NCBI GenBank assembly: GCA_002189035.1
Contig: NEEC01000009.1
Span: 992,001 to 1,056,000, forward strand
Reading direction: 5' to 3'
Length of the DNA stretch: 64,000 bases
Source of the DNA: Utricularia gibba
Taxonomy: Eukaryota; Streptophyta; Magnoliopsida; Lamiales; Lentibulariaceae
The notes below the pieces were generated by a model. That model saw only the letters and a list, made by a program, of their open reading frames with translations. It was not told the DNA's origin and did no database searches. Positions 1-64,000 of the stretch are shown here, piece after piece (within the stretch, counting starts at the first letter, position 1; each line of letters begins with the position of its first letter). Both the position numbers and the translations under genes were made by a program.

Positions 1-17
1 TGCAAATATCTTAACAG

Positions 18-428
18 GGTGCTCATGTTGAGGCTGTGAAATCACACCCTTCTTCCGACGGATTCGATTTGTATGATGGCCTTGATGACTTGGATATCCA
101 TCCACGCTTGAATGAAGACCATCTCTATTTGTCGGGGATGCATCATGAAAACAATGAGTTAAACCCCCTCTTCCTGGATGAAATGGGCTACATTGAACTT
201 GATGATCTGATGGGGCCACTAACCAGCTCCGCTGAAGAGCTGCTATTCGGATGCTACGGTGCCAACAGGTTTCAGCAGCTCAACCACCAAGGCACAGGTC
301 TGAATCAGTACCCACTTTCATCAGCCCCTCTTCCTCCCTTCCCTACAGGAACCATGGGTACTGCCGGCAATCCAGAACTGCCTCAGACAACAATGCCTTC
401 AACAAGCGTACGTTTCACTGCCCAATGA
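18..428 (+). CDS. Probable NAC transcription factor, last exon only (5' part outside window)
   Basis: The reading frame opens after an intron acceptor (cttaacag, ending at base 17) and runs to a TGA at 426-428, giving about 136 C-terminal residues. No catalytic or DNA-binding domain is in view. The acidic tail contains GYIELDDLMGPL, which resembles the IELDDL segment in the transactivation tail of many NAC proteins, and is rich in Asp, Asn, Gln and Pro. This is known family resemblance, not proof: the NAC domain itself would lie upstream of the window. The opening codon at base 36 is internal and is not a real start. The 3' UTR probably covers the following few hundred bases. An alternative is some other plant transcription factor with an acidic tail. 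Confidence 0.4.
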   Translation, partial: GAHVEAVKSHPSSDGFDLYDGLDDLDIHPRLNEDHLYLSGMHHENNELNPLFLDEMGYIELDDLMGPLTSSAEELLFGCYGANRFQQLNHQGTGLNQYPLSSAPLPPFPTGTMGTAGNPELPQTTMPSTSVRFTAQ

Positions 429-1005
429 CCGATCTTGTATCAAGTTGCAATGCAAAACTTCCACCTTATTCCATTCTTTGCTTGCTAAAAATGCAGGGAT
501 GCTATGAGCTTCTGCCGGCATCGAATGCTGCCACCGCCTGTGGTTCGGAGCAGCTGCCTCCGCCACAGCAATAACGACGACCCTGAATGGAAGGGAAGGG
601 AAGTGATAAGTTCCCTGGTACATGAAGTGCTTACGTGCTTCTCCACAGCAGGATGTGGATACTTGCGATTGCGAGATCGCTGTTGAAGGGCTCTCGTTCA
701 TGTCTGGAAGCTATATTCGCTTCCATCTTGTTCTGCTTGTGTTTGGAGGAACTCTGGATGTTGGTTTCTGTACTCTGTTGCTGTCACCATTTCTGAATAA
801 CAACGCTGCTTTAATTTACTGTTTTGTTTTTTAATGTAGTAGCCGTTACCCGTATTCTTTTTTTTTTTTTGGTATTTAAAATATCATTATGAACAAGAAT
901 TTATTAAATGTAAATATTAACTTTATAAAATAAAAGAAATAATAACGAGGCCCAATATGAAGACACAGGCGGAGTCCATTTCAATGGAACCGTTTCTTCT
1001 CAACG
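429..1005. other. Intergenic: 3' flank of NAC-like gene and distal FAS2 promoter
   Basis: No coding sequence is supported. The first part is a likely 3' UTR. An AT-rich stretch (about 840-945) with a T run follows, then the more GC-balanced FAS2 promoter. Confidence 0.6.
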
Positions 1006-1014
1006 TTTCCCGCC
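1006..1014 (+). promoter_or_regulatory. E2F-type site upstream of FAS2
   Basis: The bases TTTCCCGCC match the plant E2F consensus (TTTCCCGC). The site lies 368 bp before the FAS2 start codon, probably close to the transcription start. CAF-1 subunit genes are S-phase genes regulated by E2F in plants and animals (known), so the site fits the downstream gene. Binding is inferred. Confidence 0.55.
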
Positions 1015-1381
1015 GTCGCCCTCTAACAGGAACTGGCACTAAGCGCGCCAGAAGGTCTTGTGGCGAAAGTGCTCTCCCTGTTGTGCTTCAGACGTGTGTC
1101 AATTAAGCTCAGCCTGAGTATCATTTGTCAGTCGCGGATCATAAACTGTGAAGGATTCTTTTCTTGTGTGTATGTGTCCATAATTTTGTATTTTCAAGGG
1201 TTTGTGCTCAGGATTGTAATTATTGTTGTATTCTGGAAGTGATCTTGGTTTTGGATGACTAGCTGGTTTGTTTTTCTACACAGAAACTGTGGTGTCTCGA
1301 TCGGGAGTTTTATTGTGTTTGTGGGATGTGAAGGTTTCAGTTGACGGGAACTTAATAATTTGTTGAAATTGCAGTCTTGCA

Positions 1382-3935
1382 ATGAGGGGTGGAACAGTTC
1401 AGATTAATTGGCATAGCTCTGAGCCGGTTCTCTCCTGCGATTTCCATTCACTCTCTGGCCTCCTTGCCACCGGCGGGGCTGACCATGACATTAAGGTGCC
1501 ATATGTTTGTTGAACTTGTTTTCGAATTTACCTGGTTCAAAATCTTCGCATTTCCTGTTTTGAGATGGTTTTTTTTCCTTCCGTTTATGTCGTCTTGTTT
1601 TCACTCATTTGTCCATTGTCAATGATGAAGGAAACTTTCGATTACTTGGGAATATCATAGCTCTTACTGTTTGTAACTAATGTAGCTGTGGGCGTTGGCC
1701 TCTGGTCGAGATCAAACGAGAGAGATTGAGATTGCGTACAAATGCAATCTTTCGTGTCATAGTTCTGCTGTCAATGCACTGCGTTTCTCACCTTCGGGTA
1801 CGTTACCTGTACATATCACAAGCATTCTGATGTTTATGATTGAGCTTACAGAACCGCTTGCCTGCTCTTCATTTTGTTCTTGATTCTGGGAAAAAACACT
1901 TTCCGTGCCTTATTTTTGTAATATTGTCATTCCATTAATATGTTTTCTGAGACACGAATGTGCACCGAAATTGCAGGAGACATGCTTGCCTCTGGTGCTG
2001 ATGGTATTCTTTTTCTCCTTGAGAATGAATGTTCTTTTGAAGAGAACTTTTAGAACCATCTTCACTGAATATATTTTTCCTTAAGGAGGTGAGCTGATTT
2101 TATGGAAATCTCACACTACTGATGCTGGTGAAGTATGGAAGGTTTTCAAATCATTGCTGTGAGCATTTGGACAAGCCTATCATATTGAAAAGCTCATATT
2201 TCTATAATTATCATGTTGAATCCATTAGACTCACTTTACGTGTATCTCCCCCATCTTTAAATTTTACTACTGAACAACTTCAGGTCTCACCGTAAGGATG
2301 TTTTGGATATACAATGGTCCAGTGATGGGGTGTATTTACTTTCTGGTTCGGTTGATAACTCGTGCATTCTATGGGATGCGCATAAGGGTATGCTAGACGA
2401 AATTTGCCGATTTGAGAGGTTAATGAGCTAAAGTCCATTAACTCAGCTTAGTTGTGATGTAAACAGGTTCTGCCCTTCAAAGTTTGGATGCACATTCACA
2501 CTATGTTCAAGGTGTAGCATGGGACCCGTTGGGGAAATATATATCATCACTCAGTGCAGACAGAACCCTTCGGATTTACATCAACAAGCCATCAAAAGCA
2601 AAAGGGTTTAGAAATACCAATTTTGTGTGTCAAGATGTTATCTCGAAGATGGATCTGCAGACAACTGATGACTCAAAGGTTTTCTTTTTATTGGTTCATA
2701 TTCAGAAGGCTTTCAGTGTAGTGAAACTTCTGATCATGACCTCAATACCATTTAACCCATGCATATGGATTTGCTTTTTAGTCTACCAGAAGCCATCTTT
2801 TCCATGACGAAACTCTGCCATCCTTCTTCCGAAGATTAGCCTGGTCACCGGATGGAGCGTTTTTAGTGGCTCCTGCTGGTACTGAAACTTTGTATACTTT
2901 AAATGACCATCCGGTTTCTAGAGCATGATACAGTATTATTGAGAAATACTTTAAGGAGAGTGATTAAGGGAAAGTATTCTTATATATTGTTTGCGGAAAT
3001 TAAGCGGTAATACCCTGTTCTGACATTGCAGGTTTATATAAAACTACACCATCTTCAGAAGCTGCCCATGCTGCGTATATTTTTTCAAGAAAGGATTTTT
3101 CCAGGCAAGTTTCATGTATGACATGCAATAACTATGGACTCTAATTTTCTGATCTCATAATGTGAGCTGTACAGGCCCACTCTCATGCTTCCATGTTCCA
3201 GCAAGCCAGTTGTTGCAATACGGTTTTGCCCCATTAAGTTCCGTTTGCGTGGAACAAGCACGTGTATGTTCTTCCTCCCTGAATCACTGATCACGCGTAA
3301 TCCCATAGCTGAATTTTGATGCAGTATCTTCATATTCTCTGGTTCTTCAGCTCCAATTTTCAAGATTCCGTATCGCCTTATTTTTGCGGCTGCCAGTTTA
3401 GACTCCTTATATGTGTACGATACTGAGAGCATCCAACCAATTCTAGTCGTAGCTGGTGCACATTATGCTGCGATAACTGATATCGCATGGTAATCTTCAT
3501 TATCAATTTTTTATAGAAATTTTCATCCTTGACTTAACTTTACAATGCCATAATCTCAAATCGTTTCAGGTCTGCTGACGGCAAATATCTAGCACTAGCA
3601 TCTCGGGATGGCTACTGTACAGTTCTCGAGTTCGAGGAAAGTGAACTTGGTTCACCATGGGCCTCCTCAGGTTTGCAAGCCTTCTCTGCGCAACAGCAAT
3701 CCTAAAATGCCTCTCTTAACAAGGTCACTTCATTTCAGAAGAAGAGGTCAGTCAGGATGCCGACAAGACCATCGTCACCCACGATGTATCTGAAGATGCA
3801 AGAAAAAGTGTAGGAAATGCGAAGGGTGATGACATAAAGGATGATGGCAAAGAAGCCACACGATCACAGACACAAAATGAGGGTACAAGGATGAATGCCC
3901 CCAAGAAGAGGGTTACCCCTTTCAGAATTGATTGA
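1382..3935 (+). CDS. FAS2: Chromatin assembly factor 1 subunit FAS2 (CAF-1 p60, WD40)
   Basis: The product is the middle subunit of the CAF-1 histone chaperone, which deposits H3-H4 on newly replicated DNA in the nucleus. Twelve exons join cleanly: 1382-1495, 1686-1797, 1977-2003, 2086-2158, 2284-2387, 2467-2678, 2782-2878, 3032-3104, 3175-3263, 3351-3489, 3570-3670, 3739-3935. They encode 445 aa, the expected size. WD-type repeats are visible throughout, for example [43 protein letters not shown], and [17 protein letters not shown] near residue 165-180. The family-typical [10 protein letters not shown] and [18 protein letters not shown] follow. The last about 60 residues are hydrophilic. The start codon begins with [10 protein letters not shown], as in other FAS2 proteins. 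Intron 8 (3105-3174) begins with GC rather than GT (AG|GCAAGT). No frame break is seen. Confidence 0.95.
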
Positions 3936-4435
3936 CCTGGTGAAAAAGCGACTATTACTTGTCCAAATCTGCCATCTCCTGTAGATTTCCTCTTTTCCCT
4001 TCTTACCAGAACATGTCCCCAATGTGTGATCTGGTGTAGGTTCCATCTTTTTGAATTAACTTGTCCCACCAGGGCTTGCTGTTTTGTGCTTTATATGGAA
4101 CATTTATTATTGCGTTTGAAATACAGGTTCTCAAAACAAGAAAGTCAAAAGCTTTAGAAAAGTTATGTACATATTGGGGAAGCTCAAGTCAGAGTCGCAA
4201 TACAAGACTTTCAAAAGATCCTAACGCAGCACAAAGTTCATCCATCAAAAGGGGCTTGAAAAGTTGAGTGAGAAAAGTAGTAGAAGGGAAGTTAAAACAG
4301 AAACTGGAAAAAAATGGGGGATGATACTTGAACGATTCGAATGACCTTCTTCTAGCTTCTGTTGGTACATTTTCAGAGAAACTAAGCAACGGGAGTCTCC
4401 TAAATCTGACTGAAAGAAACCCACAATCGGGGACA
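3936..4435. other. Convergent spacer between FAS2 and the VQ gene
   Basis: This 500-bp stretch holds the 3' UTRs of two genes that point at each other. Open frames on both strands here are short, overlap each other and look like nothing known. Confidence 0.6.
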
Positions 4436-5098
4436 TTATTGAAAATCAAAGAATTGATTGAAGTTGAAAAGACCAAACGGGGAAGAGCCCGGAGACGGGG
4501 ACACCAGTGGAGCCGAAAACATCGTCGCCGGACTTGGAATGAACATGTTGAATGATGGGTCCGATGGCGGCGAGAAGAATCCTGTCGGAATCGGGGGTAA
4601 GCCTGTCGGAGCCGGAGACAAGATCCCTTGAATTCCGCCGCTCAAAGAAACCCCGCTGTTCTCGATTAAATCCGCCACGGAGTTTCCGTCAGAGGGGTTT
4701 ACGGCGGGTGTGGGTTCTTTTTGAGTAACAGGGCTTGCTTTCTCTATTGAGGCGAGCCTCGCCGCAGGAGAAAGGGATCCGCTGGGATTCGACGACGACG
4801 CGCTGCTGTTGCCTGTGAGTCGCTGAACGAGGCTCATGAAGTCGCCCACAGTTGTGTGGATGATTCTGGGCGAAACCGCGTAGATTATTACGGGCTGACG
4901 ATCTTCGGTGGGAACCGGCGGCGGCAGCTGCGGGTTGTGCTTCTGTGGAGGTTCTCCGATTGGGGGTTTCTTGATTCTGAAAGAATCCTTGTTGACTTTG
5001 AGAGCGGTGGGGCGTGGACCTTGCAACTCCTTCCGTGGAGCAGAACGTTGGCCGCGGCCGGTGGCGTTGCTGGAGGAGAAGAACTCCGGCGAGCTCAT
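4436..5098 (-). CDS. MKS1: VQ-motif protein, MKS1-like
   Basis: A single-exon gene of 220 aa. The VQ motif FMSLVQRLTG (pattern FxxxVQxxTG) lies near residue 94, preceded by the conserved block VIIYAVSPRIIHTTV. The N-terminus has GPRPTALKVNKDSFRIKKPP, which matches the docking region of MAP kinase substrate 1. The rest is Pro/Ser-rich, with several SP sites that could be MAP kinase targets. MKS1 links MPK4 to WRKY33 in defence signalling in the nucleus (known for Arabidopsis). I chose the ATG giving MSSPEFF because this is where homologues start. The frame is open further upstream but has no ATG, only a GTG at 5179. Other MKS1-like VQ paralogues cannot be excluded. Confidence 0.88.
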   Translation of the reverse strand: MSSPEFFSSSNATGRGQRSAPRKELQGPRPTALKVNKDSFRIKKPPIGEPPQKHNPQLPPPVPTEDRQPVIIYAVSPRIIHTTVGDFMSLVQRLTGNSSASSSNPSGSLSPAARLASIEKASPVTQKEPTPAVNPSDGNSVADLIENSGVSLSGGIQGILSPAPTGLPPIPTGFFSPPSDPSFNMFIPSPATMFSAPLVSPSPGSSPFGLFNFNQFFDFQ

Positions 5099-5448
5099 CG
5101 ACGGGAATGGAAAATTCGATTTCTCGTCCAGTTGAATGCGCCGTGTGCGGGGGAAGGGACGCTGATTGGTAAATGGCACGACAACAACCCAATTAAATAA
5201 AAATATTTTTAAGTCTTTTTTTAATAATTTATAAAATAATCAGATTTTACTGCGCATTCCGTCTTTCATACTTCTCGTCATTCACCGGCCATCAACAATT
5301 ATGTTCACGATCAGCGAGCCAGCGGCGGCGTTGGAATGATCGCCGGTGGCGGTTGATCGGAGAGAAACTGGCAGTTATTCTGCGACTGAGTAATTTCCAA
5401 GTGAGGTGGATGTTGCAGAAGGAAAACAGGTCGTTTGGGGAGATGTGT
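5099..5448. other. VQ gene promoter / 3' flank of GUX gene
   Basis: This is the upstream region of the minus-strand VQ gene. It is strongly AT-rich at 5200-5245. No gene is seen. Confidence 0.5.
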
Positions 5449-7343
5449 TCATTGTTGGGGAGGAGGATTTACATTCCAATGTCTTAACATCCCTCTCCAG
5501 CTACAATCCCTGTCGATACACACACCGATTCGCTCATCCTTGATCCTGATTCTCCAATGCCCATCGGAGTAATTCGCCTTTTCAGCTTCTCTTCTGTCCC
5601 ATTCAAGCTGCGCTTTCTGTAACGTTTTGAGTAAGCAGAAGCTCTGTAACTCCTTCGTCATCGAATCGTGCATCTTCCACCATCTTCTGTGCGCAGCGTC
5701 GCTGGCGAACTCTCGCAATCTTCCCACGTTCCAGTTGCAGTCGTAGTCCTTGAAACACGCCCATGGCTTGTTTCCCAGTAAATGTAGAACGTAAAGGATT
5801 GGTGGGTCTGCAGAGAACAGCTCAAGTTTCTTCTTTTTCGCTGCGTAGTCGTCTCCTTCCAGAAATGCTTCAGGAAGTTCATGTGTCTCGGTATCCTGTG
5901 CCACCATGTGAATATCTCGTTCAAGTACCCCTGTTTGTGTCACGGTTATTGCTGATCATGGAATCGAGGATCAAACAGAGAAACTATTGTTTTGCACCTG
6001 GTCTCCTCCATTGCTTGAATAAATCTTGTCAACATTGTCCATGAGAAGCTGGAAGGTACAGTTTGATGGCTCTATGACCATCACACCGGAGTTGAAAAAC
6101 GATCCGTCATTTCCGGTTGCGGAGATCTCCGGCATCTGAAACAGAATGTCGATGTTCCTGAGAATTAACATGTCTGAGTCTATGAAAATTATCTTATCAT
6201 AATCTATGAGTTGCCATAGCCTAAACTTGCTGTAGTTCCACTCATTGTACGAGTCTTTCTCAGCATTGGGATTTCTTATTCTTTCTATGGTTCTAACTTG
6301 CCAGCCCGCAGCTTCAAGTCCGCGCCTGTTATGCTCACTGATCGATTCGTCCACCAGAATCACGAGGTCCCTTGTCGAACCAGACATCTTGATGCTCTGT
6401 GCTACAACTATGGCTCCACAGACGTAGGAATAAACTGAATGCAGGATCGTCGCATAGGCCTCACGTTGCTGCTTTACTGCATAAGTCCCTTTGGTTTCTA
6501 GTGCAAGTTCACATGATCCTACAGGGAGAGTAAGCTTCTGTCTCAGTGCACTCAATTCTGGTTTATAGAGCCATGTGTTTCCCTCATGTGCAACAAGATC
6601 TTTGCAAGTGAACAGATCAGGCATCGGAATACATGTTGTCACAAGCAGCAGATGCAAATGGCGGCTTGGTCTGCGTGACACGATCAATTTCGCTGCTGCA
6701 AGTTGTAAGTGTAAACGAGCAACGTCCCTGGACTTGTTCCGGCAGGGAAGCTTCACAGCAATCAAATCAAGCCTTTGTTGTGGAATTACAAGAGATGGAA
6801 AAGAGGGGCACCTTGGAACTTCTTCTGTTTCATGCTCCTCGTCGATCCATTCGGGTACAGCGTCTCCCACGTCACGTTTTCATCTGCGTGTTCGAGATTC
6901 AGCAAGATGTGATTTGCGTTTGGCAGAATATGTTTCCAGTCATGGATCTCACTGCCATTGAAATTCAGAAGACCGATCCCTTTCACATTTGTTTCTAACG
7001 GTAAATTACTTAGAATCTTGGCAGCTTCTTCACTGCTGAAGGAAAAATCTGCTCTGTATCTTGAATCTGTGGCGCCCCCTACGTACCTACTCAGACAAAC
7101 AAATGCATTCAGAGGAAGAATTCCTGCTACTGAAGAGATCACTTGTTATTATACTCACTGAGAAAAGGTCTGGTTTTTCGCAGTTCTTCTACAAGCTGCC
7201 CGAGACGAAAGGATGAAGAGAAAACCGCTGAGGAGAAGTGCAAAGACTACATATTTCAAAGGGTTCCCTTTCCAATTTGTGATCTTCCCTGCAGTTGAGA
7301 ACGTGAGAGGATTCTGGGCATTCTTAGCCTTGATTCTCTGCAT
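5449..7343 (-). CDS. GUX: GUX-like xylan glucuronosyltransferase (GT8), two 1-base deletions
   Basis: A Golgi type II glycosyltransferase of family GT8 that adds glucuronic acid to xylan in cell walls (known for GUX1-5). Exons are 7159-7343, 5998-7089 and 5449-5930. A membrane anchor (YVVFALLLSGFLFIL) lies near residue 31-45. The catalytic part holds DYDKIIFIDSDMLILRN with the DxD metal site, then FFNSGVMVIEPS, GYLNEIFTWWHRIP and a C-terminal WRIRIKD. The frame breaks twice. Near 6851-6855, ETLYP is followed in another frame by EWIDEEHETEEVP. Near 5857-5862, NFLKHFW is followed in another frame by EGDDYAAKKKK. Each needs one added base. Total exon length (1759 nt) is short by exactly two, and repair gives 586 aa, a normal GUX length. 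No other damage is seen, so sequence error is likelier than a pseudogene. Confidence 0.85.
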
Positions 7344-8517
7344 CCTTCTTCTGTAAATATCACCTCTGTTGAAGCCAGAATGTCAAACTGTGCACGAACC
7401 ATAGAAATCTCTAACTCGCAGGGAATACTCACTCACATTCTCTGTCTTCCATCCATGGATTTTTGCATCACGCAATCAGAGAACAGGAGGAGCACAAGAA
7501 CTTCGCAGCGCATCATCGTCTCTTTAAGGCATTGTGCCAAAAGGATGGTAAGCAACCAACATGAGAAACTCATTTGAAGATCACAATGCATCATCCCAAA
7601 AGGAATGATATCTGCACTTGCCAAACCTGTGCCCAACATTTACAGCAAAATTCGTTTACTCCAACTCCGGTTTAGTGCCTCTCTTGATGGAATTCACTCG
7701 TTTTCTTTATAAAGCTTTAGTCTTTAATTGTGGGTCGAATATTATATATTCTAATATATCTTTGGTGGATTCATAGGTCAATAAAAGATTTTCAGGATTC
7801 AAGATACGTGACATTTTCAAAGGGGGAAACTCAGAATAAATAGTGGGAGGAAAGAAAAGAAACCTGAAACTTCTTGGAAAGAGTTTATCATACAATTCTT
7901 TTCAGGAAAAAAAGGCGTCTCTTTCTACCCCTCTGAAGCGTCCAGAATCCAGGAAAACTAACGGGGAGGCGGCGGGGTGTGGTGGCGAGCTTAGACGAAA
8001 GGCTACTTCGTTCAAAACTGAACTGGTAACTGTTGGGTTGCAGCCTGCAGGGAGTTTTGGTCACAAAAATTGTAATTTTAATGTATTAAATATCAAAGAG
8101 ATATTTTTTGTTGTGCAGGGGGCGAGAATGAGGTTGGAACCTCCAAAGAATGGATTCATGGCTGTGGCCTTCCCAACGAATTCAATCTTCGTCCATTCTT
8201 CTACCTTCTATTGAATTCTCACCTGCAGTTGAGCAGCGGATACGACAATTGACTTGGGTTTTAACGTAAGACTATCCAAACCTGGTTGATTGCGTGGCAT
8301 TGCATCCTACCCAGCTCTTTTTTCTGCTTTTGGTTCTTGGCTGGAGTTTCGAGTTTCTTCCTCTTTTATCATGTTTTAGTTTTTTGTGGGTTCAGGAGTT
8401 TGTTTCAAAGCTGACTATCCCGCATACTCAAAGCTGTTGATTTGGGGGAATCAAGGTGGGCTCAAGGGCTTTCTGTAAGATCGGGTTGTTCTTCGACGAG
8501 TTTGAAACCCTGGAAGT
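7344..8517. other. Divergent promoter region, GUX (-) and ATG13 (+)
   Basis: Start codons are 1.17 kb apart. The ATG13 5' leader probably contains an untranslated exon and intron. An open frame at 7843-8214 has no similarity I recognise and runs across what is probably leader sequence. Confidence 0.5.
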
Positions 8518-10388
8518 ATGTTGTCTATTACTCAATCGGAACCTGCGAAGATGGAACAGATAATCACTGAGTTTTTCGCTAAAAGTCTTCACATAATACT
8601 GGAATCTCGCTGCCCTTATGTCTCATCGCGCAATTACAGCGGCGATCAACATATTCACGGTCCATCTCCGTCCCGCTCGCTGTTGTCCACGCCGAGTTGT
8701 AAGCCCAGGGATAAATGGTTCAATCTGGCCTTGAGGGATTGCCCAGCAGCTTTGGAAAATATTGATTTTTGGAGGCAGGCTCATCTTGAACCTATGATAG
8801 TTGATGTGATTTTGGTGCTTGCTTCCCCTAAAAGAGGGCTTGCTCAGAATTCTTGTGGTGCTGATAATGATGAACTGTGTGATCCGAAGAATGTGAAGAT
8901 CATCGAGAGATGGGTATTACAATACGAGAACAAGCGGAACTCTGGAAATGTAGGTGGTTCTTCTGGGTGTAAAAGATCATGTTCTCCCAGTTCTCAGACG
9001 TTTTATAAGAAGTCAATACTGCTGTTAAGATCCTTGTATGCAACTCTTCGACTTTTGCCTGCTTATAGGTTGTTTCGTGATCTTGTTTCATCTGCCAAGA
9101 TCCAGTTTTATAATCTTTGCCACCGGATTTCGACATTTGTTGAGCCATTTACTCGTGGAGAAGAAGCAGACATGAGAAGATTTGTGTTCACTCCTCTTGA
9201 AACTTCATGTGGCAGGCTTTGCCTTTCAGTCCAATACAAATCATCTGTTTTGGATGTAAATTCTGAGCCTTCAACTCCTATATCGTCACAGCTCATTCCA
9301 GAATATGTTGGCAGTCCTTTAGCAGAGCCACTGAAAAGGTTTCCATCTCTTCCTACCTCAAGCAGCCCCTCACGTCCATCCCCGTTTCACAGACGCCATA
9401 GTTGGAGCTTTGACTTGTATTGTGCATCATCACCTTTGTCTTCATCACCATCATCGAGACAGATTTGCGATCGTTCTTCTGTATCTCCATTTCCATCTAC
9501 ATCTTCCTCACCCTTCACTCCTCCATCCGATAAGCTACACCGTACTCCATCAAAGACTAATCCTCCAAGTCCATCACAGCGATTGCCACCATCAGGCCTT
9601 CATGAACCCAACTCCCCAAATGACGAGGTAGCCCTGGTTCATTTTGTAGTGCATTGAAGAGTATTTATCTCTTACACCTTCCTCACTGCAGTTCTCAAAT
9701 TCCGGAAAGGGTGATAAGTTGGTGGACTGTAAGCAGCCTTCTAGAAGTGCTTCTAGACTATCCCCTTACAATGAGCAAGCTGAATCTGCCTTCTCTGGAG
9801 CGTTTATCGTAGATGACGATGATCTGATGGAGCCAAACATACGGTATATATACAAATGTCAAGACTTCATTTTTAATTCTCCGGCTTCAAACCTATGTGG
9901 TTCTTGAACATATTTTATGTGTTTTCTGTTCCACATTCTCTTCTGCTACATGTATTAGCAGAAGCACTCTACTCTTCTTTAAACAAATGCATTTGAACTC
10001 TATGAAGGGATTGAAAGCCCCTGTTATGCAATATTGGTGTTAGTTTCTGTCCATATGTGATCTGGGAATGGGGTATTTGATGCTTACATGTCTTCCATTA
10101 CGCTGCCTGCATAGATCTATTACACCACAAGGCCAGGTTGAAACGGTAGCCAAGAAATCACGAGATGCTGCAGTTGGTGCTCTGGTTCATATGCTGAAGA
10201 AAGCACCTCCTCTCTCCAGAGCCCACACCACCGGTGTGCCAAGCCCTGAACTGCAGAAGTCCCCAACTCCCCAGCAACCATCTGCTTCATCAACTGGGAA
10301 AACTATAGCAGATGCACTGCGCGAGCTCCTGGAGTATTCCAGGATGAAGGAACAGATTTTGGAGCAAAGTAAAGCTTCTGAGGCGTAG
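8518..10388 (+). CDS. ATG13: Autophagy-related protein 13
   Basis: Regulatory subunit of the ATG1-ATG13 kinase complex that starts autophagosome formation in the cytosol. Three exons (8518-9627, 9692-9843, 10115-10388) encode 511 aa without breaks. The N-terminal HORMA domain (about residues 10-245) begins MEQIITEFFAKSLHIILESR and contains DKWFNLALRDCPAALENIDFW and FYKKSILLLRSLYATLRLLP. A long Ser/Pro-rich disordered stretch follows, the region controlled by TOR phosphorylation in known ATG13 proteins. The tail has the acidic patch FIVDDDDLMEPNI and the conserved block VGALVHMLKKAPPL, then a helical end. Plants usually have ATG13a and ATG13b; I cannot say which this is. Confidence 0.93.
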
Positions 10389-11477
10389 TCTTTGGAGCCT
10401 GGTTTGATCTCCCAGCGAATGGGGTGGAGCTAGGCCTCTTAATTAAGTTTCCTGTGCAGTTTTTTTCCATTTTCCTGACACTAAACTGCTCTGTCTAGTT
10501 GCTGCTACGCAGTTGTGTACATAGGTGAGCCTAATGCTGGCGTAATAGCTTGTACATATACATCTGATCGGCATCAAGTACATATATTTATACTATGCAG
10601 CTATGCTTCTGCTTCATGCTTCTTTTTAGACCGCAGGGGGGATGTTTCTAAATGCAACGTTGTTTAGGGGCGTCTTTCCAAAAATGGAAGGTCTTTGAAG
10701 GGCCATTGGGCTTCGATTCCATCTCAGAATTCCAGGGCTGATTTCCTTTGGGCTCGGCCCAATGGGTCTTCCCAACCATCATGCTGTTCACCAGCATGTA
10801 GCCCAACCCAATTGAAAGAAGGCAGAATAATTTCATTTAATTAATAATATATTTAAATTACTTATTTTTATTATGATTAAAATTGATAATGTATCTAAGA
10901 TACATGATTCATAAATATATTTTAAAATAATATCTTTTTTTATACATATGAGATAAAAAAATCAAAACTTATATCAAAATAGAGTTTCCTTTCATTTCTG
11001 ATAAAAAAAAATTAGATTTTTCTTTAGAGTTATTTTTAATACTTTGTTACATTATTTTAATGAATTGTTTTTTATTCATACATAATTTAACCAACCAACC
11101 AAACAAATAAACAATATTTAGTTTCCTACCAAAACCATCCATATTAATCCAACATAACACATCCTAAGAGTTTTCAAAAACATGGTTGAAGAGATTATAA
11201 AAGTGTTTTATAACTAATGTATATAATGGAAAATATACCCATTAAATAGTTTTCAACATAGGTAAAATAAATCTATCAAACATCATTTCCACTCTAATGT
11301 ATAAATATTAATCATGATACACCTATATTGAGATTAATTAAATAATTAAAAAAAATAACTAAAGCATACAGCAAACTATTGTAGCAGTTCAGATGCTCAA
11401 GGAGCCATCTGGTTTCTGAATGTCATCTCATCTTTTATGTCTTCCATGGCTTATAGGTGACGAGTCAGGCCTTACGT
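10389..11477. other. AT-rich convergent spacer
   Basis: No gene is seen. After the ATG13 3' UTR comes a segment with several TGGGCC/T-type motifs, including an inverted pair TTGGGCTCGGCCCAA near 10750-10764. Then about 550 bp of very AT-rich DNA (10830-11380) with no coding potential. Confidence 0.6.
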
Positions 11478-12630
11478 TCATTCAGCGACTGTTCTCTCCA
11501 GGATGAACATGTTCTCCTTGTCGTCTCTGCCAATCCTCAGCGACTCATCCACGTAGCTGTAGAAGCGCAGAGTCACTGATGATTCTGATGCATTTATCTT
11601 AATTTTGAGATTCAGTATCATCAACTCACGTTAGCTCCAGCCATCCCTCCGGGTTGAAAATGTCGAGCAGAAGATCGTAGTTCTTGCGGAACACGTTCAT
11701 CAGCTGTGGTTGATGATCATATCAATCCCAGGAAATGAATCATCAATGTGAAGAAGACGAGGCCTTATTTACCTGGGGTGGAGTTATCTCTGCTTTTGCG
11801 AAGCTGATATCTACTCGCTGCATGAACCAGTTATAGGAATCCATGGTGTAAGATATCAGAAACGCAACAGGTACTCACTGTTTTTGAGGCAATCTTGAAT
11901 GCGGCCTCGATTCTCAATTCTCCGCCCAACAGGCTCAGCCCTCTGGCGTTGAACTTGATGACATTCACCGCTTTACCCTCGATTCAGGAATTTGGATGTC
12001 AGGAACCCAAAAGTGTGGCAGACTGAATCCAGTGGTGTGCTACTGAATGGTACCTGAGTAATGTCAATAGACTGGAAGAAATCCCCCAAAGTTATGAAGT
12101 CACGCAGTCCAAGTTTGGTCCTTTTTGAGCCAAGGATGGTGATTGTGCTGTAAATCAGTCTCCAATCTCCAGCTACCTGGACCATTGTTCTCTTCAACTA
12201 ATCAACTGCTTGGTAGTTGAACGATAACAACACTTGGGTTACCTTTTCGAGAGTGGAAGTGGGATCTGGGAAGGGAGTTTGGGACTCAAGAAGAGCAACC
12301 AAGTTGTCAATTTCAGTTTTCTTGGAGGAGGGTACTCCAAATATACCCCTGTTTATGCCTGAAAGGAACAAGCAAAAATCAACTAAAGAATGCCTCTTTT
12401 TCTCCATATCGTTCTCATGTACCTTCCAGGGCAGAAAGAAGAGCTTGTTTTTCGTTGGATTGTTGGGTAATTCCATAAGCTGCTGCTGCAGCTCGGGAGG
12501 AAGCAGGAGACTGGGACAAGATCCCTAATCTGATTCCAGCTCCAGCACTGGGAGAGGCTATCAAGCTCGGCATTCTATGGGGTTGTGGAGGAACCACGTG
12601 TTGGGCTATGACTGGCGATTGAACAGCCAT
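11478..12630 (-). CDS. FBN5: Plastid lipid-associated protein / fibrillin 5
   Basis: A PAP/fibrillin-domain protein. FBN5 in Arabidopsis binds solanesyl diphosphate synthases and is needed for plastoquinone-9 synthesis (known). Seven exons (12423-12630, 12243-12358, 12054-12176, 11879-11977, 11773-11817, 11630-11703, 11478-11556) join in frame to 247 aa. The first about 60 residues are Ser/Ala/Pro-rich and look like a chloroplast transit peptide. The conserved domain runs [71 protein letters not shown] and [17 protein letters not shown]. The ATG giving MAVQSPV is used; the open frame upstream has no ATG. It is divergent to the trihelix gene. Confidence 0.9.
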
Positions 12631-13161
12631 TGTTAGTGTTCTTGTTGGATGGAAGCAGCAGCCGGAAAATGTGATTTCTGGTGTTTTGAAAGCTGAATGG
12701 AGGAGGAGCTCCTTCCTTCCGGCAGCTGGGCACACGCTCGTTGACTGTTAGTTGCTTCAATTAAAAGTAATTACGTTTTATCTCAAATTAAAAAGTAGTT
12801 AATTATCTAAGGGAGAACCCACGGGGCCAATCATTTAGTTCCACGTCATCTCAATGATCGCGCTTTGTTATCGCCTGAACGAGGAACCCTACTCTTGAGG
12901 GAAAACCTGAATAAATTAGGGCGAAGGAATCTACAGCAAGAAGATAACTGAGGATCAAAAGGCAAAGGGGAAAAAAGTGAAACCGCGAAGTGGAAGCTAA
13001 TCCCGAAGTAGTTACCAGGAAACGATGAAGAGACCTTCCAAAATTAGGTGTGTGAAATAGTAAAAGTAAGTTCGATTTCAGCTTTCTTCTTCTGCTGCTG
13101 CTTCCTCAGCTGGGGAGGGGGAGGGATTTCAAGCCGTTTTTTCCTTGCCCCAGTTGAACCC
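12631..13161. other. Divergent promoter, FBN5 (-) and trihelix (+)
   Basis: The two start codons are 531 bp apart, so the genes share one short intergenic region. Nothing coding is seen. Confidence 0.55.
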
Positions 13162-14980
13162 ATGTTGGAAGATTCTGTTTTGTATGAGAATTCGAGCCTG
13201 GGTGCCGAGGGAGTAGCTGTTGCTGGCCCGGACGCGGTGATGGTTGAGCTGGGAAATGAATGTGGATTTGATGATGGTGAACGGAATTCATCTGGGAATC
13301 GGTGGCCGCAGGAAGAGACTTTGGCTTTACTCAAAATAAGGTCTGACATGGAAATGGCCTTTCGAGACTCTGCTCATAAAGCTCCTCTTTGGGACGAGGT
13401 TTCCAGGTGTCCTTTTCTCTTTAATTATCTTCGCCCTGCTTCAGTTACAGCTTTTCTCTTCTTTCTATTGGTAGTGCGGAGCAGTAAATCTTAAGTGAAG
13501 TTTGTTCTGCTTTACTTTACTGGTTGATGGTTTTGGGCAAAGTCGTTGATTTTGAGTGTAGTGAATGCTGCTTCATTTGGTTCTCAAGTTTATGCCCTCT
13601 GTTTCTTATTTGTCAGCTGTGTGTTTTGCTCTTTTTTCAAAAGAACTCACAGGAAAAACGCGTTCATGCATTGTGGTTGTCAGGGAACTAGCTGAGTTGG
13701 GGTATCATCGAAGTGCCAAGAAGTGCAAAGAGAAGTTTGAAAATGTATCCAAGTATCACAAGAGAACCAAAGAAGCCAGATCCAGTAGCCAGAAAGCTAG
13801 AAGCTACAGGTTTTTTGAGCAATTGGAGCTTTTGGATTCCAATTTCTGTATCCCGTCAGCTCCCATGAACCAAATCTCGTCCTACTCTATGGAAATGGTA
13901 CCGACCCCATCAACTACTGTCATGACCAAGGCTGTGAATTCTAGCCAGGAATTGAACTTACCTTGCACAGACAGACAGCATGATGCGGATTTCATGTTGG
14001 CCCCTACTTCAACGGAGCTCTCCTCTGAGGAATCGGAGGGAAGCGCTAAGAAGAAGCGGAAGCTGGTGGATTATTTTGAAAGGCTGATGAAGGATGTTTT
14101 AGAGAAGCAGGAGGAATTGCAGAACAAATTTCTTGAAGCCATAGAGAAATGTGAAAAGGAAAGGATAGCTAGAGAAGAAGCATGGAAAGTGCAGGAGATG
14201 GCAAGGATAAAGAGGGAAAAAGAGCTTTTCGCTCAAGAAAGAGCTATGGCTGCAGCCAAAGATGCAGCAATGCTCGCTTTCTTGCAAAAACTCACTCAGC
14301 AGACAATCCCTGTTCAGATGCCTGATATTCTCACCACCTTGTTTGATAAACCGTCAGAAAATCTAGGAAATGCTTTGGAAAAACATTCTGAATTCCAAGA
14401 GAATGTTGTTGGCGAATCTTCTACTCGCATAGAGAGACAAGATAACAGTGCAGGCGAGAGCACAATTCTGATGAGCTCCTCACGTTGGCCAAAGGCAGAG
14501 GTTGAAACATTGATCATGCTGAAAACTGATCTTGACTCAATGTATCATGACAATGGGCCGAAGGGGCCGCTTTGGGAAGAAATCTCCTCTTCCATGAGGA
14601 AACATGGATACGACCGGACTGCCAAGAGGTGCAAGGAGAAGTGGGAGAACATAAACAAATACTACAAGAGAGTAAAAGACAGCAACAAGAGACGGCCAGA
14701 GGATTCCAAAACATGCCCTTATTTCAACTTGCTAGACTCTATTTATGCTAACAAATCCAAGAAGCTAGAGTGCATTTCTGACAAGGGTGGCTCCAACATG
14801 AAGCCTGAACAGATACTGATGCAGATGATCGATCAGCAACCGCAGGCTTCATTGGGTGAATATGGAGAAAGTGATGCTCTTCACCAGGACGATGATGTAG
14901 AGGAGGAACAGGGTGACAACAGTGGAAGTGGCTACCAAATCATCGGCAATAACTTGTCATCAGTGACCAGTTTGAGCTGA
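13162..14980 (+). CDS. Trihelix transcription factor, GT-2-like (two DNA-binding domains)
   Basis: A nuclear DNA-binding protein of the GT-2/GTL1/DF1 class. Exons 13162-13406 and 13684-14980 encode 513 aa, close to the usual GT-2 size. The first trihelix (about residues 46-130) contains RWPQEETLALLKIRSDM and AKKCKEKFENVSKYHKRTK, split by the intron after WDEVSR. The second (about 325-415) contains SSRWPKAEVETLIMLKTDL and AKRCKEK, WENINKYYKRVKD. Between them lies a basic patch KKKRKL and a long charged helix rich in Glu, Lys and Arg, the central domain of this class. The C-terminal tail is acidic. Start: MLEDSVLYEN. GTL1 and DF1 regulate trichome, root hair and stomatal growth in Arabidopsis, but I cannot assign an orthologue. 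Confidence 0.92.
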
Positions 14981-16011
14981 GAACTCCAATTCCACTCCCA
15001 GAGACAACACCCCAGTCTTGAGAGCCTCTCCTAAGTTTGGATCACTCCACTTCTGAGTTTGGATCATTTCATTTTGTTTGTTTGAAGAGTGTGCTTGTTT
15101 GTTTGTAGTACCAACCAGAGATCCTGCATTCTGTATCTAAGCCTGGAATAAGTGTCACCTTTCCTTGTATTCTATTCACATTTGTTTGGAAATTAGTTGC
15201 TATTTTCGAAATTTAAAAAATGAGGCAATTGTAATAAATACATTTTAAATTTCATTCATTATAAATACCTTAAATTTTAAGTTTTAAAATTGTAAAAAAC
15301 AAAAAGACATTCAAAACCGTGCAAAGATTTAAATAATTTTTAAAACTTTTAAAAAGTAAACCGGTTTATAATATCATGAAACAATTTTGATTTCACATTT
15401 AACAAAATTTTATGATAAGATTCTTCATATTCACATATAAAATTTGACGAATTGAAATCTTTTATTAAGGTTATATCATGACTCATAATTTTTGGAATTC
15501 GATGAGAATAATATCATTAGAAAAGAATAAATGAAAGTTATGAATACTATTTGCAACAATATACCATAATAACGGAATTATAGTTAAAATTAGTTAGTTT
15601 TGATAATATAAGAGATTGAATATGTAATTTTGTAAGTTTAGAAGTAAATTATTTAAAAAAAATTTAGAGGTTTATAATGTAATTTTGAAATTTGTAGATT
15701 AAATTATTAGTAATTGGGTATAATGGGGTGACGCACTCAAACTTGATCCTTTAAAAAATAGAAATATTATTACTAAAAAAGAATATGTTTTTTGTACGTT
15801 ACAAAAAATGTTTGAATAAGCTGAAATTTGCAATTTTTTTATAATTTAAAAATTCGAGGAGACACAATAATTGCACGTGGGTCACTGTCTGATTAACCTT
15901 GATTTAAATGCCCCCTCCCTCGCTATCGCACATTCCCCCATTTTTCTGCCCCTTGTTACTGACTCTGCTCCGGCGACCGCCGTTGCTGAACTTCTGACTC
16001 TGCCGTCTCCA
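14981..16011. other. AT-rich spacer with promoter of the membrane protein gene
   Basis: Bases 15190-15860 are very AT-rich and have no coding potential. A G-box-like CACGTG occurs near 15874-15879, about 135 bp before the next start codon. Confidence 0.55.
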
Positions 16012-16608
16012 ATGGCGGAGTACGACCGCGGAAATCAAAGCTACGGGGCTTCGGGCCACCACCACCACCACCACCATCACAACACGATCTCCAAAGAAAC
16101 TGCCCTTCAAGCTCTCAACACAATTATCCAACTTCATTTCGAGAAAACTCTGGAGAAAAAGAGAGCCGTCGATGTCCAGAAGAAGGAGCTCTGGAAACTC
16201 TTCCACCTCTTCTTCCTCTTCCTCGCCCTTATCTTCGTCGCCCAATCGCAGTCGCCGCGTCTGCAGTGTCGCCATTGCTGGGTCCCCATCGGTCTGATTT
16301 CCCTCGGGCACCTCATTTTCTATGTGTCCGTCGCCCAGACACTCCGATGCATCAATGGGTTTAAGTACCAGCGCCGATGTCATAAGCTCACTCTTGGCCT
16401 CGCCACTGAGCGCCTCCGGCAGCTAAAAATCCGACTGAGCAGCGGTGGCGCGTTGGAGGACATGGGAGAGGATCTGGAGATTCATTACCAGGAACCCCCG
16501 GATAGCTACTTTGGTAAGTTTAAGAGAAACTGGGCTATCCATTTTGGCTTCTTGATGTTGATTTATGGCTTCATGGTATCTTCTTCAGTAGTTCTTCTCT
16601 GTTTCTAG
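16012..16608 (+). CDS. Plant membrane protein of unknown function
   Basis: An intronless 198-aa protein. I do not recognise a named family. It starts MAEYDRGNQSYG and has a run of eight histidines near residue 18-25. An amphipathic segment follows (TALQALNTIIQLHFEKTLEKK). At least three likely membrane spans are visible: LFHLFFLFLALIFVAQ (about 66-81), CWVPIGLISLGHLIFYVSVA (about 93-112), and IHFGFLMLIYGFMVSSSVVL near the C-terminus. The basic loop between spans 2 and 3 (GFKYQRRCHK) would face the cytosol by the positive-inside rule. The frame is open upstream to 15871, but the ATG at 16012 sits after an ordinary pyrimidine-rich leader. The function cannot be inferred. Confidence 0.7.
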   Translation: MAEYDRGNQSYGASGHHHHHHHHNTISKETALQALNTIIQLHFEKTLEKKRAVDVQKKELWKLFHLFFLFLALIFVAQSQSPRLQCRHCWVPIGLISLGHLIFYVSVAQTLRCINGFKYQRRCHKLTLGLATERLRQLKIRLSSGGALEDMGEDLEIHYQEPPDSYFGKFKRNWAIHFGFLMLIYGFMVSSSVVLLCF

Positions 16609-16904
16609 TTCAGATTTTTTCCTCTGTAGTCTGTACTTTGTTTTCAATTAATTAATTCATAAGACAATGCCATTAACTGGAGAGAAGTTGTGATCGGCTG
16701 ATGGTTGGCAATTATTTTAGAAGGTGGGATAACTGAATGCAAAATAGTGGCTAAGTCTATGGATTAGGGAACAGGGTTGCTCTGCTTTCTGCAGAAATTT
16801 ATGGTGAATGGAAGAACAGAGCCCACCATGGAATCATCCCTGTGTATTTATAATCCCAGGACCACTCTATAAATAATGAAGCACTGGAGCAGGAGTTATC
16901 AGTT
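16609..16904. other. Convergent spacer
   Basis: 3' flanks of the membrane protein gene (+) and the NAC gene (-). No gene is seen. Confidence 0.5.
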
Positions 16905-17732
16905 TCATTGGCTCCAGTTTGATGCTGTGGCCATGCCGGCATTCATGAGCAAGTTTGCAACCTTCATTGCCCCTGCATTGGACCCTAATACTCCCTTTTG
17001 ATATCCATCATCTTCCTTTGCGTTTATGATCGCCGGTGCAGTCTCACTGTTTCTCCCGTCGATGGAGTTGTTCTTTTGCTCGTTGCATCCCTTCTTGAAG
17101 GCCCGGCAAACCACCCAACCTTCTTCCTGCAATATGATCTTCATTCACTTCTTGATAGCGACATGGAAAGTTTGTGGATGCTAAGGTCTAGTTTAAGTTT
17201 ACTTGCCGGTGTCTGTGATGAAGCATTGCCACGAGATTGAAGTCTATACTCGTGCATGATCCACTCTGTTTTCTTTCCATTAGGTGCCCTCCCTGTGTAG
17301 AAAACAAGTGTTTTCCTCATCCCAATCAAGCTCCTTTTGTCATAAACTTCCTTGTCTCTTCCTGTGGCCTTCCAGAACCCAGTGATGGTGGCCCGATTCG
17401 TCCTCCTCCCTGTGGGACACTTTCTGCACTTGTAGTTGAAGAAGAACCACTCATGTTGCCTCTCGAGTCCAATAGCGCACTTATCTAGCAACATTGTATG
17501 CTGGTGTTTGAGCATTTGGATATGGCATATGACTACAGTTTAGAGCCAGTACCTTGAAGTTCCCATGGCTCCACTGTATAAAGATCAACCTCCCTGATAA
17601 CATCTAGATCGATCTTCTGGGAGCTCACCTTCTTCCTCAAATAATATCCCACGAGCTCTACATCTGTGGGATGAAACCGAAAACCGGGGGTACACCAGAT
17701 GCCCTGGTTTCTAGTGTTTGCAAGGGATCCAT
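16905..17732 (-). CDS. NAC-domain transcription factor, VND-like, with frame break(s)
   Basis: The NAC subdomains are clear: [20 protein letters not shown] (A), [15 protein letters not shown] (B), [20 protein letters not shown] (C), [19 protein letters not shown] and IMHEYRL (D), and [12 protein letters not shown] (E). The VGYYLRKKV...SQKIDLDVI wording resembles the VND/NST group, which controls secondary wall and vessel formation (known). Exon 1 is 17553-17732, exon 2 is about 17203-17484, exon 3 about 16905-17126. The ATG at 17732 gives [16 protein letters not shown], but the NAC frame after it is shifted by one base at a run of five Gs (17686-17690); one missing base restores PPGFRFHP. The exon 2/exon 3 phases also do not match. 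The tail after subdomain E is short (about 65 residues). Either there are sequence errors or this copy is decaying. Confidence 0.75.
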
Positions 17733-18364
17733 CACATTACAAGTTTGTGACACACAAAGGAGTGGAAGGTCTTGCTTATATAGAGCAGGAGAAGAAGGGA
17801 GGATGCATATGAAGCTCAGCCACTACTGCAGAGGATGTGGGATCATGAGCCAACAACACAGACAAGCAATCATCATACTGTTGGATTGGATCCTCCATCT
17901 GTGATCTGTAAATGGCATTGCACAGCAAGTGCATCCATGGGAAAAGCCGAAAAGAGGAGTGACAACAAATCGAGCTGAGCACGCGCTCTCCGGAGAAGAG
18001 CATTTGCATAAGAAAAGAGAAGCTCAACAGGGCTCACTCTCCGCCTGCATAAGAAAAAGCCACTTTGATCGGGAAAGTAGACGGGCTGAAAGTGATTGGC
18101 AGGGATGGCTGCTTCAAAGAGATGCCTAGTTCTACTCCTCAAGTTTTATTAGAATAAAAATGGAACTCCTCACTTTGGAAGGAAACCAATGTCTCTTTGC
18201 TCTTCATTCCTGTTGCTGTGGTGCTTACACATTTTGCTCAATGAAATAGCTGTTTCACTCTGAAAACGCAGATGAAGTAAACTCCTCATGAATTTAGGGA
18301 AACTGAAGAAACCAACAGCATATCCCATCCAATGAATACAGGGAGGGCTGAGGCAAGATAGAAA
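17733..18364. other. Spacer between NAC (-) and coiled-coil gene (-)
   Basis: Likely NAC promoter and 3' flank of the next minus-strand gene. Several short open frames on both strands show no recognisable similarity. Confidence 0.5.
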
Positions 18365-19246
18365 TCAGATGCTGGAACCACCAAGAGCCATCACCTTGAA
18401 CTGCTCATTCATGGCCACAAGCTGCGCCTCTTTCGTGTCAAGTAAAGCTGTCAGTCGCACATTCTCTTCCACCAGTTTCTGTACCTCTGCTTCCTTCTGC
18501 ATCTTCTCATTTTCCAACTGAGCGTTTTTGGCTACCAGCCTGAGATATAGAAAGGTACATGATCAAGCCTTGGGACATGGCATATTCTGAATCAATACAT
18601 CAGTGTATCAAAATATTGCGTGCAAGAAGAAGATATCACGATGGGAAAGTTCACCATGACAACTTGATCATCTTTAGGCAACACATTTTGTGTGGTTTAG
18701 CAGCAGACATGTCATAAAGCAAGAGCAGTTTCATGATTCTGGTGAAATTTGTCCCTTCATTTAGCTTTAACTACCAGCTAAAGGCACACAAAGCAAATAC
18801 CCTCTTGTCTATTCGTCAATAAAGATGCAATCTTCATCTAGGAAATTATGACAGACAGATGCAGGAACAACAAAAGTGCCTAAAACCCAAACCGAAAGAA
18901 CTAAATTTTTTCGATCATTTTCACAATCAATCACCACAGCGACACGGAATGCAACTCAAGAAATAGGGCTTGTTACTACTACTAACCGTTCAAAGTTCTT
19001 CTCTATGGCCTGAAACTGCTTCTCGGATGAAATCAACGTTTCCCTTATACTGATGACACTGTTGACATAGGACTTCAACGATTCGAAGTCATGCTTGACG
19101 CGGTTGAGCTCCTCCTCATTCTCCGCGGCCCTTTGTCTCTGACGAGCACTTTCTTGAACCAAATTTTGAACCGTTTGCCTCATCTCGCTCAGAATACTGT
19201 TAGTTGCAATCGCGAGCTGCTCCATATCCTCCAAATTCAGAGACAT
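18365..19246 (-). CDS. Small coiled-coil protein of unknown function
   Basis: Two exons (18987-19246 and 18365-18539) encode 144 aa. The protein starts MSLNLEDMEQLAIATNSIL and is helical almost throughout. Heptad-like hydrophobic spacing is visible in VQNLVQESARQRQRAAENEE, the VKHDFESLKSYVNSVISIRE stretch, and the C-terminal VQKLVEENVRLTALLDTKEA. It ends MALGGSSI. The open frame extends further upstream, but only with a TTG, so I use the ATG at 19246. The splice joins NFER to LVAKNAQLENEKMQ without a frame change. I do not recognise the family. The size and helical content would fit a subunit of a coiled-coil complex, but this is a guess. Confidence 0.7.
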
Positions 19247-20819
19247 AGATCTCAGCTTCGCTCCCGTTGCTGCACTCTTCTTGCCCTCTCTCCTTCCCCA
19301 GTCAAAACTCAACAGCCGCGGCTTTAACTGCGATAGGGACTACCAACAAAAAAAAAAGAACCACTCCTAATCAAATCTTTTTTAATTTTCACTTGTCATC
19401 TCTTTAGGGTTTTTTAAGTGGACCGCCTCAAATTTTGATCTTGCAAATCTCCATGTTATACTCTAGATCTTGGTCTTCCTTTCCCGTGAGTAAACCCAAG
19501 CTTCTCGTGTTTTGATAGGTAAACCATTGAAGCAACGGCACACCCATGGGATTTGGTGAAGGGAAAGTGCAAAAAAGGCGTTGCCTTTAGTCTTCATTGC
19601 AGAAAAAATGAGAGGGGCGAGATGGATTGAAGTTTTGGGTCCACTTCCCAAAGAAGATTGGTGGCCCTTGCTATCGTCCTAGTGTTTCCTCTTCACTTTT
19701 CTTCAACTTTGCTCCAACAATTATGCGCTAGTCATTCAATACTTTGGCTATAATTCAGCGCAAACTTCTTGTGATGATTGCATTGCTTGTTGGGTTCATG
19801 TCTGTTTGTTTTTGTGTATCAAAATCCCAACATTTTCTGATTCGGTGTAACCTGCACTGAAAGAAACTGGGGAGGCGTGTTGGGTTTCAAAGATGGTGCC
19901 TGTTGGCATTGAATGCTAAAAAGTTCCAGATTCACACATGGAGAGGCAGGGAAGCAATGTCTTGTGGCAGCTGAGATTTTCTGTTTGTGGATTGGCAGTC
20001 TCTTTCTGGGTATTAAGAAGTTGCAGAAAAGCAATGAAATTGATACACACACAGAGGACCAAATCTTGAAGATATTGAAAAAGAAGGGATGATTGCAATT
20101 TCCATACAGAGGGTTTGTACCATAACATGTGCAGTAGGAGAGGGGGAGATTTGAGTAGAAGCAATCAGTTAGAGTTCAAGGAAGGAAACTCACACACAGA
20201 CAACCAACCAACATATTCATGTGTTTATCCCTTGCATATATTCATATATGTATTACTGCTCTGTTTGAGAAACACTCAGAATGAAGGAATGAATGGGATG
20301 GTCCCTGGCTCTTGGTGCGTACTGTTCTAACATCTGCTAGCTTATATGCGTTTTGAAATTTGAATATGTTGTCCTCCCCAAGCTGTCATAGCAGCTACTA
20401 GCAAATGTGGTGCGTGCACTGTTTGATCATCTAATAATTTCCCTCGAGCTCTGGTCATCTCATTTCTATCAGCCTACAAGATGACTTAGCGATGCTCTTT
20501 TTATCTGCTGATGGGCTTGTTCTGAATGCTCCTCTCGAGCCAGACTCAGTCCACCACCGGCCACCGCCGTTAGCCAGCCGCCCATCGGCTGACATGATGG
20601 CTTGCTTGTCCGTTTGCAGAGAGATATGTATCTTTGATGTTCTAAGTGAACCCGAATTCTTCTGATGAAAATAGATCTTTTTTGTTGTGTAGTTGTTTAA
20701 AAAGTTTAGAGGGTTGTCGACATCAGCAGTCTTTCTCTCCCAGATATCTCTCTGATCGCAGAATCTCCGGTCCCATGTGCCCCACATCTCCTCCTCCTCC
20801 TCCTCTGTTTCGTCTTCTC
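19247..20819. other. Long spacer, probable WUSCHEL promoter
   Basis: About 1.6 kb without a supportable gene. A (CTC)n tract at about 20789-20805 sits just before the TATA element. Extended upstream control regions are typical for WUSCHEL genes (known). No specific site can be proven here. Confidence 0.5.
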
Positions 20820-20826
20820 TATATAT
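20820..20826 (+). promoter_or_regulatory. TATA box of the WUSCHEL homologue
   Basis: The sequence ctcTATATATtcag fits a plant TATA box, preceded by a CT-rich tract. It lies about 58 bp before the GTG codon at 20878 where the conserved frame appears to begin. A start of transcription around 20850 would leave only a short leader. Confidence 0.45.
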
Positions 20827-20877
20827 TCAGTACAACCATCTTCGAAATCCCATTACCTGTTATTTTGGTTTTATTCT

Positions 20878-21790
20878 GTGGAACGCGCAAACCTGGCGGC
20901 GATTAACGACGACGGCGGCGGTGGAAAATCCGGGGCCGGATCAGTACTCTGCCGTCAGACGAGCACGAGGTGGACGCCCACGGCAGAGCAGATACGGATT
21001 CTCAAAGATCTTTATTACAACAATGGCGTGCGGTCACCGACGGCGGAGCAGATTCAGAGGATCTCAGCTAAGCTCCGGCAATACGGGAAGATCGAAGGTA
21101 AAAACGTCTTCTACTGGTTTCAGAACCACAAGGCTCGTGAGCGCCAGAAGAAACGCTTCACTTCCGTACTCCCTCATCCTCCTCATCCCCCGCATCCATC
21201 CCCCGATCAGCATCTCACCGTCGCCGCAAAGTTCAGCACACCCATTTCACCTTCAGGTTTAACCCCATTTTACAGTACCGCTCATCAACACAGAGCATCA
21301 TTGTTTGGTCTCAATTCCTTCACCCTTTCTACTTATAGGTGGATTTGGAGGTCCCTTGGCCATGGAGATGAAGTTTAGAGTAAGTATTCATCAACTCTCC
21401 AGAACTGCTAACTGATAATAAAAAAAAAAAAAAAAAAAAACAGACAACGTGATCCTCATTATTATATACATTCAGTGCATGTTCTTACTGTTGTACGTGA
21501 TAGGAGTTCGCTGTTACTCCCGGAAACGGCGGTGGCGTGTGTACTCCACAGAGCTTTGTATTTGACCCCTTTCCTCCGCGTACCATTCTTCTACGTGTGT
21601 AAAGTTTCCGATACGGGACGAAGAACCTGCGGCGAGTGAGTTTGAAACGCTGCCGTTGTTTCCGATCCGGGAAGAAATGGCGACGAAGCTAGGCCGTCAC
21701 GCCCGCGAGGTAAGTGTCGTCAGCGACGGCGCGTCTCTTGAACTCAGTTTGAACTCCTCCTTCCACGACACCGGAAACCGCCATGGCTAA
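20878..21790 (+). CDS. WUS: WUSCHEL homologue (homeodomain, WUS box, EAR motif); no in-frame ATG, one frame break
   Basis: A stem-cell homeodomain factor. Exons 20878-21256, 21339-21379 and 21504-21790 would give about 235 aa. The WOX homeodomain (about residues 28-92) is intact: [58 protein letters not shown]. The last exon carries the WUS box TLPLFP (in [12 protein letters not shown]) and the C-terminal EAR-like ASLELSLNS. Both motifs together point to WUS itself rather than other WOX genes. WUS maintains the shoot meristem and represses genes through TOPLESS-type corepressors (known). Two oddities: the frame has no ATG between an upstream in-frame TAG (20707) and the homeodomain, only GTG-GAA-CGC at 20878. 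Also, the frame shifts by one base between DPFPPR (about 21567-21584) and FPIRDEEP. One missing base fixes the second, consistent with the 707-nt exon sum. Confidence 0.85.
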
Positions 21791-23530
21791 GCTAACGAGA
21801 CAATGTAGTCCACGAAAGGACATTTGTTGTACGGTTTGCGTATTATTATTGGTTTTGATCAAAAGAAATTATTATTATTATTATTATTATATGTACATAA
21901 AAAAATCTTTTTTACATTGCAGTTTTATCAATTTTAAATTAAAATATATAAATTAAATATTATTTCATAATACATATAACATATCGACTCATTACCACAT
22001 AATACATTTAATCATCCAATCTTTCTCTCTCATACATTACATCCAATTTTTTACAAATAGAGTAGTCAATTTTATCATGCATTGAAAAGATAGTGACCAA
22101 TTTGTAATACACTTCAATGAATTATGTTATATCAGGGTCATTTATAAAAATGATTACCCTATTTTATATAATTTTTATATATATGATGACTATTTTTATC
22201 ATATATTCAGAATCAGTATGTCCAATGTGGCATAACTTTAGTTTCTGAAAAAAAGGGGGAAATCAACACCAGCATCGATTTGTGTGAAGTGGGATTTTAT
22301 GGGGATGCAATTGAGTAACTGAATGGCGGGGTTGGGCTCCCTCGAAAAGATGAGTCTGCTGTGACTGATTTTGAGCAGGTTGTGCAAATGGCAGTTTAGT
22401 CTCCAGAAGTATGTAATGATGAGGGCATGTCAATAGGCTCAGACAACAACATAGTAACAGACAAATTCATGCTTCCGGTCACATTCTTTTGTGCTCAACA
22501 GCACAGAGATGGACAGACAATCATCAAATAGGACACCAAGTTGAGGATGGAATGGGAATGGGTTGTTATGCATGTGGACAGAAGGGGGGTTTCCAACTTC
22601 CATAAAGAAATGGTGCGGGATCCATTCAAACTGTAAAGTATGTCGCCTTTACGCCTTGTTCTGGACAAAAAGGAGGCTTCCAGATTCAAAACGCACACCA
22701 AGACGTCCAAATCACAAAGATTTTGGTGTTCCCCTTTGCGGTTCAGATCTTTGATACTTTTGCAGTTTCAGGTACAGGGCACCCCATCTTATCTACAAAG
22801 AGAGTTTTTAGAACCAGAAGACCAGGATGGCAAATAAAGGACTTGGCAAAGTCATGCCAATATATACGAAAAATAATAAAACATTTGATTGTTTGTTTCT
22901 CTTTGTAGGTTAGTTAGAGCAGATAGCAGGCAAACAAAGGTCTTGGTTGCCAAATTCTCCTTTTGATACTTTGTTGCATCATCGGTCACGGAGAACATGA
23001 CTGGGAAAGAGAGAGGGAGAAAGATACCTTGGGCAAATCTTGATTTTAAATCAAGAACTCGCCAGCTTACTCCACCAAATCCGATGAAGCTGCAGACCAA
23101 GAAGAGTTGCTTCAAGTGCGTTGCATGAGGCCAATGCCAGGAAGAGTGGTAGCCCTTGCCAAACTGAAAGATGATTCAATAGACATTCAGAAGGAGCACC
23201 AAGTAAAATAAGTAAACAGAAAAAACTAAGACGAAATAATAAATTGTTTGCGGTTCGAGAACTAATGGAAGGGAAGGGAGGAACATTAGTCTGTTGGAAA
23301 CTAATATAAGATTCCCAAACTAAAGAGGCCATGGATGTTAATGGTCATCATTCCCATCACTGCGCGGCACACGAGAGCAACAAATTATTGATGTAATAAG
23401 CACTGGTAAAAAGGTCAATACCTGTAGCCATTACTGCATCGTGAGAAGTTCAGTACTCACGAGTTGATTCACTAATGCTAAATGACAAATGCTCCATATT
23501 TTCACGCCTCGTACATCAGAAGACAATGAC
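21791..23530. other. Spacer between WUS (+) and SWD2-like (-), convergent
   Basis: About 1.7 kb. Bases 21840-22260 are strongly AT-rich. The remainder, 22260-23530, is more balanced but gives only short, unconvincing frames. I see no gene here, though a non-coding transcript cannot be excluded. Confidence 0.5.
21868..21893. repeat. (ATT)n microsatellite
   Basis: About eight ATT triplets in a row, directly downstream of the WUS stop codon. Confidence 0.9.
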
Positions 23531-25934
23531 TCAGTTCCTACTTCCGACATACGCAGCAATTTTAGACACATCTGGAATCCAAAAGGAGAGCTCGGAAGAC
23601 CCGGTTACGAACATCAAGCTCCCTGGAGACCACTTGATTGCAGGTGGAAAAGCTTCCTTGCTCATCCAACTTGCAACCTGCATCACATGCATCCCAGGAC
23701 AAAAATAAGCAGAAATACCATCTCATGTATGCTCAGTTAGTTTGAAAAAATGACGTCTGTTTCAAAACTGGCTGCTACACATATAGTATCAACAAGCGAA
23801 AGAAGCCTCTTGCTCAACATAGAACTTCCCGGGTTGCAATTCATCTAGTTTCAGCCCCACCCCGTTCAACATCAGACGCTCATTTAATAGAGTCACCCCT
23901 CTCCCGAAATGCAAAGTGAACTCAAGGTTTAAATGAGTAAAAATATCTGACAGAATAGGAATCAAGAGTGATGTTTAAAGTGAATGACATGGAACGGCAG
24001 TAGTTTATCATACTTCCTTGCCACTCCGAACATTCCAAGCACAAACACTCCCATCCCCGGAGCCTGCAAGGCACCAAAATAATGCATTTGAATACCAGCA
24101 TATCCTCAATTATACACTACTTCAAACGATACAAATGCCAGGGAATCATAATTTCAATACTTGTGATACGATATATAGAGATTACTTAGTTTTTTCAATG
24201 CCTTGTAATACGGGAGATCTCTGACCTGATATGACAAACATTCCCTCGGGGCTGAAAGAGGCTTCCAAAGTGGAATCACCGGTGACTGGTTTGACATTGA
24301 ATGTTGATAACTACAAAAGAATTAAGGTTATAATTCATCATGCAATGATTGTGATAATCCAGCAAGCTAATCTGGCTGAAAAAATATACAAGGGTTCCAC
24401 GGAATGAATCGAGCACATGGATATGACCGCTTGAAGTTGTCAAAAGCATCAGTCTGCCATCATTACTGAACTTAATAGCATTAGCCTCTGAAACATCGCC
24501 TCCATAAGAGAATATTTCGAAAGGGCCCTAAGACAGAGGAACACGACATTCAGCAAAACTAAAATACAGAAACATTCCTCTCTCCTGCAGTACCATACTA
24601 CCTTTTCATATTTTCGAGCATCAAACATTCGTATGTATCCTCCAAAAGCAATTGTAAAAACAAGTCCTTGGTCATCGTATGCTGCAGCAGGTCTTCCTTG
24701 AACACGCAGCAGGCCCTATTTTCGGAAGGCCAGCTCTATTAGAGCTCGGGAGCACGAAAAACATAATATCATGCAGCAAATTATGATACACGTCTCCACC
24801 TGGCATTTCTCGGCTCTTTGATCCCAAAGCAAGACCGTTCGATCAAGAGATCCAGAAATAAAACAATCTTTTCTACAACATAGACTAAGAGAAACAACCC
24901 TGTACACAAAATTCACTAACAACGTCAGCCAAATATATTTCCAACAGTAAGGCAACCAACAAAACGCCATAAAAGTGTGGACTACCTGTCACGATGACCC
25001 TTAAAGTACCTCAGGTACTTGTTATCATTCAAGGACAGAAGTCGCAAAGATTCTAGTGCAATAAAAAAAAAATTCAGAAGAACAGGCATAGATTGACAAT
25101 TTTTCGACAATGCTAATGTTATCTGCATTACCGTCCCAGCCATTTTTTGAGGAGTAGATAACAGTAGTAGGATGTGAGGTAAAGCTAACAAGATCAACTC
25201 CGTACTTTTTGCTGTTTATCGTCTTCAGACATCTGGTTGAACGACCAAAGTCATCTCATAACAGACAGAAACATCACATAGCCTATAAGCATAAGTAATA
25301 TTTGTTCACATTTGAAAAGCATGACATAACAGAAACCATGAGTTGGTGTATCAGTCTGCTAGTGGACAAACAAATTGGAGAATCGCAAGTTTCCCATTTT
25401 GAATTTTCACCCAAACCATCAAGGCTCAAAACACTAAACCGAATCACGACCCCATTCTTGTACCAGAGCAAATGATAAGAAACCTTAACAAAAATGAGAC
25501 GCTTACGTTGCATTAGCCACATCATATAGTCGAATAGACTCGTCATCACTAGCAGTCACTAAATAATTTGATGTCTTGTGGAAGTCCATGGAACTGATTC
25601 TACCACTCTAAAAGGGAAAAAAAAATACGGAGAGTGTTAAGAATGGATGAATTCAACAGGGGTCGTTTCTGGGGGGAACAAACATATAATACGGAGGCGT
25701 TTACGTAGAGAATGAAAGAAGAAATTGTACATAGTCGCGAAAAGCCATCCCAACTTCCATGCTTTGTATAAGCTCTTCCGTGAGCTCCAGCGAGACTTTT
25801 TCTTCCTTCTCCTGTAAGGATCCTGCGGAAGGCAGAGCAAAAGGGTAACACTCGCCACAAGGATTTAACGCGGGAAATCGCTCACAACAAGCTGTGAGCA
25901 AATAGATGGAACAGCACTTCGCCTTACCAAACAT
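23531..25934 (-). CDS. S2LB: SWD2/WDR82-like WD40 protein (COMPASS subunit, S2Lb type)
   Basis: The homologue of yeast Swd2 and human WDR82, a subunit of H3K4 methyltransferase (COMPASS-like) complexes in the nucleus. Eleven exons encode 332 aa: 25928-25934, 25734-25822, 25507-25607, 25132-25232, 24986-25052, 24800-24899, 24602-24715, 24390-24527, 24226-24310, 24014-24063, 23531-23677. All phases match. Conserved blocks: MDFHKTSNYLVTASDDESIR, LRYFKGHRDRVVSLSLC, DCFISGSLDRTVLLWDQRA, GRPAAAYDDQGLVFTIAFGG, KFSNDGRLMLLTT, GSGDGSVCAWNV, and a C-terminal FWIPD. The first coding exon is only 7 nt (ATGTTTG). The sequence is closer in wording to the S2L group (S2La/APRF1, S2Lb) than to WDR5; which of the two is not certain. 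Confidence 0.9.
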
Positions 25935-26190
25935 TGCTGACAATTGGAGGTGTGCTTAGCTCCCCTTCAGCGCAGATGTACTCTGCAACAAAAAGATCAT
26001 ATTTTTGAAAAACAATACCCCATTTTTTAGGTTGCGCTTTGGGAGAAGAGTGAAACTAAATACTTATAAAGATATGGGGTTGATTGTGAAAATTAGCCAA
26101 TTTGTGGGCATCTTTGGTAACAAACTGGCAAATTCAATTTAAAAAGCCGCCTCCCGATACGGAATCCGATCATCCCACCGGAACTTGCAG
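25935..26190. promoter_or_regulatory. 257-bp shared upstream region, SWD2-like (-) and FHA gene (+)
   Basis: The ATGs of two divergent genes are only about 257 bp apart, so both leaders and core promoters must fit in this stretch. No clear TATA box is visible on either strand. It behaves like a bidirectional promoter by arrangement (inference). Confidence 0.55.
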
Positions 26191-27519
26191 ATGGTTGCGA
26201 AGAAGTCCGCCACCGCCGGAGAATTCTCGCAAGTTCCGGCACTGAAACTGATATTCTTAGGAGGTCCCATTTCTGGTCAGGCCCGCGTTTTCAAGGCCGG
26301 TTCCAAGGTGCAGATAGGCCGGATTTTAAAAGGTAACACTCTGTCAATCAAAGATGCCGGAATATCTTCAAAGCACCTCCTCATTCAAGTCGAGGATCTC
26401 GGCCAGATAGGATGGGCGATCACGGACCTGGGTTCTTCAAACGGCACCGTTCTGAACGGCGACCAGCTGGGGGCGTCGCAACCGGCTCTGTTGTCTGAAG
26501 GCAGCATTATTAAAATTGGGGAGGAGACGTCGATTGAGGTAAAATTTGAGGCCACTGCAGATAAAATTAAGGTTGATTCCAAACCTCCGAGAAGGAATAC
26601 GCGGCGAAGAGTGGGGAACCAGGCTGCTGGTTCAGGGTTGAATGAGGAGGTGTCTGAGATGTCATTGTTGGCCAATGACCGAATTGAAGTTGCCTCGGAG
26701 TTTGATGTGCAAAAGGAGACAAAGGAAAAACTGTGCTTGAAGAGAACCAGAAAACAGGAAAAGAAAGGAAATTTGAAACTAAATGTTGATGAAGGTGTGA
26801 CTGAAGTTGGCAAGAAGCTTACTGGTGATTTGATCGGTAGGAGCACAAGGAATTCGAAGAAGAATTCGAATTTTTTGGAAGATGTCAATGCTGAAGGGCT
26901 TGCAGATGGAACTTCTAATGGAGCAGGACAAAAGCTGGTTACGAGGAGGCTCAGGAGTTCATGGAAGGAAGATAATAGTGATGATCTTGAGAAAGGTTTG
27001 GGTGTTGCAGAAGGTAGGAGGGGTAGGAAGGGAAAAAGAAGGGGAAACAATGCTGCACCTTTGGAGAAGGAGAACGTGGAAATGAAACCAGGTAGTAATG
27101 AAACTGAGCAAGAGAAAATCATCAAATCGGAAGCTCCAGCTACTGAAGTGGTGGAGAACTTAAGCGGCGGTAGCACATCTGAGATCCGAGATGCACAAAT
27201 TGCTGGTAAAAATAGGGAAGTAAAATCATGGAGTCATGGAAATGAGCGAGAGAAACCAGATACCGGAGCGGCTGAAGTGGTTGAAAACGATGCTTCCATA
27301 TCCGAGGTCCCAGATGCACAAGTTGACGGTAGAAACGTGGAAGCAATGGCAGTGGATCTGGAGAAGATGACACTAGGGGAATGGTTAGAGTTTTTGGAGG
27401 AAGCTCTGCCTGAACAAATAATTCGAACAACCGATGAGATGATTAATGATATGAGGCGGAGGGCTGAGAGGTTACCTGAGTTTTTGATGCAGCAGGGGAA
27501 GGATAAAGAGCAAGGCTGA
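26191..27519 (+). CDS. FHA-domain nuclear protein of unknown role
   Basis: Intronless, 442 aa. An N-terminal forkhead-associated domain (about residues 15-105) binds phosphothreonine peptides in known members. It shows KLIFLGGPISGQARVFKAGS, IGRILKGNTLSIKD, the ISSKHLLIQ block (the SxxH site) and DLGSSNGTVLNG (the NG site). The middle 200 residues are highly charged with basic patches such as RRNTRRRV, KRTRKQEKKGN and RRGRKGKRRG, likely nuclear localisation signals. Two imperfect internal copies of a segment around ATEVVENLSGGSTSEIRDAQ and AAEVVENDASISEVPDAQ are present. The C-terminus LEKMTLGEWLEFLEEALPEQ looks helical and conserved. The ATG at 26191 is the first in frame. Confidence 0.85.
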   Translation: MVAKKSATAGEFSQVPALKLIFLGGPISGQARVFKAGSKVQIGRILKGNTLSIKDAGISSKHLLIQVEDLGQIGWAITDLGSSNGTVLNGDQLGASQPALLSEGSIIKIGEETSIEVKFEATADKIKVDSKPPRRNTRRRVGNQAAGSGLNEEVSEMSLLANDRIEVASEFDVQKETKEKLCLKRTRKQEKKGNLKLNVDEGVTEVGKKLTGDLIGRSTRNSKKNSNFLEDVNAEGLADGTSNGAGQKLVTRRLRSSWKEDNSDDLEKGLGVAEGRRGRKGKRRGNNAAPLEKENVEMKPGSNETEQEKIIKSEAPATEVVENLSGGSTSEIRDAQIAGKNREVKSWSHGNEREKPDTGAAEVVENDASISEVPDAQVDGRNVEAMAVDLEKMTLGEWLEFLEEALPEQIIRTTDEMINDMRRRAERLPEFLMQQGKDKEQG

Positions 27520-27782
27520 AGAAGGTTCATATGATTGAAACTGGAAAAAGGAGCAAATATATGTGTTCTATGTAACCCCACTTCAAGCCGATGCAATGAA
27601 ATTAACAGTGTTTGATTATGTGATTTACGGTTTCATCAGAATGAAAGCACAGAGTAGAAGCAAAAACAATCCAGAACAAAAGCAATCTCAAAGGTGTCAC
27701 CAGCAAGACACCATGAACTAAATCTAGAGGGGAATAAATCTGCAAAGCAAGCCAAATTAATCAATCAAGAAAGATCTATCCC
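27520..27782. other. Convergent spacer
   Basis: 3' flanks of the FHA gene and the acidic protein gene. Nothing else is seen. Confidence 0.5.
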
Positions 27783-28939
27783 TCAACCCGATGGCGAAGC
27801 TACTGCTGGCTCTTCGCCTTTGGAATCGTTCTCACCCTTCACTTCTTCCTCCCCTTCGATCTCATCATCACTATTGTAGACAAACCGAATGTGCTTGCCG
27901 GTGAACTTTGGCCAATCACCTACAGTCATTTTATTCATTCCTTGGCAGAGCTCATTCATCACTTCTTCATCATCCTCCACTTCTTCTTCTTCATGTTCAT
28001 AGTAATCCTCATTCTCTGGCCATTCCATGCATTCGTTTTCGCCATTCTCAGCCATGGCACTTCTTGCATTTTCCTGGATAGACCAAATGAACGAGTTATC
28101 ATCGTCACTGGATGGTTTTTTCCCACTGTTCGTTTTGTCTCCTTGACAAGAAGAGCCTCCTGTGAAATTTGCTTTTTCGGAGAAATCCAGAAGCAAAGAC
28201 CTTGTGATCACATTCTCATCCTCCCCGCCATCATATTTACCCTCAATCATCATCTTAATCAGAAACCAAATCAATATCAAAATAACAAACTGATGATCAA
28301 AAAAGGGAAAAAGAAAACAACTACTGGAGACCAACAAACCTGGGGCGCCAGAATCCTTTCAGCTGCTGGTGTAACAGAAGGCAAATCATCACTACCACAA
28401 GAGAAATCATCCACTTGAGGTGTGTTGACCGGAGTCGGAGCGACAACTGTAATCGGAATCGGAGAGTCGATGCTGTGTCCGTCAACTGTGAAGAGTACCC
28501 TATTTTCAATCGCAACCCTGCGAGGTTCTCCTTCTTCAACCTTCTGCAAAAGAAGACTCTTCACTTGACCTCGCAACAGAGCTTCACCAGATCCAGGCGC
28601 TGATTGAAAAATTGCCTTCTTCTTAGAAGTCAGCGATGATGGAGTTGCCAGACTTCCTATGGCCAACCCAATAATCGGTGAATCATTCGTTATATCAATT
28701 AGGGCAGATCGATCTTGCCGCTGCACTGATTTCGCATTCCCTTTCTCACATTCATCAAGTGTTCCTGCAAGAACAATCAGAAACACTTAAAATAGAAAGA
28801 ATAAAGAAACTATGGATTAAAAGGCGGAACAGGGGGAAACGGCCCATACTCGTCGCCAGAAAAGGTAAACCACCGTTGTTGGGACGGAAGAAAGCACCTG
28901 CGATCTCGTTACTCTTCTAACGAACAACGGAGTTTCCAT
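27783..28939 (-). CDS. Plant-specific acidic protein of unknown function
   Basis: Three exons: 28898-28939 (METPLFVRRVTRSQ), 28340-28764 and 27783-28253. I cannot name the family, but it looks conserved: the middle has SALIDITNDSPIIGLAIGSL, then SGEALLRGQVKSLLLQKVEE, VAPTPVNTPQVDDF and AERILAPQ. The C-terminal third is strongly acidic (YYEHEEEEVEDDEEVMNELC), followed by MTVGDWPKFTGKHIRFVYNS. TPxxTP-like and SP sites suggest phosphorylation. Exon 1 ends in phase 0 but exon 2 needs one extra preceding base to keep the frame; the exon sum (938 nt) is short by one. One missing G at the CAG/gt junction would explain this, so it may be a further case of the window-wide deletions. The repaired length would be 312 aa. 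Confidence 0.65.
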
Positions 28940-29785
28940 GTTTCTGTTGCGTAGTTTCGCCGGAATCCTATGCACTCACAGGCTTCGTGAGATGAGAAGG
29001 AAGAAGATTCCGAACGAGCAGGCGGTGAGATATATAACCACAATGAACTACGAATTTTTTGACCGTTGAGTTTGCCGGAAATAAGCCGTTGGGATTTAAA
29101 TCTCATGGGCTTGGGCCTTAATACCGAGCCCATCTTCTTGTCTGAAAACAGGCATAACAATCAGAATATTAGTAATTACCAAAATTGCCCTAAATTTTTA
29201 CATTTTCAAGGAGCATATTTATGGAAATTGCAGATTATGTCAAGATAATCACACACGTTTTGTCTTGAGAGTTTCTATGTCCAAAAAACATTTTATTATT
29301 AACAAAAGCAAATGATTCTAAAATTGTTTTTTTCCTGATAATGTTTAAAAATTCAATATATTAAAAATTATTATCAAAATCAATTAACTAAACAATTTTT
29401 TTGTTGGTTTGAAAATCTTTCACCTCCCAACAAAATAACAATCTTCTATTTGTGGTGGCATCCACAAATGGAAGAAAATGGTTGAGGAAGCTGTCCTTGT
29501 CTGTGTTCCATCCCCAATGGGAAGCCGAAGAAAACACAACAAAAAGACATGGAAACATTGAAGTGGGGGAGGGAGGAAAGTAGGGAGCAATGGTGACCCT
29601 ATCCTTCCTCTTCTTCTTCTTCTTCTTCCCTTCTGCTTCTCAATTGTTCTGAAAGGAGAAGGCTCTGCCTTGCTGATCCTCTCTTTCCTTTTCCCAGATA
29701 CCCATCGATGGGATTATTTTTCTAAAAGTTGAGTGGTTCTGTTTACAAGGAATCCTTGTTGCACTTTTTGTTTTTTGTTGGAGAG
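28940..29785. promoter_or_regulatory. Divergent promoter region with site II motifs; CPK leader
   Basis: TGGGCT and TGGGCC occur side by side at 29106-29117, with an inverse copy near 29126-29132. These are site II elements bound by TCP factors (known). AT-rich DNA follows (29270-29400). The CPK leader has a (CTT)n tract near 29607-29632. Confidence 0.5.
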
Positions 29786-32278
<2,493 letters not shown>

Positions 32279-32718
32279 CATATACAGGCAGAGATAGGGG
32301 TCCTGTATTCAAGTGATCCAGGTTCCATGCATTCCAACACAGAGATATATTAAAGTGTCAAGCTATTTATATAGTAAATGCAGTAACTTCATTGCTGTTG
32401 AAGCCAAAGAAGGGTGTAACATAATCCTTTCAAATTGGAAGAGGAAAAACGTCACCAGCCTCACAAATTAAGAAGGAATGTACGATACCTGTTGGAAAGC
32501 CTACCCGAGGTATTAACATAAGAGAGCGACCATAAGAATCAATTCATAATCTGTATTTACCATAATCCATGTAGTGTGTGATATTTTTACATGTTTATGC
32601 CACAAAATGCAAGAGAAAGGGAATCATGGTGAGAAACTATAATCTGTTTTCCCGTGGGGAGAAAGAATCAACCATCATAACGTTGAATATGAGACAATAA
32701 TCGAACTACCCCCTTCGT
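32279..32718. other. Convergent spacer
   Basis: 3' flanks of the CPK and ARO genes. No gene is seen. Confidence 0.5.
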
Positions 32719-34643
32719 TCACTTCAAATTTGTTGGTACCCTTATTCCACTGGAATGGTAAAGCTCCATTTTTGTCTTGGCTTCCATCACCAACTTCTCT
32801 GTCTCCTCGACCTGCATCAGAGTAGCTTTCTTAGACGCCCACTCGAGCACCCTGTGTACTTCCGCTTTGGTAAGTTGTTCGCTCTCCGGGACATGAATTG
32901 CAATGTAGGACAGAAGAACCAGCGCAGGGTTCTGCAAGACATGTCCTGAAAAGTAGACATGTTGCACAAGATGCTTTTCCCCTCCAGCAGCAAGGATCGC
33001 TTTTGAGTGTTCGACATGCAGAAAGTTCTCCTTCCAGGCAAACTTTGTGAGTGCGATACACGATTCCTTGGAGATATTTTCCTCTACGCTCTGATCCAAA
33101 AGCTTCACCAATGGCCTTATCATCCTCGTCTCGGTAGACTTGAAAATTCTCGACAAGTTCCCAATGCTCCTTATGCAGGGGATAAGGAGCTGAGAATCCG
33201 CCTTTTGGATCACACTGAGCATTTGATCGACTACAGCTTTGCAGGCAAGGGAGTTGGGTCTGAAAGCTGTTTTTCTGAGCTCAGGGTTCAACTCTGCCAT
33301 TGTTGTGATCTCCATCAAAGCCATAGCAGAATTATATTGAACTTCTTTTGTTCCGTTCTCCATGAGAAAAGCAAAACATAGTAAAGCTCTGGACTCCGTT
33401 ATCCTTTGGCAAATCGGAGGATTTCCCTTTGCCAGCTTCCAAAGTGCCTTTGCAGCCATCGCTTTCATATACGCTTTAGTTTCTGGATCCTCCAATTCCC
33501 TTGCTTTAATGTTAACCCGGGAATGCGAATGCAATGGACTTGGCGGACCATGATGATGATGATGCAAAGGGCTCACCTTCCCACGATTGTTAACACCCTC
33601 CATAGCAATTTTACTTGCCACAACATCATGCATCTGATTAGAATGATTCTTCCCTAAAGGATGACGAATTAAGCTCTTCTCCTCATCCAAATCAACCCCA
33701 CTCATCATATTCTCGTTGTTCGTCTTGCTACTGGCCAAAACGACGGCAGCGTGCATCGAAGTGGCCTTGCTCGCCACCGCGTATTTGCTGTGCTCTGGCA
33801 CAGTCTCGAAAGATAGCTGATTAACAAGCAAGCCTATGATGTTCTGCTGAGCAAAGTGATCCTGGCATTGGGGATAGTGGTCAACAAGCTCCGAGATAGC
33901 CCAGGCTACCTCAGCCTGCACTTTCATACGATCTTCTTTGAGGATCTTGGCAAACACTGAGCAAACTCCGGCAAGAATCATCTGCTCCACGCTTTCAACG
34001 TCTTTCCCAAGCAATCCAATGGCTCGCGCTGCATTCAACTGCCCTTCCAATGTCCCTTCCTTCAACAATTTCAACAACGGCCCAAGTCCGCCTTCCTCGA
34101 CGATCGAGTGCGTGTTACGTTCGTTATCCCGCGCAAGAGCCACCAACGTCTGCGCCACGGTCGCGCGGACGGCCGGCGAGCCTTTTTGCAAAAGCGCGAT
34201 TTGCTGCCAGATCAAGGGAAGCATCGGCTCAGTAAGGGCAATCGGCGGGAGACCGAGGTGCTCGTCGTCGTCGTTTCCCACGCGAAGAGCCAGGAGACAT
34301 CTGCGATGGAGTTCTCTATATGCCCCGTCATCTTCCGGATAGCCGCGGCGGAGATGATTGTAAAGACGCGCTTGACTATTCCATGACCACGGCATTTGAG
34401 CACCAGAGTCAACGAATTCTCCAGAACATTCTGTGTGTCCTCGATGATTCGACGCGCTGGTTGCTCGTAGAGATCGCTGCTGGCACGCGCCGCCTGCCGC
34501 AGCAGCTCCGACAGCTTCTCCGCCGTCCCCTGGAGATCCGCGCAGTCCTGCTTGAACATAGTTGCTTCGGCGGCTGCCTTTATCAACTGGTCCGCCGATT
34601 GAATCGCGGTAGCCAAGATCTGCTTCAACAACAAATCTCCCAT
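32719..34643 (-). CDS. ARO: ARO (armadillo repeat only) protein; one 1-base deletion
   Basis: Intronless armadillo-repeat protein of the ARO1-4 family, which acts with ROP GTPases in polar growth of pollen tubes and root hairs (known). The N-terminus MGDLLLKQILATAIQSADQL, followed by LRQAARASSDLYEQPARRII and IVKRVFTIISAAAIRKM, is typical. Armadillo blocks follow: LGLPPIALTEPMLPLIWQQI, IVEEGGLGPLLKLLKEGTLE, QLNAARAIGLLGKDVESVEQ, MILAGVCSVFAKILKEDRMK. A His-rich linker lies mid-protein. At about 34284-34289 the frame shifts by one base between DVSWL and LRVGNDDDEHLG. One added base gives 641 aa, and the total length 1925 is short by exactly one. The open frame upstream of 34643 in the other frame is an artefact of this break. 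Confidence 0.9.
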
Positions 34644-35119
34644 CGATTCCAAATCCGAAGAGCAGTAGAACCGCAGCTGCGGTGGACCGTCTTCTGCCAC
34701 CGTGCAGCCAGCCCTGACACCTAAGCAAGATTTTTATTCACGGTTTCTTTCCAACCAAGACCAAATCACGCCGCGACCAATGCCTCATTTTCCCCCTTCT
34801 CGAAACCCTCGTTTCAATAGCCAAAAAAAACTAAGTAATAAAAACGGACCACGTAAGCCTCATCATGTTATAAATTCACATCGAATTTATTTCATGTTTC
34901 TAAGCAATTACACAAATAAATGTTACTTAAATTGTATACTAATAGCTAAGTTTTTTAATCTTTTTATTATGAAAATACTAATTATGCATAAAAACTAAAT
35001 TCCAGATGATCAAACCTGATGGAGAATCAATGTGGTGGGTTGCGTTTGATAGTATGGTGAGTTTATTACAGCTTGGTTCAGGCGATCAAAATGAATGGTA
35101 AGCGGTAGTGATGCGCGGT
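34644..35119. other. ARO promoter / COX15 3' flank
   Basis: The segment 34800-35000 is AT-rich. No gene is seen. Confidence 0.5.
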
Positions 35120-37227
35120 TTACAGGGTTTTTGCTACAGAAGGGAGAGACCTGAGAAGGTGTGGCGAGGGGCGGCGGAGGGTGTGGTTGAGCAGAAGCAT
35201 GAGCGTGAGGAGGGTCAGAGCTCCGGCCTGGTGAGCCGCGCCCAGTGAAACTGGGACGTAAGACAAAAGGGTGGAGATCCCCAGTGTCACCTACAGCCAA
35301 GACAGATCCATGGTTAGTGGGGACATGCCATGCCGGAAGGCGTAGGAAGTGAATATGGGTGCTTCATACCTGAACAGCCGCCATTCCCACAGTGCTTCCG
35401 ATTAGGGATCTTACTGCAGGGTGTATGTCCAAGCTCCTGGATGCCCACCACACTCCGCCGATGGAAAACAGTGTTGCGGTGGCGAGGATTCTATGGTTGA
35501 GCTGGTTGCAAGTGTGTGGGAGATCGAGTGAGTGAATACATTGGCGTTTGGAGTGACTTTCTGTGCATGTGAAGGTAAGATTTTTACCTGCACGGTTGAT
35601 GTGTTCTCGAAGAAGTTCCGTATCAGCGGCTTCAGCTGAAATATGTCATCTGGAATCCAGACATCTCCCATCTTTGGGAAGGTATTGAAGGCATGCCCCT
35701 TTAGATTGAGAGCAGGGTTAGTCACTTTGTGCAAGAAGAAGTTGAAAAAGATATGCAGTTAGTCACTTACTGCATCATTTCCAGCAACAAATGCTCCTGA
35801 GACAGCAGTTATCCCCACAAGAATGCTAACAGGAAGTGCAAGGCGCTTAACTTTAGCTGCACCTTGAACCCAGGCTAAGGATTCAGCTGGAGGTTCCGGC
35901 ATCACGACGGAAAGCCCCGTCCAGAACAGACCACAATAAATAACAAATGCTGAAGTCAGATGAGCCGCGAGGCGGTATGGACTCACCCTTGGTTCGGTAT
36001 ACTCAGACTCCGGCTCCTGGCAGATGAACAGAAATTCTCAAAAAAACGATACTTTTGAACAAGAAGCCATTTCCCTGTTACCTCTAAGCCGCTTTTGACC
36101 ATCCACCAGCCAATTAATCCCTGACCAGCCCCGAGAGCAAACAATCCAGAAAGCCTGATTCCCAAGCGCAAAGTGATATATCCCTTGCGAAGGAAGTAGG
36201 AAAAAGGGAGTGCGAACATTATGCCAAGCGCTCTTCCCCACATGCGATGTGCATACTCCATCCAGTATATGAACTTAAAGTCCTCAAGACTCATTCCCTT
36301 ATTTATCCTACAGAAGGCTAACACATTCATAAGCAATCCAAAAGCACTAGCATAAACCACAAGGCAAATACAAGTGCTTGTTACCTTATATATTCAGGAG
36401 ACTGCTTATATTTTTCAAATTCACTAACCCATTTTTCATGAGAGAGAGGTGGAAGCCCACCAGTGAATTTCCAATCGGTCATTGAAAGACCAGATCTTGT
36501 CAATCTGGTAACACCACCAAGTACCACCATACTAAAGACCCAAGCAGCAGAACCAAAGAGCCAAATACCCACTGCTTTCTGAGCATTTGGTCCTGCAGTC
36601 ACAAGAAGTTTCACTCCACCTGTATCTTTTGCAGATACTGACGCCACAGTGGAGAAGCTTCTTGACGATGGCTTTAGATTCTAGGAAAAGAAAACTGTCA
36701 TATAATTGCCGGAATTTCACTCGAACATTTCATGATTCCAACAAACTAAATTGGTTTATATATATATGGCACCAGGGGAAAAAAGGAATGCAGTAAAAAT
36801 TACCGAATGCAATGATAATCAATAATCTAAGTAGATGTAATAATGCTTTCTCTTGACTAGAAACAAACGAGACAATAAAGTTTTTCACTTTCTTATGTTC
36901 ATAATCACTTGCGCATGTCATCCGGCGAAAAAGTTCGCCCTTCACTCATGTAAGGTGAAAGAGAAGAGGATACCATGGAACAAAGAAATTTACCTTACAC
37001 TGGGATTGAAGCAAAGACCTGAACCCAGCGCCAACAAGCCCCGGCGAGACAGAAGATTCAGCAGGAATCAACCTCGAAAACCCAGAGTAAAACCTCGATT
37101 GGGTCTCACTGGAAGACCCCCAGGACTTTGAAAACACCGTCTTCAATTCCCTCGCACCCGAATACGAAAGTATACCCTTGAAGGACTGTGACCTTCTTAG
37201 AAATGAAACGATTTTGTGCTCAAACAT
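35120..37227 (-). CDS. COX15: Cytochrome c oxidase assembly protein COX15 (haem A synthase), mitochondrial
   Basis: Converts haem O to haem A for cytochrome c oxidase in the inner mitochondrial membrane. Seven exons (36994-37227, 36385-36680, 36082-36307, 35771-36016, 35588-35698, 35370-35501, 35120-35290) give 471 aa with matching phases. The first about 100 residues are basic and Ser-rich, a mitochondrial presequence. Conserved blocks: GGVTRLTRSGLSMTDWKFTG, FKFIYWMEYAHRMWGRALG, GAGQGLIGWWMVKSGL, YRLAAHLTSAFVIYCGLFW, VSGAFVAGNDAGHAFNTFPK, QLNHRILATATL, LGAAHQAGALTLL. The haem-ligand histidines sit in EYAHRMWGR, YRLAAHL, LNHRI and AAHQA. Several membrane spans are evident. The ATG at 37227 is the first in frame. 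No breaks. Confidence 0.95.
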
Positions 37228-37649
37228 GGCGGATAAAACTCTCTTCCTTCCCACTAACAGCGAACACAAAATGCCAAAACCAAATCCCGATCAGCCGGCG
37301 GCGGTTGCTGCTATAGGCTACAGGAAACCTTGGGCGTTCTCAAATTGGGACAAGGGCGGCTTCTCTAATCTTTACCGTGAAACTAGAAAGTCAATAAACA
37401 GCGATTATCCGGTGCCGGCTACCGGAAGCAAGCAAGCCGTTGGCATTGAAAATCAAGCCAAGGGTTTTCCAGCCTTGAGGTGCAATGGAGAATTTTTGTG
37501 GGGTTTTTCTGAGATTTTGACTCTTCTTTTTCCTTCAGTAATATTTATTATTAACAATATGTAAATTCAAATACATTTTATTCATTATAAAACACCAAAT
37601 CTGTCCACGAGGTGAAGACAGAGAAACGGCGCGGCGGTTACTTCAACTG
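37228..37649. other. COX15 promoter region
   Basis: An open frame on the + strand (about 37178-37564) overlaps the COX15 first exon and shows no known motif. I treat this region as promoter and 3' flank of the sulfurtransferase gene. Confidence 0.5.
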
Positions 37650-38245
37650 TCAAACTCCCGGAGACTTGACCGGAAATCCGTTGCTCACCCAAGCACTGTA
37701 CCCCCCTTCCATGTCCATCACGTTCTTGAACTCCTGCAGTTCTTCATCCTCTCAGGCTACTACTCCAGATCAATCAATAACACACTTTAAAAAGAATTAC
37801 TCACTGCTTCCACAAGATCAGCAGCCGCTTTCGCAGATCTCGACCCCGCCTGGCAACCCTGGAAACAGTTTTTCAGAATAGAAATCAGACAGCGAGAAAA
37901 GGAAGTTGGGGCTGCCTGCCCCATGGAAGATGGTCGGAAGTTCGCACCACAAGGACGTGATCTTCTTTGGAGAAGACAGCTTGGACCTGGTCTCTGAAGC
38001 TGGATTCTTCTTCGGGCCAAGTGGGGTGAAAAACATGTAAGGGACGTTGACTGCATTCTCCAGATGCCCCTGCCTGAATTCCTCCTCGGTCCTGCGATAA
38101 ACCCCAACTCCATTCCCATTTCTCAGACATTGATGATGATGATGATGATCCAGGAAGAAGCTTACCGTACGTCGAGGTACCGGTAACGGGGCTCCTTGGT
38201 GAGGAGATCTCTGGCTCCTTGAACGTTGATGCGGGCAACCGCCAT
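37650..38245 (-). CDS. Single-domain rhodanese / sulfurtransferase, STR16-like; one 1-base deletion
   Basis: A small thiosulfate sulfurtransferase. Exons 38166-38245, 37948-38091, 37805-37858 and 37650-37733. The rhodanese fold is clear: ARDLLTKEPRYRYLDVRTEE, EFRQGHLENAVNVPYM, the loop VGCQAGSRS with the catalytic Cys, and GGYSAWVSNGFPVKSPGV at the end. At about 37995-38001 the frame shifts by one base: PKKNPA is followed in the next frame by FRDQVQAVFSKEDHVLV. One added base gives 120 aa, the usual size of STR16/STR18-type proteins, and the exon sum (362) is short by one. I use the ATG giving MAVARINVQG. The frame is open further upstream, so a longer form with a plastid presequence is possible. 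Confidence 0.85.
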
Positions 38246-38824
38246 GGGGATGGAGCTCGGAAGGCTACGAGGAGGAGACAGAGAGATATTAGACAAGGAT
38301 TTGATGAATGGGAGTAACTGCGTGTTTGTGTGTGTGTGGATTTGTACCCTGAAGCTGCAGAACCCATCGGCAGAAGATAAGATCCTCTTCCTCTGGTTTC
38401 TGATATATATGGAAGGATGAAGGAATACATCAGCGATTACGTCAGCACGTGCAGAGATCTGCACAAGCTTACATCATCACTGACATCTTCAGAAAAGGTA
38501 CCAAATCTGACTCGCATCATTTCAATAATTTTGATATAAAAAGAATTTAAATTTGAAATTTAAACAGTTATTTTTATATTATATTGACTTCGATTTAAAT
38601 TATTATCTTTTTTTACTTATAAAAAATATAATAGGAGAAAATAAAAATTGTATGATCATTATAAAAGGCTGCATTTTTATATGATCATTATGGGCCTTTA
38701 GGTGAATGGGCCGGGCCCGTTTTCTTTGGATGACTGCCCCCTGATTCTAAGTTGATTCGCGGCATGGGGGAGCTTTGTTTTTTGTAAAGAGGAACGGAAG
38801 TTTAGGGTTGGGAGATTTGCAGTA
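38246..38824. promoter_or_regulatory. Divergent promoter with site II motifs and (GAT)n tract nearby
   Basis: TGGGCC occurs at 38691-38696 and 38707-38712, about 115-130 bp before the next + strand start. These fit site II elements common before growth-related genes. AT-rich DNA at 38530-38660 separates the two divergent genes. Confidence 0.5.
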
Positions 38825-39885
38825 ATGAAGGATTACGAGGTGATGGTTATTCGTTTTTCGAAGAATTCTGTTTGGGTTGTGGGGGAATTTTTAGCTGTTT
38901 TAATCCAGATACTTCTTTTTGATAATTTGGTGTCGCCGTTGCTTTTTGTCCGTATATCTGAGTATTTTGTTCTGCTCTTCTAATTCCTGGTAGATTGTAT
39001 TGAGATGGCTGACTTTTTTGTGACAATGGATGGGATTATTTGGCTGCTGTTCCAAATGCGTGAGAAAATGTTTTTCTTTGGCCTGAGGCATTTTCGTTGT
39101 GCGTTCGATAGTTACTGAGGGTGGCCCTGGAATTTTTTATTCGTTTCACACTGCAACATGTATTATGTAGATTTTTCTCACATCAAGCATGTTATGATTA
39201 GAAATATGCGCTGTTCTTGCACATCCTCCTACTTGCAGTTAGACATAGTTCACTTGAAAGAAAAGCATAGTGTAGCAAGGTGAGTGGTAGTGTTTCTTTT
39301 GCTAGTGTGGGGATGTGCTCGTTCGCTGGCATCATGGTACTGAAAATGCTCATGTGTAGAGTGAAATCTTCCTTATTTATTATTGCTCAGTGTGTGCATT
39401 TCTGAAATGGAGTGATACAGGGGATAATATGATCCGTGCCGTGCTCGTATATAATGCTTAGATGTAACCTCAAAAATCTGATGCTAAGCCTCTCATATCT
39501 TAACCCACGCTGTGTACTGCAGACTGAAGAAAAAAAGCAAGCTGCTGCTGATGTTTTATTTCAGTATTCCAAATTTGCATTAGCGTGCATTGGTAATAAA
39601 GCTCGTCCCTGTGACTTGCGTTTGCATTTGATGAAGGTCCATTCCTTTCTCTCTACATCCTACATTCATCATCTCTTTGTTTCTGCTGGTGATGCAATGA
39701 GTGATGAAGGTTACAGATCTTAAACCTTACCATTATCTTGTAAATTTCAGGAAATCTCCGGTCTTCAGACAACATTGAAGAAGGCTTCACCAGCTCCCTC
39801 CACCAAAATGATGCCAGAATCTTCAAGCTCCGTCGTTGCAAGGCTTGATAGATCAGACAGCTCATGCCATACATCTTCAGGTTGA
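38825..39885 (+). CDS. Small conserved plant protein of unknown function
   Basis: Three exons (38825-38839, 39523-39636, 39751-39885) with matching phases encode 87 aa. The first coding exon is only 15 nt (MKDYE) and is followed by a 683-bp intron. The core KKQAAADVLFQYSKFALACI, followed by NKARPCDLRLHLMKEISGLQ, is compact and looks conserved, with a Cys in each half (ACIGN and RPCDL). The C-terminus is Ser-rich. I recall similar short proteins in other plants but no assigned function. The exon model depends on GT-AG sites at 38840 and 39522 and should be treated as a prediction. Confidence 0.65.
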
Positions 39886-40198
39886 AGAATCAGTTGATTT
39901 TGTCGATTAAAAAAGCCATCTTGACCAGTTGATTTTACTGGCTTGTAACTTTGTGCTAAAAAATTAAAACCCAATGTGTAGAAATTTTATTATATGCAAT
40001 CCATATTTAAAAAAAAGTTACTTCACTGAATAACAGCAGTAAATCCGATAATTTATATGGGATTTTTGCAAAGCCTATTTTTTAAATTACAAAAAAACCA
40101 TGGGGCCGCAGAGAGATTATGGTTTTTTGATTGGGCAGAAAGAAAGAGATCCGAGGACGGAGTTCGCAATTCATGTAAAATATAGGGCCAAAACTAAT
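39886..40198. other. Spacer
   Basis: AT-rich 3' flank of the small protein gene, then promoter of the TPR gene. No gene is seen. Confidence 0.5.
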
Positions 40199-40245
40199 AA
40201 ACGGTAGTATACCAACGGCTACTAGAACGTTTACTATTGCAACGG
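40199..40245 (+). promoter_or_regulatory. Cluster of three AACGG (MSA-core) motifs
   Basis: AACGG occurs at about 40199, 40214 and 40241, the last within GCAACGGTCAA, close to the mitosis-specific activator element bound by three-repeat MYB factors (known). The cluster is 135-180 bp before the TDM1-like start codon. Confidence 0.45.
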
Positions 40246-40377
40246 TCAAATTTTTTAAATTGTCCATCTTCTTCTTCTATAGCCCCTGCTATCTCCTCTC
40301 TCTCTCGCTCTCTCTCCCGTGCTTCCTTTCACGGTCTCATTACATCTCTGGTTAAAAAGTTGAAATTCTGTGCAACA

Positions 40378-41924
40378 ATGCAAGAGATGTGGAAGGCACC
40401 GCAGGAGTCCCGCCCAACCAAGTCTGCCCTTGTTCGCCGGCGAAGCCGATTGGAATCGGGCGGACGCGGTCGGAGGCCTTCCATGTTGCCTACAAGGTCC
40501 CAATCGGGGACACTCCGTATGTCCGGGCGAAGAATGTTCAAGTCTGTTGATCAAATCAATCTTCTCTTCGCCTCTACAATTTGTGTGCCAGGACACTGAT
40601 TTTGTGGTTTTTGTTTGTCGTGCTCAGCTGGTGGAAAAGGATCCTGACAGGGCGATTCCCTTGTTTTGGGCGGCTATTAATGCTGGAGATAGAGTGGATA
40701 GTGCTCTCAAGGACATGGCCATTGTAATGAAGCAGCAAAACAGGGCCGAGGAAGCTATCGAAGCAATCAAATCCCTGCGCTGCCGGTGTTCGGATCAAGC
40801 ACAGGAATCGCTTGACAACATATTGCTAGACCTATACAAGGTGTGTGTTTTATGCATCTGTGTTTCCATGTCTTAATGGCACTGGTTTGCCTTCACTTAC
40901 AATTGCAACTGTATGCTTCTGTAGAGATGTGGAAGACTGGATGATCAAATAGGCTTGCTGAGGCACAAGCTGCATCTGATTCAGCAGGGAATGGCCTTTA
41001 ACGGGAGGCGCACGAAAACGGCACGGTCCCAAGGGAAGAAGTTTCAGGTATCTGTGGAGCAAGAAGCCACCAGATTACTGGTAAGATTTCTAAGAAACAT
41101 GTATAATGCTGAGAAAATTGTGACTTCTGAAGGAAAGATTGAATCTTTGAATTTCTTAGGGGAACTTGGGATGGGCGTTGATGCAACAAAACAATTATAT
41201 TGAAGCAGAAGATGCTTATAGGCGAGCTCTGTTGCTGGCGCCTGATAACAACAAAATGTGCAATCTAGGAATCTGTCTAATGCAGCAGGGAAGATTGGCA
41301 GAGGCCAATGAAACTTTGCGCAGAGTTAAGCCGGCCATGGCGGACGGCCCGAGAGGCAGCGATTCCCATCTTAAGGCCTACGAGAGAGCCCAACAAATGC
41401 TTCGTGATCTTGAATCGGAGAGAATGAATTGCGGTGGGGATCAGGCGGAGCAGAGAAGACTATTCGACGTGCTTCTCAGCACTTCCGCTCTCTGGCAGCC
41501 TCAGCCCTGCCGAGATCAGGCCACCGGAGCCGTTTCAATTCCAAAGCCATATGAAGAAGCCTTTGCAGATGAGAATGCAAACTCCAACTTGCAGACAAAC
41601 ACCCTGGAAATGCTGAAAAAGAAGCAGCAAAGTTGTCACACAACAATGAACTCACTCAACATCGATGCACCTCCCTTTTATGTCTCAAAAGGCTCCTCAT
41701 TTGCGGACAGTCTCAAGAGAACAAGGTCAGGAAACACACCAAAATCATCAGCTCCAGAAAACAAGGAAAACTGGGCTGATTTTCTGCCTGACAATAAGGA
41801 TTTTGAGGATGCAATAATAGCAGGGGCGATTCTGGGTACGAAGAAGGAGGAAAACGGAATGATGCCGCAGAAGAAGGTAGACAAGAGGCTCAAAGTATTT
41901 CAAGAGATAACACCACGGGCTTGA
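40378..41924 (+). CDS. TDM1 / POLLENLESS3-like TPR protein; one 1-base deletion
   Basis: A TPR protein of the MS5/TDM1/POLLENLESS3 family; TDM1 is needed for exit from meiosis in Arabidopsis (known). Exons 40378-40541, 40628-40840, 40925-41080, 41160-41924. It begins MQEMWKAPQESRPTKSA. At the C run near 40428-40432 the frame shifts by one base; one added C continues as PCSPAKPIGIGRTRSEAFHV, then YKVPIGDTPYVRAKNVQ. The exon sum (1298) is short by one; repaired length 432 aa. Conserved TPR part: LVEKDPDRAIPLFWAAINAG, SALKDMAIVMKQQNRAEEAI, NLGWALMQQNNYIEAEDAYR, NKMCNLGICLMQQGRLAEAN. The C-terminal half is low complexity and ends ADFLPDNKDFEDAIIAGAIL then RLKVFQEITPRA. It may be a POLLENLESS3-LIKE paralogue rather than TDM1 itself. 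Confidence 0.88.
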
Positions 41925-43762
<1,838 letters not shown>

Positions 43763-44044
43763 ATCCACCAAGTGAGCCGGTTCTGAGTTGCAGGTCTGAG
43801 AAGTTGGATTCGCCTCGCGTTGCATGGAGTGCATACAGAAAAAAGTCGACTCTCAGCATATGAAGAACAAGATTGGCAGAAGTGACCATCTAGAACATTC
43901 TCGATTCAACCAATTTCTCATGATCTCAGTCTATATGCAGTCATGTGCTGTGTTCTTCTTTCTAGTTTGTCTTGTTCGGGGATCAGTTATTTCATTCTAT
44001 TCAACATCTACTCTGTTCCAACCATCTAACAGTCCATGCACTAT

Positions 44045-44110
44045 TGGGCTAAACGGTTGAACCGGCCCAACTAAAATGGGCTCAGATACACGGTCCGTGC
44101 AGTGTTGGGC
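44045..44110 (+). promoter_or_regulatory. Four site II (TGGGCC/T) motifs upstream of the lysine-rich gene
   Basis: TGGGCT at 44045 and 44077, an inverse TGGGCC at 44064-44069, and TGGGCT near 44105. Such clusters, bound by TCP factors, are typical before genes for ribosome and nucleolar proteins (known). An AACGG is interspersed at about 44052. Confidence 0.5.
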
Positions 44111-44218
44111 TTGATGCGGTCCATATATGCGTCGTTTGGTTTTGCTTTAATTGTGGTATGCGAACTGCGACCTCATTGTCAGCGTCGGCTTAAACCTGGG
44201 CGGCGATCGTTTGATAAA

Positions 44219-47200
44219 ATGGCGGGACGACGCCGGGATGATGACAGAGAAGGAAGAGATGAAGCGTCGCCGGTGTACAATGTGGTCTTCGTTGACACTA
44301 GCCTCGATACTCACCTTGCTATGCCCGTATCGGGCTCTGATACCTTATCGCAATTCAAAGGCGTGTCTTCCGTATCTTTTGTTATTGGATTTCTGAAAAA
44401 TGTTAAATTCTCAGGAATTCTGACTTTTTATGCGGTTATGGTGATTGCTATATTTTTTTTTATGCAGAAAGGATGGAGGTGGAGCACATGAACTGTTTTC
44501 CAGAAATTGGGAAGATACATATCAATTCCTTGAAGGTGACAGATTGTGAACTTTTTTATGTTGGGTTCACGATTTCGTGCTGATTTATTGTTTATGATCT
44601 TTCTAGATCAAATATGGAGGAAACTTTTATCATATTCCAGATTCTTTGGTTGTCTCGAGTTTGTTTGTCGGGGAAAGGGAAGCTTGGTCTCTTTCAGCTG
44701 ATGTTTCCAAGGATTCAACTCTTCTCTTATGTCAGTTTCCTTCGAATGTGGATATCAAAGATGATGCAGTTACAGTTTCGAAAAATGTAATTGATTGTGC
44801 AGAAACTTTGCCCTCGAACATGAATATTAGGCCAGGTGTCTCTTTATCTCTGCCTGGTGCTGATAATGTAAACAATATAGTTGCATCTGTAATTGCTGAG
44901 GTTGAGGCTGATCTGGTTCAAAATCGTAATGATGAAATGGATGCTCCGAAAACATCCACCGACCTGAGTACTGAAAAGGAAACGGTTTCTGGCGTAATTG
45001 CTAGACTTGAGGGTGAGAAATCTCCAGAGAACGCTGTAGGCTCACCCAGCAGTGCGTTTTCCGATGGAAATTCTTTGGAAAGAAAATCTCGGAGAAGAAA
45101 GAAGAGGAAAGTATGCCCTGAGGAATATGCAAGCCAGAATACAATTTTAGAAGATAGTAGCCACATATTAGATGAATCCACCAAGGATTCATCTAATCTT
45201 AAGATTGTTAACAGCAAGGATTCAACAACTGATGCTGCAAAGGAAGGGCTCAGATGTCTGTTCAACTCGGATCATCAAGCTGATCCTAGTCAATTTAAGG
45301 TAATTACCAAAGACTCAGGTTTTAGCACCTCTCAATATGTTATTGAGAAATGCGGTGAGGTTTTTGATGGAGGACTCTCTCCGACAATGGCAAAAAAGAG
45401 TACGCCTGAGGACTCTCAAAGCACTCTTGTGGGAGATGAAATAGGAAACCAACATGTCAGGTTTGATCGTTCTTTATGTCTTGAAGAGTCTGTGCTAGAG
45501 GAAAGTTTTGATGGGAAAAAGAATGAGAAAAGGAAAAGGACAAAGAAGGTTGTGCATGCTGCTACAGAAATACTTGAAACAGCATCTCCGAATCTCGACA
45601 ATATTGAAAATATGAAGCTGCCCTCTGACACACAAAATGATGGTGAAAAATCTGTACAGGAGGAAGGCCTCGATGTGGAAAACAGTGAGAAAGGGAAAAT
45701 GAGAAAAGATGTGAATACTGCTACAGAAACGTTTGATGCAACATTGAGGAACCTTGAAAAAACTGAAAGAGTAAAGCTGCCCTGCGAAATTCAAACTGCT
45801 GGTGAAGGTTCTGTACGAGAGGAAAATTTGGATCAGAAGAAAATCGAGAAAAGGAAAAAGAAAAAGAGAGATGTGAATTCTGCTACAGAAATACTTGATA
45901 CTACATCAAAAAACCTTGAAAAAACTGAACGTATGAAGCTGGCCCCTGAAACCGGAAATGTAGGTGAAGAGTCTGTGCGAGAGGTGAATTGTGATGGGAA
46001 AAAGAACGAAAAAAGAAAAAAGAGAAAAAGAGATATGGATACTTCTATGAACCATGGAAAATCTGAATCTATGAACCTGATCTCTGAAGCTCAAAATGTA
46101 GATGAAGCAAAGGATGTTTTGTCCATGAAACGTTGCTCTGAATTACTGATGGAATCCTCAAACTGCAAGTCATCTGAGCTTGCTGGTTTAGATTTGATCC
46201 AGAAAGAAACAAGCATCGTGCCACCATCTTCCTCCGATCCAAATCCCATAATGGAGCCTAAGACTTCCGATGGTATCAAAAAGAAGAAGAAGAGGAAGAA
46301 CCGTAATGAGGCTACTATGGAGAAGTCAGGTGTGGATCAGTCTGATAAACTGTCCCCTGATATATGGCCCGCAATAGTGAACAATGAATGCAGCGACTTT
46401 TGCAATGATGGAGTTGATTCCCAGCTGAAATTGGATTCATCTATGCATTCTAATGAGAAGATGCCGGATGCCAATGGAGATGGTTTCAACACTGTGCCCT
46501 TGAATCAAAAACCTCAGCAAGTCAGCAATGTCGTCAGTGGGAAGGGGAATGTGGAAGAAATTACTAAAGAAAGCCAAGAAGAACCTGCTTCGGAAAGAGA
46601 ACTTCAGGGCAAGGAGTTGAATGAGCTGAAGGTGAATTTGGAAGCTGAGGATGAGAAGTCCAAAAAGAGAAAAAAGAAGTCATCAAGATCCAGCTTGGCA
46701 GGCCTGAAAGATACACTACAAGTCGAAGATCCAGAATTTGATAATAAGGCGTCATCAAAGAAAGGTGTGCGTGATTTCACACAGTCAGAACAAGTGAGTG
46801 ACTCTGCTAGACCTCTGCTTCTTTCACAGAGAAGTAATGAAGCCCTTGGAGAGAACCAGATGACTCGTATCAATACCAGTGATATTGAAACAGCCAAAAA
46901 CGAAGGCGAAAAAATTGATTTCCACGAATACTTTGGATCTGCGAAAAAAACTGGTAAAGATGAAATCGTATCCGAAGAATGTCAGTCAAATGAGGGGAAT
47001 CGGGCTCCCAAAGCACGGGGGCGTAGCAAGATTCCTTCTTTATCTTCTTCTAGAAAACAAACGAGTGCATCCATTGATAAATCAAGTGCTTGCAATTCAG
47101 AGACATCGCATAAGAAGAGAAGGAACATCACGAGTTCACGTCCAGCTCAGGGTGCTGTGGCAAAAAAGGCAGTGACAAAAACTTTGCCAATAAAACTAGG

Positions 47201-47663
47201 CTCGGTTTTTGAAACTGATAGCGATCGCAGTTACGAAGATGAGAAGGGGAAAGTTCATTCAGGTCACAGCACCAATAGTCCATCAAGTAGTTCTTCTGAG
47301 TCCATCCATACCAAGGGTGAAAGTGAACTGAACCTCAATTCAGCTAGAAATGGTATGCTGTAGCTGTACTTTCTATTCATTTAGAAGTTGACCTCCAGTT
47401 TGCATTATGTATAACTACGTCTTCTTGACCTCATCTCAGGAACCAGCAAAGCGACTCCAAACTTACTGTAAGTCTCTCACTGATGAGCTTGTATGTTTTC
47501 TTCATTGAAAATCTTGGTGTTATTACTAATACCTGTGCCTTGGAGCAGTGATTCGGGATCCAAGGGCATGACAATGGGCATGATCCTTAGGAACTCACAG
47601 ATTTTCAAACAAGCACTGAATCGAGCCTCATCCCAAGACGAAATCGAGCCTACAGACAGCTGA
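44219..47663 (+). CDS. Large lysine-rich, probably nucleolar protein of unknown function
   Basis: Five exons (44219-44360, 44468-44535, 44607-47352, 47440-47467, 47549-47663) encode 1032 aa with matching phases. Intron 1 begins with GC (AAAG|GCGTGT). The only folded-looking part is at the N-terminus: SPVYNVVFVDTSLDTHLAMP, the EHMNCFPEIGKIHINSLKIK block and NFYHIPDSLVVSSLFVGERE. The remaining about 900 residues are disordered and rich in Lys, Glu and Ser, with many basic clusters (KRKKRKRD, KKKKRKNRN, KSKKRKKKS) that would act as nuclear or nucleolar signals. A stretch of about 53-aa repeats is described separately. I do not recognise the family. The upstream site II cluster would fit a nucleolar role (inference). 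Confidence 0.75.
45480..46060 (+). repeat. In-frame repeats of about 53 codons in the lysine-rich protein
   Basis: Three full units and partial edge units, each about 159-162 bp. A unit contains an ATEILETASPNLDNIE-like segment, a KLPSDTQNDGEKSV-like segment and a basic KKNEKRKKRKRD-like block. Copies differ at roughly half of positions, so the array is old. Confidence 0.75.
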
Positions 47664-48045
47664 CCGCAAGAACCTTTCTCTAAAACGCAACATAAGAGTT
47701 AGAATAAATTGGAGCCGCCTATCCATGAACTTTATGTTATTCTCCTTTGAATTGAAGGCCACCCCTCAGGCGAGTTTTGTACTTTGTTCCTCTGAAAGTG
47801 CAAATTTTGAATTTTGAAAGTGTAACTTTGAGCTTCCCCCATGCTGTGCGGTATGATAAACATTGAAAATTGAAAAAAAAAATGATTATTGTCTTGGAAA
47901 AATACAAGTTCTTCATGAATGCCAGTTTAACTAAAAACAATGTTTTCTCTACGTAAGTGAGATCAGAAATAATCAGCTTTGCTTCAGGGCAACTCCAAAG
48001 TTGCAACTCTAACAGCAACAGTTACATGGAGGTCAGTAACTAGTA
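47664..48045. other. Convergent spacer
   Basis: 3' flanks of the lysine-rich gene and cyclin gene. No gene is seen. Confidence 0.5.
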
Positions 48046-50083
48046 CTAACTGCTGCTTTGTGCATTGCACTGCTTGGCCTCTTTCTGTGCATCAAACCGA
48101 GCAGGTTCGCATCTTGCTGCGTATCCGAATTTTAGGGTGTTGTATTTTCTATGAACTCCTGTAAGTTTTCCTGTTTCTGCCTTCTCATGAAATTCAACCA
48201 TCTCCCTTGAACACTCTCTGTCCAGTGAAAAGATTGTTATGTAAAATTCGAATCTCCCACTTCATTTAACACCAAGTACTCACCGTAACTCTTCTTCTGA
48301 GTAGCCTGTGTGCCATTCACAGGTCTTGCTCCATTGCCCTACTCCATATAACGTCAACTGTGCGGTGTAAACAGCAGCAGCAGCAAGGAATGAAGGTGAG
48401 TGCTTGAGCATTTCATACTCCACCAGGCAAAGCTCAATCAGGAAGAAAGCCAGATGCTCAAGCTACATGCATAGAATACCAAGTTAAGTTCTTTATCTGT
48501 TTAGTAGTAAATAATTCATGAAGTCAATCGAGTAGTGGTATTCTTCCCCAACCTTTCGATCGGATTGTGCAGCCTTGAGGAAGCGTCTCATGAACACATA
48601 TGGAGTTGGAACAGACATATTGAATTGCAGGGTGTTCAGCATCAGTTTCTCCTGTGGTGTAAAGCAGCACAATTTAGATTAATAGCTGTTGCTTGAACTT
48701 TAACCATGTTAATTTCTTACCATTTCAAGGACCTCCTTCCTTGTATATGCCTTATCTGAAATGAAGATCAGATCAGCAACCACAGGGACAGAAACTTCCT
48801 CGTACTTGCAAGCTAAGAGCATAGCCACAAGGCCAACAAGCTGCAACTTCTTTCTAGCAACCGATTGGGTAGCTAAAAACCGATCTATCAGGTTTACTGT
48901 CAGGAACAGTGTCTCTTCTCGAAGTTCAAATTTATGGTGAACCTCAACCAGCCAGTCGATGAGAATGGCTCGCATTCTCTCATTGATGTCGAATTGATTT
49001 ACCATATATACAGAAGAAACGCAGCTGGAGCTCTGCAACAAGCAACAATGGCTGCTCTCTCAGTACACTGCACTTTGCTTATCATCTTCCAACTGAGATG
49101 CATCAAAACCAGTATGATTAAGCTGGGATTGTTGTAATGTACCTCTATTTTCTTGTAATGTGCATATAAATCTTCTATGTAGTCTACAACGGCAAGTGGA
49201 TCCTTGCAGTCCTCGCCCTTGCATCCTCGCCATCATGTCCACGATTGTCTCTTCAAATATGTCATCCATTTCAACCTCCTCCTACAAAAGTGTCATTTTG
49301 TTACTTGAATACACATTCGAACAACGAGATTCTGTATGAATACGAGAAGGGCGCTCACTGTTTGGCTCGTTTCTGCTCTTGCAACCTCGGGACGCTCCAG
49401 AGACATGGGCTCAGCTTCAGTTAGAGGAATGTCCTCCCACACTGTGAGCTTATTTGCACCAGTCCTTGCCTTCTTTGCTTCCTGCTAAGCTCAGGGTTGT
49501 CATTTTCGTTATACTGAACTTTCAATTCAACTTCACAAGGAAGCAGATGCTACCTCAGGGTAATTTTGCTGTGGAAACCCCAACTGTACAGCGCACTTCC
49601 TGGGAAATTTTGAGAAAAATACATGAAGCTAGAATCCAACGAACCTACAAGAAGTAACAAAATTACTGCAATCTGACCTCGTGACGGGTCTGTTTTCTGC
49701 CAAACTTGCATTTTCCCTGGAGAAAATTCAAACAGGAAACGACAATTCATTTTCAGCGAAACAACAAACATGACAAAATTTTAGCTCGAAGATCTTTAGA
49801 TTTGTACTCTGCCAGTCCTCTCTTGTTAACAGCACCACAGAAATGAGCACCAGGAGCTTCTCCAAGATCGCGATTAATAACACTTAAAGGTCTTCTCTTC
49901 GGCCAAACCTCTACACCAAACTTCCTCCCCGTCATCGCCCCGTCTGCCATTTTCCCATAACCAAGAGTTAAAAGGAGCAAACACCCAATACAGAAAACCA
50001 ATGCAGCTACCTGTGGGTGGTCTAATCAAAAGATTATTCTTATTCTCATCAGAAACAGCAATCTCTTCTGCTTTTCTCAGCAT
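48046..50083 (-). CDS. CYCB2: B2-type mitotic cyclin; two 1-base deletions
   Basis: Regulatory subunit of cyclin-dependent kinases at G2/M. Ten exons: 50011-50083, 49808-49943, 49678-49716, 49554-49599, 49359-49481, 49143-49281, 48721-49032, 48553-48651, 48284-48462, 48046-48217. The cyclin N domain has [40 protein letters not shown] and [20 protein letters not shown]. The C domain has [40 protein letters not shown] and [26 protein letters not shown] (rather than HYKFEL) and the [11 protein letters not shown] wording fit B2 cyclins. In exon 6 two single-base gaps, near 49233-49236 and 49211-49213, must be filled to read [20 protein letters not shown]. The exon sum (1318) is short by exactly two; repaired length 439 aa. 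Upstream AACGG motifs are listed separately. Confidence 0.92.
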
Positions 50084-50220
50084 CTCTAAAGTTGGTTTTT
50101 GAGAGAAAAGGAAGAAACTTTCAATGGAATAAGAAGAAGAATTCAAACATGAAAAAAAAGACAAGATTTTGAGGAGCGATAGGGGGGTTATGTAATTGTG
50201 AAGTGGGGACGAACACACAG

Positions 50221-50275
50221 ACCCCTCCTGTCTCTCTCCCTCTCTCTTCCTCTCTCTCTCTCTCTCTCGCTCCGC
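50221..50275. repeat. Pyrimidine-rich (CT)n tract in the cyclin leader
   Basis: A CT-rich stretch of about 55 bp including an uninterrupted (CT)n run. It is a GA repeat on the cyclin sense strand, about 140-190 bp upstream of its ATG, probably in the 5' UTR. Confidence 0.75.
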
Positions 50276-50297
50276 TGGCTGTCGCTTCCCAACTCTA

Positions 50298-50662
50298 AAC
50301 GGCTTAATATAATTCCCTTGTTTTCAAAAGTAACGGCTAGTGAAGGGCGTCCGTTGGATCACAAAAAAAAGACACAAAAGCTTGTGTCGGGACACAGACA
50401 CAACGGTAACCTTGCGCTATTGTACGCCGCCACGTGGCATCTAGAAATCGTTTTGTTTTAAACACACCTGACATCACCCATTTTTACTAAAAAAAACTAT
50501 ACTTTCCAACGGATACCAAATACGCCTTTAAATCTGTCTTTAATATTAAAAAATATAAAAAAAAACATGAAAATGAGCGTTAAAATAAAATTAAATAAAT
50601 AATCAATTTATACAATTATTTCAAAAATCGAAATTACGATCCATCGAATAACTGTTCAACGG
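50298..50662. promoter_or_regulatory. Five AACGG (MSA-core) motifs upstream of cyclin B2
   Basis: AACGG occurs at 50298, 50332, 50402, 50508 and 50658, all on the plus strand, within 365 bp. The last one, TTCAACGGTCA, is one base off the full mitosis-specific activator consensus. MSA elements drive G2/M expression of plant B-type cyclins through MYB3R factors and work in either orientation (known). Density and position support function. Confidence 0.65.
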
Positions 50663-51267
50663 TCAATCTCGAATACCCGACCCGGCCCAAGACCCGCAGT
50701 CCAAAAATAGAACACGGTCCTCTCTCAACACGGTGACCATATAAAAATGGGCCCGGTCCGGTCCGCAATCCCATTGTAATAACAGCACAGCCGAGCCGAG
50801 CCGCGGCGGGGCCCACGTTCGGTGGTCAAGACAATTTTCTTTTCTTTCGTTTAATTTATTACATTAATAAAAGCATAAAGCATCTGTTTTATAATGCATG
50901 GATAATTATGGTACGGAAATGATATGAAGGGATTAATCAGCATGATTTGTAGCTTGGTTGAGCTCGAAAGGTGTCTAAGTATTGGAGATTTATATGTATC
51001 TTGGGATATTAATCTGGATGAATTATGGGGAAAAAAGGATTTACGAGGTTTGGACGACTTACCAACTCGAAATTGGATGATTGAATTTGATTCTATTTGG
51101 GGTTTGGCTGAAATTAGGTGGCTTATGGAACTTATAGAATGTAACTTAAATGTGATGAGTGCAAGGCATTTTCGTGCTCAGGTCGCACCGCATCTCGCAT
51201 ATAATGCAAGGATTCCTGGAGCCAGGCGTGTGTTTGTGCATGCTGCATTTGCTCTCCGGGGGGAGAC
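50663..51267. other. Spacer
   Basis: GC-rich at 50680-50820, with several GGCCC motifs. An open frame at 50924-51319 has no recognisable motif and I do not call it. Confidence 0.5.
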
Positions 51268-51613
51268 ATGGATTCCGGCAATGGGGAACCTGGGGGAGGG
51301 TTCTCGTCGGATCCTCTGAACCCAAAAGGTAGAGGAGGAGGAGGAGGAGGAGAGAGGAGAAGGGTGCTGCTTCTGGGGTTTCTGAGGCTCCGCCGGCTTC
51401 ACAGTCACTAACCCTGAGAATGGGAGTTCCGGGGCAGTCTGCTTTCCGGTGGTATACGAGGCCAGTTCCGCCTCCGCCTCCACCCCTACCACCGCCGCCG
51501 CCACCACGGCGGAATCCGGTTTCTGGAGGGTTAGGGTTTTTGGGTAGGCAGGGTCTTGTTGTGACGGTGGACGGGGGATACAATCCGTGCCAGGACCCGG
51601 ATCCGGCGGTGAG

Positions 51614-51999
51614 ATGACCCGGAAGAAGATGCGGCACGGAGAAGGATCCGGGAAGCAGGCGAAGCCCGGATCCGGCAAGGGTGGTGAACATACAAAATGC
51701 GTTGTCTGCGGAAAAGGGTTTGCTTCTGAGAAAGCTTTGTTTGGGCACATGCGATCCCACCCGGGAAGAGGATGGAGGGGCGCTTACCCTCCCCCTCTTT
51801 CCGTGCTAGCGAGGAGTTCGCCGATGTTCGGGCTCTCCAGCAAGCCAATGCAACCGCCGCCTCCGCCGCCGCCCCACACCAGGACGCCTCCGCAGCATCT
51901 TTACTGGAACCTGGCCCCCGCCACCGTGGACGCAAGCCCCCTGAGAACAGCCGTACCCTTCCCGACCTCAACCGCTCGCCGCCATCGGATGATGAATAA
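51614..51999 (+). CDS. C2H2 zinc-finger protein with DLN-type end; one likely 1-base deletion, N-terminus unresolved
   Basis: One clear C2H2 finger, CVVCGKGFASEKALFGHMRS, is followed by HPGRGWRG, the wording of plant ZAT-like fingers in which QALGGH is replaced by KALFGH. The frame then shifts by one base in the run near 51786-51796: after RGWRGAY the conserved continuation SPSFRASEEFADVRALQQAN lies in the next frame. It ends TLPDLNRSPPSDDE, a DLN/EAR-like repression motif. The 386-nt length is short by one. The ATG at 51614 (MTRKKMRHGEG) is a possible start, but an upstream ATG at 51268 (MDSGNGEPGGG) opens a GC-rich region in which all three frames are long and Pro/Gly/Ala-rich. The real protein may begin there with further breaks. 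Function unknown; probable repressor. Confidence 0.6.
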
Positions 52000-53090
52000 T
52001 GATAGCCCTCATCCCATCTGTATTGCTTGTCTGTCTTTGTTTTGTCGACTAGATGACCTAGCACTAAAAACACAGACTGAACCCTAAAAAGCATATGCCA
52101 ATTAGGGTTTCATCCCTTGTTTTTATAACTAGGGTTTCATGTCATGGTACCCTCATTTGTGTGGCATTACTCATGGTGCTTTATGACCACCACATCAATA
52201 AACTCCATGTCTCAATATCTCAATCTACAACACATTATCACCACAACATTTCACACCCCGGAATCACAATCTTGCAAACAAATCTAGCATACATTATCAT
52301 CACAACATATGTCGCGATTCGGAACCGCTACGTCGACATGAATTGTTCAAATCATTTGCAAATCCGTCGCGTTGCATAACCACTAGCTCACCATCAACAT
52401 GGATAGATACGCTCAATGTGCTCAAAGATCCCACATCGCGTTAGCACCATGCATATGCCACTAGCCACATTGTGGGCTGGTCTCCAACTCTTGATTCTCA
52501 GGTTGGTTACTTCCATCATCAAGTCTAGGGAGTGAACACAAGTACATTGAGGTTGAAGGCTTGTCCGAAGAGCACAAATGGTGTCCTAATGGCTAATGGT
52601 CAAGGGGGTGTGTGTTTTTTTAAATGAAATCCGCTGGAATTAATTGCAGTGGCGTTTTGCTCGTCCAAAAAGCAAGAGTGAAATCGTGGAGATATGGAAA
52701 CTGGTTGCATATCATTGATTACACATTCCATTTAAATGCAATTAATCAGACAAAAATAAAATTATTACACCCCGGTCTGGAGATGCCTGTTTTGTGTCCC
52801 TATTCGCTAAGGTTGGTGTGACCCCCCGGAAATAAAGGGGGGTAAAATATGCTGGCACTCCTTCAAGTTTAGCGATATTAGGTTTTAGTCCCTGAAGTTT
52901 TTTTTCTTTTTATTGTGGGTTTATTTTTAATTTTTTAGCTGAATTTTATTGGGTCGGGTCGTTGAAGAAGCGGAGCGCTGTCCAGCCCATTAGGAAGGAA
53001 ATAAGCCCGGCAATCGCGGGATGGCTGGAAGGGGGTCCACGAGATATTTTCAGTTGGCCGCGGCAGCAGGGGGAGGACGCGGCCGGCGGT
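52000..53090. other. Spacer, possibly with an old transposable-element remnant
   Basis: Bases about 52140-52620 have an unusual low-GC, CA-rich texture and contain GATCCCACATCGCG (near 52427-52440), like sequence found at the ends of many plant LTR elements. No terminal repeats, target duplications or coding domains are seen, so this is only a possibility. Confidence 0.3.
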
Positions 53091-53249
53091 ATGTCCGTGA
53101 AAGTGGTGACTGACGAGAAGGTGGAGGTTCTCCGGAAGCAGATTGCAGTGAACGCCGTCATTTGCGAGCAGCTCGCGAGTTGCGTAAATGCGACATGTGA
53201 TATGCTCTGGTTGAATCGCCAAATGAGAAGAGTCAGAAGTGGACACTGA
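53091..53249 (+). CDS. Possible short protein or 5' exon, unknown
   Basis: A frame starting MSVKVVTDEKVEVLRKQIAV reads for 52 codons. The VLRKQIAVNAVICEQLASC part looks like a conserved helix, and a GT donor (TTGC|GTAAAT, near 53183) may end the exon there. The open frame continues upstream without an ATG. No matching downstream exon was found. It may be a gene fragment. Confidence 0.3.
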   Translation: MSVKVVTDEKVEVLRKQIAVNAVICEQLASCVNATCDMLWLNRQMRRVRSGH

Positions 53250-53991
53250 AATTGATCTCCGAATGAGAAGAACACTAAGCCTCAAAGTTTGTCTTCATCT
53301 GCAGAGGATCTGTCCTTTTAGAACCCTTGACTTCATTCTGTGGATGCTCTCAATGGGAAGACAGAATCTATTTTATATCTAGCTGCATATCAAAGTTTGT
53401 TGGCATCGGCAAATGCCCTTCTATGGCATCCAGTCCGAGTAACTACATAGCCTTAGCCTTATCCCAGAAAATTTTTCCATCCTGTTCTGTTTTCTTTTTG
53501 TTTAAACTCATACTTTCCCAGACTTCTGTTCTCCTTATGCTTTTACAAACGCAGGAATAGGAAAGATAATGGGGAAGATGGAAATTCATAGGAACTATAG
53601 TCATTTTCAACAAGATGGCTGTAGCATGGACTGATAGCTTGGAAAGTTATCCGCCCCATACATGTTTATACACAGACTTACAATGCTCCTGGTTGTGCTT
53701 TGGAAGAAAAATCTGTGGGAGTGACAAAGAATGAACTCCGTGATTGTTAAAAGTTACTGCATTTACTATTTTGGTGACATCGGTAAAGTTACTGCATTTA
53801 CTGCAAATGATTGAAATTGCAATGTTGAATTGCTTATCTTTTCAACTGAAAGCCACAGGTACCCGAAGAAAAAGCAACATCAGATTGAGCTACTGGTTTC
53901 TAAAAGCTAGCATACTGTCTCTATCTACTCCTCACTCAATGAAATACATCAGGCAGCCAATCCTACCTACATGCAACAGGGAAGGTGGGGC
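53250..53991. other. Spacer before PP2C 3' end
   Basis: No gene is seen in about 740 bp. It probably contains the PP2C 3' UTR. Confidence 0.5.
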
Positions 53992-55529
53992 TCAGACGCT
54001 ATTCAGAACACCCTTCAAAAGATCCAAACCTTCAGCTGATATGCTCCTCCTTTTATGCGTTTTTGGAACTTCGATACGAGGTGGAGGATCAGGTGAGAAA
54101 CAGATGACTAGAACTGTTAGATTGTCGCATGTGTTCCGCTTGAGTGCTTCCTTTACGAGTTCCCTTGAGCACTTCTCTGGGTCATTATGTACCATGAGTT
54201 CCTTCCTCACGATTGTTACTGCGTACTGACTACTCATTACATCCCACAGGCCATCGCATCCTATGATGAGGAACTCATCTTCCTCCGTCAGAACAATCTC
54301 CTGTAGCTCAGGATCCGAGCTCAAGGGGCACTTTGCACCTTTGTGACCCTTTATGTGCCAGTCACCAAGTGAACGAGCCACCGAGAGCTGGCCATTGAGA
54401 TAGCCATCATAAATCACACCCCCTAGTTTCTCGATCCGGAGTCGTTCGGATGTGGAGTTTGGCTTGTGGTCCTTCGACAGCTCTACTGCTCTTCCTCTTT
54501 TTCCCAGCACAGCTCGAGAATCCCCTGCGTTTGCGATGATCAGACTCCTGAAGAACCATCAAAGGAAATCAATCACTTGTTCCTCATGGAGAAAGAACAA
54601 ACCAGCTGCTAACCTTCCCAACATGAGAGCAGTGAGTGCAGTAGTGCCTGAAGAACGATCAAGATTCTTCGCATCCGCCAGGGCGTGATCAGCTCTCACG
54701 AATGCATTCTTCAGTGCTTGCTTCACCCCCTTTGGGAATTCAAAGTCTTCCACTACAAAGTTAAGGATATTCTTTCTTGCAAAGGTTGCAGCATCTGTAC
54801 CGCCATGGCCATCAAACACCTGCAGTTAGTCATCACTCAGTTATCTCTTTGAGACCTTCTGTCTCCAACTCCAGGTATCGACTGGTTTCAGTAAAGGAAT
54901 TTTCAAGGGTCACTCACCCCATAAAAGGCTCCTGGAGAAGGGAAGCCATTATTAGCCTTGTTGAGATGCTCAGAAAGATTATCTACGCAGATATACTCAT
55001 CCTCCATGTATGTCTTGGGTCCCATCTCCGAGCAGCTTCCTGATCGGAAAACAGGGATAAATCCAGAACCTTTCCCCGATGAGTCGCGACTGGGTTCGCT
55101 GGAGCACTCCTGTACAAGTTAAATGACGGTTAGAATGCGCCCAGATGAATGATCCAGCCAGCCACCTCAAGCTTGTATCTACATGCTTCTTCCGTACCAT
55201 TACCAGAAGAAAATGGATGTCTATGCGTGGCTAGGAATGCAGGGGAAAAGCATTAGCCTTTTGGAAAATCCCAGGCATAAAAGACTGAAAACCAGGGCAT
55301 TCTTCCAACATCTCATGAAAGGAAAGGAAGATGAGAACAGGGGGTCTACCAGAGTCGCTTGGCTGATGCAGTGGCGCATCAATGGCGGACGAGCCAATTT
55401 GGCCTGCGTTGGATCGCCGTCTTCCTCCTGAGTCTTGCGCTGACTTGTTGAAACCGCCTCCTCATCATCTCCGGAAATCCCAGAATCTGATGCCCATCGA
55501 AATGAATCGGCGTTTGCTCCCGGCGCCAT
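53992..55529 (-). CDS. Protein phosphatase 2C
   Basis: A Mg/Mn-dependent Ser/Thr phosphatase. Four exons (55350-55529, 54918-55109, 54614-54819, 53992-54547) encode 377 aa with matching phases. The N-terminus [20 protein letters not shown] is acidic and unconserved. The catalytic domain runs from [20 protein letters not shown] through the metal-binding [79 protein letters not shown] and [11 protein letters not shown]. The metal-ligand aspartates in these blocks are present. It resembles the widely expressed PP2Cs of Arabidopsis At1g/At3g type rather than the ABA co-receptors, which have a different N-terminus. The substrate is unknown. Confidence 0.93.
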
Positions 55530-56151
55530 GAGCAATCGATTTGAAAGCTTGTCAGGATCTGGGCGTTCTCTTTCTTACATGGGAACGCAGAAGCGAAATA
55601 ACGGAACAGGGAAAAAGCGTACGGTTTTCAGCATTTCATGGGCACATTTGTAGGAGTAACGTGTGTCGTCGCAAAAATGTAAGCTTTCCATTCCACCACA
55701 CCCCGGACACGGGGACACTCCTTGACGTCCTTTAGATTGGAACATCTAACTAATTCGTCCCTAATTTCACTCTCTGTTATCAGGTAAACGTTATTACCAG
55801 CTCTGGAAGAGTTGTTGACAATATCAGAGAGAAGCCGTGAACGAGTATTCTCCTTTCGAAAGGTAAAAAGTTCAACTTGGCGATTGCTTTTAATTGATAA
55901 TTACAGGTGTCAACATCTCGCCGGCGTGTTCCGATAGTTACATGCTGCCACCGGAGACACCCCCGCCGGGTTTTGTTTCTTTCCCTCTCTCAATTGGGGT
56001 TTCAACCGACAGTTAGCAGAGGAAACCATAGTTTGTTTCTCCAAATGGAGGCAATCAATCAGGGGAAAAGTTCTCCATTGATGGGGCTCTTGGATCATTA
56101 TCGTTGAGCCAAAATAGAAAGAAAACAAAAGAATCAGCTTCAGTCAACCAG
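55530..56151. other. PP2C promoter / SRPK 3' flank
   Basis: About 620 bp, no gene seen. Confidence 0.5.
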
Positions 56152-57765
56152 CTACTGCTCTTGTAGCTTGAGTTTCTGCAGGTTGGCCGCTCCCTTGTCG
56201 ATCTTGGGTTCATCATTTGCTGCATCCTCGTGTTTCTGGTCACCCATTTTCAGCCAAGGATGCTGGAGGCACTGCCGGACCGTGGGTCGTTTCTCCGGGT
56301 CGAAGTCTAGAATGGGTTGAAGAAAGTCTGTGAATCCCAGAGCATCGCCTTCGGAGAACTTGTACTTGTCGATGAGTAGCCGGCTCAGTGATCCGTACTT
56401 CAGTCTTCTGATCCTCTTCAGGTCGCCGTATCTGTCAAAGTAATCTTTGGATCGAGCCCCGGATGTGGCGACCTTTCGAGAACAACTGATGATTCTTCAC
56501 TCACAGGGTTCATCAAGCTTTGCCATTCCGAGAAAGGAAACGTAAATGCATCATACCTTACGAGGAATCTTTCCCAGGAGCTCCATCATCAGAGCAAGGT
56601 GATCCTGCAATTTTAGTATATTTTACCTGAAATCAAGCATGAATAGAAAAAAAATGGTAAGAAAGAAATGCACCTCATCTTCACTGAAACCTTGTCCGTC
56701 CTTAGGTACAAACATCATCTCCCCAGTGGCGAGCTCAAAGGCGGTACAAGCAAATGACCACATGTCAGCAGGGAAGGAGTAGCCAGACTGAAGTATGACT
56801 TCCGGGGCCCGATACTGTCTTGTTTGAATCTCTTCAGCAATTGGCTTATCAGCCCAACAAGCGTTTCCAAAGTCTACTACCTTACATCTCAGATCAATCC
56901 CATTCAGACACCTAGCAGGCTTGGGAGCTATGATTGGATCCCCCATTGAAGCTCGCTTCTCTGATATCCTAGCAGCTGCTCTTCTTGCTTTCTGCTTCAG
57001 TTTTTTCTCAATGCTGTTCATGGTCGCCCCGCTACTGGGGTTCCCCCCTTCAGGCCTCTCAAGGACAGGAGTCATTCCTGACCTAATGGGATCTTTCGAA
57101 GGATTAACGGTGGAAAACAGCAGGATGTTCTCAGGCTTCAGGTCTGTGTGCAGGATTCCCAATTGACCATGGAGGTAATCCAGTGCAGTCAAAATGCATT
57201 TGCAGATTTCCCTCACTCTGTTCAGTTCAAGACCCTTGTATCTGTTATATTTGATCAGTTGGAGTAAACTATCACCAAGGAATTCCAGAACCATGCAGAC
57301 ATGCTGCCCATTTGGCCCTGAATGCTTGAACTGATCCACCAAGAAGACAACATATTTGCTGTTGGAGGGATCCCCCTTAGCTATTGCTGAAAGGATGTCA
57401 ATTTCATGCAGCGCAGCTTGAGCAAACTGAGGCGCACTTTTTTGGATTTTCAATGCCACATATTTCTGGTCACCACAAGCATCCACACAAACAACAAGAG
57501 TAAAATTGCGATCACACCCACAAATCAAAATGAAGCAAAACGGAGAAATTATAGAAAAAGAACTCATTTTTCTTACAGATGTCTGAGTATCGTAAGCAAG
57601 CCAAACAGTGGAAAACTGTCCCCAGCCCAGTTTCTGCTGCGCGATGTATCTCCCGGCGGCGAACGAGTCGCCGATCCTAACGGCATGGTACCCTCCTTTC
57701 CTGTACGAATCAATCCCCTCATCTTCGTCCTCCGATCCTGAAGACGAAGAGCGACAACCAGACAT
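56152..57765 (-). CDS. SRPK: SR-protein kinase (SRPK)
   Basis: A kinase that phosphorylates RS domains of splicing factors. Four exons (57577-57765, 56674-57465, 56557-56604, 56152-56472) encode 449 aa in frame. Start MSGCRSSSSGSEDEDEGIDS. Kinase motifs: KLGWGQFSTVWLAYD, KYVALKIQKSA, LDYLHGQLGILHTDLKPEN, VVDFGNACWADKP, TRQYRAPEVILQSGYSFPAD. A spacer insert of about 80 residues (with IEKKLKQKARRAAARISEKR) splits the kinase lobe as in known SRPKs, though it is short. DFLQPILDFDPEKRPTVRQC ends the domain. An SR splicing factor gene, a natural substrate class, lies about 3.6 kb away at 61372-63073; this closeness is noted, not proven meaningful. Confidence 0.95.
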
Positions 57766-58565
57766 GGCGATCAAAACAAAAACCGATCAAGAACCAAGAC
57801 CATATATCAAAAACAGAAGGAAGCCTGGCGGTGAGGTAGGAAACTGGAGAAGCCGCAGGAAGAAACCGGAAATGTAATTCAAATCAAACTGGGTTCTCCT
57901 ATTTTTAATCAATCCATTGATGTGGCTCTCAAAACAAGACTCTCTCCACTTTTTTCTCTAACCTTTTCCCCTTTTTCCCTTCCCTTCACTCTAAATCAAA
58001 CATCCCACCGAACTGAACCCCTCCCCTCCCTCCCCACCTCATCTCCGGGAGGTGATTAGCCGGAGTCTATGGCATGCAGTGAAGAAGATAATGATGACCT
58101 TGACCCTTAATCCTATTTACTTGATTCTGTAACCTTATTCTAACATGTTGATTTCAAGCGGTTGCTTTTTCTTAATATCTTTTGACTTTTGCGATATTGT
58201 CTGATTTCTGAAAATAGATTATATATATATATATACAGATATTGGTTTCAGCAGAAGCCCTGTTATAAAGCTATCCGTTTGATGTCCCGACACGAGCTCC
58301 CAAGACAGCCAATCCCCCGGGCCGCCTCTGCTCTACCCAGCCGTAGTCAATTATCAATCCATCCATCCAATTTGATTTTTAATATTCAGGAATTGTCTGA
58401 TCTGGTTCCTGATCCCTGGATCACTATTCCTATGCACATACGCTCACTGGGTATCGGGAAAGCGACGACTTTGTGATCTTTTTCTTGGATCTGGAGCTCG
58501 AATTGTAGCCGAATTCCAGTTTCTGTCGGCTTTGGCTTCTGGGTTTTTGTTTGGGAGGAGTTGGG
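57766..58565. promoter_or_regulatory. Divergent promoter, SRPK (-) and PIRL (+)
   Basis: 800 bp between start codons. It includes a pyrimidine-rich stretch (57930-58045) and a (TA)n microsatellite at 58218-58235. No gene is seen. Confidence 0.5.
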
Positions 58566-60509
58566 ATGGAGTTGGTTTCGGCTGATCGGGTGGTGGGGGA
58601 GGTGATGAGGATATACCGGTCGCTGCCGGCGCGGCCGGGAGTCGAGGAAGTGGAAACTGCGAAGGCGTTGATCCGGAATTTCGAGAAGGAGGAAGAGATG
58701 AGAATCGAGGGGATTGAGAGGATGAGAAAGGCGACGGCTGTTCCGGAGGAGTTGTTCATGGTTTTGCAGGAGATGCAGAAAACGATGGTTCGGTTTCAGA
58801 TAAAGGAGCGGAAGCTGGAACCTCGGAAGGTGCTGGATCTCGAGGACGTCCACCTTGTGTTCGACGATTTGATTCAGAGAGCTTCTGGGTGTTTTCCCGG
58901 GATTTCGCCGGAGTCCACTTTGACGTCAGAGAGCTCAACCTTCAGTTTCAGTTCAACAACGACTACCCCTTTCTCCTCTTCTTCAACCGTGGCGACCACC
59001 CAGTCCACATCCTCGAGGTTATACAGTGAAAAGGAGCCGCCCGTCAGGGCTTCAGAGTCTCCGTTCAGCAAAGATGACACTTTCGTGAAGAAGGCAAAGG
59101 CTTCGTTTCATGTGAACGGAAGAGGATCTGCAGACTTCGGCGCTGTGCAGCAGACTGATCTTCAGGTCACCCCTTCAGGTAAGTCACTTCCCTGCCATTA
59201 CAAAATGCATGACTGTGAGATGTGATGCACAGCTTAGCTTGACGGGGGAAGTTTTGCTGGTCATAGGTGAGGATCAGGAGAAACTGAGTTTCTTTAAACT
59301 AGCAAGTGTGATTGAAGTTGGTGCAAAGAAGAGAAGTGAAGAGCTTGTCCTGAAAGGGAGGCTAACAGATCAAGTAGAATGGCTTCCTGATTCTGTGGGG
59401 AAGCTCACAAGTGTGATCCTTTTGGACCTGTCGGAAAACAGAATTGTAGTGCTGCCGGAGACCATAGGCGGGCTTTCCTCATTGAAAGTGCTGGATCTAC
59501 ATGGAAATAGGATCAGTGAGCTACCAGACTCCATTGGGAACTTGCTCAGTTTGCTGAATCTTGACTTGGGAGGAAACCTGTTGAAATCACTGCCACCTGC
59601 GATTGGTGGCTTGGTTAATCTTCAGGAGCTGGATGTGAGCTCAAATGGGATTTCTCACCTTCCAGAGACAATAGGATCGCTTGTCTCGCTAAAGAAACTG
59701 AACATTTCAACAAATGACATCGAGGAGATCCCTCACACAATCGGTAAATGTACTTGGCTCAAGGAGCTTCGAGCAGACTATAACCGGCTGAAAGCACTCC
59801 CTGAAGCAGTCGGACGAATAGCAACACTGGAGATACTTACAGTGCGTTACAACAACATCAGACAGCTGCCCACAACAGTGGCATCCATGTCAAGCTTAAA
59901 AGAGCTGAACGTCAGTTTCAATGAGCTTGAATCTGTCCCTGAGAGCCTGTGTCTTGTCACAACAATAGAAAGATTGAACGTTAGCAACAACTTTGCTGAC
60001 TTGTCATCACTGCCTAGATCCATTGGGAACCTGGAAAGGCTAGAGGAGCTGGATATGAGCAACAACCAGATAAGAGTCCTCCCGGACTCCTTCAGATTGT
60101 TGACACGTCTGCGTGTCCTCAAGCTTGAGGGGAATCCTCTGGAACTACCACCAGGAGATGTGATTGTGAAAGGACCTCAGGTAAGGATTCATCATTTATC
60201 AATCATCACCACAACTGCCCGTTTGAAATCAAATGTTGAGTTCTGATAAACTTCTTTTCTACAGGCAATTGTTGAATACATGGCTGGTGGTGCTGCAAAG
60301 AGAGATGCAAGTCTGAGGCTGTCAAACAGAAGAGCCCCTGGGCAAACCTTTGCTTTTTTTCCAAATCCAACAAAAGGAAACGCAGTGGTAAGTACGCAGG
60401 CTACTATAATCGACCCAGCATTTCAATCATTGGTTTCGTACCGTCGCCAAGGATAAGAAGCTGAGCCTAATGTGCATGCCTTGTTCTCTTCACAGGAATT
60501 GAGCGGTAG
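58566..60509 (+). CDS. PIRL: Plant intracellular Ras-group-related LRR protein (PIRL); one 1-base deletion
   Basis: A cytosolic leucine-rich-repeat protein related to animal Ras-binding SUR-8/SHOC2. Exons 58566-59178, 59267-60180, 60265-60387, 60496-60509. The N-terminal 150 residues are helical (VVGEVMRIYRSLPARPGVEE, VPEELFMVLQEMQKTM); a Ser/Thr-rich linker follows. About ten LRRs then run with the PIRL pattern LxxLxLSxNxLxxLPxxIG: LDLSENRIVVLPETIGGLSS, LDLHGNRISELPDSIGNLLS, LNISTNDIEEIPHTIGKCTW, LKLEGNPLELPPGDVI. Near 60306-60311 the frame shifts by one base: AKRDA must be followed by KSEAVKQKSPWANLCFFSK, then SNKRKRSG, the family tail. One added A restores this and gives 554 aa; the exon sum (1664) is short by one. 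The wording fits the PIRL4/5 group. Confidence 0.9.
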
Positions 60510-61371
60510 CTTTTGCTGGGAATCAGAAGCCTTATTGCTTACATGGGCACATGGGGAGATCCTTCTCAGTTTCAACAATGCTTTTTTTCTTTTTTGTTTC
60601 CATTTGCAGCTTGTGTTTCACCACCCTGCAGCTCGGTTTCTACCCTTTTCCTGTTTGTTCAGCTTAAAGGTTATGAATAACTTAAAACAGTTACCTGGAA
60701 ACTTCGCAGCAGCTACTTCATGAACCCCCAAAAAAGGTTTGTTCCCTATTCATTTCGATATCCGATGCTCTTTGCGAATGATCTAATATTTCATCGCTGG
60801 GGGGTTCAAGAATAGAGGGCAATTACGGTGCAGCAATTTTCTTTAGACGCCACGTACAGGAGAGCATAGCCCCTGTAACGCAGATTATTAAGATTACCTG
60901 ATGACGAATACCCTGTAACTATTTGTGGCGCCGATGCATTCACGGTCGCACAAGCAATCAAAAGAAGCGCATCTAGCACAATCACTTGGATTGAGGATAC
61001 TACCGCATGGGGCAATGAAGGGATGAAACTGGGTCGAAACCACTAGTGTCGGAGAACAAAAACCAACAAGGGAGTGCCAGAAACCTCGACACAGAAACAA
61101 CATCATCAAGCCATATAGATCGTAGCCCATAATTCTCGAGTTAATATCTGACTGGAAGTAAATTCTCAAAAACATTCACCAGGCATAAAGTAACAAACAA
61201 AAGGGATAAGATGAAGTGACAAACTTACTACTGAAGTTCTAGGGCATCAAAAGATCCAGGGATCCAGTTTTACGCATTGGTCCACTTACAATCACTTGTT
61301 AGGCGCAGGACAGGGCACAAAAATTCTCAAAACTACAGCTCAATACAGCAATAGAAGTAGCGCATCCAAGC
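60510..61371. other. Convergent spacer
   Basis: About 860 bp of 3' flanking sequence of the PIRL and RSZ genes. Open frames here are short and unconvincing. Confidence 0.5.
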
Positions 61372-63073
61372 TCAACTCTGGCTCCTGCTCCTGCGCTTTT
61401 CACTAGCTCCATTCCTAAAAGGTTAGCATAGCCATTAGAAGATAACAATAATTTAAATATATAAGTTTAAACAGAAATTCGTTTTCAAATGTATTTGCTC
61501 AACAAAACACTACAGTAATTGTGGATCTCACCGCAATTCTATAACTTCAAGCAAGCCCTAAAACTAACTCAAACTTGAATCAACTTACAGTTTTGGATAA
61601 GCTTACATGCTATTAACCAAGTTTACAACAAATAGCAAACATCTGATCCACACATCTCAAAAGCAATTAAAAACAAGGTTCATATGCTCAAATGTATTTT
61701 GAGTTCAATCAACTTGAAAAAAAAAGATGGCTTACCCATTGGCATATGGGGCCTCATTACGATTAGGTGATCTACTGTAACTGCGGCCTCTTGGAGATGG
61801 ACTGCGGCCTCTTGGGGATGGACTGCGACCTCTTGGGGAGGGACTGCGGCCTCTTGGGGAGGGACTGCGGCCTCTAGGGGAGGGACTGCGGCCTCTTGGG
61901 GAGGGACTACGGCCTCTTGGGGAGGGACTGCGACCTCTTGGGGAGGACTGCGGCCTCTTGGGAGGGACTGCGGCCTCTTGGGGAGGGACTGCGGCCTCTT
62001 GGGGAGGGACTGCGACCTCTTGGAGAGAGACTGCGACGAGTGGACCTCCCACGCGGACTATAACTTCTGCAGCAGTGACAGAGAGGGAAAGAGTTAAAAA
62101 AATGATCATTCATAGACACCATCATGCATTTCAAAACTTCCTCCAAAGCAGGAAACAACGTTTGAAGACTAGTATATACACTAGTAGTCCTTGAGTATTC
62201 TTATTTTACCTTCGGCTATAACTAGGACTGCGGCGATACTTAGGGGGACTACGACGATATCTAGGAGGGCTGCGACTTCTACGCCTCCCAGAACCTGCAC
62301 GCCTGCACTCACGGGCAAAATGGCCAGGCTCGCCACATTCGTAACACTTCAGATCAGAACCAGAGCGCCCACCACGGCCACTACCACCATGTGACAACTC
62401 AACTCTCCAGCCATTTTTTCCTGTTCAGAACAGAGATATGGCACCATCACAAATATTACTGATAAAATAGCACTTACTCCACCTCCCCCCTCCCCATCCC
62501 AAAAAAAAGGGAAAAAATGGCAAAAATACACAGAAATCTCACCATCAAGTTCCCTTATGGCATCTGTGGCATCCCTTCGATCATCAAAATCAACAAAAGC
62601 ATAACCAGGTGGCCTCCTTGCGACCCACACACTGCATGCAAAACAAAAAGAATAAATTTAAAACACGAAAACCATACTACATCCAGACAACCTAAAAGAA
62701 TAGCATCAACCAAGAAGACGTTCTTAAAGCTACACAATAGTCTCTGGAAAACTCATGTCATAGAAATACTAAACCATAACCAGGTAACCTTCTGGAAACC
62801 CACACACTGCATGCAAAACAACAAGAATAAATTTTAAACAAGAAAACCTCATTAAATCCAGACAACCTAAAAGAATAGCATCAACCAGGAAGACATTCTT
62901 ATAGCTACACAACAGTCTCTGGAGGACTCATGTCACAGAAATAATAAAGCTACACACTCAGGATAACGATCCCTGGTAATTTACCTTCTGATTACTCCAA
63001 AGACGCGAAATTCATCCTCGAGTTCGCGTTCAGTGACTCGCGGATCGAGATTCCCAACATAGACCCTCGACAT
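61372..63073 (-). CDS. RSZ22: RSZ22-type SR splicing factor (9G8-like); two 1-base deletions in the RS repeat
   Basis: A nuclear splicing factor. Exons 62985-63073, 62543-62631, 62210-62420, 61736-62066, 61372-61414. The RRM starts [20 protein letters not shown] and continues [20 protein letters not shown] (RNP1 GYAFVDF). A CCHC zinc knuckle follows ([14 protein letters not shown]), then an RS domain with [20 protein letters not shown], the heptad array (separate entry), and the family ending [21 protein letters not shown]. Units 8 and 9 of the heptad array (61928-61967) are each 20 instead of 21 bp, so the frame drifts by two. Adding one base to each restores the known C-terminus and gives 254 aa; the exon sum (763) is short by exactly two. 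Intron 1 contains a tandem duplication (separate entry). Confidence 0.94.
61781..62030 (-). repeat. 12-unit 21-bp array coding SPSPRGR heptads in RSZ
   Basis: Twelve near-identical units (plus-strand motif CTGCGGCCTCTTGGGGAGGGA), each coding seven residues of the RS domain, sense strand SPSPRGR. Units 1-7 and 10-12 are 21 bp. Units 8 (61928-61947) and 9 (61948-61967) are 20 bp, each lacking one G in a G run. An imperfect thirteenth unit follows. Confidence 0.9.
62596..62955 (-). repeat. Tandem duplication (period 175 bp) of exon 2 start and intron 1 in RSZ
   Basis: Two copies offset by 175 bp. Copy 1 includes the first 30-odd bases of exon 2 and its acceptor (exon start 62631). Copy 2 has the same acceptor at 62806 and a diverged exon start coding [10 protein letters not shown], where the true exon codes [10 protein letters not shown]. 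Similarity runs through the intron part (CCAGACAACCTAAAAGAATA is shared) and ends near 62955. Confidence 0.9.
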
Positions 63074-63684
63074 ACCGAACTGCAGTTCCTGAACCAAAAA
63101 AAACTCAAATACGAACACTCAGGAGCATTTACATATCAGAATCAGCCAACATTCTCCAAAACCCCATTCATAATCGAAAACACCCATCCATAGAAACGAA
63201 ATATGGCACCCTCATCCATTTCAAAAGCAAAATAAAAGATTCTAAAACTTTCGAAAGCCCCTGGTAAGGCCTTATTCAAGCATCCATATTCGAGGCGAAG
63301 GCGACACACCTGCAACCCTAATTTTGCGGTTTGAATTCCCCCAGATCCAACGGAAAGAAAACCGCGTCCATATATGTGCCGGAGATGCGTGTGTGAAATT
63401 CCAATAATGCCCTATATTGTCGCTCAACGGTCTTATTGAATATTTTCCTATTATAGAACCTTTTTTATAATTATATTTCTCGAATAGGGGCCTGGGCCTG
63501 TCTAATTTTCGTAAATTTGCATTTTGGGCCTCACAAAAGTCACAAATTCCATTTATGGGTCGTCGAGAAAAAGTGATTTTGCCCAGAACGGCGGCTCAGA
63601 TGTGCAATATTGTCTCCTCCGACCACCGGCCCCCCAAGCCTCGCTGCCCGAAGCTGTTGGATTTCGAACCCTAGCATCTCTTCA
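63074..63684. promoter_or_regulatory. Divergent promoter, RSZ (-) and trihelix (+)
   Basis: 611 bp between starts. TGGGCC-type site II motifs lie near 63492 and 63523. The AT-rich part is 63430-63480. An open frame at 63524-63787 overlaps the trihelix start in another frame and is not called. Confidence 0.5.
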
Positions 63685-64000
63685 ATGTACAACAGTGCCG
63701 GCAATGCTGACGGCCATTTTTCCAGTCCCGGAAGCAGTGGCAGCATTCGGTATCCCGTGCAACGTCGTCAAGTTTATCAGCCAGTGATGGTACCTGTTCC
63801 ACCACCCCCGTCTCGAATGTTTTTCTCTGCATCCAGAGACGGCGATGATGACGCCGATTTTCCCTTTAGAGATGATGGTTTTCCTGAGTGGAGCAACCAG
63901 GAAATAAGGGACTTCATCGAAATCAAGGCTCAGCTTGAATGGGATTTTTCTGTAGCTGACAGGAATAAAGATCTGTGGGAAACTGTGGCTAACAGAATGA
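63685..64000 (+). CDS. Trihelix transcription factor, 5' end only (runs off window)
   Basis: The frame starts MYNSAGNADGHFSSPGSSGS and is still open at base 64000 (about 105 codons). A Pro-rich stretch (VPVPPPPSRMFF) and an acidic stretch (DGDDDADFPFRDD) precede the start of a trihelix domain: PEWSNQEIRDFIEIKAQLEW, then DFSVADRNKDLWETVANRM. This wording matches single-domain trihelix proteins of the GT-1/GT-3 kind (RNKxLWE) rather than GT-2. The rest of the gene, needed for classification, is outside the window. Confidence 0.85.
   Translation, partial: MYNSAGNADGHFSSPGSSGSIRYPVQRRQVYQPVMVPVPPPPSRMFFSASRDGDDDADFPFRDDGFPEWSNQEIRDFIEIKAQLEWDFSVADRNKDLWETVANRM

Follow-up and report, generated by a model that had tools for sequence, protein, structure and literature searches.

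The window, a stretch of 64 kb (G000:C505:992001-1056000) in a plant assembly of 100.09 Mb and 516 contigs, carries genes for GUX, NAC, WUS, CPK, ARO, sulfurtransferase, TDM1-like (MS5), cyclin B, C2H2, PIRL and RSZ proteins. It also holds a 918-aa open frame that has no Pfam match (44607-47360, plus strand). The preliminary description had reported 14 frame jumps in this DNA. Translating both strands around each site, we saw every one of the 14 jumps, at the reported position or a few bases from it. At each site the conserved protein resumed after a 2-base step instead of a 3-base step, so one base is missing there (or, modulo three, two are extra). One missing base per site, as had been proposed, fits all 14 cases, save that the two cyclin B sites are ambiguous as a pair.

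We compared GUX (two sites), NAC, WUS, CPK, ARO, sulfurtransferase and RSZ (two sites) with paralogues, with solved proteins, with a duplicate on contig C402 or with the gene's own repeat. GUX is interrupted between LYP and EWIDEE (6851-6855, minus strand) and again in KHFW..GDD (5857-5862, minus). On contig C412 its paralogue forms one uninterrupted frame of 667 aa, which aligns through both breaks. Using a purpose-written, frameshift-aware protein-to-DNA alignment program, we called 1-nt deletions at 6851 and 5858 relative to this intact paralogue, and the alignment contained no frameshift beyond these two. The ARO gene breaks between DVSWL and LRVG (34284-34289, minus); its paralogues on C213 and C409 are unbroken, each matching residues 1-281 in one open frame, and its self match falls into two parts offset by -1. 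Reading through the NAC break between GVPP and GFRFHP (17686-17690, minus; C5/G2 context) gives a protein that aligns gap-free to NAC structures, and reading through the sulfurtransferase break between KKNP and SFRDQV (37995-38001, minus) gives one whose alignment to 1tq1 continues ungapped over that site. In CPK, EF-hand matches extend over the break between DKDGR and ISLQEF (32153-32157, plus). In RSZ, a 21-nt tandem array serves as an internal ruler: only two units, side by side, measure 20 nt, each one C short, with C4 read as C3 in one (61960-61979, minus) and C3 read as C2 in the other (61940-61959, minus). The break in the last exon of WUS, placed within 21566-21600 (plus) and not narrowed further, is a 1-nt deletion relative to the C402 duplicate.

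Support for three other sites comes from frame arithmetic and motif continuity. The TDM1-like break lies in a C3 run (40428-40432, plus) and the PIRL break in the C-terminal exon (60306-60311, plus); each gene gives two differently framed self matches, offset by -1 in PIRL. The C2H2 break, read from the frames, falls in CCCTCCCCCTC (51786-51796, plus). The strongest cases are GUX, ARO, NAC, sulfurtransferase, CPK, RSZ and WUS, and the weaker ones TDM1-like, PIRL and C2H2.

The two cyclin B breaks were examined by comparison with the C402 copy, relative to which the stretch in the window is 13 nt longer. The first reads AT-GATGG against ATTGATGG (49233-49236, minus) and the second lies in a 15-bp tandem duplication (GGCGAGGA-TGCAAG / GGCGAGGACTGCAAG; 49211-49225, minus). 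Reading the stretch as ATTGATGG minus T, plus the 15-bp duplication minus C, gives an uninterrupted protein with two deletions. The net difference of +13 is most simply explained by the duplication and two missing bases, although a single +1 event would be formally possible. The duplication itself (49205-49235) stands in a cyclin B exon and is missing from the C402 copy. Beyond the breaks, cyclin B differs from its C402 duplicate with a dN of 0.041 and a dS of 0.521. This shows purifying selection in this one gene and not the relaxed constraint expected of a pseudogene.

The duplicated segment on C402 (1563284-1588503; L005-L010) is syntenic with 18.3-50.5 kb of the window and contains WUS, a 28-kb gene, the TDM1-like gene, a ROP-type GTPase and cyclin B. 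This block is consistent with whole-genome duplication. Its TDM1-like copy is decaying, with deletions of about 20 and about 38 bp (C402:1578529-1578992) where the window copy is open. The C402 comparison also supported a fifteenth break that had been suspected at 28898, placing it at about 28882 instead (28880-28898, minus; a 1-nt deletion). Close by, near an exon end at 28835, the window and C402 differ by +1, a difference that is not assignable to either copy. The earlier statement that there are no insertions is thus not absolute.

We then considered the bases around the breaks, most of which had been described as lying in runs of 2-5 identical bases. For runs of 2 that description is uninformative, but G or C runs of at least 3 bases occur more often than expected, at 6 of 13 window sites against 2.1. 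A or T runs of 3 or more were found at none of the window sites (2.8 expected). Several of the missing bases (CPK, ARO, PIRL and the cyclin GGA-TGC) do not belong to a run of this length.

Breaks of the same kind were found far from the window. In the coding sequence of 30 UDP-glycosyltransferase (UGT) loci, clean class -1 events numbered 12, or about one every 3.5 kb (two each in L012, L013, L030 and L031; one each in L022, L028, L033 and L037). The best alignments of these 30 loci contained no clean class +1 event and no in-frame nonsense codon. This count leaves out events in an inserted stretch at about residues 165-190 (L011, L013, L014, L018, L020, L025, L028 and L035), which we rejected as frame breaks because the insert looks like an intron; two class +1 events (L013 and L020) are among them. 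It also leaves out L021, which was too diverged. By coordinates, two further UGT pairs and the HSP70 pairs show the same offset, and the P450 and GTP_EFTU tables yielded few usable split pairs. Two HSP70 deletions could be assigned to class -1 at the base level, both inside strongly conserved motifs: the gene on C451 has AAGGGAGTC, one G fewer than PAPRGVPQI requires (expected G4 run), and the gene on C496 is one C short before ACG (expected C4 run). Two further HSP70 copies, L071 (C241) and L072 (C304:2235520-2238360), are identical over 2,044 nt, have a common frame break at a G5 run and diverge by substitutions beyond the identical stretch. In view of the later substitutions and the common break, we did not accept them as a redundant contig pair and did not count their break among private errors.

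Altogether, 26 of 26 one-base events have the same direction (12 in the window, cyclin B excluded, 12 in UGT loci and 2 in HSP70). The chance of this would be about 3 in 100,000 on the illustrative assumption that two-thirds of natural one-base indels are deletions. Breaks in UGT, HSP70 and P450 loci occur on many contigs, whatever the gene's function. The cause of the frame breaks is genome-wide and the window is not special.

Some small contigs are redundant with large ones (C316/C412 and C376/C413; L076-L079), and where these pairs were compared they differ only in homopolymer length. Over 3.0 kb, the sole internal difference between C316 and C412 is GGG versus GGGG, at a site that precedes a start codon and cannot be polarized. 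Over 341 bp, C376 and C413 show two differences, T9/T8 and G4/G5. The second falls in a P450 exon, which is in frame in C413 (G5) and out of frame in C376 (G4). No substitution was found in the 3.3 kb compared between the redundant pairs. Differences in run length without substitutions point to errors in the length of runs and not to divergence.

Deletions of this kind also interrupt healthy genes elsewhere in the assembly, and duplicate contigs of one locus do not have them in common. We therefore conclude, with a probability that we put at roughly 93%, that the 14 frame breaks are residual consensus deletions from long reads. The genes themselves would then most likely be functional. The assembly-error interpretation of the preliminary description is supported, on evidence that it did not have, by a genome-wide defect in one direction, by contig differences confined to homopolymers, by the lack of nonsense codons and larger indels in the sampled genes and by the scarcity of slippery heptamers. 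In the mechanism that we propose, base calling or consensus building would drop one base, usually from what is in truth a G or C run. Polishing that draws on the same reads would not restore the base, and intact genes would then appear shifted by -1. The reads are probably of PacBio type and should themselves carry the missing bases. Some observations sit less easily with sequencing error. The break common to the C241 and C304 HSP70 genes indicates that breaks are not always private to a contig, several missing bases lie outside the longer runs, the direction of the cyclin B events varies with the reading of the duplication, and the +1 at 28835 is unpolarized. Single sites could be exceptions.

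It is very unlikely, in our judgement, that the genes are truly broken, whether by recent null mutation or as pseudogenes, in a plant that evolves fast and in which they are perhaps dosage-redundant after whole-genome duplication. The breaks do stand in the given sequence, several of the genes have paralogues, one break is common to two HSP70 copies and raised substitution rates have been reported in Utricularia (PMC3141634). However, the clean events are all of one size and direction and come without nonsense codons, and neither the clean UGT sample nor the GUX alignment contained the mixed lesions (stops, larger indels or indels in both directions) that were looked for. Purifying selection past the cyclin B breaks, the involvement of core genes such as HSP70 and duplicate contigs that differ in homopolymer length alone also speak against real breakage, and a genuinely decaying copy in the same genome, that of the TDM1-like gene, has deletions of 20 and 38 bp.

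The duplicate contigs could instead be alleles, and some differences could be real homopolymer variants of a heterozygous plant whose broken allele was picked or duplicated by the assembly. Redundant contigs that differ in run length do exist; alleles, however, would be expected to carry some substitutions alongside the length differences, and the window region was not found in a second copy, which leaves this explanation only a slender chance. Programmed -1 ribosomal frameshifting, or base-insertion RNA editing of nuclear transcripts, is scarcely credible as a means of restoring full proteins: the same kind of step would mend all breaks and two sites (WUS and ARO) have slippery-like heptamers nearby, but a search of the 14 window sites found no slippery heptamer at the other 12, the genes share no common function and duplicate contigs of a single locus do not show the same breaks.

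Consensus deletion is an artefact of a known, ordinary kind. In the Quiver-polished PacBio assembly of Enterococcus faecium ATCC 700221 (about 3.2 Mb), Illumina reads revealed 561 single-base homopolymer deletions, about one per 5.7 kb (PMC4888979), compared with 14 in 64 kb, or one per 4.6 kb, in the window. In both cases single-base, homopolymer-associated deletions of similar density outlast polishing with the same reads; in E. faecium they were demonstrated with Illumina data, whereas here they are deduced from homologous genes and from the duplicate contigs, and some sites lack a run of at least 3 bases. An HGAP/Quiver assembly of Plasmodium falciparum contained 25,352 indels against 1,798 substitutions before short-read correction, a ratio of about 14 to 1, and there too the indels created false frameshifts (PMC5964635). 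Most of the P. falciparum errors fell in long homopolymers, in a genome rich in A and T, whereas those described here affect short G/C runs in coding DNA. The published Utricularia gibba assembly was likewise built from PacBio data with HGAP (88x coverage, N50 of 3.4 Mb; PMC5793159). Decaying plant gene duplicates resemble the genes of the window in having broken frames in gene-like sequence. Unlike plant pseudogenes, the sampled genes lack nonsense codons and larger lesions, and constraint persists past the cyclin B breaks.

These results are a warning for users of the assembly, and short-read polishing should remove the errors. Detectable deletions in coding DNA occur about once every 3.5 to 4.6 kb, so that automatic annotation would split or truncate many genes or call them pseudogenes. 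Gene loss would then be overestimated in a genome noted for its small size.
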